A stretch of 64,000 bases of DNA from Labyrinthula sp. Ha (taxonomy: Eukaryota > Sar > Bigyra > Labyrinthulida > Labyrinthulaceae): NCBI GenBank assembly GCA_015227615.1, contig JAALGZ010000018.1, positions 646,152 to 710,151 on the forward strand, in the 5' to 3' direction. Positions 1 to 64,000 of this stretch are shown here, piece after piece. The notes below the pieces were generated by a model. That model had not been told where the DNA came from. It saw only the letters and a list, made by a program, of their open reading frames with translations, and did no database searches. Every line of letters begins with the position of its first letter. The first letter of the stretch is position 1. The position numbers and the translations under genes were made by a program.

Positions 1-1181
1 AAGTATGAAACTGAAGGGAGAAAACTCTTCTACAGATCTTATTCTTGATGCCAGGATAAGATCTTTGTGCCAGGAACTAAAGCACGAGATCCGGGAGTCA
101 GTTTGCCAATGAAAATGAATAAGAACCTTTCGTAACCCGTAACTTTGAGATCCAGTTGTTATTATATCTTTAATTCCGGTTAGACATAAGCATACCTCAA
201 TATTTTATAACCTAACTATGATTGGATATGTATTTACTCTTCGTCTTAACTATGGTGTAACTGCTATCAACCAACCAAATCGACAAAAAAATAAAAAACC
301 TAGAACTAAGTAGCAACTAAACTCACACCGGTTTCTTGCAACCAAGGTTTAGAGTTAGAGGAATATTTTTGTATTCTACCAGGAATTTAATCCAAAGTTT
401 AGTTCATATTTGGATTCAAGGACTATATAATTCCATAGTTTACACTGAATTGTTGAAACCTGATTTGAGGCACAGTGTTAATATAAGCACATGAAGTCTT
501 AATCGACTAGTCATTAATAATGTCAAATCGAAAATTAATCTTGAACAACACGATACACAGGGAAAGATAATTAATGTTTTTGGTGCTAGTCCTGAATTAA
601 GAGAGGAATAAGTCTTTAAGATGCTTAATCTTTTTCAAAGAGCCAAGGCAGCTACCTGAATCATTTACTTCTACCACTATTATTTTCTAATCTTATAACC
701 TACTTCACCAACATAATGCATCAAGAGTTTTCTACTGAAACCAATCAACGACTCGGTAATCTCGCGCTGATTTGAGCTAAGATAGGTAACTAGTTCGGGT
801 AAAATTAATCATCGACTTTTATACAAATTATCAAATAATAAAATAGTTGCTAACTTGCTTCAAAATCTGAATAATAAATTTGGAATTTGAATCATATCAA
901 ATGATTCTTGTTTTATCTCGATTATCTATTGATAATCTATGGAATTTTGATCAGATGAGCTCCGAACAAATGGCCCAAGAAATTCTTAGTTTTGCACCAA
1001 ATGAAAACTATGACCAACTTCCCATATAGCCCAGGAATACCCATGGAATAGGATACAGGTAGAGCGCATGACCCGTTCTTTTGAGGTTTTTATATGGCTC
1101 AAAAAATGAATATCATCTGCTGTTTTTTAAGCCAACAACATGAGGATCAAATTTAAATTTATAATGAACTAATCATAAAGA

Positions 1182-1249
1182 ATCAATAAAAATAACTTTT
1201 TCAAAAGTTAACATCATTCATAAGAAAAAATAGGGTAACATTTATTGAT
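1182..1249. repeat. Nested inverted repeat in gene desert
   Basis: The outer arms ATCAATAAA (1182-1190) and TTTATTGAT (1241-1249) are perfect reverse complements. Inside them TAACTTTT (1193-1200) and AAAAGTTA (1203-1210) form a second perfect pair with a 2-nt spacer. The right outer arm is also the start of a segment repeated at 21856-21887. Function is unknown. In AT-rich DNA each arm alone could be chance; the nesting and the repeated segment make it somewhat more notable. Confidence 0.4.
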
Positions 1250-1273
1250 AAATCATCATTTACGCAAATCCGA
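1242..1273 (+). repeat. Diverged dispersed repeat, copy A
   Basis: Aligned without gaps, this 32-bp segment matches 21856-21887 at 26 positions. It begins with the shared 12-mer TTATTGATAAAT and ends with the shared AAATCCGA. It probably marks the edge of an old dispersed element. A second short similarity (about 895-935 here, about 21746-21780 there) lies upstream at a different distance in the two copies. Confidence 0.45.
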
Positions 1274-2528
1274 CCCATAACAGAGGTAAAAGTTGTTAAT
1301 CGAAGGCAAATTCACCAAGTCCAAGTTAGTAGTGGGTAGGACAATACAGTATATAAATGGGTAAGTCATTTATGAGTATTTTGTGTATTCAAGGTAAGTA
1401 GTAATGACATATCTAACAGGTACTCAAGGTTTTAATCCGAAGAGGACAAGAACTCAGACCTCCATATATGTACAAAACCCATATCGCTTAGCACCTGAAC
1501 CTCGTGGAGGGGCAAAATCAAGCTAGAGGTACTATCTTCCACAAAACTATCAGACGTTAATTTTTAAAAATGGGAATCTGATATACAGTTAGCTGACCTG
1601 TATCACATCCTAGTGTACAACGTACTTCAAAGAGTTATTAGGGCTCGGTTATTAAACTAACCTAGTCTATTGCGAAACTATCTACCAACCAGCCATGTCA
1701 AGAGTCATTAAATTAACTTCATGGAGTGGACCAGATTTGAAGAACTGATCAGCCTTGATTTATACTTTCTTGTAGTAGCACATCACAGCTCTAAAGCTTA
1801 GGCTAACCATTCAATGTTAAAGGAAATATAGGATTAAATGCCCCTAGCAAATACTTAGTCATAAGTCTTAAAAATTAATAAGCTATTCGAAACCATATTG
1901 CCTATTTGATTTATTCGTAGCAATCTCCCATTTTTAGTATCTATCCAAGAATTTCTGGAAAAGGGGCAACACCATAAATTATTTAACCTAGTATTGAAAA
2001 ATGTGTTCTGCAAACTAGACTATTATTTACAAGAACAACTTTATATAAGGTTAGTTTATGTACCTTAAGAGACGTAAAGTTAAAGAGCACAGAGAGGAGA
2101 CAGAACATTAAATGTTAATTGTGCTTACCTTTTTTATATGGGTAGCTAATAAGGATTCTCTTTATCTAAATTCTTGGAGGAACTGAACTGATTCCGTAGC
2201 AAATAACATGATATATAGATTGGTATAGAATGTGTATCATATATATCATACCCGGGTCTAATTCTGTATAAAAGTTAGAACCAGCTTGAACTTTGATTAT
2301 TCGAGGCTTTGTGTCTAAAGTAGACTTGTGGTATTCTTGAAGATACAGATTCCTAAACTAAGGTGTTCTTCGCTACTAGAAATTCTTGCAACAAGAATAT
2401 TGCCACCATTTTGGTAATAGGTGTAGTAAATAAATTGAAACAGAAAAACAAAACATGCTAAGAACTTAAAAACCATTATTCAGAAAGATAACATAACACA
2501 CGGAAATAATTAAGTCTTCAACTAATAG

Positions 2529-3836
2529 CTACTTATATACCAAATACATCTTTGCATTATTCTTCTTATGTAAATTTCGTTGCATACCGCAATTTAAACA
2601 CTCTCCGTATGATTTGCCAAACAAGTTTAGTTGAAAATTAGAACATGGTGTCTTCCTTGGATTTACTACAGTTCTTCGCATTTGATATTTTGTCTTAGTT
2701 TGTGGTATTCCATCCTTCTTCTTTCCATTATAACCAAATGGCGCTTTTGATTTGTTTACGTTGATGTACTTTGGTTTTGCAGGTGGAGCACCTGAATCAG
2801 CTTCTGCATCAGAATAAAGGTCACTCACATCACTTCTCTTTTTTCTTCTATTTTTTCTAGGATTAGCAGGTGAAAATTCACTCCAACTTTCTTCCACGGG
2901 ACTAGCTTTATTTGCATTTAGTGCACTGGATATAAAAGCAGGTTTTTGAGGTGGTTTTGGTTTTTGAGGGAACTTTTTATTGTACGGGTTTAATCTTGGG
3001 TTTATTGTTGGTATTCTTAAATTTCCAAGCGGTAAACCAACGTTCCGCAACTTACTTTTTCCTCTGTAACCAGGTTCAGCAACTAAAGTTGAGTCTGATA
3101 CCAAGTTATCTTCTTTTGGCGATTGTGTAAATGATTTCTTTGGGTTAATAAACACTTTTGAATTTTGAGAAGAGACTTTAATAATCGAGTCCAAGAAATC
3201 TCCAAGATCTTTTCCATATCGCCTATTAAGGGTTTCATTAAACTTATCTCTTCCTATTTCTTTAGACCATAAATGTATTGCATGGATGACATCAAGTTTA
3301 GTTGTATCTATAATCTTGAAATAAGCTGTTAACTCCTCTTCTGGCACACCTTCATATTTAGAAGACAAAACCGTATCATTTCTTGAAGCCCCTCCAAAAA
3401 CATATGGCTCCACTGAACTCAAATCTCTGTTATACTTCTTGCGTAACTTTTTATTAAGTCTTCGAACACCGTGATTATCTACCCATTGAACTATAGCATC
3501 AAGAACTTTCAACTGTTTAGGGTCATTAACTTCATAGAATCTAACAATTTTTTCTCGTAGAGTAAAATAACTATATTCTGGAGCTTTCCTATCCCTCCGC
3601 CTTTTCTTCTTTCGCTTTCTCCGCTTCTTGACCGCATCAGCGGGTGAGAAAACATGTACATTTTTTGAAGGATTTATCTTTTCTCCATATGTAGAAAACA
3701 ACATCGAGTTCAAACTTTCTAAACCATTTTCAAGGGCATAATCAACTAATGCATCAATATCTAACTCTTTTCCAGACTTCTGGGACACTTGGTGGTAGAA
3801 ATCAGTAATAAGATTTGTGAGCTTTTCTTTATCCAT
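2529..3836 (-). CDS. Basic protein with three FY/KYG-type helical repeats and a C-terminal Cys/His motif
   Basis: This is a 435-residue intronless protein starting at the ATG at 3834-3836. It has three related segments of about 45 residues (roughly 6-54, 92-140 and 166-212). Each carries a pattern like L..I..FY....p.kl..ldai..w...G...LN..L..KYg.dL and is probably a pair of helices. From memory, similar short repeats occur in many protist proteins. A very basic run (residues 70-84, mostly K/R) could be a nuclear localisation signal or bind nucleic acid. Residues 230-395 are Pro/Lys/Ser-rich and probably disordered. The C-terminus has Cys398, Cys413, Cys416 and His423 in the arrangement C-x14-C-x2-C-x6-H, a possible zinc site resembling a C..NF...G.C.CG....H tail seen in other protist proteins. 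The function is not recognised. It stands alone, with over 2.5 kb of non-coding DNA on each side. Confidence 0.85.
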   Translation of the reverse strand: MDKEKLTNLITDFYHQVSQKSGKELDIDALVDYALENGLESLNSMLFSTYGEKINPSKNVHVFSPADAVKKRRKRKKKRRRDRKAPEYSYFTLREKIVRFYEVNDPKQLKVLDAIVQWVDNHGVRRLNKKLRKKYNRDLSSVEPYVFGGASRNDTVLSSKYEGVPEEELTAYFKIIDTTKLDVIHAIHLWSKEIGRDKFNETLNRRYGKDLGDFLDSIIKVSSQNSKVFINPKKSFTQSPKEDNLVSDSTLVAEPGYRGKSKLRNVGLPLGNLRIPTINPRLNPYNKKFPQKPKPPQKPAFISSALNANKASPVEESWSEFSPANPRKNRRKKRSDVSDLYSDAEADSGAPPAKPKYINVNKSKAPFGYNGKKKDGIPQTKTKYQMRRTVVNPRKTPCSNFQLNLFGKSYGECLNCGMQRNLHKKNNAKMYLVYK

Positions 3837-6800
3837 TTTTTCGAACCCTTAATACAGCGGATAAATCGTGGCACGCTATCTTATTGGTTGTGTCAACCAA
3901 TAAAAATACTATTCTTCATTAATTTGGTTCTACTATGACAGAAACGGTACATTCGGTATAAGTAGTTAAAATATAGTAAGCATGTTATCAGACTCTTAAA
4001 ATACGACGTTATAAGTAATAAATACGGTTAAAACTTTGACTTCTATCTTGGTCGTATTTGAATCAAACACGGAAACTGAATAAGTTTCTATTATAGAGAA
4101 AAAGTAATGCTCTATAAAAAAACATTATAGATATAATTCGTATCCTTTGATGAAAGAAATAGTTTCTGTTCTTTCTCAATATTTCAGAATTATAAATAAT
4201 CGTTTCCTTTTTTTATATGAGTTTTGAACTACTTGGTTTGTTTTGTTTTGAAGAATTATACTTCTTAGATGAATGTTGACAACAATGCTCATGTTAATTG
4301 TATCTTAGTGAAGAAATAAAGAGGACTCAAGTAACTAAACCAACTCTGAGATTTGCTGGTCGTGCTTTACTAATGAGCTGTCTGATTCAGGTAGGAATTT
4401 TTAATCCTTATGTAATTAGGGGCTAAGATTTAGCTTTGAAAGTATTTCTTTGAGGTTCACCTTGTCTTTTACTTTTCAGTTTCTAACTCCCATAGGATGT
4501 TGTTGTTCACTAGTTGCTAGTTTAAATATGGTGGAATACCCTTTCTTCCAGGTTATGTTACCTGAATGAATTATTGTAGGCGGTTAAAAGTTCCTCATTC
4601 GGTGGTTCTAGATTTACTTCACGAATTGAAGTTCTTGTGCTTAAGGGCCGTGGTACTGATGCTAAAACCCATTCAGTGGCGCGATATTTAGTAGCTACTT
4701 ACTAACCTCATAACTATTTAACTGGCCTCCAATTTGATTAAAAGTATCTCTACTCAAATTATTCTCTTTTTCATTCTGATTATCATTGTGGAATCTTGGA
4801 TTTTGATCTGTATCGAATACTATACATCCAGATTATCAGTTCATTTTCTACATTATTTTCACTTTGACCCAGTACCGTTCTGCCACATAAGTTACTATTA
4901 ATGAAACACAATATTCCAGAATTTATGAGAAGCAATCAATAATGAAACTTTAGTTTAAAAATATATCAATTAGCTATCAATCAATCAAGCTCCATCCATG
5001 CTATTCGTTGGTTCCATATAGACGTGACTAGTAGTACACTAATGAGCTCAGAAACCCAAAGTGGTATCCAAACATTATAACACCTGTTAATGAATAGAGC
5101 AAAATGCACTGATTTGTCTTACTGTTTCATACCATATCCTTAACCTTTAACTGGATTTGCCCTTATACTGCATCCCCCTAAGTAATACTTTAAGTATTAT
5201 ATCATGACTTAAGATCCCTCAATAGGTTTTTCTAGTTTCCAATCTAACTTTTTAGGATGCGAATTGCCTTTTTGGGGGTGTTTATAATTTGCGTTTGAGA
5301 TTGAATTTACGTTCACCTATGTAAGACTCATGCGAAATGAGTTCTCTAGAGTTGGGTTTCTTTCTACCTAATTTTCGGAAGACAGTTTGCTAAATGTACC
5401 ATTGTGACATATTAGTAACTCTAATGTCAGCTCTTCGACATATTACTTAGCTAGTGGTTAAGATGAACTCATTGTCTTCTTAAACCTTATTTTTACGACT
5501 CCCCTAGTAACTCGAGCTCAGGCAAAAGGAAAGGTGTATGATATCTTGAAAGAAAACAAACAATTTCCTTGGAAATCCTCTTCTTCTTCTTTTTTAACTT
5601 AGAGAATGCTGCGAGTGTCCGTATTATTCCGGATTGTCTCTTTTATAAATGTTAACTACTTGTTTTATAAGAATAAGGGTAAGAACTGTGAAGCCGACAC
5701 GGTTATAATCGTATTCAATCCTATGATATTACATGTAACGCAACTGGGAAATATCTGTTAGTTGAGGATGCAGGAAAAGTACTATGATGTGAATATTGCT
5801 AAATGGTGACTTGTTTGTGGCCTTTCATATTACTTCGGTTAAATAGTGCAAAACTCTACTAGAGCAATCAGCCTAATGTGCCAACCTGCTTAAGCCATGT
5901 AGTTTGAAGAATGAAAAAATGATAGCATGAAAGCAACCGACAATGATATGACTGTAATACTAAATACGGTTTTAAGGATCCAATTTATTCATAAATGTCT
6001 CAGTATCTATTCAATTATAATTGTGCTGCATAAAAAAAAGTTGTAGCGTTTACAGTTAGCAGGTTGTTTAAGGGTTTTAATAAACCAACAGTAACTATAT
6101 TGAATGAAACAGAAAGCTGTTAAAGTTCACCTATCTCACAAAAGTTTGTAAGTACGAAGCACAATCATCTAAGCTGTACCAGAGGGTACACGAGCATCGC
6201 GTTAATATATGGTACTTGGTATATAGCATAGACGTAGGTATTGTAGTAGCTATAGTGCCTACGATAACTTCATGCAGTTGTCTTGAGTCATAATTACGTA
6301 ACCCATCGTAACCAGAGTGCAAGAAGCTGCTTTTAATGCTTAGAGTATAAACTTAGAGCTATTTGCAAGGACAACATTATTCCGATTGACACCAAAGCAG
6401 TGGTTGATAATGAAGTAACTCAGTAAAACAAATTTAAGATTTCTAAAAAGAATTAACACCTTTGTTCCATGATAAGGACAGACAGGCCGATCAAGTAAGA
6501 GAACACGACTGGTTGACTTAAAGCAGTTCTCATCACATTCAATTGTATATTTAGCCAACTTAAGGCGATATAATCAAGTCCAAGAACTTGGTTGCATTTA
6601 GATATTACATTTGAAAAGTTAAATAACCTAGTTCTCTATTTGTCCCACAGGGGATTTTACTAAATAAAACTAATCAAATCTTCATCAGCTGAACAGCTGC
6701 TGACAAAGAGAACAATGACTTAGTGAAACAACTTGTGGACTCAGTTTTCTTGCCCCGAAGGAGGCTAAATCGTTGTTTTAAATGAACTTTGTATTAACTC

Positions 6801-7951
6801 TGTAATAGAGCTGCATGTAAAATGGAAGCAAACAATGTTTACCTGTGGTGTAACTTAAATTAAAATGGTACAAAATAAGGTGAAAATTTGTGAAATAAAG
6901 TTTTCTTGCTCTTTCTCGGAGGCAATTCAAAACATGGGTATGCAGTTGCGCGGTTAGGTTCTTGAACTGTGGCATGATGCAAAAGCAAAATCTGTTTGGC
7001 AGAACAAGACAAAGTGTTGCCTATTATAAGTATAACTCCCGGAGTAGCAAAAAATAAAAGTGAATGAAAATACTATTGTAACTAAGCAATTTTAGCAGAT
7101 CACTATAAAGACCTGAACCTGAGAATCTGATGAATAGGTATAATAGGAATATTGTTTTTAGACAAAAGGAGCTATTAAAGGATATATACATATAATACTT
7201 GGTAGGTATATCATGAAGAAAGTTATTGGTAGTTTATAAGTTATTTCTTACCAAATAAAGAAAAAATGTGAGAATACAAACTAATCCAGCTGAGCTAAAA
7301 AAATGTTCACATAATGTGTCAAGTACTTTACTCTGATGGGTCCAATCTTTCTGGTGTACATGTACTCTATAAATGAGTTAATATTTTCTTTACTCATTTC
7401 CCTAGCGGTATCTATAATATATTTAAAGATATTTAATATACCAAAACAAAAGAACAACCTTAATATACGGTCTATTGGCCTCTATAGCTAATTTGGGAAC
7501 ACATCCAAGAACACAACATAACAGCGCTTTGGAAAAAGGAATCAATATAAAAATCCAATGAAGAAAACCCGTATCTTGACATATACACAAGGCACTCCTG
7601 CAGTTCATTCTCGGTTATTGATTTTGTATCTTTGTTCGAAATAGGAAGCAACTAATGCAAAATCTAACAAATATTCTTTGGAGATTGAGCTTGATTTTGA
7701 GCAATAGTACTTGAAATTAGCGTTACAGGATTAGAATAGGTTCATAAATACAGGAATTAAAACTTAGAAAAAAGCAGGAAACATTTTTTTTTCATGAAAA
7801 GCATTTCCAAAACTTGAAACTAAAGCTAGAATCGCATTTGTTTATTCTTCGTGAACTATTCAAATTACTTGTCTCAGTTCACCTCTTTCCCTCATGAACA
7901 GTGCTTAGTTAGTTTCATCTCTAATCACTGATTGGAAGAACTAAAATAAAG
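3837..7951. other. Gene-free stretch (4.1 kb)
   Basis: It contains the putative promoter of the preceding minus-strand gene, with a CCAAT-type inverted repeat at 3881-3903. The remaining short frames on the minus strand (6.1-7.6 kb) have random-looking composition, are interrupted, and cannot be joined by GTA...AG introns of the size used here. No RNA gene or mobile element was recognised. Confidence 0.55.
3881..3903. promoter_or_regulatory. Inverted CCAAT-box pair upstream of the repeat protein
   Basis: TTATTGGTTG (3881-3890) and CAACCAATAA (3894-3903) are perfect 10-bp inverted arms with a 3-nt spacer, 45 bp upstream of the ATG at 3836. Each arm contains a CCAAT box, one per strand. CCAAT is the known NF-Y recognition core, so a promoter role is plausible. 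Binding is inferred. Confidence 0.45.
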
Positions 7952-8188
7952 TTATTTCTCGTCTTCTGTTTCTATTTCAAAAAATTCGTCTCTTTTTTTG
8001 TCAAGGTACTGTCGAAGTGGAGTTAGTACGTGAGGTTTACCATGAACAGAAAGCTCAGGTACACTAAATGTGACAAAAAGGGTGGATACCACAGTGGTTG
8101 TAAAAATTGAGAATATGTAAAACGCTCTGCCTAATCTGCCTCCTTTGTTTAGTGGTTGAAACACATTTGAATTCTCTTTGTTTTTCAT
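7952..8188 (-). CDS. Small predicted single-pass membrane protein
   Basis: A 78-residue frame starts at the ATG at 8186-8188. It has a polar N-terminus with a Gly/Arg patch (about residues 15-21), one hydrophobic segment (about 22-45) rich in F, T and V, and an acidic Lys/Glu-rich tail. The layout resembles small mitochondrial inner-membrane or ER proteins, but no family is recognised. Support comes from its ATG start, amphipathic make-up and position: it is divergent from DCP1 with only 77 bp between start codons, matching the tight spacing of the rest of the island. It could still be a chance frame, since it is short and lacks a recognised homologue. Confidence 0.5.
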   Translation of the reverse strand: MKNKENSNVFQPLNKGGRLGRAFYIFSIFTTTVVSTLFVTFSVPELSVHGKPHVLTPLRQYLDKKRDEFFEIETEDEK

Positions 8189-8265
8189 ATTCTATGAATA
8201 AAAAATTAGTAGATATAATTGGTTAAGTTTTTGAAACTGAAGGATTTTATTGGATAACTGATTTA

Positions 8266-8901
8266 ATGAAAACAAGCAAAACAACAGATCTCTTGCGAAA
8301 GATCGATGAACTTGTGACTGGTGTGATTGCAGAAGCATCTCATGTTGTAATATATCGCTTAAATAAGTCACAGGTATATCTAACAAATTTATTAAGATCT
8401 TAGACGTGGGAAAAGGAAGGAATAGAAGGACGATTGTTTATTGCAAAGAGATCAGACTCACCGAACTATGGATTCTACGTTTTAAACAGAGTTGGTGAAG
8501 ATGATTTAGCTCAATATTTTGACAATAAATTCGAATTTGAAGATAAATCTGAATACTTGATATATGGAAACTCTGATGGTATAAGAGGAATATGGTTTTC
8601 AAATCCAGAGGAAAGAGAAAAGATACGAATTGAATTCAAAAATATATGTGATGAAATAAGAAATCCAAAACCGAAAGAAGAAAAACAGAAATCTATTAAG
8701 AAGAAGGAACCAGAACAGAAAGTTGCCAAGGCTTTTAAAAAAGTATCAAAGGCAGTATTGGAGAAAGATGTGGATAAAGAAGGATTAAGTAAAAAAGAGA
8801 TGCAAGAAGTTCTTCTGCGCTTAGTTAAAAGTGAACGCTTTATTGATCTATTACATGCTGAGTACAAAGCTACTCTTAAGCAAAAGCAAAATAAAAGATA
8901 A
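8266..8901 (+). CDS. DCP1: mRNA-decapping enzyme subunit 1 (DCP1)
   Basis: Two exons, 8266-8373 and 8404-8901, flank a 30-nt GTA...TAG intron and encode 201 residues. DCP1 activates the DCP2 enzyme that removes the 5' cap from mRNA in cytoplasmic P-bodies. Exon 1 supplies the family's N-terminal stretch around ASHVVIYRL, and the exon 2 start restores the typical WEK..IEG.LF..KRS signature (residues 38-52). The EVH1 fold follows to about residue 115, including the conserved GIWF near residue 97. A Lys/Glu linker leads to the C-terminal trimerisation helix (about 162-195, pattern LSKKEMQEVLLRLV...FIDLLH). The second exon alone has no ATG at its start, which is why the intron is needed. The length is short compared with animal DCP1 and close to fungal forms. 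The ATG at 8266 is the only suitable start. Confidence 0.92.
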
Positions 8902-8952
8902 TTTGTTGCTTTTATTTAGGTTTAACTCTTTAAAAACTTAAGCGTTAACAAA

Positions 8953-9504
8953 ATGAAGTTTGTTTTAATTACATTTCTCTTAACAAAGTGTCTTGGCAGT
9001 AAAGAGTATGATGAGTTTGTCAAGATGAAAGATATGGCAAATGAAGATGCTAAGGTGATAAACGATTGGTTAAAGGAACACAATGCTGCTGATATATCCA
9101 AGGAAGTTGACGAGCAAGTGCGAGAGATCACCGAAGATGTGGATGAGAGAATCAAAGCTTTTGATAGCAGCATTGAAGAGAGTAGAAAGAAGTTTGAAAA
9201 TACGATGCAGGAACGACGTGAGAAGGTAAACCAACACTGGAAAGATCTTGAAGAGCGTAGGGTTAGAGACGATGTGGAAGAGGAGGCCTACTTAAGAGAG
9301 CAAAAGGAAGAAGAAGGAGACGATAGTAGGTTTGAAAAAGCTCATGCACATTTTGAAAAGATACAAACAGAAATTGATAGAACTGTGAAGAAAACGATGG
9401 ACTCAGTTGAAGAAATTATGAGACTAGAAGATAAAGAAATGGAGGAGATAGAGAGGGAAGCTGCAATAGAGCAAGAAAATTGGAGACAGAAATATCCTCT
9501 CTAG
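8953..9504 (+). CDS. Secreted or ER-lumenal coiled-coil protein
   Basis: This is a 183-residue protein from an ATG at 8953. The first 16 residues (basic start, then a Leu/Ile/Phe core and a small-residue end) look like a signal peptide. The rest is highly charged, Glu/Lys/Arg-rich and strongly heptad-like, so a long coiled coil with no globular domain is likely. No family is recognised. It lies 51 bp after DCP1 on the same strand. It converges on TSG101, and the two stop codons overlap in the palindromic CTAG at 9501-9504, so neither gene has its own 3' spacer. If the hydrophobic start is not cleaved the protein would instead be membrane-tethered. Confidence 0.8.
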   Translation: MKFVLITFLLTKCLGSKEYDEFVKMKDMANEDAKVINDWLKEHNAADISKEVDEQVREITEDVDERIKAFDSSIEESRKKFENTMQERREKVNQHWKDLEERRVRDDVEEEAYLREQKEEEGDDSRFEKAHAHFEKIQTEIDRTVKKTMDSVEEIMRLEDKEMEEIEREAAIEQENWRQKYPL

Positions 9505-10643
9505 CTCTTGGTTTGTAAATTATATATTTTATTTGCCAGAGCTTTATGCTTGAACTGTTCTCTTGCTAGTTTTCGCACACTTCTTAAGAAGGAATCTAAA
9601 GAAATTACCTCATCTCCAAGTGCTTTTTCGAGAGCATAAAAAGTATCATCAACGGCATTTATCTTAGAAACTAAGGGAATAAGTTGTTGAGTGTAAGAGT
9701 CTCCTGAGACCACAGCTTTCCTAATGTCTTCCTCAGTCACTTTTTTCACGGGTTTAGTTTGTTCTTCTTCACTTCCAACTTGACTCTTCAATACTCTTAT
9801 TTGTTTCTCCTGTTCCGATATTTTATTTTGAAAACTTAAGCTTTTTTCCAACACTTTTTGAATAGATTGGTTCAACTTTATTTCATTGTCATCAATTTTC
9901 TTTTGGTTTTCCAATTCTAAATTAACCTCCTTTTGTATTTGATTCACTCTTTTTTCCACTTCCACTCGAACTTTCTTAACAAAGTTTTCTTTAACTCCAA
10001 AAGGACTCTGAGAAGGAATAGCTTGTGGAATAGTATTTTGATAGTATCCAGGTGGAGGTTGAGTATAACTTTGTTGATAATAGTTACTATATGCAGGAGG
10101 TTGTTGTTGAACATATCCATATCCTTGTTGTTGTTGTTGTGTTTGTTGATTCCTATTTGCTCTAACAGGAGGAGAGGCTGAAAATACAGCAACACATATT
10201 TCAATAAGTTCCTTAAGTGAAGATTGTGTAGTCCAAGTATTGAGATAAGGTAAATGAACTTTTCCGTCTTGAGCAACATATTCATGATTCTTAGATACGT
10301 GCATAGTTCGTGTTGGTTCTACGTAGACTATAGGTGCATTTGTAGGAAAATGTTCTGGTATCCATAAACCTATTGGAATATTATATTTATTATTTTTATA
10401 AGAGATACCAACAGTACCTGATAATTTGAGTAAAGTATATTGAGTTCCTGTATCTGTTATATACTGACTAGATCCAAGGGATAAGTTATGGAAGGTTTGA
10501 AGAGCATATGATATTTGATTAAAAAGTATAGGATGATTATGTTGTGGATAATTAGGTAGTTGATCTAAGTATCTTTGGATTGTTGATGTGCTGTTGTTTG
10601 TGGCAAAATAATTTGATTCATTGTAGTTTTGATAGTTCACCAT
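9501..10643 (-). CDS. TSG101: ESCRT-I subunit TSG101/VPS23
   Basis: An intronless 380-residue protein with full TSG101 architecture. TSG101 is the ESCRT-I subunit that recognises ubiquitinated cargo and P(T/S)AP motifs on endosomes during multivesicular body formation. Residues about 20-156 form the UEV domain, with the family-like stretch IPIGLWIPEHFP..AP and the P.LNTW region. Residues 164-215 are Gln/Pro/Tyr-rich and contain two PPxY motifs (PPAY at 182-185, PPGY at 197-200), which in other proteins bind WW domains. A coiled coil spans about 218-295. The C-terminal steadiness box (about 304-372) includes the typical Y.LEKAL...I.LD.FL..VR.LAREQF pattern. Its stop overlaps that of the preceding convergent gene. 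Its start lies 125 bp from the divergent TPR gene, so the two probably share a promoter region. Confidence 0.93.
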   Translation of the reverse strand: MVNYQNYNESNYFATNNSTSTIQRYLDQLPNYPQHNHPILFNQISYALQTFHNLSLGSSQYITDTGTQYTLLKLSGTVGISYKNNKYNIPIGLWIPEHFPTNAPIVYVEPTRTMHVSKNHEYVAQDGKVHLPYLNTWTTQSSLKELIEICVAVFSASPPVRANRNQQTQQQQQGYGYVQQQPPAYSNYYQQSYTQPPPGYYQNTIPQAIPSQSPFGVKENFVKKVRVEVEKRVNQIQKEVNLELENQKKIDDNEIKLNQSIQKVLEKSLSFQNKISEQEKQIRVLKSQVGSEEEQTKPVKKVTEEDIRKAVVSGDSYTQQLIPLVSKINAVDDTFYALEKALGDEVISLDSFLRSVRKLAREQFKHKALANKIYNLQTKS

Positions 10644-10768
10644 TTACATTCCTTTAATTACATTAATATACCCAAATAGATATAATTTAACAGTGTTTTT
10701 TAGGTAAATTTGGGCAAGTTAATTAATAGAAAGTAGACGAAAGAAACAGAATTAGAACACAAAGAAAG

Positions 10769-12283
10769 ATGGCGAAAAATAGATTAGAAGACGCATTTCA
10801 AGCACTGCAGAATGAAGAATACAAGTTGTCAGCAGAGTTATATAAAAAATCTATGAATTATCTTACAGGATCAAAGCATTTTGTCTCATTTAACAACAAG
10901 GGTGTGGCGGAGATGAATTTGAAGGACTATTCATCTGCAGCAAGGAGTTTTAAACAGGCCTCTGAAAACAATGAAAAGCATTTTGAATCTCTTCATAACC
11001 ATGCCATGGCTTTAGTTTGCAATAATGATGCTTTATCGGCACTTAAGTCTCTTGATGAAGCTCTTGCTGTTAACTCTAGTTTCTATCCTTCTTTGTGCTT
11101 AAAGAGCCTCATCCTATCCTCATGTTCTGACTTTGAAAAGGAGGACGTGCCTACAATCGCAATAAATCTTTCTGAAAAGTGTATTCAATTAGAGCCTAAT
11201 AACTACTTGGGATATTTTTCTAGAGGTCTCGTTTATCTTCGCTTGAAGTCTTTTGAGAAAGCCCTTTCTTCTTTTGAAGTTGCTGTTTCTAAATATGATG
11301 GAGGTTCTATACCTTCAGACAAGTCCTTAGTGAAAAATATTCGCTCTTGTGTATTAAACCTTGCACTTGAATATAAAAATCGGGGTCAAATTGATTTAGG
11401 AATAGAATATTTGAACAAAGGAAAAAGACTACTAGGAGATGATACTAGTTTGCTATATAACCTTGGAATATTTTATTTCCAAACGGGAAATTTTTCTGAT
11501 TCTCTTATTGCTTTTGAGAAAATCTGTTCATTAAAAGAAGAAACTTTAAAAGAAGATGCTTTGCTAAACATGGGATTGCTTCACATAAAGTTTTCGAGTT
11601 ATGAAGACGCCATTGAAAAACTTGAGGCCTGTATTCAACTAAATCCAAAAAATCAAAGTGCAAGATATAACCTAGCACTATGCTATCATAAGCGTGGTGA
11701 AAATAGAAAAGCCTTTACGAACTTTAAAATATGCTCTGAGTTGAATCCTAATAATACTCATGCTCTTCATGGAAAGCAAATGCTTGAACTATCTTACAGT
11801 TTTGAACAAGTTCCTGAAGTGGCACCTGCTTCTGATCTCCAGTTGCTTTTGAGTCAACCGGGAGAAAACTTTACCCTAGACTCTACCTCTGAAGCTGCTG
11901 GTTTCCTGCCAGATTTGGAAGTTGAATCAAAGGAGGGAATTGAACTTTCCAATGCCGTGATGGATCTCGATCTTGATCAAACAGTGGGTGAGAAACCTAG
12001 TTCCCAATATCAAACTCCGTTGCAAACCTTTTCAAATGAGAGTAACTTTGAGACAGCTGTTGACGCTACAGAAACAGTTGAAGTTGCAGTAAAAGTATAT
12101 TCTATAGAGGAGCTTAAAAACAGAAAAGCTGGAAAAATTGTTCTAGATGGCGTTCTTCCAGAATTTCCAGAAGAATCGCTGACTGATGAAGCCTTTGAAA
12201 AAGTTTTTGCAGTTACAAGAGAAGAGTTTAACATTTTGGCTGATGAAGAGAAGTCAAAGAAACGCGCAGAAGTTGGAATTTGA
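10769..12283 (+). CDS. TPR protein with a C-terminal villin headpiece
   Basis: An intronless 504-residue protein. Residues about 5-335 hold tetratricopeptide repeats, which form a superhelical protein-binding scaffold. Recognisable repeat signatures include A..FEKALSSFE, AL.NMGLLH.KFSSYEDAIEKLE and ARYNLALCYHKRGE. Residues 340-440 are acidic and probably disordered. Residues about 441-504 match a villin headpiece: an N-terminal YSIEEL subdomain, then the core helix with Phe476, Phe480 and Phe487 at the family's exact spacing (F-x3-F-x6-F), and a Lys-rich end. The headpiece normally binds F-actin. Here the usual Trp of the last helix is absent (DEEKSKKR in its place), so actin binding may be weakened or altered. 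The combination suggests a scaffold docked on actin, which is an inference. It is divergent from TSG101. Confidence 0.85.
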   Translation: MAKNRLEDAFQALQNEEYKLSAELYKKSMNYLTGSKHFVSFNNKGVAEMNLKDYSSAARSFKQASENNEKHFESLHNHAMALVCNNDALSALKSLDEALAVNSSFYPSLCLKSLILSSCSDFEKEDVPTIAINLSEKCIQLEPNNYLGYFSRGLVYLRLKSFEKALSSFEVAVSKYDGGSIPSDKSLVKNIRSCVLNLALEYKNRGQIDLGIEYLNKGKRLLGDDTSLLYNLGIFYFQTGNFSDSLIAFEKICSLKEETLKEDALLNMGLLHIKFSSYEDAIEKLEACIQLNPKNQSARYNLALCYHKRGENRKAFTNFKICSELNPNNTHALHGKQMLELSYSFEQVPEVAPASDLQLLLSQPGENFTLDSTSEAAGFLPDLEVESKEGIELSNAVMDLDLDQTVGEKPSSQYQTPLQTFSNESNFETAVDATETVEVAVKVYSIEELKNRKAGKIVLDGVLPEFPEESLTDEAFEKVFAVTREEFNILADEEKSKKRAEVGI

Positions 12284-15200
12284 ATACTTCTGGACCTTAT
12301 TTTGATGTTATTAGAGCTGTATATTCACACAACCACATGGGGTACAATAAGAGAAGTTGGGGTTTCGGTGGTGTTTTTTTCGTGAGAAGTTAACTTTAAC
12401 TTTTGGTTCCACATTTGTAGTATTTCAGGAAGATATGTTTTTTCAGGTCCACTCCTTATTCTTGATTACATGTCAGGGGCATTGATCTTACTCTACTTGT
12501 TTTGAAAATCCATTTTATTTTCTGAAGTTATCTTCTGTTATCTATTATTGCAATTAATACATATTGCTCCCGAATTGCTTACAAAGATGTACTATGGAAA
12601 CAGCGAAAAAACTAGAATGAGTCGTACTCTCTTTTTCAGTGCGTGGTATTGAGTGTATTCTTTCTTTTCAATCTTTCCCTAACTAAGTTCTGTCAGCTAT
12701 TGACGACAAAATTATTGTTCTATTCTTACCATAAAAATCTTTTAAATACAGAGATCTTCACCCAACCTGAACTGGACTCTCAAAAGGCTATGTTTAGTAA
12801 TACTTCACATTTCACATCGAACCACGTCATCACCTAAGAATACAATATGGCGTTACCAAGACTTTTGTATTCTTTCTTCCAGTGGAAGTGGTCGGGAATC
12901 GAGAAGTGAACTATTATCAGGAATTCTATGAAAACCTACAGGAAGAGTCCGAATTTTTATGTGGGAAACGGGAAGACATCCCAGGAAGCCACTCTCAACC
13001 ACAATTCCTGCTTTTTTTAGTACTCACTGAGTCCACAGTTCCTTTAAAACCGTCTACTTAACAAAAAAATCATCCATGCCTCTATAAAATTCCACATTCC
13101 GTCTATTTAAAGATTATTTTCTCTCTACAATGTATCATATCATACCCCACCTACGCCTCACATTTCAGGGACCTCCAAATGTCTCTAATATAGTAAAACG
13201 CGTGTAAAACTTATGCAGTAGGTTAAAATCATCATCAGGCTTCCAGTGCTGATTGCTCCTTACGGCTGAAATAAAATCCAAACTCTGTTGACGCTGAAGA
13301 GGAGTACCGCTCTTTTTTTCCGAGAGGAAGACTTCCCATAGTATGCCTCAAGACACTTCCTTGGCTCCTAAGCATGATGGAGTTCCTGGTCGTTTCTATT
13401 TAAACAATAGATTCTAAAACATATAACCCTCTTCCATGAAATAGGGAAAATAAGGTGACAGGTTCATACCTAAGAAATTGAGCGCTATAAAGCCCTCTTT
13501 CACCTATTTTCTAGACTTCAACTATATCAAAATATCGTTCGGAAGGGTGCTAGATGGAACAGACCATCTCTTAGTGGAGGCTTGTGATGCCTACCTATCC
13601 TAATGAGGATAATCCAAGAGAGCTCTAGGTTCTCCCACTTCGCTTAAGTTTACCCCTCTTTTGTCTCACCACGCAAGTCTGCTAAGATCTGGTTGAGTTC
13701 AAACTATGAAACTGTGTTGTTCCTACTCTACTTCCCAAAAAAACTGCAAAGAGATAATCCTTATCCTATGAACGTAGTAAATTTGATTTAGTGCAAGCAT
13801 GGCTAGATATATCCTTTTTCACCCATGGATGATCACTTTCCCTAAAGCTAAATTTAGATTGCTCCTGCTCAATGCTTGACTGCTATTTTGCTTTTTTATC
13901 TACTATATTCTTGCTTTCATTTTTATCAACAATATTTACGTAATTATGAAAAGGGATGCTTCGCCATTAGTAGACTTCATGGGCCGAGGTCTATAGCTTT
14001 GAGATAGCTTTTCGCAATTATAACTCGGGAGAGTTTGGTGTTCAAGACAAAGAATCTTATATTTTGAAAAGAAACACAGATTTTTCTCTAAATATTGCAC
14101 ATGGAAACAATAAATATACCATTGCAGTAAATAATTTTTCTCTCACACCCAAAAAACTTTGAATTTTTAAATGCTCAGGAGCACCTTTTACAAAATTCCT
14201 TCGAAACCTTTGATACAAATATAACTCGTAAATGCTCCAAAATCCAAATAAAATATCAAACCTGCTAGAGCACATTTCTGTGCATAAGGTTCCGAGTTCT
14301 TAGGATGGATGAACTGGAGAGTTTTAAACTCCTCCACACCAAAAAAAGACATGTCTCTCATCCGTAGCCTCCCCACTTTCAGGAGATCACAAGTAGCTGA
14401 ATGGGAAATACTAAAATGTAATATCCCACAATCAGAATGGAATACCCATCCATAGATCCTTCAAAAGACCTTAGGTTTGAATATATTGTATTCTTGATAA
14501 TTTTCAATGGGTCTTTATATGTGGTTGATGAGGATCTGTAAATACTTCCCTCTTTCAATACCATCTTCTTCCGCCATCATTGTACCTCTGGAGACTGAAA
14601 GACAGAACGGTTTAATTCTAGAATACAAATGATCTTTCAGATCCGATTATTTTCTTTACCTTATTAACTAGTTGTGAGCAGCAATTACCTGGAATATAGC
14701 CGGCTGACATAATGGGGTTCCGGTTTCTAATTCTGAAGCAATGATTACATCATTCAAGAGCTTGTTTTCTTCCGCGGTTCATCCCTTATTATAGCTAAGA
14801 GCAAGGATAGCTCTGTCACTTAATAGTTGTTATTGGTGAGAGTACTATAGAATTCATCATGCATTGTAGATGCACTCAACACCATGACCCTATATTCTCT
14901 TGGGCACACAAAACTAATCAACTACCCCCTATCCTAAGAAAGCACCGTCTCTGAGCTAATTTATTGGCTGCTTCTATATCCAAGGAATCGTTGTGGATTT
15001 CAAAAATATACTTATCAACTAGTACAGACAAATCACCATAAAAACTTTTTAGCAGCTAATATCTCGTTGGATATATTTGGAATCCTTTCCATTAGACCAA
15101 CAATGCCCATCCCACATTTCCAAATCCCAGAGCTAGGACCTATTTTATTTCATATAGACCTTGATTAAAATAAAATGCTCATGATTCTTCAGACCCACTC

Positions 15201-17667
15201 CGGAAGTCGGCTTATTTGGACTCCTAAAGCATCATTGTTTGATTGTAAACAACCAGAAATTCCCTCTTGAGAAATTTGGTCTCATAACTATCATGCCCGA
15301 AAATCCTGTGTATATTAGTAGGAATCATATTAAATTAGTACACTAAGTAACAATGTTGAATAATTCATAACAGATTTATTGGACATTTCTTGTCGATATT
15401 GGCTACCAGTATCAGGAGTTTTATATTATTTTGCGAAATTAAGTGGCAACTAACTATCGAAAAATAATCTAAATTACAAATACAACAGGAACACAAACGA
15501 CCTAACTTATCTAGATAATAATAAGATTAAAGTCTCGTAGGAGTAATAGGACTTGGTGAATTACTCTTAGGCATAAACAAATACTTTAATAGTAACTTTC
15601 CCCCTTTTAGGTTTCTACTGTGGCCTCTTGCGAGCTTTTCGTGTCTGATGTGCGCAGTATCAAGCAGAATATAGCTCAAGTAACAAGAGCACTTGAACCT
15701 GACATTTCTGTTAAATTTTCTAACTCATAGTTGAGTGTCTGGCTACCCCAAGGTATCTCCCAAGCAGATAAAACAAGAATAACTATATAAATGTTAATCC
15801 AACGAAGGGGTATCTTACCATTGGCTTTTGTTAATTACTGTAGAAACTAGAAAAACTTCTCCCTCGCTTAAGTGTAAAGCTGACACAAAAAATGCCCAAT
15901 CATTTTCAACTGTTGTTTGTTTTATTTTCTATTGATGGCAAGATCTGATTTTTCTGTTAAACAGCCGTTGTTTAAAGTCTTATACTGATCCTGTAAATTG
16001 ACTTTGGTTATTACATTCCATCCATTCAGAGCGTTTCAATGTCCTGGCGGGGATTTTTTTCTTTCTCCGACTTAATATTTACTTAGGGCTTGCAAAATTT
16101 ATGCTAATTGATTTGGCTTGAATCTAAAGCGAGTCAAAGAGCTGTTAATGGTGTCTTCCAGTTGTATCAATATACTCTCCCTCTCTTTATTAAACAGTTG
16201 AAAAGACTTTATGCTTGTCTGAGATTTTATAGAAACCTTAGATTTACTATTTCAGCACTGCCATTTGATACTGGACAATATATATATATATATATGACTG
16301 AAAAGATACCAACAGTTTGTTTCTTCTTAGGAACCTTTTTTACAAATTAGCTACATTGTTATGGACCATTTTCAATTATAAATCTTAATATTTTAGGTTA
16401 ATTCTTTCCTGAACGCCAGATAATCACAAGTTTGCGCAAAATTTTCTCACATGAGTTCTTACCTCTTACCAATGCTATTTTTAGACAATTTTCATGATTC
16501 CCAACAAGCAATCACCAAAACTCTTGAGAATATCAGTGTTCAATACCAGTTGTTTTTTATTTTTAGGATGAAATAGTTTAGCCTAGATTATTTGTCTCAA
16601 CTGAAGTGTTCATCACTTTTTAGACAAATGATCTGATTTTGTTTTGTTTTAGTTCTAAATTATTAGATTGGTAATCTAAGAAAATATGAGTTATTGAAGA
16701 AATTTACCATTTCCGCATTACTGACATGTCTTGATACGTGATGAGCATGAAATTTAAAAGAAACTACAACCGACGCAGATTCAATATCTCTGTAGCTCCT
16801 GCTTGTTGATGGTTCGTCTAAATTAAGGTTTATTTACCCTGAATTTCCTGGGAATATATTTGTTACCAAATAACTTTTGGTTTTTCGGTGCACAACTCAT
16901 CTCTCTCTTTTCTCCTTCTGTGAAACTATATTCCTGAAAGATGTTTAACATATATCATTGAGAACAGTATATATCTCTCTGAAAATCGAGATCCGTCATC
17001 AATGCTCAAAACCCCTTGTTATTCATCTCCATCTGGAACTATAATAAGTTGTTGGTCGATCTTTCGACGAACTTTTTGTTAATTTTGGCAGTAAAGAGGT
17101 TAATTCTTTCTAATCAAGTTTTCATCGAAATTGAATATTGTTAGAGATAATAATTTCAGAAACCTTTGCTTCTATTTTACACCCTGTATAGCTATAATAT
17201 CGGCCACTGTAATATCCTTTGCCGCGATATACTCTGTTGAGGCAGGGATTTGTCGAATTACGAGTCTCTAGCGCAGTATTCAATCGAATGTTGGGACGTT
17301 TATCCTTAACTGAAAATTACTAAATGTACCAAGCTCGTATATTTTTTATCTTTAATAATTCTCCATGACATTTTAAGTGAATTTTAATCTTCACAAGGAG
17401 AACGCTGTTGAATATAACCATTAGATCAGGTAGCCTGGTCCAAATACTGTGACAGTCATCTTTCTGAGATACTAACCTTATTAACAACGCTTTGTTAGAT
17501 ATATTAATACAAAGACAACTTAAAAAAAACTTAAAATAAATACATGCTCACTTTAAACATATTTAATAATGTAAACGTACTCATCAGCTCTTCATGAACA
17601 GTAACAGACCCATGAAACAATCCATTAAGGATATAAAGTTGCACTCAAGTCTCTCTTTCTTTTAGAC

Positions 17668-18055
17668 ATATCACTGTGGAACAGTGATATAGACTTGTGT
17701 CTAGAAATATACCGACGACAGTTACTCTTGTACATCTAAGTAAACTTTCTGAGTGCTTATTTATTTAGTACGAGATTATTGAAATGTTTCTGATCTAATT
17801 CATTTGACTATTCAGAGACCTTTATATGGTTCCAGGAGATTTAGGCCGACTATTGGACCTTTTTTAGGTAGCTACTATTATAAAAATTATTCATCTTATG
17901 ACTCACGTATTTTTTACTTAGATGACTCCGAAAAATTGGGCGATAGTCATCTGGAAATATATGCGATATCTCCAATTAGTTTCATAGTCAAAAAACTGAT
18001 AGCTCGATAGAAAAATTTAAGATGGGATAGGTCTTGTTTTCAAATGCCTATCCCA
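17668..18055. repeat. Two hairpin-forming inverted repeats flanking a short frame
   Basis: ATATCACTG (17668-17676) pairs perfectly with CAGTGATAT (17682-17690) across a 5-nt loop. TGGGATAGG (18023-18031) pairs perfectly with CCTATCCCA (18047-18055) across 15 nt. Between them lies an open frame (17804-18010) that starts with TTG, contains several Tyr/Arg residues and ends 12 nt before the second hairpin. No family is recognised. The grouping may be accidental, since 9-bp arms arise by chance in a window of this size. Confidence 0.3.
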
Positions 18056-21000
18056 ATTTCTCCAAATCACTTAACTTTCTTTCCAACAAGACTATATGTT
18101 GAAATATTCAATTCAAACCTGGAGGAGTTTTACCTAGTTAGGTAATTTGACAAGAATAATGTATAACTAGTCTTGATTTAAGATTAATATAAGAATTGTC
18201 CAGTTATTTGACAAATACATTTCCCAGGATAGTAAATTATGTAAAACATCCCTAATTTCAGTAACCAATCTGCCTTATTTGACGAGGTGAGTGTTCATAA
18301 AACCTTGATGGGGTGTACTGGATCACTGGGCTTTCAAAAAGTAGATATTCCTAAGCCTTTGTTTGAGATTTCATCGGATTTCGGGTTGTGGAAGCAGTTG
18401 GGCCAGTAAAAAACAAACCAAATTCATAAAACTTCAAATCAACCAAGCCAGGTACCTAAGCCTTACAGAACGTTGTCGGTCACAGGCACTTTCTCAATAC
18501 ATTTTCCGTAAATAAAAAAGAGATGATACCCCCAGGTCCATGCAGTTTTGGAATTATGATTACCTGTGAGCAAGCTAGGGGCTGCTTTCCATCGATATTA
18601 TATTCGTGTCTCTGAACTGTATTAATTTGACTCTTTGGGTATAAAAAGAAGCTTTTAATGACCAACAAGTTTTATTGGCGAGATTATGGACTTATAGGCT
18701 GAGAATTATATCCATTGGAGCCAATAGAGCTGACTGGTGTTGAGCCTTTTTATGTCCAAGCCCCACTTTAATCTAAACACGCAATCCTATAATTGGATTC
18801 AGTGATCTCGTTTATTCTTTTACTTTTTTTAGGGTCTAGTATTTCCGAATTTGATTTTGCTGTATATAAAATATCTTCAGAATGAAACCAAATTTTCAAG
18901 TGCATTAGATTACACCTACTCCGATGATTAGAATATTATTGTACATTTTAGCCTAAAGTATAGATCAATTAAATAAACAAACGTAATTCCCCTTATCTAC
19001 ATCAATATTATACCTCCATTCAACCTCCTCACATTTCCTTTTCTAGTTTCCATTAGTCTATATGAAATATTCCTTATTTTGTTCCATCTTGTTCTAGAGG
19101 GCTGCTAAACTCTCTGCTCCCTTTACACAGGTTTTGCTTTGTCTGCTCTAGTAAATTATGTGGTTATTGGCTATCTTATAAGTAAATCCAACCGCCTCCC
19201 CAATATTAACTAATATTGCAGGTTCCAGAGATCTTGTTTTACAGATCCTTTCTTGACCGCCTCCTTCTTCCTTAGCCCCTTGCATGCACGAGCAATATTG
19301 CTAGTGATATAATAATAATTGTACCGTTTTCCTTTTATTTTGTTGTTCCTGTGCATCCAATAAGTCTAGTTTCTCAGAATATTCTACCTGGAGTTGATAT
19401 TTTGTGAATAATTAACATAAACCTTGCCCTTTGATCGTTTCTTGATGTAATATATGCATGGCGCTGAAATTGTATTGGTTTCTATATATGTCGTTGGATC
19501 CCTTATTAGCTCCTTCTTCGTTCTTTGAAACATGTAATCAGACGTAAATTTGAATGTTACATGTACTAATCTTAATTCTCACACGATATAAACTTCTTTT
19601 CATTTTATTGTTTTTTTTTGTAGTTTCTCACGGTCTAATTATCTAATAATCAGTAAAATCTGAATTTGGTTGGGAGCTTGGATATTATTTCCGCACAATT
19701 TTTTTTCCACACTTGGGTTATCAAATTTAGGAACTTCTAGACTTTTTTCCGTCGATTGTTAAAATATTATCGTAGAAAATAAATGGCTATCTTCGTTAGC
19801 CAAAAACATATGACTTAAAGCTTTTAAGCCAATTTAATTCTGGATTTTTCTGGTTCTTTTTAATGCATCAAAGAATATTCAATATTTGTCGCTGCCTATA
19901 TAAGCAGTGATCTCAGCAATTAGCTATACCTTAAAATTATTACTAAGGAAAACTTCAAATTTTGCTATTTTAGTAGGAAACATATTTGAATAACTGTTGG
20001 TTATTAACAGATGTACATTGCAAGGGCCTCCTGGGTCTCCTTAGAATTTAAAAATTTTATAGACAATTTGCTTTTGCATCTTCTTTGTGTCTTTTTGCTA
20101 TATCTCCTTAATGTGGCTAGAACTACGAGCCTCGGCACTTATTGAAGCATCAAATGCGGAGTGTGGATAAATATGAGCAGAGTAAGAATAAGATGATGAG
20201 GTATTACCGTTTGTTCTGGGGACCTCTAGAGCTAACCCATTCTCCCAAACTAATAACTTAAATTGTAAACCCATAGCAACCAGATACAGAAAATGTCAGG
20301 TTACTCAGAAAATAATAGAAAACGATTCTCTTGGGAACCAAATCAATAAATTATCTTCAGCTTGATAACCAACAATATGGAGATAGAAAGAATACTGTTG
20401 TGTTTTTGACATTTCATGTCAATTCATATAGAGTTTTAACCTGAATTTTACTTATTATTGTAGAGCAGGTATTAAGTTAGACCTTAAGTATTATTAAATA
20501 TTCCTTTCAATATCTACAAGGAGTAATTTCATTATGAACCGGCCTTTCATGGGTTTAAACAATTATTAAAATATTCATAGCCACTTTTACCTCAATGACG
20601 ATCATGAGCTGTCACCTAACATACCTCTCCTTTTTTGCAGTAAGTCATTTTTAACTAGATTTTATTCTCCTTGTACAGCGTAAACCGATGTTTGTAAATT
20701 GCCGATGCAAAAAATGCAAGAAACAAGTAATGTCCTACTCAGTAATATGTTAACATGGTATTTGTATACCATACCAAGCTTATTGACGAAGAAGTACACT
20801 AAGAGATCTCATCTTATGTATGCATATTGACTTGTAATTAATCAGCAATACTCGAATATCTGCTATTTGGCAAGTATTCAAACATCTTGTCAAACTAAAC
20901 AGGCTTAAGAATCGTTTTAAAGTTGTAATTTTTTTACATTTCGTAAATCCAAACTATATGTGTAACATCTTCTTAAGTTTTTTCACAACATTTAATTGAA

Positions 21001-21855
21001 TGTGTTCTTTGCCACGAAGTTTCTGCAGGTTCTTGCAATTTATCAAATGGGAAACTATTCAGGACAAAATTCTTCAATACTCTTTTCCAAGGGGCTAACA
21101 TGGTGATCCAAAGTGGCAAAATATGTGTTATCTGGTAGATACTTGGATTATACTTTCCAACAAGTTTTTCTCTGTAGCAGTAGCTGTGGCTCGCCCATCA
21201 GAAGTATTTAATGTTTGGCCCCTTATGTAACATACCTTGTAAAGACTTACTGGCCTGTTTATTGCAAATCCAAGTAACAGAATTGTCATTAGAAGAAAAC
21301 TCAACCAATTATGTTTGGAAAGTCTCTTCGGGGTTGCATTGGACCAGAATTTAGTGCATTTAAAGCTGATATAAATTTAGACAGTCGAAAATACTATTGA
21401 ACAGGGCTTTCTTTCATGAAGTCTTGCTTTTAAATATTTCCTCTAGAAGTTGAGCTCCTGTCTTGATAGACAACTTCATTGAGTTTCTGTTTTTTCTTTA
21501 TTTCCTTCTTGCTATTGTTAAAACTTAATTGCACGGAATAATCACTTAAGTAAAGTTCCTGTTACATAGTTACTATTTATAAAACTGTCTACATAGGAGC
21601 CAGTCTAATAATATTTAGTATCACATGGGGAGAGAAAGGTACTCATGCAGGTGTCACTAGGGGTCGGACTTGATAAGAATTATCAATAATTACTTGATAT
21701 TCATTTTTGATTGGGATTAACAATAAAAGAATATGAAACTGGTTTTTATCAAATGATTCTGATGTTATTTTGATTATCAACTGAATATCAATAATCAATA
21801 AAAATGATTTGGAATTTCCCGTAATCAATCAATAAGAAGCATTTGGGGAAATTTG

Positions 21856-21887
21856 TTATTGATAAATAATCAATAAAATAAATCCGA
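21856..21887 (+). repeat. Diverged dispersed repeat, copy B
   Basis: This matches 1242-1273 at 26 of 32 ungapped positions (see copy A). It sits at the right side of a 220-bp patch dense in ATCAAT and ATTGAT motifs in both orientations, which can fold on themselves. The patch could be the remnant of a small non-autonomous element. No terminal inverted repeat or target-site duplication could be defined by eye. Confidence 0.4.
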
Positions 21888-23880
21888 GGCATTGGTGCGA
21901 TTTATCCAGATGCCAGCACCTCAATACCGTACTTTCTTTTCAGAAAACAACACCCATCTTACAGGCAAGCATCTTCATGTTGTTAAGCGACAAAGTTATT
22001 ATCTACCTATTCTCAAACTCTTGGTTATAAGAAATAAATAAGAGTAGTGAGATATTTTACAAGCCTTTTTAATTCTACCTACACTGTATGAAAATTTATG
22101 CTTTTTCTTTGCACCATCTTCAAAATTTTTTGTTAGCCACTACAGTATGGAGCTATATTTTCTCTAGAGAAGTTGTGATTTTATTTGTGTCGGCATTAGA
22201 ATGATACTTTTTTACCACCAAACTTTCAAGTAATTTCACTAGCAGACCTCCTTACTCGATGCTAAGTGATACTGATGAAGCTAGCTCAGTAAAAGCTTTG
22301 CCGCTGGGGAGCTTTTCGTCAACCCTGGTGACTTTCTAAGACTTTATCCATTTTCTTATGTAACTGTTTAATTAAGTTGTTTCTTAAAGTTATCCCTCTA
22401 GTTCAAACCATACAGTGCTACACGTTTGCTTCTCATTGTGTTGCACTCAACTGTCACCATTGTGACTTACTCCGTTTGTTTCTATCATAATGGAACTATA
22501 TGCCCTTAACGGCAGCTGGATGAAATGGATCTGAAGCGTACTATAGTTACCATCTCATTAGCATATTCGTCTCAAAGGAATTTTTACCGATCTGACCGGA
22601 GGCCATTTAACCTAAGTAATCAGTTTTTCGTCCTGTTTAATCAATTCTCGACTGCAGGATAATTCTAGACTTCAGCAGTCCCAGTAAAAGTTTTTTCGAA
22701 CATGTATCACTAAACTTCGAGAGAAATTTGATCTTGTAGCCAAAGATTTTCCATGGAATTGGGCTACAATCCGAAAATTTACTGGCACAAGTTTCCCTTG
22801 TCCTATTAAAAGCCTCACTGCTCTCTTCATAACTTTGTCTTCGTTTCTGGAGTTTACCCGTAGTTTATGAAAATCTTGTGTGGATCCACACTTACACATG
22901 TGTAATAGTAAGGATTTCAATAATATTCCCCCTTCGAACATATCGTTCTAGACGTGTTAATAATTATTGGCTTTCACTGTAATTTTCTTTTGAGCCCTAG
23001 TAAGCTCATATGAAATCTTTCGAAGAAGAACTGATGGAAGATAATTCCTTTTGACATCTATAACATTCTTATATTTCAAGTTTAAGCTTTGAATACCTAG
23101 TGTCAGAGTTTTTGGTCACCATTAGTGGTGTGGTGCCTAAGATGTCTGAGGAGAAAATGAAATGGAACCAAGAATGAACACATAGATAATAAATAATTAT
23201 GTTGTCGTCAAAGTACAAAGGAAACACCAGAGGTGTAATTCAAAAGACATAGCACTTATTAACAAGTTTCTTCATGAGCTTAACAAATTTGTTAATAATA
23301 ATTTTATGCTTGGTATTTGGCATTTAGTCACAATTAGTTTCACAACAAGACACTGTCTGCTCATTAAAGGGATAAAAATGGAAGCTTTCATATTACGAAC
23401 TCTAATGATTACAGAAATCAAAACATTAAAATAATGTATAATTCCATTTTCTATATTCGTCTAGTAGTTTTAAAGTATTTGTTTTTATTCTTATTTTATT
23501 CAATTTGAAAGGATCTATCTTATCCAATGAAAACAATACCAGTCCTTTAATTACAAATATCTGTCTTTACCTTTTTTAACAGACAATGTACAAATCCAAA
23601 CTTTAACGAATATCTGTGTGAAAGGAATACCCTGACAATCAACACAATTTATTGGTAATTAGTATATTTTTTTTTTGTAAGAACTTAGAAACATTTAGAC
23701 TAATATTATTCTACTGGTATGATGTTACTTTTTCTTTAAAGTTTCTACCAGTAAAAGTCCAATAAATAATGCAAGCGTTCCAAATATTAACTTATTTATA
23801 ATTCGTATTCATATAAAACAAATCCTTCTCTTTATACATCCAGATAAAAAAAAAACTAATACAGATAAGAATTAAAAACA

Positions 23881-26167
23881 ATGGTAAAACCTGTATCTAA
23901 AATACCTGAAAACAAACCTGATGAGCTTGTTCCATACCTTAAATCTTCTTCCCCTTTCTACATAACCTCGAAGTTTGAGAAACGTAAAATTCTCAAAGCT
24001 GAAAAAGGAATTGGGTCCGATGAACCAACAACACTTATTTCTCTTCTGGAACAAGTTGTAGCACAACAAAAAGATAAAGTAGCATATTCTATAGAATGGC
24101 CAGAACCTTCTCTTCTTGAAGAAAACCAAGTTCCACCTCCTACTCCACTTGATAGTTGGAAACAGTGGACATATAAAGATACATTATATGATGTAAAACG
24201 AGCGGCAAAAAGTTTAATATCACTTGGTTTTAAGTCTAGAGATACTTGTTCCTTATATGGTTTTAATAATCCTTGTTGGGTGTTTGGTTCATTAGGAGCT
24301 ATATGTGCAGGTGGAATATTTAATGGTATGTATTCTACAGATAGTATTAAACAACTTATTTATAAATCAAAAGTATCTGGAACTACAATAGTTATTGTAG
24401 AAGAAGAAAAACATTTAAAAAATTTTGTTCAAGTATCTAAAGAATATTCTGGTTTAAAGTCTATTATTGTATGGAAAGAAGTAAAAGAGTTGAATAAATA
24501 TAGAAAAAAGAATTCAACTCTAACTATCTTAACTTGGGAAGAATTTCTCTCTAAAGGAGAACAGGTAAATGAAGAACAACTAATAGAAAGAATAGATAAT
24601 ATAAATCCAGAAGAATGTTGTGTTCTTGTATTTACAAGTGGAACAACAGGTAATCCAAAAGCTGTTATGCTTTCTCATGATAATATAACAACACAAATAA
24701 AAGGTTCAACACAACTAGTAGGAAAAACAGCACTTTCTAAGCCAGTTAGAATAATTTCATATCTTCCAATGTCTCATATAGCTGCTTTTACTATGGATAT
24801 TCTATCTGTAATAAGCATTCCATTAGCAAGTATTTTATTTTTATATTATTTTTAGTTTAGGTAATAAACCTTGTACAGTATATTTTTGTCGAAGTTATGA
24901 TCTTAAATATGGAAGTCTTCTTGCAAGATTAAAACAAGTTAAACCAACAATATTTTTTGCAGTTCCAAGAGTGTGGGAAAAGTTTCATGAAGCTATTATA
25001 GCAAAAGCACCTAAATCTGGACCCACTTCAAAAGTTTCAAAATGGGCGAAAAATAAAGTATTAAAGAGTCAAAAAAATAAACAACTTGGTAAAACAGGAA
25101 AAAATCCATTATTTATATCTTTTGCAAAATATATTATGCGTGCTGCTAGAAAAAAAATTGGGTTTGAAAATGTTGCTTTTGCAGCAAGTGGAGCAGCTGT
25201 ATTAAAAAAAGATACTTTTGAATTTTGGGCTTCTTTAGGAATATATATTTGTGAAGCATATGGAATGAGTGAGTAAAAATATTCAATAATTTATTATTTT
25301 TTTAGGTGTTCTGGAACTGCTACAACTACAACAAATATATATAGACAATGGGGTACTGTAGGACCAGCTATTAAAGGAACAGAAGTAAAAATACTTAAAC
25401 CATTTGAAGAAAACAAACAAGAATGTGAAAAAGTACCAAGTATTATATTTGAAAAAGCATATTCTTCAACTGCTTCTATTCCTGAAAAATATCATGGAGA
25501 AATATGTTATAGAGGAAGACATATCATGCTTGGTTATTGTGCAAATCCAGATCTTGGTATAGAACATGTAAAAGAATTAGAAAAAAAGAACTCTGAAACT
25601 ATTGACAAAGAAGGTTGGTTACATTCTGGAGATAAAGGTGTAATATCTGAAAAAGGTATGTTGAAGATTACAGGTAGATATAAAGAATTAATTATTGGAG
25701 CAGGTGGTGAAAATATTGCTCCAATACCAATAGAAGACGATTTCAAGGCTAAATGTTCTGCTTTATCTAATGTTGTTATGATTGGCGATGGAAGAAAGTT
25801 TAATGTTGCTCTAGTAACACTGAAATGTGTTGGGGCTACTGGAGAAAAACCAGGTACAAATGAACTTGCACCAGGTGCAGTAGATTATGGATCTTCTGGA
25901 GTTAAAACTGTAGAAGAAGCGTGTAATTCAGGAAAGTTTATAAAAGAAGTTGAGAAAGCTTTGGAGAAAACAAACTCGAACGGGGATGTGATTATCAACA
26001 ACACGTTTAAGATTCAAAAGTTTACTATTTTACCTTTAGATTTGAGTGTTGAAACAGGAGATTTCACCGTAACTCAAAAATTGAAACGAAGTGTAGTTAC
26101 TGAAAAATATAAAGATGTTATAGAAAAAATGTACCAATCTAAAGAAGTGTATGTTTCTTATCTTTAA
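23881..26167 (+). CDS. Long-chain acyl-CoA synthetase, bubblegum (ACSBG) type
   Basis: Three exons (23881-24829, 24861-25272, 25306-26167) encode 740 residues; the introns are 31 and 33 nt. The enzyme activates long-chain fatty acids to acyl-CoA through an acyl-AMP intermediate, using ATP and CoA. Seen motifs are the P-loop-like TSGTTGNPKAVML (about residue 252), LPMSHIAA, VPRVWEKFHEAI, the adenylate-binding region AYGMSECSGTAT created across intron 2, GWLHSGDKG, GRYKELIIGAGGENIAPIP and a C-terminal QKLKR. PMSHIAA, AGGEN.APIPIE and the overall length point to the bubblegum subfamily rather than ACSL. No clear peroxisomal targeting signal is seen. Intron 1 ends in two TTTAG acceptors 5 nt apart: the distal one keeps the frame, while the proximal one creates an immediate TAG stop. 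The gene stands alone, with deserts on both sides. Confidence 0.95.
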
Positions 26168-29100
26168 GACGAAGTATTTTAGTATTGCAATTTATTTTTA
26201 TTTATATAATGCTAAGGGAAATAAGTAAGTATTATATGAATACTATTTTGTTACATTCAGTTATCCTTAACTTTTTATTATTATGCTCGATAGTCTTGAC
26301 CTCGCTCTAGATTGCTCATTTGAAGCAAATGTTTCCATAGATCTATCTATTTAGCTTACAATTGAATAGAAGGTAAACGATTGTAAAAACACGATGGATT
26401 ATGCTAAGAAAACAAGAAAGATAAGTGTTGTAAAAAAGCATATAGATTATTTTTTGTTTCCTTTCAATCTCCAATTTTGCCTTATCGAGTGCATTGATCA
26501 GATCCTACGCTTGATCTTTTTATATAAATATATGTGACTTGAAATGTGACTTTGTAAGTGTAGAAGATGAGTATTAACGTACAAGTTAGACGTCAGAAAA
26601 ACAACGGACAAACCACCAGCATCCTTGTACACAATAAAAGTTATACTCATCAATAGAAATCATACTAAGAAAACCTGAAAACATATTTAAAATATTACAT
26701 AGTGTTGGCCAAAACAAGAAATATTTTAGTTATGCATCATAGCTAGAAACAGTTATACTAGCTGTTTTTCTTACTTTTCTCTCGATGGCAGCTTCCAAAT
26801 AAACGTTTCAAGCTTGAAGAGAATTAGAGTAGTAGGTACAATTTTGACTTATATGTTTTATTGCAGACAAGATTTGTGAACGCTTTATCTTAAACTAGAT
26901 GGAGTAACATTTAATAAAACATTAATTTATGTTCTTTCTACTTAAGTGATGTCACAATGTGTTGACTAAACTCTTCTTTCCATAACAGAAAGCTACCTTA
27001 TATATAGTTTAGAAATAAGTGATGGTTAAGGAGATACAAGACTGTAAACTACTATTATTAGTCACAAAAAAATATAATCTATAAGTTTTTACATGCTTAA
27101 GAAAAGTAGTTTTCTAAATGATGTGTAAAGTGAGAAAGTTTGAGATATTTTTCTAAAAACCACTATGGACAATCTTTCCGGATGGTTAAACCTACAGATT
27201 TTAAAGTTCAGATTATGAGGTAGACAATAGTACTTTTCTACATAAAACCAAACCATTTCTGAATAAAAGATAAAAACAAAGTTCTCTAAATTGATTTTTA
27301 AATAACTGCTAATCAGTGAGTCTGACAAAATGTGATTTTACTATATTTTTATCTATTTTGGGGAAACCCTGTCCTATCCAACTTGAGAATCATGGGAGGC
27401 CGTAGTTCTTAGGCTAAAACAATAAAGTAGAGGACTTTTGAATAAGAGACAGTTTTCTATCCCATGGGTTAATTATAGATGTATATTTACCTTTGTGTTC
27501 ACTTTCCAGGCTTGGCAGTGATAAAAATGAATAGGTGCTGTTTTTTACTGTATATCAAGTGTTGCATCAAAGCAAGAAAGGGTGTTTGATCAGTAATGAC
27601 CTCCTTGTAATACCGAAGGGTTTCCAACCTACGAGTATCTCCCCCAAAAAAAGACAAATATTGCAGTAATCTCAATTTCGACCTATATAGACTTTTTCCC
27701 GTAAAACATTGGAAAAATATCTTAATGGAGATCGGCCGCGGCAGCCCAACCCACAAAAACCAATGCACGTTTTTGCTGTAGTGTTTGACATTTCCACTTT
27801 CTCCTAGGTAAGAGAAGTAAAATGGGGCCCATATTCCATACTGGGATCTAATTTAAGATGATAAAGATAGGAATAACCACATCAAGTTAGTTGTCATAGA
27901 CTAAAACTTTTTTTAAGTTTGCGGTGTCCTGTAGTCTATGTTCCTGGTATAGTTCTTGCAAGTAAATATGGGGGAGGGTATTCTAATGCACATGATTAAC
28001 ATTTAGTTTAAAGCAAACCCAAATTGTAAAGCGAAAATTTTTGGCAAGTTTAAAGGGACGTAAGCATATGTAGTTTTTGTTTTGAGGCAGGAATTAAAAA
28101 TATAAAGTTATAATTCAGAAGTTTGAGAAAATCATTTTGTTTTGCTTATAAAACAGCCTATAATAACATCTTTGTTTATAACTTTATGGGGTGATTGTAT
28201 TATTTTTTTCTAGACCAAGCCTATGGAAACTATTTTTTTCTTAAGGTGAACATTCTTACTGTTTAGAATCTGATATAGTTTGCATAATAAGTTCATTCCG
28301 ATACACTACTTTAGCATTAGGCTTTGAATATCACTGTGCAGATTTCCTACTCACACATTGTCTTTCTGTATTCAGTTTTTATTCAGAAATCCAAATCTGA
28401 CTATGTCAGTTCTAACCACTAAGATTTTTTTCATAAACAGCAGGTATTATATTTACTTACGTTCATCATCAAGTTAACTTAGAGCAAATAAGCGGCATAC
28501 AGTTTGGCGTGTACTCAGTTAACTAGGGGGTTCATGATACTAAAGCAAAGAGGGTTAATAAAATTTTAGCCCACATTGTTTCTTAGAGTTGCTGTTACGT
28601 GGCCCAGTAATGGAGCTTATATCCTCGCTAAGAAGCCAAATTGTTTACTGTGGATTAGCCGATGGACATCATGGAATAAGTCTTACGTTAACCTGGATAA
28701 TCGGCTAGTTTTGTGCTATTTGACATGGTATATGAATGGTTATCATACATTTCTTTACCTTGTGCTGTTTTGATTCTAGTTTTTATTCAGTCAATTGTAT
28801 TAATTTATAACTTTGTAGTCTTTATGTGTTAATTCCATTACGAAACCTGGAGGGCACTATTTTCAAAACTTTTTACTCACTCTTGGGCCTGAGGTGGTAT
28901 TAATTTCTAATTACAATGAGCTTTTCCCAATTTTACCATATTTAACAGAAAACTTATTAGGTTCTCCTCTTTAGATACTTCACTTATTCTTTAGCTTATT
29001 TACGCAAAATTGTATGGAATGATTTAACTGTATCTATGCGAGTTATACAAAATACTGTTACTGTTTAAGAGCTGTAAGAATAAAGGGTGGTCTTTGAAAT

Positions 29101-32100
29101 ATACCAACGAAGTAAGCCTTAAGACATTGAGATCGATCCAAGACATAACATGCAGTATTATTAATAACTAATAGCTTATAGAACATATTGTAGAAGTAGA
29201 ATAACATCACCACCCTTGGTATCGAGAGCTCAGTTACATGTACAACAAATGAGTGCTTACCACAAATAACTATATGGCTTCCTCGCACAACAAGGACATC
29301 TCACCAAACCATAGTTAGACGTGCAAGGAACAAAAAAGAAAATACAAGAACACCTCAAAGATTCTACTCGTCACATGAAGTGGGGAAGCGATGTTCAAAA
29401 AGTTTATAGGAGATAATGTTACTATTCAAGTATTTGTCTTTTGCCCAATAGCAAATGGGTTAGAGAAGAACGGAGTCAGAGACAAGTATATATTTATTCC
29501 AGGCGGGTGGTACTACCTTCCTAGTTATCTTCTCTTTCAAATTAAAATATCTACTTTTCATCATAATTAAGTCAAGATATTCTCGATCAATCTTTTGCAA
29601 TATATATTGAAAGTAAACTATGTCACTTAAAAACTATTTCGTTATACTTGGTACAACTAGACTCGTGGAATAATTGTGAGTCTAGGAGAACATACCGTAC
29701 ATACGAATATGTAATACCTAGTGCAAATATGGAAAAACTCATTGAACTAAGCGGAGTATGAAGACCGGGGTGAGTTTTATTCAGCTAAAAATACTTATAT
29801 ATAGTAAATATTAATGGAGACAATTACTTTTTATATCATTCATTATTTTCTTTATTCATTTTTATTGTACTTGTTGAAGAAGAAGACAAATTTCAATGGC
29901 AAAGAGGGAGAGTTTCAAGGTTACCTAAGTTGACCTATGAGAAAAGGTAAAATGAGCGATGAAAGCAAACCATAGTATTCAATGTCTAATTTGTGGAAAA
30001 ATTATACCTAGTTTTGATTTGTCTTTTCCTGTCCTGTCGTGTTTTCACATGACATATATTACATTAGCTGCGACAAGAATGCTGTCATTTTTGAAGTTTT
30101 CTGCTTATGAAAGTCTTAGTAGGTTGGTCATATCTGGGCAGGAATTATTATTTGCTGAGATAAAAAAATAGATTAAAAAATACTTACAGTGTTTTTTTAC
30201 CTAAATTAAGCTTGTCGGTAATTGACAGGGGTTAAAAATAGCGTCTTAAGTTCGTGTATAGATTTTTCTCTCAGCAGAAGAGAACTATTGTTAGAACTAT
30301 TTTTCTTAGCAAGTTTTCGTCGTATCAGAACGTTAGGACATGATATTAGCTGCATCAGTGTAGCTGGAGAGATTATACTTGTACATGGAAAACCCTGGAA
30401 TTCAAAAAAAAAATAATTATGCACCTCAGTTAACTCTAGGGGGAGAGATCTGAAGCTCCTTTTCTACTTATCCAGACGTTGTTTGTACCCAGCGCAGAAA
30501 ATTTAATAAGAACTAACCTGGATTTCTCTAGTTGCTAGAGGCACCAATAGTAGCCATGTATTTCTGACATCAATTAGCCTTCCACCATGGATGATCTTTA
30601 TATTTTATAAAAGGGAGGAATCTCCAATAATTTTTCTATGCAGTTCTTAATGATTGGTTTTTCTATAAGAATAACATAGTGGTAAACTTAAGTCTTGTAA
30701 GATAATCATGTTTGCATAATTTTTGTTGGAAACATATTTCTTCATTGAAATTTCTAAGAGGCAACCTGAAAGCTGAGATACCAGTTTACTCCTAGTCTCA
30801 TACTGACTTACTTTCATCTAATCCATCTCACGCAAATTGAATAGAGCAGCAGTTTGTATATTCTTGGAAACTTAAACCAGTGAGTCTGCTATAAGATTCT
30901 GATTCCGAAAGTACATTGTTCCCAAAAAACATGTTGCAAGATGATGGGGATGAGTTACTCAAGTGCGCTAACTGGTATTTGAAATGTCTCTCACTAAGAA
31001 TAGTTAAGATCAACATAATGGACATGTGCGTTGAAGGCTGGTTCCTTGTTCTTTTTTTCAAACATGAGGTATTGCATAGTTGAATTTTATTTGTTGGTAA
31101 CATAGCTATCAAGTCTTTTAGTTGGATGTAACTGTTGTATATTCATGGGCAATAGTTAGATATGGGAAACGTCTTAGAGGTTTTCTTCGCTTTCCTCTAA
31201 GTAGCGTTATATAGATAAAAGTCACAGAGTCGATATATATTGTATTGCTTCCCTAAGGGAGGCAACCCTACTTAAAGCTTCACAAGATAAAAATACATAC
31301 TTTTCTTCAAAAACACTAGCCATCAATAGATATGTTTTTTGAGAGCCAATAAATAGAAACACCCTTGGAGAGTGGGGGCTATCTTCAAAATTTGGTAATA
31401 AGAACTGTGGAAGCAGTCACTATAGGTTTTTAACTAAAATCAAATAGGCTGCCACTCGAAGGCGGTACCTATATTGACACTTTAATGAATTTGACACACG
31501 TTCCTCAAATCTGAAATGTTCTAGATAACGGAAAAAACCTATATGAAGTCGGTTTTGTGAACTTTTCAGCCTTTTCCAATAAAATATCTGCAGAATTAGT
31601 TGGCAGTTAACAATAACAACCCCGCAGAATGAAATGAACAAATAGTAACAATAAAACTTGAACCATATGTGCCTGTAGAACTGCAGTTGCAGGAACTGAT
31701 TTTTCACAACCAATTTAATTGTATTACCGGTAAAATATCTAAAACAGTTAATGATACAAGCTGAGAACCTTTTCTCTTGAATTAGAACTACAGCGGCAAA
31801 CTATGACGAGAGTCTAGTAAAAAGATCAACACTTATTAAACTAAGCCCATTTTATGCAAAGCAAGCCAAGTGGTTTCCAGCTATTAAGCAAAGGTTCTAA
31901 AATCTGGTTCAATGAGCTGAAAGTATAATTACTTCATGAACAAAATTGTTTAGTTGCCAAAAGTTAACTCTTACTATTATTTTTTTCCTTTTTGTAATCC
32001 ATAAATACTACCCATGAAGTTGTAACATTTTGTTCTTAGGAAATATATCATAAAAATCTTCTAACAGTTGTACTTATAATTAAGAATTTAACTTTTATAT

Positions 32101-32240
32101 ATTTTGTATTCTAATCTTTTGATAAGATAAAGTTAAGGAATTGATTTTTTTCTATTACTCGTGTTATGCTTTTAATAATTATATTATTTCTGTAGTAATA
32201 TGGGCATAATATTACGAATTTCTGTTTTTATTAGAAATCT
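26168..32240. other. Gene-free stretch (6.1 kb)
   Basis: Only short, random-looking frames occur, for example around 27.5-27.8 kb and 30.0-30.4 kb; none matches a known family or extends through small introns. A near-palindrome sits at 31245-31265. The last 150 bp before the transhydrogenase gene are very AT-rich and presumably hold its promoter. No RNA genes or mobile-element genes were recognised. Confidence 0.55.
31245..31265. repeat. 21-bp near-perfect palindrome
   Basis: The arms TTGCTTCCCT and AGGGAGGCAA pair at nine of ten positions (one G-T wobble) around a single central base. It lies about 1 kb upstream of the transhydrogenase start. No function is known. It may be a protein-binding site or chance. 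Confidence 0.3.
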
Positions 32241-35200
32241 ATGAGAAATTTCAGCAGGGCCTTTTCTGGCAAAGTCAAGGAACTAAATCTGAAGAGAATG
32301 AAACTTGCTCAAAACTATCTTCCTTACCTTGGAAAAGGATCTATATATATTTCAAAACGATACCTTTCAGCACATATTGTCATATTAAATGAGGTGAATG
32401 GCATGGAAAAAAGAGTAGCTGTTGTTCCTGAACATGTAGAAAAGCTACGTTCAAAGGACTTTACAGTTTCTGTTGCCAGTGGTGCTGGAGTACAAGCTGG
32501 ATATTCTGATGAAGCATATAAAACAGCTGGAGCTAACATAGTATCAAATAATTCAGACATTTCTCTTTCTGCTTCTGACTACAAGAATATTATTGTTCCT
32601 TCTCTATCACCTATAGAACAAGTAGACTTCCTTGAGACAGACAAAACCCTTTCCTTTATATCTCAATATGGTTTTTCTTCTAAAGATTCTGTTCTTCAAA
32701 AATACTCATCTTTTCCACACTTAAATGTTATAAATCTAAACCAATTACTTCGAACTCTCTCCAGAGGACAAAACTATGATGTCATGAGTTCACAAGCTAA
32801 CCTTGCTGGATATCGAGGTGTCTTAGAAGCTTCTTTTCTGTTGGATAGACCTTTTTCTGCTATGAGTACAGCTGCTGGTAGAGTAGCTCCAGCAAATGTA
32901 CTTATTGTTGGAAGTGGTGTAGCTGGTTTAGCTGCAATACAAACAGCCAAGGCACTAGGAGGAGTTGTTAAAGCTTTCGATGTGAGATCTGCTGCAAAAG
33001 AACAAGTGGAGGCCATGGGTGCACAATTTTTGGATTTTCAAAAAGCAAGCGGAGAAGGTTCTGGTGGATATGCTAAGGAAATGGGTGCTGACTGGTTAAT
33101 TCAAGCACAGGATTTTCTTGCCCCTCATGTATCCAAGTCTAATGTTATTGTTACTACTGCTCAAGTTCCAAATAAACCTGCCCCAAAGCTTCTAACTAAA
33201 GCTATGTTTGAATCTACCCCTGAACAATGTGTTGTAGTAGATTTAGCCGCGTCTACTGGAGGTAATGCAGAGTTTACTAAATTGGACACTGTAGAAGATT
33301 ATAATGGAACCAAAGTTATTGGATATTCTCTTTCTAGTATGGCTTCAAGAATACCAGGTACGAGTTCGAAGTTATATTCGGGAAATGTAACTAATCTTAT
33401 TCTTGATATGGCAAAGGAAGGAGAATTTGTAGTGGATGAGCATGATATCGCTGTTAGTTCTATGCTAATGGTCAAGGATTCTAAAGTCTCTGCTGATTTT
33501 ATTCCTCCTGCAGATCCGACTCCAAAAAGGGTTGAAGGAATTGAGAAACTTCCGCCAACTGAGGATGAAATTAAGTCTAACACCTTTAGGCAGGCTGGTA
33601 TGCTGGGTTTAATGGGTATCGGTGGTGTTACGGCGGCTAGTGCAGTTCCCTCTATGGGGTTACTTAGTTCATTTGTATTGAGCACTTACTTGGGAAGTCT
33701 CTCGGTAAGAGGTGTAGCTCATGCTCTTCATAGTCCTCTCATGAGTATAACAAACGCAATTAGTGGTATGACTGTTGTGGGTGGACTACTTCAGCTCCCT
33801 GCTTCTACGTCACCTGCAACAGCATCTCTTGCTTTAGGCGCTATCGGATTAAGTGCAGTCAACTTGAGTGGAGGATTCTTAGTTACAAAGAAGATGTTGG
33901 ACATGTTCAAGAGAAAGGATGATGCCCCTGAATTTTTTCAGTACTACTTGCTACCCCCAGCAGCAGTTGGTGGCACTTATCTTGCTGGCCTTGGGTTTGG
34001 TCTTGATCTAACACCGAGTATTGCACTCGCATCAGGTGTTGGTTGCATAGCAGGAATTGGTCTTATGTCCAACCAGCAAACTTCTAGAATGGCTCACTAT
34101 GTTGCCCTTGGTGGAGTAGGTCTTGGTCTAACTGGTACTCTTGTTCAAATGGGACACATCTCTGCACTACAAGGTGGTGGTCTTGTTGGAAGCCTTGGTA
34201 TTGGTGCAATTGCAGGACAATATATTGCGAATAGAGTGGGTCCAACTCAGCTTCCTCAAGCTGTGGCTGGATTCCACTCCTTAGTTGGAGTTGCTGCTCT
34301 ATCTACTGCAGTGAACGATTTTATGCTTCATGGATCAGAAGGATCCATGTTTCATTCCAGTTCCCTCTTCATGGGTGCTTGGTTAGGTGGAATGACAGCG
34401 ACTGGTAGTGTTGTTGCTTGTGGAAAATTAGCTGAATGGAACTGGATGCCAAGCAAACCACTCGCCCTTCCCGGTAGAGATATGATGAACGTTGGTATGG
34501 GACTTGGCTCAGCTGCTTCGTTGGCTGGTTTTGTTACCACCAAAGATCCAAGTGTAGCTGCTGCATGTCTAGGAACTGGAAGTGCTCTTTCTGGACTTCT
34601 TGGTTTACACATGACTGCAAGTATTGGTGGGGCAGATATGCCTGTTGTTATCACCCTGCTGAACAGTTATTCTGGTTGGGCTTTGTGCGCAGAAGGGTTT
34701 ATTCTTGACCAACCTTTGTTAACCATAGTGGGTGCTTTGATTGGTAGTTCTGGAGCCTTCTTGACCAAGATTATGTGCGACGGTATGAATAGAAGTCTAC
34801 CTAACGTAATCCTTGGGGGTTTTGGCTCTGATGCAGGTGCTATATCTGCTCCTGGTGAGGATCACCTACCCCATACAGAAGTGTCTGTAGATACAACTGC
34901 AGAAATCTTAAAGGCTGCTGATAAAATATGTATAATTCCTGGATATGGACTCGCTGTTGCACAAGCTCAGAAAGATCTAGCAAGCATTGCACTTGAACTT
35001 GCTAACCAGGGAAAAACTGTGCAGTTTGCAGTTCACCCAGTGGCTGGCAGAATGCCAGGGCAGCTCAATGTTCTTCTTGCTGAAGCTGGCGTTCCATACG
35101 ACATGGTATTTGAGCTAGAAGATGTGAACCCAAACATGGAAGAGGTAGATGTATGTTTGGTAGTTGGTGCAAATGATACTATTAATTCTGCAGCTGTAGA

Positions 35201-35396
35201 TGATCCTAATAGTGCAATAGCAGGTATGCCAGTAATCGAAGTCTGGAGGGCAAAGAACGTAATTGTTTCGAAGAGATCGGTAGCTTCTGGATATGCAGGT
35301 GTAGATAACCCAGTATTTTATAAACAGAATACAGATATGCTCTTAGGAAGTGCAAGTGATACTTGTGCAAAACTTAGAGTCGCAGTTTCTGAATAA
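32241..35396 (+). CDS. NNT: Proton-translocating NAD(P) transhydrogenase, single chain
   Basis: An intronless 1051-residue protein. It transfers hydride from NADH to NADP+ driven by proton return across the mitochondrial inner membrane, supplying NADPH for biosynthesis and redox defence. The first ~43 residues are Arg/Lys-rich without acidic clusters, fitting a mitochondrial targeting peptide. Domain dI (about 45-400) has the RG.NYD...SQANLAGYRG region (about 175-193), GSGVAGLAA (about 224-232) for NAD binding and GEGSGGYAKEMG. Domain dII (about 450-840) is a series of Gly/Ala/Leu-rich membrane helices. Domain dIII (about 860-1051) has PGYGLAVAQAQ (about 899), GRMPGQLNVLLAEA and GANDTINSAA for NADP. 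The order dI-dII-dIII is the animal type, not the permuted type reported for Entamoeba and Eimeria. It converges on the thioesterase gene, 48 bp away. Confidence 0.97.
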   Translation: MRNFSRAFSGKVKELNLKRMKLAQNYLPYLGKGSIYISKRYLSAHIVILNEVNGMEKRVAVVPEHVEKLRSKDFTVSVASGAGVQAGYSDEAYKTAGANIVSNNSDISLSASDYKNIIVPSLSPIEQVDFLETDKTLSFISQYGFSSKDSVLQKYSSFPHLNVINLNQLLRTLSRGQNYDVMSSQANLAGYRGVLEASFLLDRPFSAMSTAAGRVAPANVLIVGSGVAGLAAIQTAKALGGVVKAFDVRSAAKEQVEAMGAQFLDFQKASGEGSGGYAKEMGADWLIQAQDFLAPHVSKSNVIVTTAQVPNKPAPKLLTKAMFESTPEQCVVVDLAASTGGNAEFTKLDTVEDYNGTKVIGYSLSSMASRIPGTSSKLYSGNVTNLILDMAKEGEFVVDEHDIAVSSMLMVKDSKVSADFIPPADPTPKRVEGIEKLPPTEDEIKSNTFRQAGMLGLMGIGGVTAASAVPSMGLLSSFVLSTYLGSLSVRGVAHALHSPLMSITNAISGMTVVGGLLQLPASTSPATASLALGAIGLSAVNLSGGFLVTKKMLDMFKRKDDAPEFFQYYLLPPAAVGGTYLAGLGFGLDLTPSIALASGVGCIAGIGLMSNQQTSRMAHYVALGGVGLGLTGTLVQMGHISALQGGGLVGSLGIGAIAGQYIANRVGPTQLPQAVAGFHSLVGVAALSTAVNDFMLHGSEGSMFHSSSLFMGAWLGGMTATGSVVACGKLAEWNWMPSKPLALPGRDMMNVGMGLGSAASLAGFVTTKDPSVAAACLGTGSALSGLLGLHMTASIGGADMPVVITLLNSYSGWALCAEGFILDQPLLTIVGALIGSSGAFLTKIMCDGMNRSLPNVILGGFGSDAGAISAPGEDHLPHTEVSVDTTAEILKAADKICIIPGYGLAVAQAQKDLASIALELANQGKTVQFAVHPVAGRMPGQLNVLLAEAGVPYDMVFELEDVNPNMEEVDVCLVVGANDTINSAAVDDPNSAIAGMPVIEVWRAKNVIVSKRSVASGYAGVDNPVFYKQNTDMLLGSASDTCAKLRVAVSE

Positions 35397-35444
35397 CCGA
35401 AGAAACTAAATAAATATATTTAATACGAAGTTGATCCCCTTTGT

Positions 35445-36473
35445 TTATAGTTTTCCTAATGTATCCTCTCTCAACCGTAATACACCTTCCTGTGCAACTG
35501 TTACTGCAAGAGTCCCATCTTGTCTAAATACTTTTCCAAAGCATAATGCTCTTCCATTTGCAGTTCTCACAGCTTCAGTTTCGTATAAACACCATTCGTT
35601 TAATTGAACATCAGAATGAAACCACATGGAGTGATCTCTTGTTGCAATCATACTTACAGAAGTCATATTAATATTATCACCAGAAGCAGCAGTTCCTAAA
35701 AGAAACATATCAGAAACATATGCTAATATAGCTTTTTGTGTTGTTGCTTCTAAATCATCCGCTCTAAGAACGTGTTTTATTCTAAACCATACTTGTCTTT
35801 TTGGTTCAGTTGTATACTTTGGAAAACCAGGTGGCCTTAATTTAAGCATATCTTTATATATTTTACTATCTTTAGAAGCATATTTAGATAATAAATCTGA
35901 TACTTGAATAAACCTAAACTCCATAGGAGACTTTTTTTCTTCAATTGCATTTGCTTCAAAATATTGTTTTATTGGTCCTTCTGTTCGTGGATCCTTTTCA
36001 GCAAGAAAAGTAAAATATTCAGAAGCAGAAATACATGTTTCAGGTAAAGGAACAATTGGCATAATATGATGAAGTTTCAATGAAGAAAACTCTTCTTTTT
36101 GAAAAGAGTTTGTTTGAATAAAAATAGGTTCACTATTTTGTTGTGCAATAACCAAACGACTTGAAAAAGAATATCCATCTCTCAACTTAAGAACGATATA
36201 AATAATATTTGAATCAATTTTTCCACCTCTAAGAAAATAACAGTGTGTAGAATGAAGTTTTTTTTCAAAAGGTACTGTTGCCGAAGCTGCAGCAATAGCT
36301 TGTCCTATAACTTGTCCACCATAAACACTTCTTGCTTGACTTGGTCTCCAAAGTGCTTCTTTTGGTGCTAAGAATAAATTATCATCTAATTTTTGTAATT
36401 TTATTTCTGTAAATACTTTTGGTGGACTTAAAGGTGATCCTACTTTTCTTAATGAGAAATTATTTTCTTTCAT
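35445..36473 (-). CDS. Acyl-CoA thioesterase II (TesB/ACOT8 family)
   Basis: An intronless 342-residue double-hotdog thioesterase that hydrolyses acyl-CoA to free fatty acid and CoA, typically in peroxisomes in eukaryotes. The N-terminal hotdog shows SVYGGQVIGQA and HSTHCYFLRGG. The C-terminal hotdog shows ATRDHSMWFH, LNEWCLYETE and VTVAQEGVLR. The three catalytic residues known from E. coli TesB (D204, T228, Q278) correspond to Asp255, Thr278 and Gln328, all present. The protein ends in GKL, one residue away from the canonical peroxisomal PTS1 (SKL), so peroxisomal import is possible but unproven. It lies 48 bp from the convergent transhydrogenase gene and 78 bp after the same-strand membrane-protein gene. 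Acyl-CoA synthetase lies 9 kb away, but no co-regulation is implied. Confidence 0.94.
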   Translation of the reverse strand: MKENNFSLRKVGSPLSPPKVFTEIKLQKLDDNLFLAPKEALWRPSQARSVYGGQVIGQAIAAASATVPFEKKLHSTHCYFLRGGKIDSNIIYIVLKLRDGYSFSSRLVIAQQNSEPIFIQTNSFQKEEFSSLKLHHIMPIVPLPETCISASEYFTFLAEKDPRTEGPIKQYFEANAIEEKKSPMEFRFIQVSDLLSKYASKDSKIYKDMLKLRPPGFPKYTTEPKRQVWFRIKHVLRADDLEATTQKAILAYVSDMFLLGTAASGDNINMTSVSMIATRDHSMWFHSDVQLNEWCLYETEAVRTANGRALCFGKVFRQDGTLAVTVAQEGVLRLREDTLGKL

Positions 36474-36551
36474 TTTTTTATTTTAGTCCGACTAGATAAT
36501 TCCGATAAACAAAAAAAAATTAAAATGTTAACTATCAATAATTATTCAATC

Positions 36552-37325
36552 TTACAAAGTTTCTCTTCCTAAATTTTCTAACCTTAATGCTTTCATCTCT
36601 TTTTCAGTCATACCTTTTCTCAAAATATTTACTCTTATATAACTCATTCCATCTTCTATCCAAAGTGGTTTTTCTCCTACTTTCTTAAAATAACAACAAC
36701 AAGCACTGATTAAACCAAGAAACAAAAAACTTTGGAAACTTCTATATAAGATTTTCGTTCCTCTTGGCCATCTATCTGGACATCTAAAACATAAGGGATC
36801 TTCATCGTTTTCAGAACCTGTTCTTAACTCGAAATCTAAATCTTCTTCTAACGTGAACAAAATCTCTGGATAGTTAGTTAAATCATCGAAGTTATTACAT
36901 TCAGTGGTTTTAACTATGGAATCTTCTACTGAAACACATATATTATTTATTCTTGCTTTGATGGCAAAATACTGTACAGAATCTTTTACAGTTGCCAATA
37001 GAACAAAATCCTCAATATTTTCTAAATCTGTTGTAAAAAAAGGAAAATCTTCATCAGTAAAGTCCTCCAAACAGAAAGTAGAGTTTACACAAAGTTCTAT
37101 AACAGAAAATGCATAGCTTTCACCTGCGCTAATGCTTCTTTGAAAGTCAAGTGAGAACTCTTCAGGTTCTGTAGAGAGGCTAAGGAGTTCTGTTTCTCTG
37201 TCAACAGAAAGACACAAACCTGGTTCTTCTACAGAACATATTGAAGACAAGATATCCTGGCCTGTAACAGAGACCAAACCAAAGAAGAAAACATGTACAA
37301 CACATATATTTCTTAATTTCATCAT
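36552..37325 (-). CDS. Type I single-pass membrane protein with a Cys-containing lumenal domain
   Basis: 257 residues from the ATG at 37323-37325, or 256 from the ATG just after it. This start is chosen because residues 2-22 then form a good signal peptide (VVHVFFFGLVSVTG). An in-frame ATG at 37484 would add 53 basic, aromatic residues in front of it and is less likely. The lumenal part (about 24-192) is acidic and has about nine cysteines, suggesting disulfides, including CFRC just before the membrane. One hydrophobic helix (about 196-213, with a CCCYF end) is followed by a basic cytosolic tail of about 44 residues. The family is not recognised; a receptor or sorting adaptor in the secretory pathway is possible. 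It lies 78 bp upstream of the thioesterase gene on the same strand. Confidence 0.75.
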   Translation of the reverse strand: MMKLRNICVVHVFFFGLVSVTGQDILSSICSVEEPGLCLSVDRETELLSLSTEPEEFSLDFQRSISAGESYAFSVIELCVNSTFCLEDFTDEDFPFFTTDLENIEDFVLLATVKDSVQYFAIKARINNICVSVEDSIVKTTECNNFDDLTNYPEILFTLEEDLDFELRTGSENDEDPLCFRCPDRWPRGTKILYRSFQSFLFLGLISACCCYFKKVGEKPLWIEDGMSYIRVNILRKGMTEKEMKALRLENLGRETL

Positions 37326-40300
37326 GAGCCTATTTCTTTCACACTTTTTTAATTTGTCAAATATGTATACGGCTTTAAACTCACTTTTTTTGACGGTAAA
37401 ACGAACGCAATGGTAATGCCGTCTTATCAATAGAAACAACATATAAAAATTATATCCCAAATTTTGATCTAACGTTAAAACCATTTCATAACATGAATTA
37501 AAAACGAAAATAATTAAACAAAACTAATATATATATTAAAGTTAATTAAAATAAAGGAATATAAAAATAACTTATTCATTTGCAATCTTAGTTTTGCTTT
37601 CTCATCATTTTCAAGGTAGCAGAATACCTGTACAACCTCGTTATCGAACAGCTCCAAAGAAAAACAAATATACCAACAGGATGTGAATTTTGTTTTTATG
37701 TGGTTCGTTTTAATGGTGACAGTTAACTAAACCTGCTTTCAAGGAAGGTGAATTCATAAAAATATGCTTGTTTAAACAAAGAAGAAAACAAACGCGGTAT
37801 TTATGGTGTGTACTCGAGCTTTGGAGGTTTATATGTTTTCGGCGATTAACTACATTACCCCGAATTAAGTGTAATAACGTACTCACTTTATAATGTTAAA
37901 CGAGATACGCTAGGCTGGAAATCGGTTAATCCCTATCTTGGGGCACTAACAGAGTTTAAAATTTAAGCTTGTCAGGATTAATGATAAACTTAATTCCCGG
38001 TAAAAAGAAACACTTTGAGGATAGTACTGTTTCCTCTGATTTTATGGAGAAATTAAATGGAACATATCGTTTTCATCAGCATGAAAGAAACTTTTCCCAA
38101 AAAATGAAGTGGATTCTAACTATCTTAGTTAAGAAGAATGGTCTGCAAGGTTAAAGAAATGTTTTCCCTAGACAAATCTAAGAAGAATAGTATTGAAGTG
38201 GTCATAGTAGAAAACCGAAGAAATATTAAACATTTACAAAAAGCGCGCATAACGCTTACTACAAGAGAAATCATTCTTTTTGACTTAGATGCTCTTGGTT
38301 ATTCCGTTCTTTTTTTAAGAGATATAACTGGAGTTATCGCCTGTAATTTAGTCACAGTATTTAAGAAACATATTTAATGGTTTGGCATTCTCCAACTTTA
38401 TTGGTTACCTACAAACCATATATATAAAGCTAGAGACTAGTTTAAGCTACTATTTCTTAGGAAATAATGTTACCTGCTAACAGACACATTTGAGATAGAG
38501 TATTGTTTCGTGGCATGGAACTCCTAGCTATTAAAGTACGAGTGTTCTATGGGAGAAGAAGAGGCGAATATCATTACAAATTAAAGCGATTCAAGTGTTC
38601 AGTTTTAAACAGATGTAGAAATATTTATTGATTACTTCGGAGATTCTTGATATACTTAATTATAGATTTAAGGCATAGTATCAATAATCTACAGACTGGA
38701 ATGACCCCAACCTTAATTTAGAAAGCAGATTTCAGTGATCATATTTTGCAGTGACACTTATTCAAAAAGTGAGAGTTCAAAGGCAAATAATAGAACCATA
38801 CCTTTAACAAAAATTATTTGTCGAATATAATAAACCTAGTAAGCCAAGCTGTGAATCTATCTATAATGTTCCAGCGGCCAGTTTGGTGGTATCCAGTAGC
38901 TGTTTCCCCTAAGTAAGCTCTGTTTCTCAAATTAGCAACTGTCTAGTCAGAAAACATTACTTTTCATGCTCTCTTACTTAAGATGTTTACATAACATCTT
39001 AAAAAACCAAAACGTCCATTAGATGTATTCCAAACTATGATCGACAGTAATTTCACAATATATAATCCTGCAAACCAGATAGTTCATTACCATATGTCCT
39101 AGAATGTTCTCTGCACGATCTAAATAGGCACAAGATAGGACTACGAACCATTTAACAGGTAATGGGATATATAGCATATGAATTAACAAATAATTAGAAA
39201 AAAATAATCTTAACAATTGTAAAAAGCTCTTAATATCTGGTTAAACAATGCGGAAAATCCGGGTATCTAATGAGCTACTTTGACACTCAATATCGCAGCC
39301 TAACAGATGGGGAACTTTCTGTAGCAAATTTATGGAACAAAAGCAACAAGTTTACCGCAAAGAATCAAAGAACAATAAAGGGATATATGGAAGAAAATCT
39401 TTTGTTCTAGAAGATGCTGTACGATATCTCGATGTTGACATCATCTAACATCTAAACTCTGGCTACAGCAACTAAGTTGAGTTGAATTCTTGTTGGTGGC
39501 TACGTTGCCATCGAGTTGGGGCATAACAACTGGATGATGGATTAGAAAAGCGAATTTGGAGGCTTTAGAAATTGAGCAAACTATTTCCATGCGTTGCTTA
39601 CTTTATCGCAACAGTGCCTTACCTTTGTAAATTATTGAAAGATTCTCTTAATTTTGTTGTTCTGCCAAAAAACAAGTACCATTCTAAGACTTGTATATAT
39701 ACAAGAAAACAGACGACATTCACGGTCCATTAATTTTTTTATTGTTTCAAGTTAACAGAAAACTCAGTGGAGCAGCCTATATGGAAAATCTTTTTCTAGT
39801 CTAGAATTGTGTTAAGTCCCGGTATATCCTTAGCTTCTTTTCAAACATTGTTGCTCTTGCGAAATCTAGTAAATTGCTATGTGCATTGTACGAATTTTTC
39901 AATGCTTATGCTAGGAGCATATTCCCTCTTCATCGTATTTCAAGTATTTTATTCTAGATGGTACAATATATTTCCATAATCATGGACTTTTTTCCCTAAA
40001 TTCAATGGCTCAATAGCACCGTGTCAGTCACAATGCATATAGCCCTAGCATTATTTTAAGTTCAGGCAAGGTAAAATTGCTCTGTATCTGGTTTTAAATT
40101 CAAAATCAAGAAATACGAACTACTTCTCAGATATGTAACCATGAAAAGGTCTCTTGGTTCAAACAAAAAACCCTGGAGAGATATTGTAATCTGAATTACT
40201 TACTGACAGCAAGTAATCTCTACCATATACGCTTCAGCTACTTATTGATGGAGAAAACTTCGACTACAGTTTAGCTAGGACAGTCCTCCAGCGGCTGCAA

Positions 40301-42199
40301 AGTAACTCGAAGTGCTCTTGGTTATTAGCATCGAGAGAATATTTAACCATGTCGTGGCCTCATCATTACTTTGAATCTAAGCACATAATGCGACTATGTA
40401 CATGCTGGTACAATCGTATTAGGACTTTGAAGAATTCAATCATTTAAGAACTAGATGTAAATAAACTCATTACTATGTATCATAGTGATAGGGATATGAA
40501 CGCGTTAATGCATTGAAAATAGAACATCTAACTGTGCGCGCATTTAGATTAGTTCGTTATGAGAATGATGCAGATCGCCTTAAATCATACAGTTCTGCGA
40601 TGCGTGTCAGGATAATGGGTACTATTTTGCATTCCTTAGTATTTCAGAGCTGTAGCAGGCCTTGGCCCTGAGAAAGCTTATTCGGCTTCTGCCTACCTGG
40701 TAAAGTCAATAAAAAAATCTTGATTATAGTTATATATATAGCACTTAAAGCTAATTACCCACTTATGTGCTTTAGATTTGTTTAATTAAACTATAATACC
40801 AGTAATACCTTTATTTTGTCACTTTACATAAAATTCAAGTAGCCTTTATCTTGACAACTACTGCCTTTAAGTCAACTAATTAGCAAATTCTTAAGCTCTA
40901 TTTCTTTATACTTCACTAATGGATTGTCTGCATCTTATATATAAGTTAGCACTTGAGTATTAATGTCGATTCAACAGTTCGAGGCTTTAAACACGAATCC
41001 AACAGTTGAGAAGTGAAACACATAAATGCACTTCTTCACCTTGTTTACTCTGTTCTATTAATTCTTATAACACAGATGACCAATATTTATTTTTAACTGT
41101 ATTTGGCCCAAATTCTCTTACCTATGGCTCATAATATACTTCTTAGTTGCTTAGGTCGTAAGCTGTAGTGGTTTCTAGCTACCAGAAGATCTCATTTGAT
41201 TTTCATTAAGTAGGAACTGTTGAGCTCTTGGTTAATATAATTATTACTTGATCTAATTTGCCTGAAGTATTCAGTGGGGATCCAACCTTATCTATATTGT
41301 GTTTTTCCATATCATACGACTCAACACAAATAAGCGTAGCCTATAGCATAAGACACAAGAAATAATATTAAGAACACTTCATGGAGGATCTCTCAAACTT
41401 GCTACACTGTGCCGAAGAAAGCGACAACATTTAGCAACTGAAAAGTAATGCTAGAAGTGCTCATTCCCATTCAAAGAACACAGAAAAGCACTACGAAAAC
41501 GTTCGAATATCCACAACTAGTTTTGTTACGTGCTCTTTTTCGAAGTCTTCTATCCTCATGTGATTCGTTCAGAAAAATATTACAACTTTATCTCAAGGCC
41601 AATGCGAGGTTTGCTATAGGAAAACAAGTTTCATTTAGAATCCATACAATTTTTTATTTCCATATTGCTTAGAGAAAATACTTTCTGCGTGCAAAGATAA
41701 AGACTTAGACTTGAACAAATATTAGTTTTCATGAAACTTAGGAACTTAGTGACACCTATTCAGATATTGCTTTATCTTTCTGGGTTGTATAACTGCTTTG
41801 GCTTCAGTTTCTCCAAATGAACTACGTAAAAGGTTTCTCTGACCGAAAAACATCCTTAAAGGCATAAAGAGGTAGCAACGAGCTATAATCTTACTGATTA
41901 AGATACACAAAGGCTTTTTACATGGTCGGTGGCTGTGGAGAGCTAAAAAAGTGTACATATATATTTAAGCAAATTCCTTCGAAAAAATCTGAAAAATGTC
42001 ACAGCTCTATATCTAGAAGAAAACAAATAAGTAGAATCCAAATATTAACTGAGAGAGAAAACTGCAAGCAAACTTACAACGATTGAACAAGCCCACAGAA
42101 AAGAAATATCCAGACTAAATCAAGTTCTAGTAACAATAATACAAAAGCTTAGACAAATACAGAGCAAGGAATTATAATATTGTCAATATGAAACGACCA
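37326..42199. other. Mostly gene-free stretch (4.9 kb)
   Basis: Apart from a possible relic at 37981-38377, no coding region is supported. Short frames near 39.0, 41.4 and 41.8 kb have random composition. No RNA gene, microsatellite or mobile-element gene was recognised. The first 250 bp upstream of the membrane-protein gene are very AT-rich. Confidence 0.5.
37981..38377 (+). pseudogene. Possible gene relic with a GRAM/GLUE-like strand pattern
   Basis: Two overlapping plus-strand frames (37981-38153 and 38138-38377) join in phase if a 31-nt GT...TAG segment (38128-38158) or a 22-nt one ending at the same acceptor is removed. Both candidate donors (GTCTGC, GTTAAA) differ from the GTA used by every other intron here. 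The second frame contains ARITLTTREIILFD and SVLFLRDITGV, spaced like strands of GRAM/PH or VPS36 GLUE domains (LT..R...D...... L.L..I..V). It is only about 120 codons in all and truncated, with no neighbours. It may be a decayed or partial gene, or chance. I cannot assign a function. Confidence 0.25.
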
Positions 42200-43540
42200 C
42201 TAGTTTGCATCGTTATTAAATCCCATGAGATCTCTTAAAATTCCAGCACTTAAGGTTGACCGATCAGAACCAGATTTCATGAGTTCTGGTTTTGCATTCA
42301 TTTGGCCCCCAAGATTAAGGGCAATATTGTTTAAGCTACCAAAACTATTCATATTCAACAAGCTTAGACCAGCGAGAGAATTATAAGAATTTAGTTCACG
42401 GGAATTTCCCTGTGGGCTATTTGGGTTTAGTGCAAGTATTTCTTTAGCAATCATATCAGTAATAGAGATACTAGATGCGACTGAACGCTCTGAATTCTCC
42501 TTTATAAACATTGACCGTAAATCTTGAATATTTTGCTCTGGTTGAGGTCCTTGATTAAAACTAGCATTTAGATCAGAAAAAGACTTCTCCAACTTTATTA
42601 TTTCTCCTTCAGTATCTCTTATTTGTGAACTTATTGGGTGAGAATTTTGTTGGAAATTTGAGAAGCTGTTAATATTTTCCCCACTACCTAACATAGAGTA
42701 AGGAGGTGCTGATTGTGGTTGTGTATGGGTTGCAGTATCAAAGTTCTGCGGTGAACTTTGCTTATCCATTCGGCTAAGAGTTTTGTACCTAATTTTCACG
42801 GCATTCTCTGTCCTCCCATTGAGTTTCTTAGCAATAGTAGCCCACTTTTTTGGAAATACAGAATATACAGAAAGTATTATTTGATCCTCTTCTCTTGTCC
42901 AAGGTCCTCTATTAATAGCTGGGTTTAAATTATTAACCCACCTTTCTCGGCATTGCTTAGCTGTCCTTCCAGGAACTCCTTTTGCTACTTTTCCCCAACT
43001 TACCTTTTTTCTATTTGGTCCCATAGCTTCTATTTGTTTCTGAGCAAGACTTAATAATAGTTTATCTTCTTCTGCAGACCATTGACCCTTCTTTAAACCT
43101 GGCGCAAGAACCTTGGACCATCGCTGCAAGGCTTGAGTGTGATTTCTACCAGGAATTCTCTCCGCTATCTTCTTCCATTGTCTCTCACCGTATTCTTGAA
43201 CTGCAGCTCTTAAAAGCTCATCTTCTTCCTCTGTCCATAATCTGGGTTTTGCAGATACTCTATCTGGTGCTGATCTTTTATCTTGTATTGTTGGAGTTAT
43301 ATGAGTTTCTTGTTTTGAAAACGGATTTTTTATATTAACTGCAGGAAGCTTAAATATGTTGGTGAACTTCTTTCTTCTGGAGAGTGATAGGTCTGGTCTT
43401 AAATCGCTGTTACCTCCAAGTAAATTACGTGTTGATAAAAATCTCCCTGAATACCCTTTATCAATCTTTCTCTTATTAGGTCCCACAAGGTATTCTTGAT
43501 CATCTTGATCTGTTGTAAACATTAGTTCCTTCGATTGCAT
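42200..43540 (-). CDS. Three-repeat MYB transcription factor (3R-MYB)
   Basis: An intronless 446-residue nuclear DNA-binding protein. R1 spans about 99-145 (Trp102, Trp122, Trp141), R2 about 152-204 (Trp154, Trp182, Trp201) and R3 about 211-257 (Trp214, Trp233). In R3 the third aromatic is Tyr252 in the recognition helix RTENAVKIRYKTL, where animals and plants have NHW; Tyr at this place is known in some protist MYBs. R2 carries an extra loop of about nine residues (EAMGPNRKK) between helices. The N-terminal 98 residues are basic, and the C-terminal 190 residues are Ser/Asn/Gln-rich and probably regulatory. 3R-MYBs in plants and animals control G2/M genes by binding AACGG cores. One AACGG lies at 43557-43561, 17 bp upstream of the start, which may be chance. 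It sits alone between deserts. Confidence 0.94.
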   Translation of the reverse strand: MQSKELMFTTDQDDQEYLVGPNKRKIDKGYSGRFLSTRNLLGGNSDLRPDLSLSRRKKFTNIFKLPAVNIKNPFSKQETHITPTIQDKRSAPDRVSAKPRLWTEEEDELLRAAVQEYGERQWKKIAERIPGRNHTQALQRWSKVLAPGLKKGQWSAEEDKLLLSLAQKQIEAMGPNRKKVSWGKVAKGVPGRTAKQCRERWVNNLNPAINRGPWTREEDQIILSVYSVFPKKWATIAKKLNGRTENAVKIRYKTLSRMDKQSSPQNFDTATHTQPQSAPPYSMLGSGENINSFSNFQQNSHPISSQIRDTEGEIIKLEKSFSDLNASFNQGPQPEQNIQDLRSMFIKENSERSVASSISITDMIAKEILALNPNSPQGNSRELNSYNSLAGLSLLNMNSFGSLNNIALNLGGQMNAKPELMKSGSDRSTLSAGILRDLMGFNNDAN

Positions 43541-43674
43541 TTTTTGTTTTTTGGTAAACGGCTCTAAAAACTATACGATACATTCATCATAAATAAACAG
43601 TTAGTTTTCTAACCTAACTTAGACATCGTTTTTGCACGTTTTGTCGAATTTAATATTGAACCAGTTTATTCTTA

Positions 43675-44110
43675 TATTATTCCCAAAGAAATTATTTAAT
43701 GGAATATAATAAAATAAAATAAAATATCGAATATTTTATTAAAAAAAATTAAAATATTAATTTATTAATTGTTAAATAAATAAGATTAAAATTATATAAT
43801 AACATTTTTGTTTTTCTATTTTTGTATTATTTTAATATTATTGGAAAGAAATGTTTAAACTTCCTTTCTCGAATATCAGTTAAAAATATTATTCTATCCA
43901 TAAACTTTTTCAATATCAATAATCACATTTTCTATTTTCAACTAAATACTTTTCTTAAATTCTCTCTTTTTTACTGACAGGAACCTAAACTTTATTAGAA
44001 AACTTTCTAAACTTTATCCATATATAGGAAAATAGTTTAAGTAATTTTATATAAATCCTTTTAAACCTTATTCATTATTACAAGATATCAACATCATATT
44101 TGACTTTTAT
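43675..44110. other. Extremely AT-rich block upstream of the MYB gene
   Basis: About 430 bp made almost only of A and T, with short A and T runs and very few G or C. It contrasts with the desert beyond it and with the gene. The position, starting about 135 bp upstream of the MYB ATG, suggests a nucleosome-poor promoter or spacer, but no specific site is seen. Confidence 0.5.
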
Positions 44111-47100
44111 TTAAACTAACTTATATTGTTACACTGCGAGATAGAGCAAAGCCTTAAGTCATTATCAGTTGTAGCTTTGCAGATGATAACTGTGATGATA
44201 CAAAATGGATGTCTGTTAATGGACGAAAAATTCAAGCTGCTAAACTCGTTCAAATAAAGCATCACTAGTAAGTATGAGCTTTCTTGCTGTAAGATTTATG
44301 TTTTTAAGCCGCTTAACTGAATAGTTTCATTACTTATATTAGTACTTAGTCACTTGCGCTAACATTACGAAGGTTTCGACTGGCTAAAAAATTATTGTTA
44401 CTCTTGTTTTCTTATTTCGTAGAAGGCTAGGATTCTCTGCCGATAAGGACGACTACTTCAGTCGCCTTGGAAGCGTGAAATAATCAACTCATTAGTTATT
44501 GTAATTATTGAAGGGACCCAAAAGAAAGCTCAGCGACAAAACTATCTATATACTCAACACCGCCATTAATACTAATAGATACATGCCAAGTGGAAAGGGA
44601 ACAATTTCTAGTATGGGTCTTGGGTCTAAGCCTTGTATTACATATCCTATCACCAAGGTCAATCTTTTCAACCGTGGCAACAGGGCATATAAGCTGAAGA
44701 ATAACACTTCAAAATGTTGGCTTTTATATTCATTGTCCGGTAATGCGTCTTGTTCTAGCTGCTAAAGATATTTCTACACTATCTGGAAATATGTCCTGAG
44801 AGCTCACAACAACCAAATGATTAAAACTTTGTGGGAGAACCTATGACTCCAAAAGTAAGTCTCTTCCCGGTTGATACCTGAGATATATAGGATTTAGACT
44901 AGCAAGCATATCAATAAGTCAACCTTAGACGTCTAGAGAAAGACATCATAGCTAAGAAAGAATCTTTGAACTCTAAGAGAGAGTTTCAATGAGATAAGAG
45001 GAGCTTTGGATAATTACACATATTGAAATAAAGGATTAGTACATTCCCGTAAAACATCGCCTTCATTGTGCAAATTAATGTTCACTCTAGCAGAGGAAAT
45101 TATGCAAGATTAGATATAGTGATAAAGCTCTCTATGCAGTTATGTTTTTTAAAAATTGTAAATACATTCAATGCTGCCATCGAACACAGTACCTATTTTT
45201 GAAATTAACACAATTTTTAAATAACGAAACTTCAAGGAGGATATGTTCTTCATCATAAAACTTAAAAAATAATGGTTTTAAAACTTGTTTAAAGTAAACT
45301 AGAACATTCTTACTTGGAAAGTAGAAAAATAATAAAAACTGAATATTTTTTTGCTTCTATTTATGTGCCGTCAACTATTTTGTTAGACATGTATATAAAA
45401 TTTTGAATCTCTGTACAACTTCATGCAATAACTCAAACTGCCAAAATAGAAGTTAAAATATTTATCTTTGATGAGTCTCAGGAACATCATTTGAATCTTT
45501 ATGAATTTTCAACGTCATCATGCGCTAATAAAACCCATTGTACTGTATAAATTCTGCTATCAACGTATCGGATGTACCGACCACTTTTGTTTAGAATATT
45601 GTTTACATTTGAGTTGATGGAACTAGACTTAAACTTAATAAACATGGTTTTCATACGTTGAGTTATTAATAACATTTAACGACTAAAAATCTGCCTATTT
45701 TGTATAGTTTCCTTTGTTTTACCTGAATCAAGCCCTCCATAGTAGATTGCACCAAACAATATTTTTCTCTGAATTGCAAAGATTTCAATTTAGCAAACTA
45801 TGTGGCAGCAATTTCTAGAACTCTAAAGTAGAACAATATATGATTTCTACTCTTTAATAATTTTGTTTAGAGTATGTATTAATACTGAAGTGGTCTCTTA
45901 TTTTAAATTAGAGATATGCACAATCTAGCTCACATATGGGAAACACCAAACCTTCAGTTATACTCTAAACTTAATCCTTTTAGTTTGGGTTACAAAATAC
46001 ACTTAACTTAGAATGATGAAGCTGTCAAATACAGAATAGTCTACTTAGGATTCTGTTATTCTCATATTTAGATACAATATATTGATAAAAGTATAAGCTT
46101 ACCTCCTTAGCCAATACTTCAAGTCATTTTTTCTGGGAAAGAGGATAACGAAAAATACAGAGTTTGTAGAAATATTCCTGCTCCCATAAGGGTAGGTTGG
46201 CCTTTTATTTTGAATTTTACGATATCACGGTTAATATACATAACAGAGTGTCGCGACTTTTAACCCGAATAGCTTAATATAAGTATATAATGCCATACAA
46301 TACAAATACGCTACGTGATTCTTGCCAGAAAAGAAATATGCCCTGAACTTTGCTGGATATAACCATATTTAATGGCAAGTGAAATGCTCATATAGGCTTT
46401 TACTAATTTCTTATTAGCTAAAAGATCAATTTAGCTTATGTAACGGAAATTTGATTCTGAAGAATGAGGTTTCGAATTTAACTAAGCAACTCCATGGCTG
46501 ATTCTAAAAGAACTAAAGAATGTTTGTGATATTGTCCTTCCACAGAATTTCTTATAACCATACAGTTCCACGTAAATAAAGTTTTTTTGGTGTACTCAAG
46601 AAGACAAAACTCAATATACCGTTCCAGATATCAAATGAACAGCCTTCACTGTAGTTGTTATTTTTTTTTGGATAAATGATCCTTAGTCATTAATGTTATA
46701 TCTTGCCTGTATGGTCAATGAAAAGAATTTTCGGATTGAGGTTCGAATATTTGGCAATTTCCCTTTGTAAGTGCTTCAAAATTAGTACCCAAATAATTAT
46801 GTCATAAAAAGATATCATTAACCAAAAATCTGTATATTGTTAGTTAATTCTGTGCTTAAAGGGTTTTGCATATCAACTGAATGAACTTCGCGAGCAAACT
46901 TTAATCGATACTATTAACACGTTTGCATATAAGATTTCATTAGCTGTTACTATGGTATCGTAGAGTCACTTCCGTTAAAAAAGAGACTTTGATTCCTAAT
47001 GTGCAACTTACAAACTATAAAAGATAGATTAAATATTGACTTCTTGCGTAAAGTAGCATTAGGTATATTGAAAAGCCTTATCACACAGATAGACCGTGTA

Positions 47101-50100
47101 CAGCTTTCATTATTAGCATATCCTATTCTCTTGTCGTCTATATTACTTACCTAAAAAATATTTCTACCGACAATTTTGATAATATTTGGTTTTTATTGTA
47201 GTTCAAATTGTATTTAGTTTGTATTCTTGGGTAACATTAAGCTATGCGTGGAAAAAAATATTCTTAAGCATATATGCACTCAATTTATGAATATATTTAC
47301 CATTCTAGTAGTTCTAATCTATTATTTCTCTGTTCAAAGAAGATGATAGCGTATGCTGAAAAAATTAACTACATTAGATATTGTTATCACAAATCTCTAA
47401 CATCCTACTTTTATATTGCCCCATTTCAATAGTGTTACCAAGTATTATCTTATCGTGTTTTACTACCTTTGGATGACTTCAAAGCCATTTTTGACGATTC
47501 ATATGCATGAAAATAAATTTATATCTCATTCTTCTTCGTATTTTTTTATTAATATTGTTGAGAAAAGCTCATGTACGTGTGTCACACTTGGTTTTTTATT
47601 TTTTATTTTAGCTCTAGCATGTGTTACTAAACGCCCCTCATATTAAAACTGGGAGAACTTCTGAGAAAATAAATACAAGTTAATTCTAAACGAAGAGACC
47701 TTAATATACTAAGACAAAGTGAATATCGCCTAGGGTGTCTATATATTCCTAATTGCCTTATAGACCTCAAGAGCTAAGAAAATTGCAAAAAAAACTAATT
47801 ACGATGTGGGCTCCATGTGTCTGAAATAGGCGTGAACTAAATAAAACTTGATGCTTGCACAGATCATTATTGAGAAGACTGTTTGTTCACAAATAGAAAT
47901 ATAATCATTTATATCCTAATTTATTTTAACCTTTCTTAAAGGAATTAGTATTGGAAGCTTTTTTTCTCTGCTTAAATCTTATTTGTTTTATACTGCTCTT
48001 GAAATTGGGCGACTCAACTAACCTAATTCATTCTCGCTATCGAAGTTATTCTCTTTCTACTATTCTGCGTGTATTGAGTCTGCTGTTATCAAACTTCCTT
48101 CTATATCTCCTATTCTGTGCTAAGCTACCCGAGTATTTTTTCGCTGTTCCTTATTCCGAGTTTCTTTGCTCTTCTCCTTTCTTACTTCGAGTTCCTTGGC
48201 TTCACCCTCAACTGTAAACCTTCCTCTAATGGCTGCTGAGAAACTGCCCAACTTGGACATTTGGTTCCTTATTTTCTCCGCAGACAAGTGGTTCAGTGAC
48301 TCTTCATTCTTCCTTGATACATAGTCAAGATTTATGATACCTGACTGTTTTGGAAACCCGTGAAGAATTTGATGAAATGGGAGAATTTGGAGAGGGTCGT
48401 TTTTCATACTGTATGAAAACAGCTGATGCCAATTTCCTTGCGTGCTTAGGATACATAAAATTTCAAGCTAGTGTGTGATATTATTCAGGATATTGCTTCT
48501 ATTTGCAAGAATAAATCGACTCATGCGCCGCAAAGTAAGGGATTATGCTATTTCTTTAACAACCAATTAAAAAATATTCTTAAAATTATTACTTGAAACT
48601 CATAGGAAGTTGTTTGATGTACCATCATAGTAGACAGTATATCTTTTGTTTCAAATTACAGGCCACAACAGCACAATAGCAATAGATTTGACTATCATTA
48701 TACTGTACCCACGGCGAAGTAATTTACTTCGTATATCTTTCTTCATGGAATATCTTGTGCTTCGTATTAAAAGCTTCTCGATCTGGACATTTATTCTTCA
48801 ATAATTCCATTTGAGAAACCCCGAGTCTTCTGGTAAAATATTTTGAATTGCTAAATTTCGTTTGTATTTTTCTTATCTTCATTATTAAAATATGACGTGT
48901 TATTCCGATCTTACAATTAAAAGGTTCTATATATTGTTCTAAGCTTTGTTATATTTTTACTAGTCTCTAGAAAAAAGCGGAATTAAAATTAACTATGAAA
49001 TAACTTCTAAATATTAATTGTGCATTCCTTTCTACTTCTATGCTAACATGGCAAAACTTACAGAGTTAAAGGTAAACCTATAGGTTTAACACATTTTCGA
49101 CCATTATCTAGTATATACTGGCTCATCTAATTATGTTGAAATTGCTTAAAAGGTAAGGTACACTCTTTAAGCCGTGAGGAATGAAATTAAACCTGTACTA
49201 ACAATGAATATAGACTCTATTTTTTCAAGTAGAATTAATTCATTCAGATGTTTTCAGGGTGTTATCAGGCCTTAATCAAACTAACACATTTGGTATTATT
49301 ATTATTCACTTTATCAAGCATTCCACCACATTAATTATTTGGCCCTAGGAGCCCGGGTTTTCTCTTAGTTCGTAGTGTACTAGTTATGCAAGGTAGGTAT
49401 ATGTTGACAGTCGTATATATAGTTAAACATCTCCTAGGAAGAGAATGTGCAGACTTAGATCTGTTATTTCCCGCTTTGAAAGATCATTCCTTGTTCTTGG
49501 TTTCCTTTCAAAGCTTTTAATGATATAAAATATGATTTTGCTAAGAGTGTATACAGGAGGGTAATATGAATTAAATCTGGTTTCGCTAGAAAGGCAGTCT
49601 ACAATCACTTCTACTCTCTGTTCTAGTGGAACATACTATATTTTTTTCAGATAGAGTGTTAATTCCCAGAACTCTTCTCTTTATTTAGGAAATGAACATA
49701 TGGCGAACAATGTTCAATATTAGGAAGTCTTACTGATGCAAAAGATACTATAAGACTTAATAGACAGCTTACTTAGACTTGGGATTTTAAACTATTCAGA
49801 AGCAGTGCGTTACCATATCTTGGTGTAAATAATACTTTACTGATGAAGATTAATGGTGGGAAAATATCCCCATATTGACCCACTAAAAGGTTTATCCTTT
49901 AAGGGGAAGCATGCCTGTCATTCACAAACTATATAGAATTCTCGTTAAGGAGTAAGAATCCAAGTACATACAGTTGCGATGATAGTCGTATCCTGTAAAC
50001 TTGCAGAAACCAAGTGCTCAGAAGATAGAGCATGTACATGTAACCAAAGTTCCAATTGCTTAAGCTATATGCCTCACACAGTACACCAAATGTTAAAATT

Positions 50101-51779
50101 ATAAATAAATTTGCACAGAATACTCTTTTCTTATAAATTGATTTGGAAAAAAATAATTTATTTACAGTTCCTAAGTAAGACACCAACAGAGGGGTCATAA
50201 ATAGCACCTGGGAGAAGTCATGTTTGCCATCTATAGCATGGACACAAAGTTGTCTTATAGCTAAAAGGTAAAATTGCGCCAAAATGATATTTAAGGAGTC
50301 TTAGGACTATATTAGCTTGTTTTATAATAGTGCTTTTCTATTTGAACAGTAAATGGATTACAGTAATAGCGGGAATAGCTGACCTGACCCCGGAATAAGG
50401 TAACATGTTCTGTTGTGAAAAAATCTTTTACTTAACCTTGGTGTGACGCTTTTCTTCAGACTCTTAAATGAGTCTATCCTGTTTTATCTGCAGGTAAAAT
50501 TAATCGGTTTATTTCGATACCTATTTACAGCAAGTTCAAGTGCTACCTTCTATAGTGTCGATGAATTTTTGTGAAATGTTTGCCTCATTTCAAATTACTT
50601 GTCACACCGTCAATTTTAAATTTCACTTACTAATCAGCCCAGCATCACTAATTTGGTGCTTCCAATTCTACTATGCAAAGTTAATCTTCAGGATGAGAGT
50701 ATACTACTGTGAACACGAAATTATCTCTAGCTGGTACGAAAGTCATGGCAGCTCTATATTTGTCATTTGAAAATTCCTATCTTTTGAGCCGGCACTCGCT
50801 GAGCTACTCCAACTTAATGGGAATAGAATATGAAATATTTTTGGCTGTAAAATCATACAAGGTAGAAAATCACATTTGAGCATAAAGAGAAATGACCAGA
50901 CGTATACTACTAGGGAAGTTAACCAGAATCACGTGGGAAAAAAAAGAAGGGATAAAATATTGTACTATCTGCCTTGGAGATTATTCATAGTGCTTTCAAG
51001 AATTATCCGTGGATGTACTGAGAACAGCTGTGTTGAGTTTAGTACAACAAATTCGATGTTGCACGCTCTAGACTATTCAGTTTCGCTGATACATTAGTAG
51101 AATATGTTTTGAAGTTTGTGTAGTGTCATAGTTCTTGGGCGAGTACTCTATGCAGGGGCACTACAGAAGGAATTTATTTGATTTCTTAGTGATTGATTAA
51201 GTTTCTTTAGATGATCTATACTTGCAGAAATTGAACCAAAGCAGAAACGGGCAAAAAAAAGGAGTCACTTCTTTCCCTTTTACTCTTAAAGGCGTTCTTG
51301 TTGTCTTAAAGTACTATAGTTGGGTTTTCTTCCTTTAAGTAGCTCTACACATGCATCAGCTATGACCTGGTAGAGAAACTTGAATTTGTCCGTTCTCGTG
51401 TTTCTAAAACCAGGACTGGCGACGTACCGTTCTTGCAGGGGTCATTTATCTCAGTGATTTCCTTTCACTCAAATGTTCAGGTTCCCAAAAAACTTTGTCG
51501 TTCTGAGGGCCTAATGAATCTAGGCAGTAGGGGTAAAGTCAACCAAAATCTTCGTCAATTATCACTATCACAGTGCTAATACGTCTAAAACTTAGGAATG
51601 ACAAAAACCAAGTGATTATGGAGTAGAAACTATATATGATGTCTATGATGTAAAATAATCCCTAATGAGCACATTCAATCCTTAGCTTTTGCTTTTACTT
51701 AGTCTCAACTTATTGGCATGTTTTAGATAGGCAAGTCGAGATAAAACTTGTATCTTTGTTCGCAACGAAAACGAGATAA

Positions 51780-52076
51780 TTTGCACCTCTACGTTTGTTC
51801 CACTCTCGCGCAGCACTTGCTCAGATCGATTTCTGCCTTGAAGTCAGTTGGTGGTTTGTTGATCGTTATCAAACACGTTTCAATAGTTTGTTTAAATCAT
51901 GGCCTTGGGTTCATGAGTGTAGGAGTGCAAAGGCCGACCTCGTTGAGGACTTCTTCCGGCGTTGGGATAAGTCTTGAGCGAGTCTGCCTGAATCTCGCTA
52001 CGATGATGAGAGTGAAGTATTTTCTAAGTATTGTTTAGGGAAAAGGAATACACTCAGCAATGTTGTGGATCCTTAA
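51780..52076 (+). pseudogene. GC-richer, CpG-rich relic of a possible coding sequence
   Basis: This frame is open for 98 codons apart from one TGA (51975-51977), which a single C-to-T change of CGA could explain. It stands out from its surroundings by higher GC and many CpG dinucleotides. The translated segment is rich in Trp, Arg, Asp and Phe (for example SWWFVDRYQTRF and VEDFFRRWDKS), unlike the short random frames elsewhere in the desert. No family is recognised. It could be a fragment of a transferred or transposon gene, or a chance patch. No start, intron or domain boundary can be defined. Confidence 0.22.
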
Positions 52077-52701
52077 TGAGGAACTCATTGATGGATTTGT
52101 GTTACAAAACTAAGTTTTGAGGATCCTCAAGAGTTTCATAAGTTACTTTAAGTAAGTTTAGATTTTAGAATCCTCAATTCCTGAATGAGGAATTTCTCTT
52201 TGTCTTGAACCTTAGTTGATTCAACAAGGAAAAAGGAACTGCTGAAAAGGATGAACGTGATGGCACTAATTGAAAGCTTATACCAAAGTATTTGTCTTAT
52301 CAAATGTGTTCATCCAATCAAGGTGGTAAAATTCAAAGATGTGCTGCAGCTTCAGTCTTCTAAGTTCTAACAGCTATTTCAAACCGTCAACTGTATTCTA
52401 TGTGTTTTCTAAAAGATATACATATAAAATTTATATAATCATATTAATTCTCACATATAGTAATTAAAGGGTTCCGGTGGACTTTATTGGAACATGTATA
52501 GTAAAAATAGCCGTAGTTTATATAAGTAAATCTTCCAATAGAAAAATTTTATTGTAACTCATTTTTATATCGTATAAATTATACTTGTATTATTCCTGGG
52601 TGTAAATTTGCTGAATAATTTTTAACTGAAATTTGTACTAAGCAATTCCAAACTAACAGCTCAAATCAGAGCACCATAACAAAAGACTGATAATACGCAG
52701 T

Positions 52702-54548
52702 ATGTTATTGATAAATATTTTTTTTATTTTACACTGCTTTGTATTCATAAACTCACAAGAACCAGAGGATAGATTCTTGGCTCCTGTTACGTACATCTTA
52801 TAAAGTATACTTAATATAGAATCAATGTCTGTGAAAGTTGTTGTGAAGAAGCGTTTTCTACCTCAGAAGATATAGAGAACTGTAAAGATGAGGGTTGTAA
52901 CAGACCAACAGGTGACTCAGATGGGTGTACAAACAATAATGTTGGGTGTGAAACTGGAAGGGACTTTCTTTTTATGGGAAAAACCAGAATTGACGGACAG
53001 GTACAATCCTGTGTTCAAACAAGTAAACTCTAAATCTAATATTATTATATAGATATTGGTGGTATTTTGGAAACTATAAGTTTGGTTTTTCCTACTGATA
53101 TATCTGCTGAAAAAATAGAATACTGTGGAGGTGACGATAACACAGCTGATTTTTCTTGCTGTGATAGGTTTAATAGACTTGATACTGTTGACTCTGGTTT
53201 TGAAGATTTTTCATCAGGAGCTTGTGTTGTAAAATACTAATTTATATTTATTTTTTAGGATGCATGTAAAACTCCTGAAAGTGATTGTTTTGAGTTTTCA
53301 GGTACAAGAGATAGATTTGGTTGTATGCTTGCTAAAGATTTACTTACTTCCACAGACCCTGAAAACTCTGCTAATCTTAGAGGTGAGTTATTAGAATGTG
53401 TTGGAGACGGTGATAGTAAAACAACACAAACAGTACCTACTAGTACACCTACATCTTTTCCTATAGAACCTACTTCTTTACCTAGTGGAGAACCAACTCA
53501 AAGTACCCCTTTTCCTACAAATAGTCCAACTCAGTCTCCTTCAGTTTCTCCAACTTTATCTCCTTCTTTATCTCCTACTCTCTCTCCTTCAATCTCTCCT
53601 TCTTCAAAACCAACTTTTTCACCTTCTCAAAACCCAACTACAAGTGAACCAACTACATCACCAGAAATAGGTATTACAAATAATCCTACTAATAGTCCAA
53701 CTCAAAACCCAACTTTTAGTCCTACGGTTCAACCTACACCTTTACCTACAAATATACCTTCAACTTCTCCATCTTCGCAACCAACACAAAAACCAACTTT
53801 TAAACCTACAAGAAGTCCTTTAACAGATGGACAAACACATAGTCCATCAATAACTGATACTACAAATACACCTGAAGAGGAATCTACTCCTATAGATATA
53901 ATGATATATGTTGTAGGTTCACTTGGGCTTATATTAGTTTTACTTCTCTGTTGTTTTGGAATACTTTTAGGACAAAAAAATAAAAGAAAAAGATATATGA
54001 CAAATAGATATGGTAAAGTTAATGGTATATCTTCTGGTTCTACTGGAAAGTCAAATACTATAACTTTGCAAATAGAAGTTCCTGAAGGAACAAATATAGA
54101 TCCCAGTAAACCAGAAACACTTGTTAAAACTTTATTAACTCAAATTGAAGTACAAAGTGGTGATCGTGGTATAGGAAGTAGTAAACCTTCTGTATTAAGC
54201 TCTTCTCAAGAGAATGGAAAACCTGTGTATCATAGTGGAAGTTCTCCACAGTCATTTTTTTCTGAAAGAAGTTCAAATACTGAGTCTATTCCACCACCTC
54301 CTGGTTTAGATATTCCTTCAACTGAATATCGAAGAGAAGTTGCAGCTGGTATATTACACTCTCCTTCACAAAATCAACCTATGAGATCTGTTGGTCCTTC
54401 TGTTAAATCAGAACAAGAAAATAGTAGACCTAGTTTTTTAAGTACTGAGGATAGACAAAATAATATTAGAGCTCCTTTTCCAGATACTCTTCAACTTGAA
54501 AAAAAATATGCCAATGAAAGTTTAGATACTTTAAAACCTGATTTCTAG
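52702..54548 (+). CDS. Type I membrane protein with Cys-rich ectodomain and Pro/Thr/Ser-rich stalk
   Basis: Four exons (52702-52790, 52820-53022, 53053-53228, 53259-54548) joined across introns of 29, 30 and 30 nt give 585 residues. Exon 1 encodes a signal peptide (about residues 1-18: a run of I, F, L and V ending NSQ). Exons 2-4 encode a Cys-rich ectodomain (about 20-205, at least 14 Cys) of no recognised fold. Residues about 212-366 are a low-complexity stalk of SPT/NPT/KPT units, likely heavily O-glycosylated; such stalks are typical of stramenopile surface proteins. A transmembrane helix (about 370-394) precedes a KRKR stop-transfer signal and a Ser/Pro-rich cytosolic tail with a PPPPG motif that could bind EVH1 or profilin. 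A cell-surface or cell-coat role is likely. It lies 53 bp before another membrane-protein gene on the same strand. Confidence 0.87.
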
Positions 54549-54601
54549 TATAGTAAGTTTATTAAGTAGTTTAAATCCCACGTGTCCAGTACGTTTAAAA
54601 C

Positions 54602-56476
54602 ATGTCTGAGCAAAAAAATAAAGTAGCACCTTCGTCCTTTATAGTTACGTCTGGAGTAGGTACAAGTCAAATAGGAGGTTCACAAACACAATTTTCTAAA
54701 GCTACAAGTTTTGAATCAGGTAAAGGAAGTCCTTTAACAAAATATTTGAGTAAAGCTATACAGAGAAAATTATTATCAGCATATAATTTTTTATTCCTTA
54801 TAATATGCTGTTACTTAGTTACAGAAAGTACAATGTTTGTAACATTAGGTACACAGCTTCAACTATCAGATCTTTATTTTGCAGATGCTACTATCTTACA
54901 AAATACTACTGAAACTTATGGATACAATCTTCATAAGATTAGTTTATTCAAAGCTATTAATGATTTGGGAAGTGAGGTAAACTTAAACTCAAAAAAAATA
55001 ATAAATGAAGATGGAGATAGATATTTTTATTTAGACACTGAACTCGGTACTTTCTTAGGAATAACTAAATATGGTGTAGAAACTGCTATCTTAACACCTC
55101 ATCCGTGTAGTTGTAATAATGCAGGAGAAGAATATTCAGGGATAGGAATAAACCATTGTGTAGGAAATGAAGGGATATGTACTTTAAAATGTGCAAGAGC
55201 AATTGAAAACTCACCAATTTATGATATAGATATTAAAGGAGAAGAAGCTGCATGCGAAGTATCAGAATATTTTAGAATAAAGAATAGTCTTGGTTTTGGA
55301 ACAACATATACTTCACAGTTAGTGAAAAGCATCAAATATCAAAACGGCTTTAGAGTTCAACTTGAAGTTGAGTTAACTTCTTTCAGTAAGTCTAATGCAA
55401 ATAATATATTTCCTTGGCAAGATATAATACGTCTAATTCTTACTATTAGAATATTTTATCTACTGATAAATAGACTTGCTGTTCTCCCAACAATATACAA
55501 AGGAATAAAACTCAAATCAAACAGACTTGTTATAAGATCAGACTTAGCTGGAGGATTAATCACTGCACCGGTATTACAAAATCTAGCTCTAGGACTATTT
55601 GTTGTTGCAAATGCGCATAAATACTTATTTCTCTTAGGTTCTTCGCACTCAATAAATGGTATTGTCAAGCTTCAAATGGCTCTTCAAATAGGTGTTGTAT
55701 CTGCATGGTTTTTAGATATAATAGCAAGAGCAGCTGGTACACACTGGAAACTTACAGGTACAATGATATATTTTTCTTCCTTATTTGCTCAACTAGTATG
55801 TCAAGCCTTTATGAGAGAACAAGCTATAAATGAGCAAAAAGGTTTAGGTGTTGTATTTGTTAGGGAATGTAGTTTTGATGATATATCTCTCCCTTGTACT
55901 ATTGCAGATGGTGCTGGTTTAAGTGGCCTTGAAGTATTTAATTTAGTTTTTTTAAGGCCAGCAGTTGTTTCAACTTTATTATTACTGAGTGCAGAAGTAA
56001 TATGGTTTTTATTGAGTAACTACAAAATGATCTTGAAAAAAGCACAAGAAGGAAGTCAAAACACAACCATGAGTGTGACTAAAAACAGAAAACTTAAGAA
56101 AGTGTCAAGATATGAAAAAAGTTCTTTATATCGAGGACAAGCTTTAAGCGTATTTTCGAAAAATTGGGTTGCTCCAATAAAAACACCGTTTGGGGTATTT
56201 TATACTATATCAACAATGGTGGAAAATAATTCTATTTTGTGGGGACCTTTATTAATAGAAATGGATTATTTACTTATTGCAAACATTTTAGCCTGGACAA
56301 AAGGACCAGAATATGTTATTAGAGTCTTGATAACGACTAGGAGATATATAGCAGTTCTTAGTGCAGAACATTATCTCGTGCCAAAAAAGGAAAATGGAAC
56401 AAACATTCCAGAGTATGCTTTGAACTATGACATAGATATAAAAAAAGGGGTTATTAATCCTATGCCTGTAAAGTAA
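54602..56476 (+). CDS. Multi-pass membrane protein with a large Cys-containing loop
   Basis: An intronless 624-residue protein. The first 57 residues are polar, Ser/Gly/Thr-rich and cytosolic by prediction. The first transmembrane helix (about 58-80) is followed by a loop of about 190 residues with clustered cysteines (169, 171, 186, 193, 197, 218). Further hydrophobic segments lie at about 272-298, 316-345, 355-376, 382-403 and 450-472. A second non-cytosolic loop with two Cys (423, 432) precedes the last helix. The C-terminal 150 residues are soluble, with a basic patch (about 490-505). There is no transporter or receptor motif I recognise. It is probably a lineage-specific membrane protein. 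It follows the PTS-rich surface protein by 53 bp, and its stop lies 18 bp from the convergent mS23 gene. Confidence 0.85.
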   Translation: MSEQKNKVAPSSFIVTSGVGTSQIGGSQTQFSKATSFESGKGSPLTKYLSKAIQRKLLSAYNFLFLIICCYLVTESTMFVTLGTQLQLSDLYFADATILQNTTETYGYNLHKISLFKAINDLGSEVNLNSKKIINEDGDRYFYLDTELGTFLGITKYGVETAILTPHPCSCNNAGEEYSGIGINHCVGNEGICTLKCARAIENSPIYDIDIKGEEAACEVSEYFRIKNSLGFGTTYTSQLVKSIKYQNGFRVQLEVELTSFSKSNANNIFPWQDIIRLILTIRIFYLLINRLAVLPTIYKGIKLKSNRLVIRSDLAGGLITAPVLQNLALGLFVVANAHKYLFLLGSSHSINGIVKLQMALQIGVVSAWFLDIIARAAGTHWKLTGTMIYFSSLFAQLVCQAFMREQAINEQKGLGVVFVRECSFDDISLPCTIADGAGLSGLEVFNLVFLRPAVVSTLLLLSAEVIWFLLSNYKMILKKAQEGSQNTTMSVTKNRKLKKVSRYEKSSLYRGQALSVFSKNWVAPIKTPFGVFYTISTMVENNSILWGPLLIEMDYLLIANILAWTKGPEYVIRVLITTRRYIAVLSAEHYLVPKKENGTNIPEYALNYDIDIKKGVINPMPVK

Positions 56477-56494
56477 AAACTTAAAAAACTCTCT

Positions 56495-56942
56495 CTAGTT
56501 ACCCTTAACACTTTCTTTAGAAGACTCCCATAGTTTATTCTCTGCAGCAGTCCATTTTTCAAATCTGTCTTTTGCCGAAATAACATCTTGAACAACATCT
56601 TCAACTTCTGCATTTTCTTTGGCTAAATTTGTTGTTTGGTTTAAAACTGTGGTGTAAGCTTCTTCTTCCGATAGCCCCTCCGACATTAACTTAGCCTGTT
56701 TTGAAACAAAAATAGAAGCGGGCAGTTCATCATATTTCACAGAGGTTACAGCCCTTTTTTTATAGTCTGGGTTTTTCTTCATATATGTTCTACATTATAA
56801 AAAGAAATATTGAGTACCTGAGAAGTTTATCTTCAAGAAAGACAATTTGTTTTAGTTTTGATCTATTAGTTTCTAATGTAACTGGTGGTGTTTTTATGAA
56901 AGGATCATACCATTTAGGTTTAGAAATTACTCCTTTCGCCAT
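56495..56942 (-). CDS. Mitochondrial small-subunit ribosomal protein mS23
   Basis: Two exons (56942-56818 and 56789-56495) around a 28-nt GTA...TAG intron encode 139 residues. mS23 belongs to the body of the mitoribosomal small subunit. The joined protein shows the order known for the mS23/Rsm25 family: an N-terminal KPKWYDP..KTPP segment, then LKQIVFLEDKLLR.YMKKNPD, a mid region P.S.FV..Q..LM.EGLSEEEAY and a charged helical C-terminus. The second exon alone has an in-frame ATG and could pass for a 95-residue protein, but exon 1 supplies the conserved N-terminus in phase. The assignment rests on the family pattern from memory; the family is weakly conserved. The N-terminus starts with MAKG and is not obviously a cleaved presequence. 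It converges on the multi-pass membrane-protein gene, 18 bp away. Confidence 0.78.
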
Positions 56943-57675
56943 CAAATCTACCAATGAAAATGATTTAAAGAATACTATGGACTTGGTTAAGTAACTTGGA
57001 TTGTCCTTTCATTTTTTAGATATGTGTGATTATATAGTAATACACTATTAGGTTATTTGAAAGTTTATGACTGATGGTTTTTATCTCTATTCATGATACA
57101 CTTCGTTAGAAGGTTTTCTTATATCTCATAAAAACGCTTAGTCAAGGAAATCTATCCATTTAAACCAATATAAATTTTAAAATTATGCAGGACTAAGTGT
57201 CCAGGAATATTAAATTTTCATTCTGTAGATGAAGAACTCAGTTTGTAACGAACTTGGTTAACTGATCAGACTTAGCACGCTTAACCTGTGTACAAGCATT
57301 TATATACCAATAATCAAACGGTTGATTGTCAGGATAAAAATTATTATTTACAAGAAAATGGAAAAAATATGAGGTATGGACCCTAGTAGGTTGCAATGCT
57401 TTACTGCATACCAACAATCATTCTTCCAGAAAATGTTGACTAACCCATGTTTACACTGTAAAACGAACATCACTCAGTACGTCGAAAAAGGCGCATGATA
57501 ACGCTATGACTTGTATCCTGATACGATTAATTTTTTTTTTGGAAACATAGTTGGTTTCTCGTAACGATGGAGATTCTGTAATAAAGTGAAGGCTATGCAT
57601 TTAGCAAACATACTATCGTTTAAGAAATAGAAAACTTGCTATTATTTTCACAAAATTCTTCTATATTTTTGAAAG
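56943..57675. other. Intergenic spacer between mS23 and ZIP11
   Basis: A 733-bp stretch with no supported gene on either strand. It should contain the mS23 promoter and the ZIP11 3' end. It has a T10 run near 57531. No motif repeats of note are seen. Confidence 0.5.
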
Positions 57676-58647
57676 TTAACCTAGAGAGACATCCATAACC
57701 ATCATAACTACAAAGCCACTTATAGCACCCCAAGAGGCACAAAGTCTATTTCCTCTTGCATGACTTTCAGGAACAATACTGTCTAATACAACAAAAATCA
57801 TAGCACCAGCAGCAAAACCCAAAGCATATGGAAGTATTTGAGTAACTTCTTCAACTAGAGCAGCACCAATCAAACCACCAACTAACTCAACTGAACCACT
57901 TAGTTGTCCATACATAAAACTCTTATGTTTTGATATACCTAATCTCCTCAAAGGAAGACTAACTGCTAGACCCTCTGAAATATATAATACATAAAATGAA
58001 TACCTGGAAAGTTTTGAAGACCTATACCAAGAGCTAACACAGAAGCTTCTGAAAAACTACCTGAAGGATTTCCAAAAGCTACACCAACTGCAAGACCTTC
58101 TACAAATATAAAACACCGAAGAAATACCTGGGAAGTTGTGTAGCGTTAAACTCAAAACCAATAACAAAATACGCCTATATGAATCTGCATATTTTGAAGA
58201 AATATCTGCAGAAACAGGGATTTGACCTTCTTTGGGAATGCTCATTTTTCGTTTTCTCAGCCCTTTATTCTTACCTTTAACAATTTGAGTTTTCGTGTTT
58301 AGATTTTCCAACGTCTTGATTTCAGTAACGGAGGGTTCAGGAAGAAATATATCTCCAAAATATATAATAATACACCCAAACACAAATCCTATTGTTGGTT
58401 CCACAAAACTATCAGAGGCTTCAAATGCTGGTTCCAGCAGAGACCAATATGACGCAGCTAACATAACTCCTCCAGAAAAACCAAGAGCAAAATCTAAAAC
58501 CAAACCTTCTTTTTTCTTACTAAGGTTTTCAGGTACCAGATACACTAAAGCAGAACCAAGTGCTGTGACAAACCATGTAAATAAAGTACCAAGACCACCC
58601 TGTACTACAGGAGGATAGTCAACCACTGTTTCGTAAACACTTTGCAT
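57676..58647 (-). CDS. ZIP-family zinc transporter, ZIP11 (SLC39A11/GufA) type
   Basis: Three exons (58647-58128, 58099-58004, 57974-57676) with introns of 28 and 29 nt encode 304 residues. ZIP proteins move zinc or related metals into the cytosol. The N-terminus has [21 protein letters not shown], then [20 protein letters not shown] variable cytosolic loop (about 105-150) has no His-rich run. The two metal-binding helices are [14 protein letters not shown] and [13 protein letters not shown]. Both introns fall inside the two NFPEG motifs at the same phase, splitting the Glu codon. Next come [25 protein letters not shown] and the ending [14 protein letters not shown], nearly identical to animal ZIP11. 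The start is placed at the ATG at 58647 because the frame further upstream begins with GTG. An out-of-frame five-codon uORF and AACGTT palindromes lie just upstream. Confidence 0.95.
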
Positions 58648-58649
58648 CT

Positions 58650-58667
58650 TTATACAAATGGCCACAT
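58650..58667 (-). promoter_or_regulatory. Minimal upstream ORF before ZIP11
   Basis: On the minus strand an ATG at 58667-58665 opens a five-codon frame (M-W-P-F-V) that ends with TAA at 58652-58650, two bases before the ZIP11 start codon. If it is transcribed, initiating ribosomes would terminate immediately before the main ATG and could reinitiate there. Whether the transcript begins upstream of it is not known. Confidence 0.3.
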
Positions 58668-60797
58668 GGCCAATTTGTAATGGACCCAGAAAAAGCGTTT
58701 TAGATAGGCATCGCTAACATTTTAACGTTAACGTTAAAAAACGCCATTTTCTTGTTATACGTAGCTAACGTTAGAGCTGACGTTAAATTTATCGTTATTT
58801 TACCGCTAAGGATTTCTCGATCTCAACCAAGTAAAGGCCAAGAGATTACTCGTCTTGGTATTTCTTGAATGTTTTTAAAGTCTCAAAACTGTCTCAGGAT
58901 AACTAATATTTAAGAGGAAAGCATGGTTAAAGTAGGTTGAATAACACGTGAGATATATATTGTTCATTTTTTTACCCATATATTTTTTATCTGATTTATT
59001 TATAGCTTTTTGAAGAAATTAAATTTCAGAAATACAAGAAATACTGAGAAAGAGAGTTTCGAGAAAATTCAAATAATCATAACCAAGAAAGGGCTCTATT
59101 TGATCTCAAACTTGATTCTACCCAACTTTAAATATAACCCTTGAATGGTATTCTAATTTCATAGTAGCTACTGGGATATAAGATGGATCTGCAAAAAGTT
59201 AAAGATCACTCTTGTAAGTTTTAGGACTCAAAAATTCTAGCAATATTTTGAATACCAATATGTGCTTCAGCAAAATGAATTTTTGTAAGCACCTACTTTG
59301 TCCTATTATTCCAAATAAAAGCTTAAGCTACTCTAAGGTCCAGTTTACAAGATATAATAACTGTTCCTTTTCTTCTACTGAGATTAACTAAGTTAAACTA
59401 CATATTTTTATATTTCCTAAATACATGCTATTCTCAAGTGGTATTTTTGCTCTTTGTGTATCTCACTCAATTTTTCACTCACAGAGCTATTACAATCAAT
59501 TTCATTTATTTCTAAATTATACCTAACAGGTATTTTTTAATTTTGTTTATATTTGAGCACAGTAAGAGATTTTTCTATTCTATTATTTTCAGGTCTACCT
59601 GTATTCTTCGTGAATTACCAAATAATTTCAAAGCTTGTTTCGCGGGGAATTTTTTGAGCTATGAAAAACATAACATAGTTTGAAAAGACTCGTATTATTC
59701 TCTCTCTAGTTATATACAATAACATAAGACTTGGAACAGTCGACTTTATTTCAAGTACCAAAGACAACCACAATATTGTTCATTCATTTTACATCGATCA
59801 GAAAACAATGAAAGAAAAGGTTACACCACCTCTGTAAACTGTCAACGTTAGCCCTTATATTCAACTTTTACCTAGGATCAAACAATAGAGTTTTATTCTT
59901 TTTGTTATTATGGGGTGGTGAAAACTTTATCATCAATTTTTTCAAAAATGCAGTATAATGATCATATAATCAAGACTACCTTTTCAACTACTCTATTAAG
60001 CTCAAAATGTACAGCAAACTAAGCCTAGCTCTTACTCACATAAAAATTTAGAGGATTAAGACAATATAAAGTATAAAAAAACACGATTAATGAAAATAAC
60101 CTATATAGTATTTCTTAGTTTTTTTCACGAAATCTTCTTCAAATACAATATTATAACCCACAACGTGTTTCACATTAAAAACACTTTTCAACCATGTTCC
60201 TTGTAAAGGTATTTAATAATAATGAGTACTTTAAACCCTGAAAAGGGATAATTTTTAGGGTCCTTGTCACTAAGTTTACAGATCTCTAAAAAACATACAT
60301 TGAAACGTAACATCACGAAGAGCAACTCTATAGATGATATAATTCTTGTCAAAACCTATAGACTCACCGTACCTGACTTATAGAACCATTTCTTAGGATA
60401 TTTCTTCTCTAGTTAATGTAACTGAAGTAAACTTCACTCATGAAAGTCAAATGTTGAAAATCTGCACATCTGAAAATACGAAATCACTCAGTTTTGCTAT
60501 AATCCTATAAAGTTTTGTACCAGGAATTTCCTAGCAACTATAAACACGACCTGTAAGTTTTAATTCTGTGTTTTAGGGTATTTTTAATATTTTTTTGAAG
60601 AAAAGTCGATATTGGGCTAAAATGCTGTTTTTATCTACTTCAATCCGTGTAATACCTCGGGAAATACTTGTCTAGAGTCCAAACAGACCTCACCAGTCGA
60701 AAGAGCGGGTGAATTTAGGTATAGAAACAAGTTTATTTGAAAATCGGGGTATTCTGTATAGACTTCCTAACAATGCATCCTATTTCCAAGATTTCAG
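58668..60797. other. Non-coding stretch between ZIP11 and the satellite array
   Basis: The first 120 bp contain the AACGTT palindrome cluster. The rest is AT-rich with no frame above 60 codons except one that straddles the start of the satellite and is not considered real. No RNA gene was recognised. The switch from this DNA to the satellite at about 60798 is sharp. Confidence 0.55.
58721..58786. promoter_or_regulatory. AACGTT palindrome cluster upstream of ZIP11
   Basis: TTTAACGTTAACGTTAAA at 58721-58738 is a perfect 18-bp palindrome made of two AACGTT cores. CTAACGTTAG at 58765-58774 is a second perfect palindrome, and ACGTTAAA follows at 58780-58787. All lie 74-140 bp upstream of the ZIP11 ATG. 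AAC-core sites are typical of MYB proteins, and a dimeric regulator would also suit the symmetry. No such cluster was noticed near the other genes. The binding factor is unknown. Confidence 0.55.
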
Positions 60798-63700
60798 AAA
60801 CCTTAATTTAAATGTTAAAACTCTTAAGAAAATTGTTATGACCTGTTATACTGATACTAGGGGTAGTTCTAAGTTTTGTATAAATGGCTGATGTAAAAAA
60901 ACCTAGTGGACCCACTAAGACAGTTGTATATGCACAAATGTCGTTCTTTTTTAAAAAGAATCATTTTCTGCAGAACAATGCATCTACAACCACCATATTG
61001 AAATGAAAAAATGAAAATTATTTTAGAAAACATATTCTACGTCAGAATATTTATATGAAACCGGTTTTGTGAAAAAATGAATCAATAACGAACAAATTTC
61101 CCCCATTTTCCTCCTTGAAAATCGATCTGGCTGGTTTCTAGTAAGTAATAAACCTTAATTTAAATGTTAAAACTCTTGATATAATTGTTATGACCTATTA
61201 TACTGATACTAGGGGTAGTTTTAAGTTTTATATAAAAGTCTGATGTAAAAAGACCTAGTGGACCCACTAAGACAGTTGTATATGCACAAATGTCGTTCTT
61301 TTTTAAAAAGAATCATTTTCTGCAGAACCACGTATCTACAACCACCATATTGAAATGAAAAAATGAAAATTATTTTAGAAAAAATATTCTACGTCAGAAT
61401 ATTTATATGAAACCAGTTTTGTGAAAAAATGAATCAATAACGAACAAATTTCCCCCATTTTCCTCCTTGAAAATCGATCTGGCTGGTTTCTAGCAAGTAA
61501 TAAACCTTAATTTAAATGTTAAAACTCTTGATATAATTGTTATGACCTATTATACTGATACTAGGGGTAGTTTTAAGTTTTATATAAAAGTCTGATGTAA
61601 AAAAACCTACTGGACCCACTAAGACAGTTGTATATGCACAAATGTCGTTCTTTTTTAAAAAGAATCATTTTCTGCAGAACCACGTATCTACAACCACCAT
61701 ATTGAAATGAAAAAATGAAAATTATTTTAGAAAACATATTCTACGTCAGAATATTTATATGAAACCGGTTTTGTGAAAAAATGAATCAATAACGAACAAA
61801 TTTCCCCCATTTTCCTCCTTGAAAATCGATCTGGCTGGTTTCTAGTAAGTAATAAACCTTAATTTAAATGTTAAAACTCTTGATATAATTGTTATGACCT
61901 ATTATACTGATACTAGGGGTAGTTTTAAGTTTTATATAAAAGTCTGATGTAAAAAGACCTAGTGGACCCACTAAGACAGTTGTATATGCACAAATGTCGT
62001 TCTTTTTTAAAAAGAATCATTTTCTGCAGAACCACGTATCTACAACCACCATATTGAAATGAAAAAATGAAAATTATTTTAGAAAACATATTCTACGTCA
62101 GAATATTTATATGAAACCGGTTTTGTGAAAAAATGAATCAATAACGAACAAATTTCCCCCATTTTCCTCCTTGAAAATCGATCTGGCTGGTTTCTAGTAA
62201 GTAAGAAACCTTAATTTAAATGTTAAAACTCTTAAAAAAATTGTTATGACCTATTATACTGATACTAGGGGTAGTTTTAAGTTTTGTATAAAAGTCTGAT
62301 GTAAAAAAACCTACTGGACCCACTAAGACAGTTGTATATGCACAAATGTCGTTCTTTTGTAAAAAGAATCATTTTTTGCAGAACAATGCATCTACAACCA
62401 CCATATTGAAATGAAAAAATGAAAATTATTTTAGAAAAGATATTCTACGTCAGAATATTTATATGAAACCGGTTTTGTGAAAAAATGAATCAATAACGAA
62501 CAAATTTCCCCCATTTTCCTCCTTGAAAATCGATCTGGCTGGTTTCTAGCAAGTAATAAACCTTAATTTAAATGTTAAAACTCTTAAAAAATTGTTATGA
62601 CCTATTATACTGATACTAGGGGTAGTTTTAAGTTTTATATAAAAGTCTGATGTAAAAAAACCTACTGGACCCACTAAGACAGTTGTATATGCACAAATGT
62701 CGTTCTTTTGTAAAAAGAATCATTTTTTGCAGAACAATGCATCTACAACCACCATATTGAAATGAAAAAATGAAAATTATTTTAGAAAAGATATTCTACG
62801 TCAGAATACTTATATGAAACCGGTTTTGTGAAAAAATGAATCAATAACGAACAAATTTCCCCCATTTTCCTCCTTGAAAATCGATCTGGCTGGTTTCTAG
62901 CAAGTAATAAACCTTAATTTAAATGTTAAAACTCTTAAAAAATTGTTATGACCTATTATACTGATACTAGGGTTAGTTTTAAGTTTTATATAAAAGTCTG
63001 ATGTAAAAAGACCTAGTGGACCCACTAAGACAGTTGTATATGCACAAATGTCGTTCTTTTTTAAAAAGAATCATTTTCTGCAGAACCACGTATCTACAAC
63101 CACCATATTGAAATGAAAAAATGAAAATTATTTTAGAAAAAATATTCTACGTCAGAATATTTATATGAAACCGGTTTTGTGAAAAAATGAATCAATAACG
63201 AACAAATTTCCCCCATTTTCCTCCTTGAAAATCGATCTGGCTGGTTTCTAGTAAGTAAGAAACCTTAATTTAAATGTTAAAACTCTTAAAAAAAATTGTT
63301 ATGACCTATTATACTGATACTAGGGGTAGTCGTAAGTTTTTTATATAAAAGTCTGATGTAAAAAGACCTAGTGGACCCACTAAGACAGTTGTATATGCAC
63401 AAATGTCGTTCTTTTTTAAAAAGAATCATTTTCTGCAGAACCACGTATCTACAACCACCATATTGAAATGAAAAAATAAAAATTACTTTAGAAAAGATAT
63501 TCTACGTCAGAATATTTATATGAAACCGGTTTTGTGAAAAAATGAATCAATAACGAACAAATTTCCCCCATTTTCCTCCTTGAAAATCGATCTGGCTGGT
63601 TTCTAGTAAGTAAGAAACCTTAATTTAAATGTTAAAACTCTTAAAAAAATTGTTATGACCTATTATACTGATACTAGGGGTAGTTTTAAGTTTTATATAA

Positions 63701-64000
63701 AAGTCTGATGTAAAAAAACCTACTGGACCCACTAAGACAGTTGTATATGCACAAATGTCGTTCTTTTTTAAAAAGAATCATTTTCTGCAGAACCACGTAT
63801 CTACAACCACCATATTGAAATGAAAAAATAAAAATTACTTTAGAAAAGATATTCTACGTCAGAATATTTATATGAAACCGGTTTTGTGAAAAAATGAATC
63901 AATAACGAACAAATTTCCCCCATTTTCCTCCTTGAAAATCGATCTGGCTGGTTTCTAGTAAGTAAGAAACCTTAATTTAAATGTTAAAACTCTTAAAAAA
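60798..64000. repeat. 352-bp tandem satellite array
   Basis: Head-to-tail copies start at AAACCTTAATTTAAATGTTA at about 60798, 61150, 61502, 61854, 62206, 62558, 62909, 63260 and 63615; a tenth begins at 63967 and is cut by the window end. Spacing is 351-355 bp, mostly 352, and copies are nearly identical, with the first copy most diverged. Each unit contains three conserved dyads: ATATTCT/AGAATAT around ACGTC (61032-61050 in copy 1), TTCTTTTT/AAAAAGAA (60944-60960 in copy 1), and TAGTGG/CCACTA around AC, which is broken in copies reading TACTGG. No coding frame runs through the unit. A centromeric or subtelomeric satellite is possible; 352 bp is about two nucleosome lengths. Confidence 0.95.

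Follow-up and report, generated by a model that had tools for sequence, protein, structure and literature searches.

Nine introns of 28–33 nt in a single stretch of DNA raise the question of whether such a size is a local peculiarity or a property of the whole genome, and of how a spliceosome would recognise introns this small. The stretch analysed here (the window, 64,000 nt; C64:646152-710151) forms the terminal part of a 710-kb contig in an assembly of 50.84 Mb and 153 contigs. The assembly is taken to be eukaryotic because it holds genes with introns together with U1, U2 and U6. The GC content of the window lies between 0.30 and 0.40 in 4-kb steps, and gene density within it is low.

Introns of the window

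Six of the nine introns lie on the plus strand. The DCP1 gene carries a 30-nt intron at 8374..8403, the removal of which restores both the frame and the DCP1 domain, with one alternative GT-AG solution of 42 nt; the Pfam score is 100.9 for the spliced form versus 72.1 for the second exon alone. The acyl-CoA synthetase gene contains introns at 24830..24860 (31 nt; one alternative of 49 nt) and 25273..25305 (ACS2, 33 nt; sole GT-AG solution). Both raise the AMP-binding score, which reaches 183.7 after splicing versus 119.0, 30.0 and 16.3 in the three unspliced frames. The C-terminal domain of this enzyme, AMP-binding_C_3, gains nothing by splicing (40.3 unspliced versus 37.2 spliced). Three further introns interrupt a PTS-rich membrane-protein gene at 52791..52819 (PTS1, 29 nt; sole solution), 53023..53052 (30 nt; one alternative of 42 nt) and 53229..53258 (PTS3, 30 nt; one alternative of 33 nt). 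The basis for PTS1 and the second intron is frame restoration only, while PTS3 is also recovered by a gene model.

The remaining three are on the minus strand. The mS23 intron at 56790..56817 (28 nt) is the sole GT-AG solution, and the spliced protein, the only form scanned, scores 24.2 bits for MRP-S23 (cut-off 22). The ZIP transporter gene has introns at 58100..58127 (28 nt; one alternative of 31 nt) and 57975..58003 (ZIPb, 29 nt; sole solution, also in the gene model). Splicing lifts its Pfam score to 108.0 bits from 39.9 and 36.4 in the two unspliced open frames. Four of the nine introns (ACS2, PTS1, mS23 and ZIPb) are thus unique GT-AG solutions of at least 12 nt between their flanking peptides, and each of the other five has one alternative. 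When every dinucleotide pair was tried at 26–35 nt, GT-AG fitted all nine window sites, while the 255 other pairs averaged 1.4 with a maximum of 6; this control is lenient, as sites and anchors had been picked in the knowledge that a GT-AG solution existed. The first-pass annotation placed and measured all nine correctly, each starting with GTA, ending in AG and restoring an open frame. The span it gave stops at 58003, short of the intron at 58100-58127.

Gene prediction was of limited use. An ab initio codon-periodic Markov model allowing introns of any length was set aside, as its output held few genuine introns among numerous spurious joins. After retraining with introns of 26–35 nt, the model returned seven introns in the window, comprising four of the nine known and three that were disbelieved. 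Retraining with introns of up to 300 nt gave 14 predictions, which was likewise rejected as only three were known and the rest were mostly joins of neighbouring genes or antisense. Neither retrained run added a credible long intron to the window.

Intron length across the assembly

A wider sample was obtained by six-frame search of the assembly with Cpn60/TCP1, kinesin and myosin head profiles, in which genes show up exon by exon. The search gave 19, 30 and 71 family matches, respectively. Exon junctions, interior stops and four truncated kinesin matches were examined, and junctions were solved from peptide anchors with no upper limit on length near the range of interest. Several other kinesin matches, starting at profile positions 23–39, were not extended upstream, and longer introns are possible there. 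Where several GT-AG solutions existed, protein continuity and GTA guided a choice that was not blind to length. The window and the chaperonin, kinesin and myosin genes together provided 50 intron sites. KIN88a (L027), with six solutions, was left out and 49 were counted.

Among these 49 resolved introns, 47 measure 28–33 nt (mean 29.68, SD 1.37). Their lengths are 28 nt in 12 cases, 29 in 11, 30 in 10, 31 in nine, 32 in four and 33 in one. A unique GT-AG solution exists for 21 of the 47, and all 21 fall within 28–33 nt. The choice is less certain for KIN66b (28 or 25), CCT66 (30 or 27), PTS3 (30 or 33) and CCT121a (30 or 39), as well as for KIN91a (30 or 51, with weak homology), MYO74 and MYO66 (both 31 or 34 among others). 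At 26–35 nt GT-AG fits 39 of 40 sites, with a mean of 7.0 and a maximum of 25 for other pairs in this equally lenient control. Most seemingly long gaps in the match tables turned out not to be long introns once solved. L021 holds a 31-nt intron plus an insertion, L022 and L051 a 29-nt intron each, and L025 two short introns, while the gaps of L052 and L054 contain no intron.

Two introns are longer. A Cpn60 gene (L020) contains one of 127 nt, the alternative 103-nt reading of which breaks conserved protein; compared with the sampled sequence, it matches only itself and words of 11–15 nt at chance level. The other, in a kinesin gene (L037), is 67, 76, 91 or 118 nt long. The size range first described for the window therefore extends beyond it without being absolute, and on the sequences sampled GT-AG spliceosomal introns near 30 nt are probably a feature of the genome at large. 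Nearly all sampled introns belong to one class a few nucleotides wide.

Raw spacing of splice-site motifs adds little. In 161.7 kb, GTA..TAG pairs at 28–33 nt number 518, versus a mean of 469 (SD 26.6) in other bins, which is a weak excess, and AGGTA..TAG pairs number 42 versus 32.9 (SD 7.1). As introns are sparse, this measure is nearly uninformative. Of the 39 short introns outside the myosin genes, 35 contain an in-frame stop, including all 11 of 3n length; this result is biased, since an intron of 3n length with no stop would tend to be missed by the search. At 11 of 47, 3n introns show no clear depletion.

An indication of a constraint on length comes from six kinesin paralogs that have a common intron site at the P-loop, in phase 1 in all six. 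The introns at this site are 29, 28, 30, 29, 28 and 28 nt long, and their mean pairwise identity score is 0.304 (15 pairs) compared with 0.334 (SD 0.069) for 1066 other pairs. Equality in length without likeness in sequence points to a length constraint and speaks against a recent burst of copies. It argues for length persisting longer than sequence at this site. The strong selection on size proposed by the first-pass annotation is upheld to the extent that length is constrained; the data do not distinguish it from biased deletion that comes to a halt at the minimum spliceable length. In L034, a 22-nt exon (IFAYGQTG) is flanked by introns of 28 and 29 nt. An exon of 22 nt is generally too short for exon definition, and its position between two ultrashort introns favours intron definition. 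This exon lends partial support to the earlier suggestion that the intron is recognised as one unit.

Splice signals

The signals of the 47 short introns are concentrated at the splice sites themselves. On the exon side of the donor, A occupies -2 in 30 and G occupies -1 in 28 of the 47. Position +3 is A in 42, T in three and G in two, so that a universal GTA start holds for the nine window introns and for 42 of the 47 overall. The following positions are mixed, with T18 A13 C8 G8 at +4, T18 A17 G8 C4 at +5 and T27 C10 A5 G5 at +6. Compared with intron interiors these are weak departures (p 0.03, 0.05 and 0.009, respectively), and the donor is not wholly flat. G occupies +5 in 8 of 47 introns, a share not clearly different from that of G in intron interiors (p 0.059). 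In typical donors +5G has a frequency of roughly 0.75, and the value here is far lower. Donor information is largely confined to AG|GTA, and positions +4 to +6 contribute little. The U12-type donor consensus, ATATCC, is absent from the GT-AG donors.

The acceptor is TAG in 44 introns, CAG in two and AAG in one. Upstream of it, A is enriched at -9 (23 introns, p 0.0009) and -8 (21 introns, p 0.03). None of the branch motifs sought (TAA, TTAA, CTAA, TGA, CTNA and others) rises clearly above shuffles, and the best of them, CTNA, is equalled by 32 of 500 shuffles. The lack of a long pyrimidine tract, described for the window introns, does not extend to the introns outside this set, where pyrimidine runs reach 18.

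Spliceosomal snRNAs and an altered U6 box

The genome contains U1, U2 and U6, snRNAs of the major spliceosome. The three U1 loci score 66.2 bits, just below the cut-off of 69.5, and all three 5' ends read the canonical ATACTTACCTG. The three U2 loci score 112.6–117 bits, above cut-off, and the branch-binding region of the aligned copy, GUGUAGUAUCU, is also canonical. U6 is represented by a single locus in the assembly, a full-length covariance match (model 1–105) of 59.9 bits against a cut-off of 44. It keeps the AGC catalytic triad region GAUUAGCAUGG, and its box is AUAGAGA, against ACAGAGA in the family consensus, so that the only U6 found departs from the canonical box. The gene is preceded by a TA-rich stretch and ends in a T-run, and the predicted fold is plausible with a stability not above that of shuffles (z -0.87). 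When AYAGAGAAGATTAGCATGG was sought across the assembly with at most two mismatches, the U6 locus and three other places came up. Two of these, including the only one with ACAGAGA, have flanks without a U6 match, and the third (C116) was not read.

A43 of U6 faces donor +4 (PMC13326754 and PMC10581693, excerpts). If A43 does so here, the changed base would lie opposite donor +5. The ACAGA positions are described as 100% conserved in 240 fungal and outgroup species (PMC10581693, excerpt), and the excerpted text of a 2012 Giardia paper gives ACAGAGA for all known U6. No description of a U6 with AUAGAGA was found among the matches listed in a literature search, which does not establish its absence from print. 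Judged from genomic sequence, the combination of ultrashort introns and a changed U6 box seems to be new.

The target recognised by human METTL16 in U6 is UACAGAGAA (PMC7927073, excerpt), and a U6 without it predicts the loss of METTL16. This prediction was refuted by a METTL16-like gene in the assembly, a candidate ortholog on C88 with a Methyltransf_10 match of 145.5 bits and an NPPF motif. Its retention does not fit a simple loss of U6-donor control. If the gene is METTL16, the yeast trend (PMC10581693, excerpt) is not followed here, as +4A is not preferred (13 A, 18 T).

A proposed mode of recognition and its alternatives

The explanation put forward here, which we consider probable, is that GT-AG spliceosomal introns are held near 30 nt genome-wide, with length acting partly as a signal and U6 pairing at +4 to +6 playing a minor part. 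U1 and U5 would read AG|GU, while U2 would dock on a weak site with its A 8–9 nt upstream of the 3' end. The U1/U5 side and the U2 side may then be paired across the intron, which would restrict use mainly to donors and acceptors about 30 nt apart, with a spacing near 30 nt supplying part of recognition. U6 pairing with +4 to +6 would carry little weight. A C-to-U change in the base opposite +5 is in keeping with so relaxed a requirement. The U6 change and the relaxation of the donor may be linked. A retained intron would usually add a stop codon and so be exposed to surveillance, as has been argued for in-frame stops in ciliates (PMC5014332, excerpt). A bolder version, offered tentatively and as the less probable of the two, is that in this lineage the C-to-U change in the U6 ACAGAGA and the lost information at +4 to +6 co-evolved with the fixed intron size. 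Length could then have taken over part of U6-donor specificity, with METTL16 kept either to go on modifying the non-canonical U6 or to serve another target.

The main alternative is a passive floor, whereby deletions shrink introns to a barely spliceable length and length itself is no signal. This has been proposed for mikrocytids (PMC10245619), and the two longer introns suggest that greater lengths may be tolerated. Against it, the intron ends carry little beyond AG|GTA and TAG, so that spacing is plausibly needed, an argument that is not decisive. A passive floor is rated as rather unlikely, yet for now it explains the size of the introns as well as length recognition does. Copying could also produce equal lengths if the segments were introners, recently duplicated intron-like elements. 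Equal length is all that speaks for this; the introns are mutually dissimilar, those at the common kinesin site being no more alike than other pairs, and the idea is highly improbable. Some ciliate IESs are similar in size, which might suggest DNA elements removed during development rather than introns. At 39 of 40 sites, however, the segments have GT..AG ends rather than being TA-bounded, and U1, U2 and U6 genes are present, leaving this reading with next to no credence.

A separate doubt concerns the U6 box, as the AUAGAGA copy could be a pseudogene or an assembly error and an ACAGAGA U6 could be missing from the assembly. U6 is known here as DNA from one locus only, the stability of its fold does not exceed that of shuffles, and the 18S gene was not located with an exact primer-site pattern, so the assembly or the search may be incomplete. 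The full-length match well over cut-off, the TA-rich upstream stretch and 3' T-run, and the missing U6 match in the flanks of the sole ACAGAGA place among the pattern matches all point the other way, and the doubt is judged improbable, though less so than the introner and IES readings.

Comparison with known systems

Uniformity of size is of a known kind, as the likening of these introns to those of Paramecium and Blastocystis had implied, and the size pattern alone adds one more member. Over half of the introns of Blastocystis ST1 are 30 bp with GT-AG ends, a size and boundary common to both organisms, but Blastocystis also has U12-type introns (PMC5608401, excerpt). Paramecium introns have a mode of 25, and ciliates share the narrow size class and the richness of 3n introns in in-frame stops (PMC5014332, excerpt); the 3n class is not clearly depleted here. 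Mikrocytos likewise has very uniform tiny introns, but of 16–17 nt and in a strongly reduced genome (PMC10245619), and the Bigelowiella nucleomorph has uniform introns of 18–21 nt in a reduced genome with a U6 that reads ACAGAGA (PMC6461891, excerpt). The genome here, at 50.8 Mb, is unlike either of these strongly reduced ones.

Length-based specificity is hard to test where the donor sequence is also informative. With 30-nt introns, AG|GTA donors, canonical U1 and U2 and an altered U6 box, the contributions would be separable in one genome. The U6 found here would be a natural departure from a motif with a reported conservation of 100% in 240 species (PMC10581693, excerpt), and its pairing with ultrashort introns makes it a variant worth testing. 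A likeness in donor sequence is seen in the AG//GUNNN class, in which information similarly resides in the exon AG and GU and not in +5G; such sites form one of two classes per genome (PMC11732430, excerpt), whereas they are dominant among the 47 introns here. Stentor shares GUA donors and a weak branch motif, but its introns are 15–16 nt and its U6 keeps ACAGAGA (PMC9505925, excerpt). The U6 of Cyanidioschyzon merolae also carries a natural change in ACAGA, which affects the central adenosine, while here it is the preceding C (PMC10581693, excerpt).

Exon and intron structure

One kinesin gene contains an exon of only 22 nt, flanked by ultrashort introns on both sides (positions 646-667, 0-based 646..667, of L034, a stretch taken from the assembly). 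The 127-nt Cpn60 intron (L020 156-282, minus strand of the stretch around this gene) carries near-identical stretches at its two ends, CCTTTTACATTTC at the start and CCTTTTACGTTTC at the end, which are perhaps the trace of an inserted element.

Myosin genes

Searching the assembly gave 71 myosin-head matches, many of them intact and many others short with several stops, which suggests an expanded family that includes pseudogene fragments. Two near-identical myosin copies (L049 and L053; C75:339360-339800 and C75:362440-362900) each display two apparent frame changes without an intron, in the same places in both, and seem to be either a pseudogene pair or genes with real frameshifts.

Gene arrangement and contig end

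U1 and U2 genes are spaced ~4.5 kb apart in the assembly, with two pairs in inverted orientation on contig C96 (C96:200293-222920) and a third, of the same spacing, on contig C135 (C135:72694-77477). Within the window, an NAD(P) transhydrogenase gene (32235-35396, plus strand) is intronless and encodes a single chain of 1053 aa in which the alpha and beta parts are fused. The contig end is occupied by a 352-bp tandem repeat of nine copies with 97% matches (window 60798-64000).
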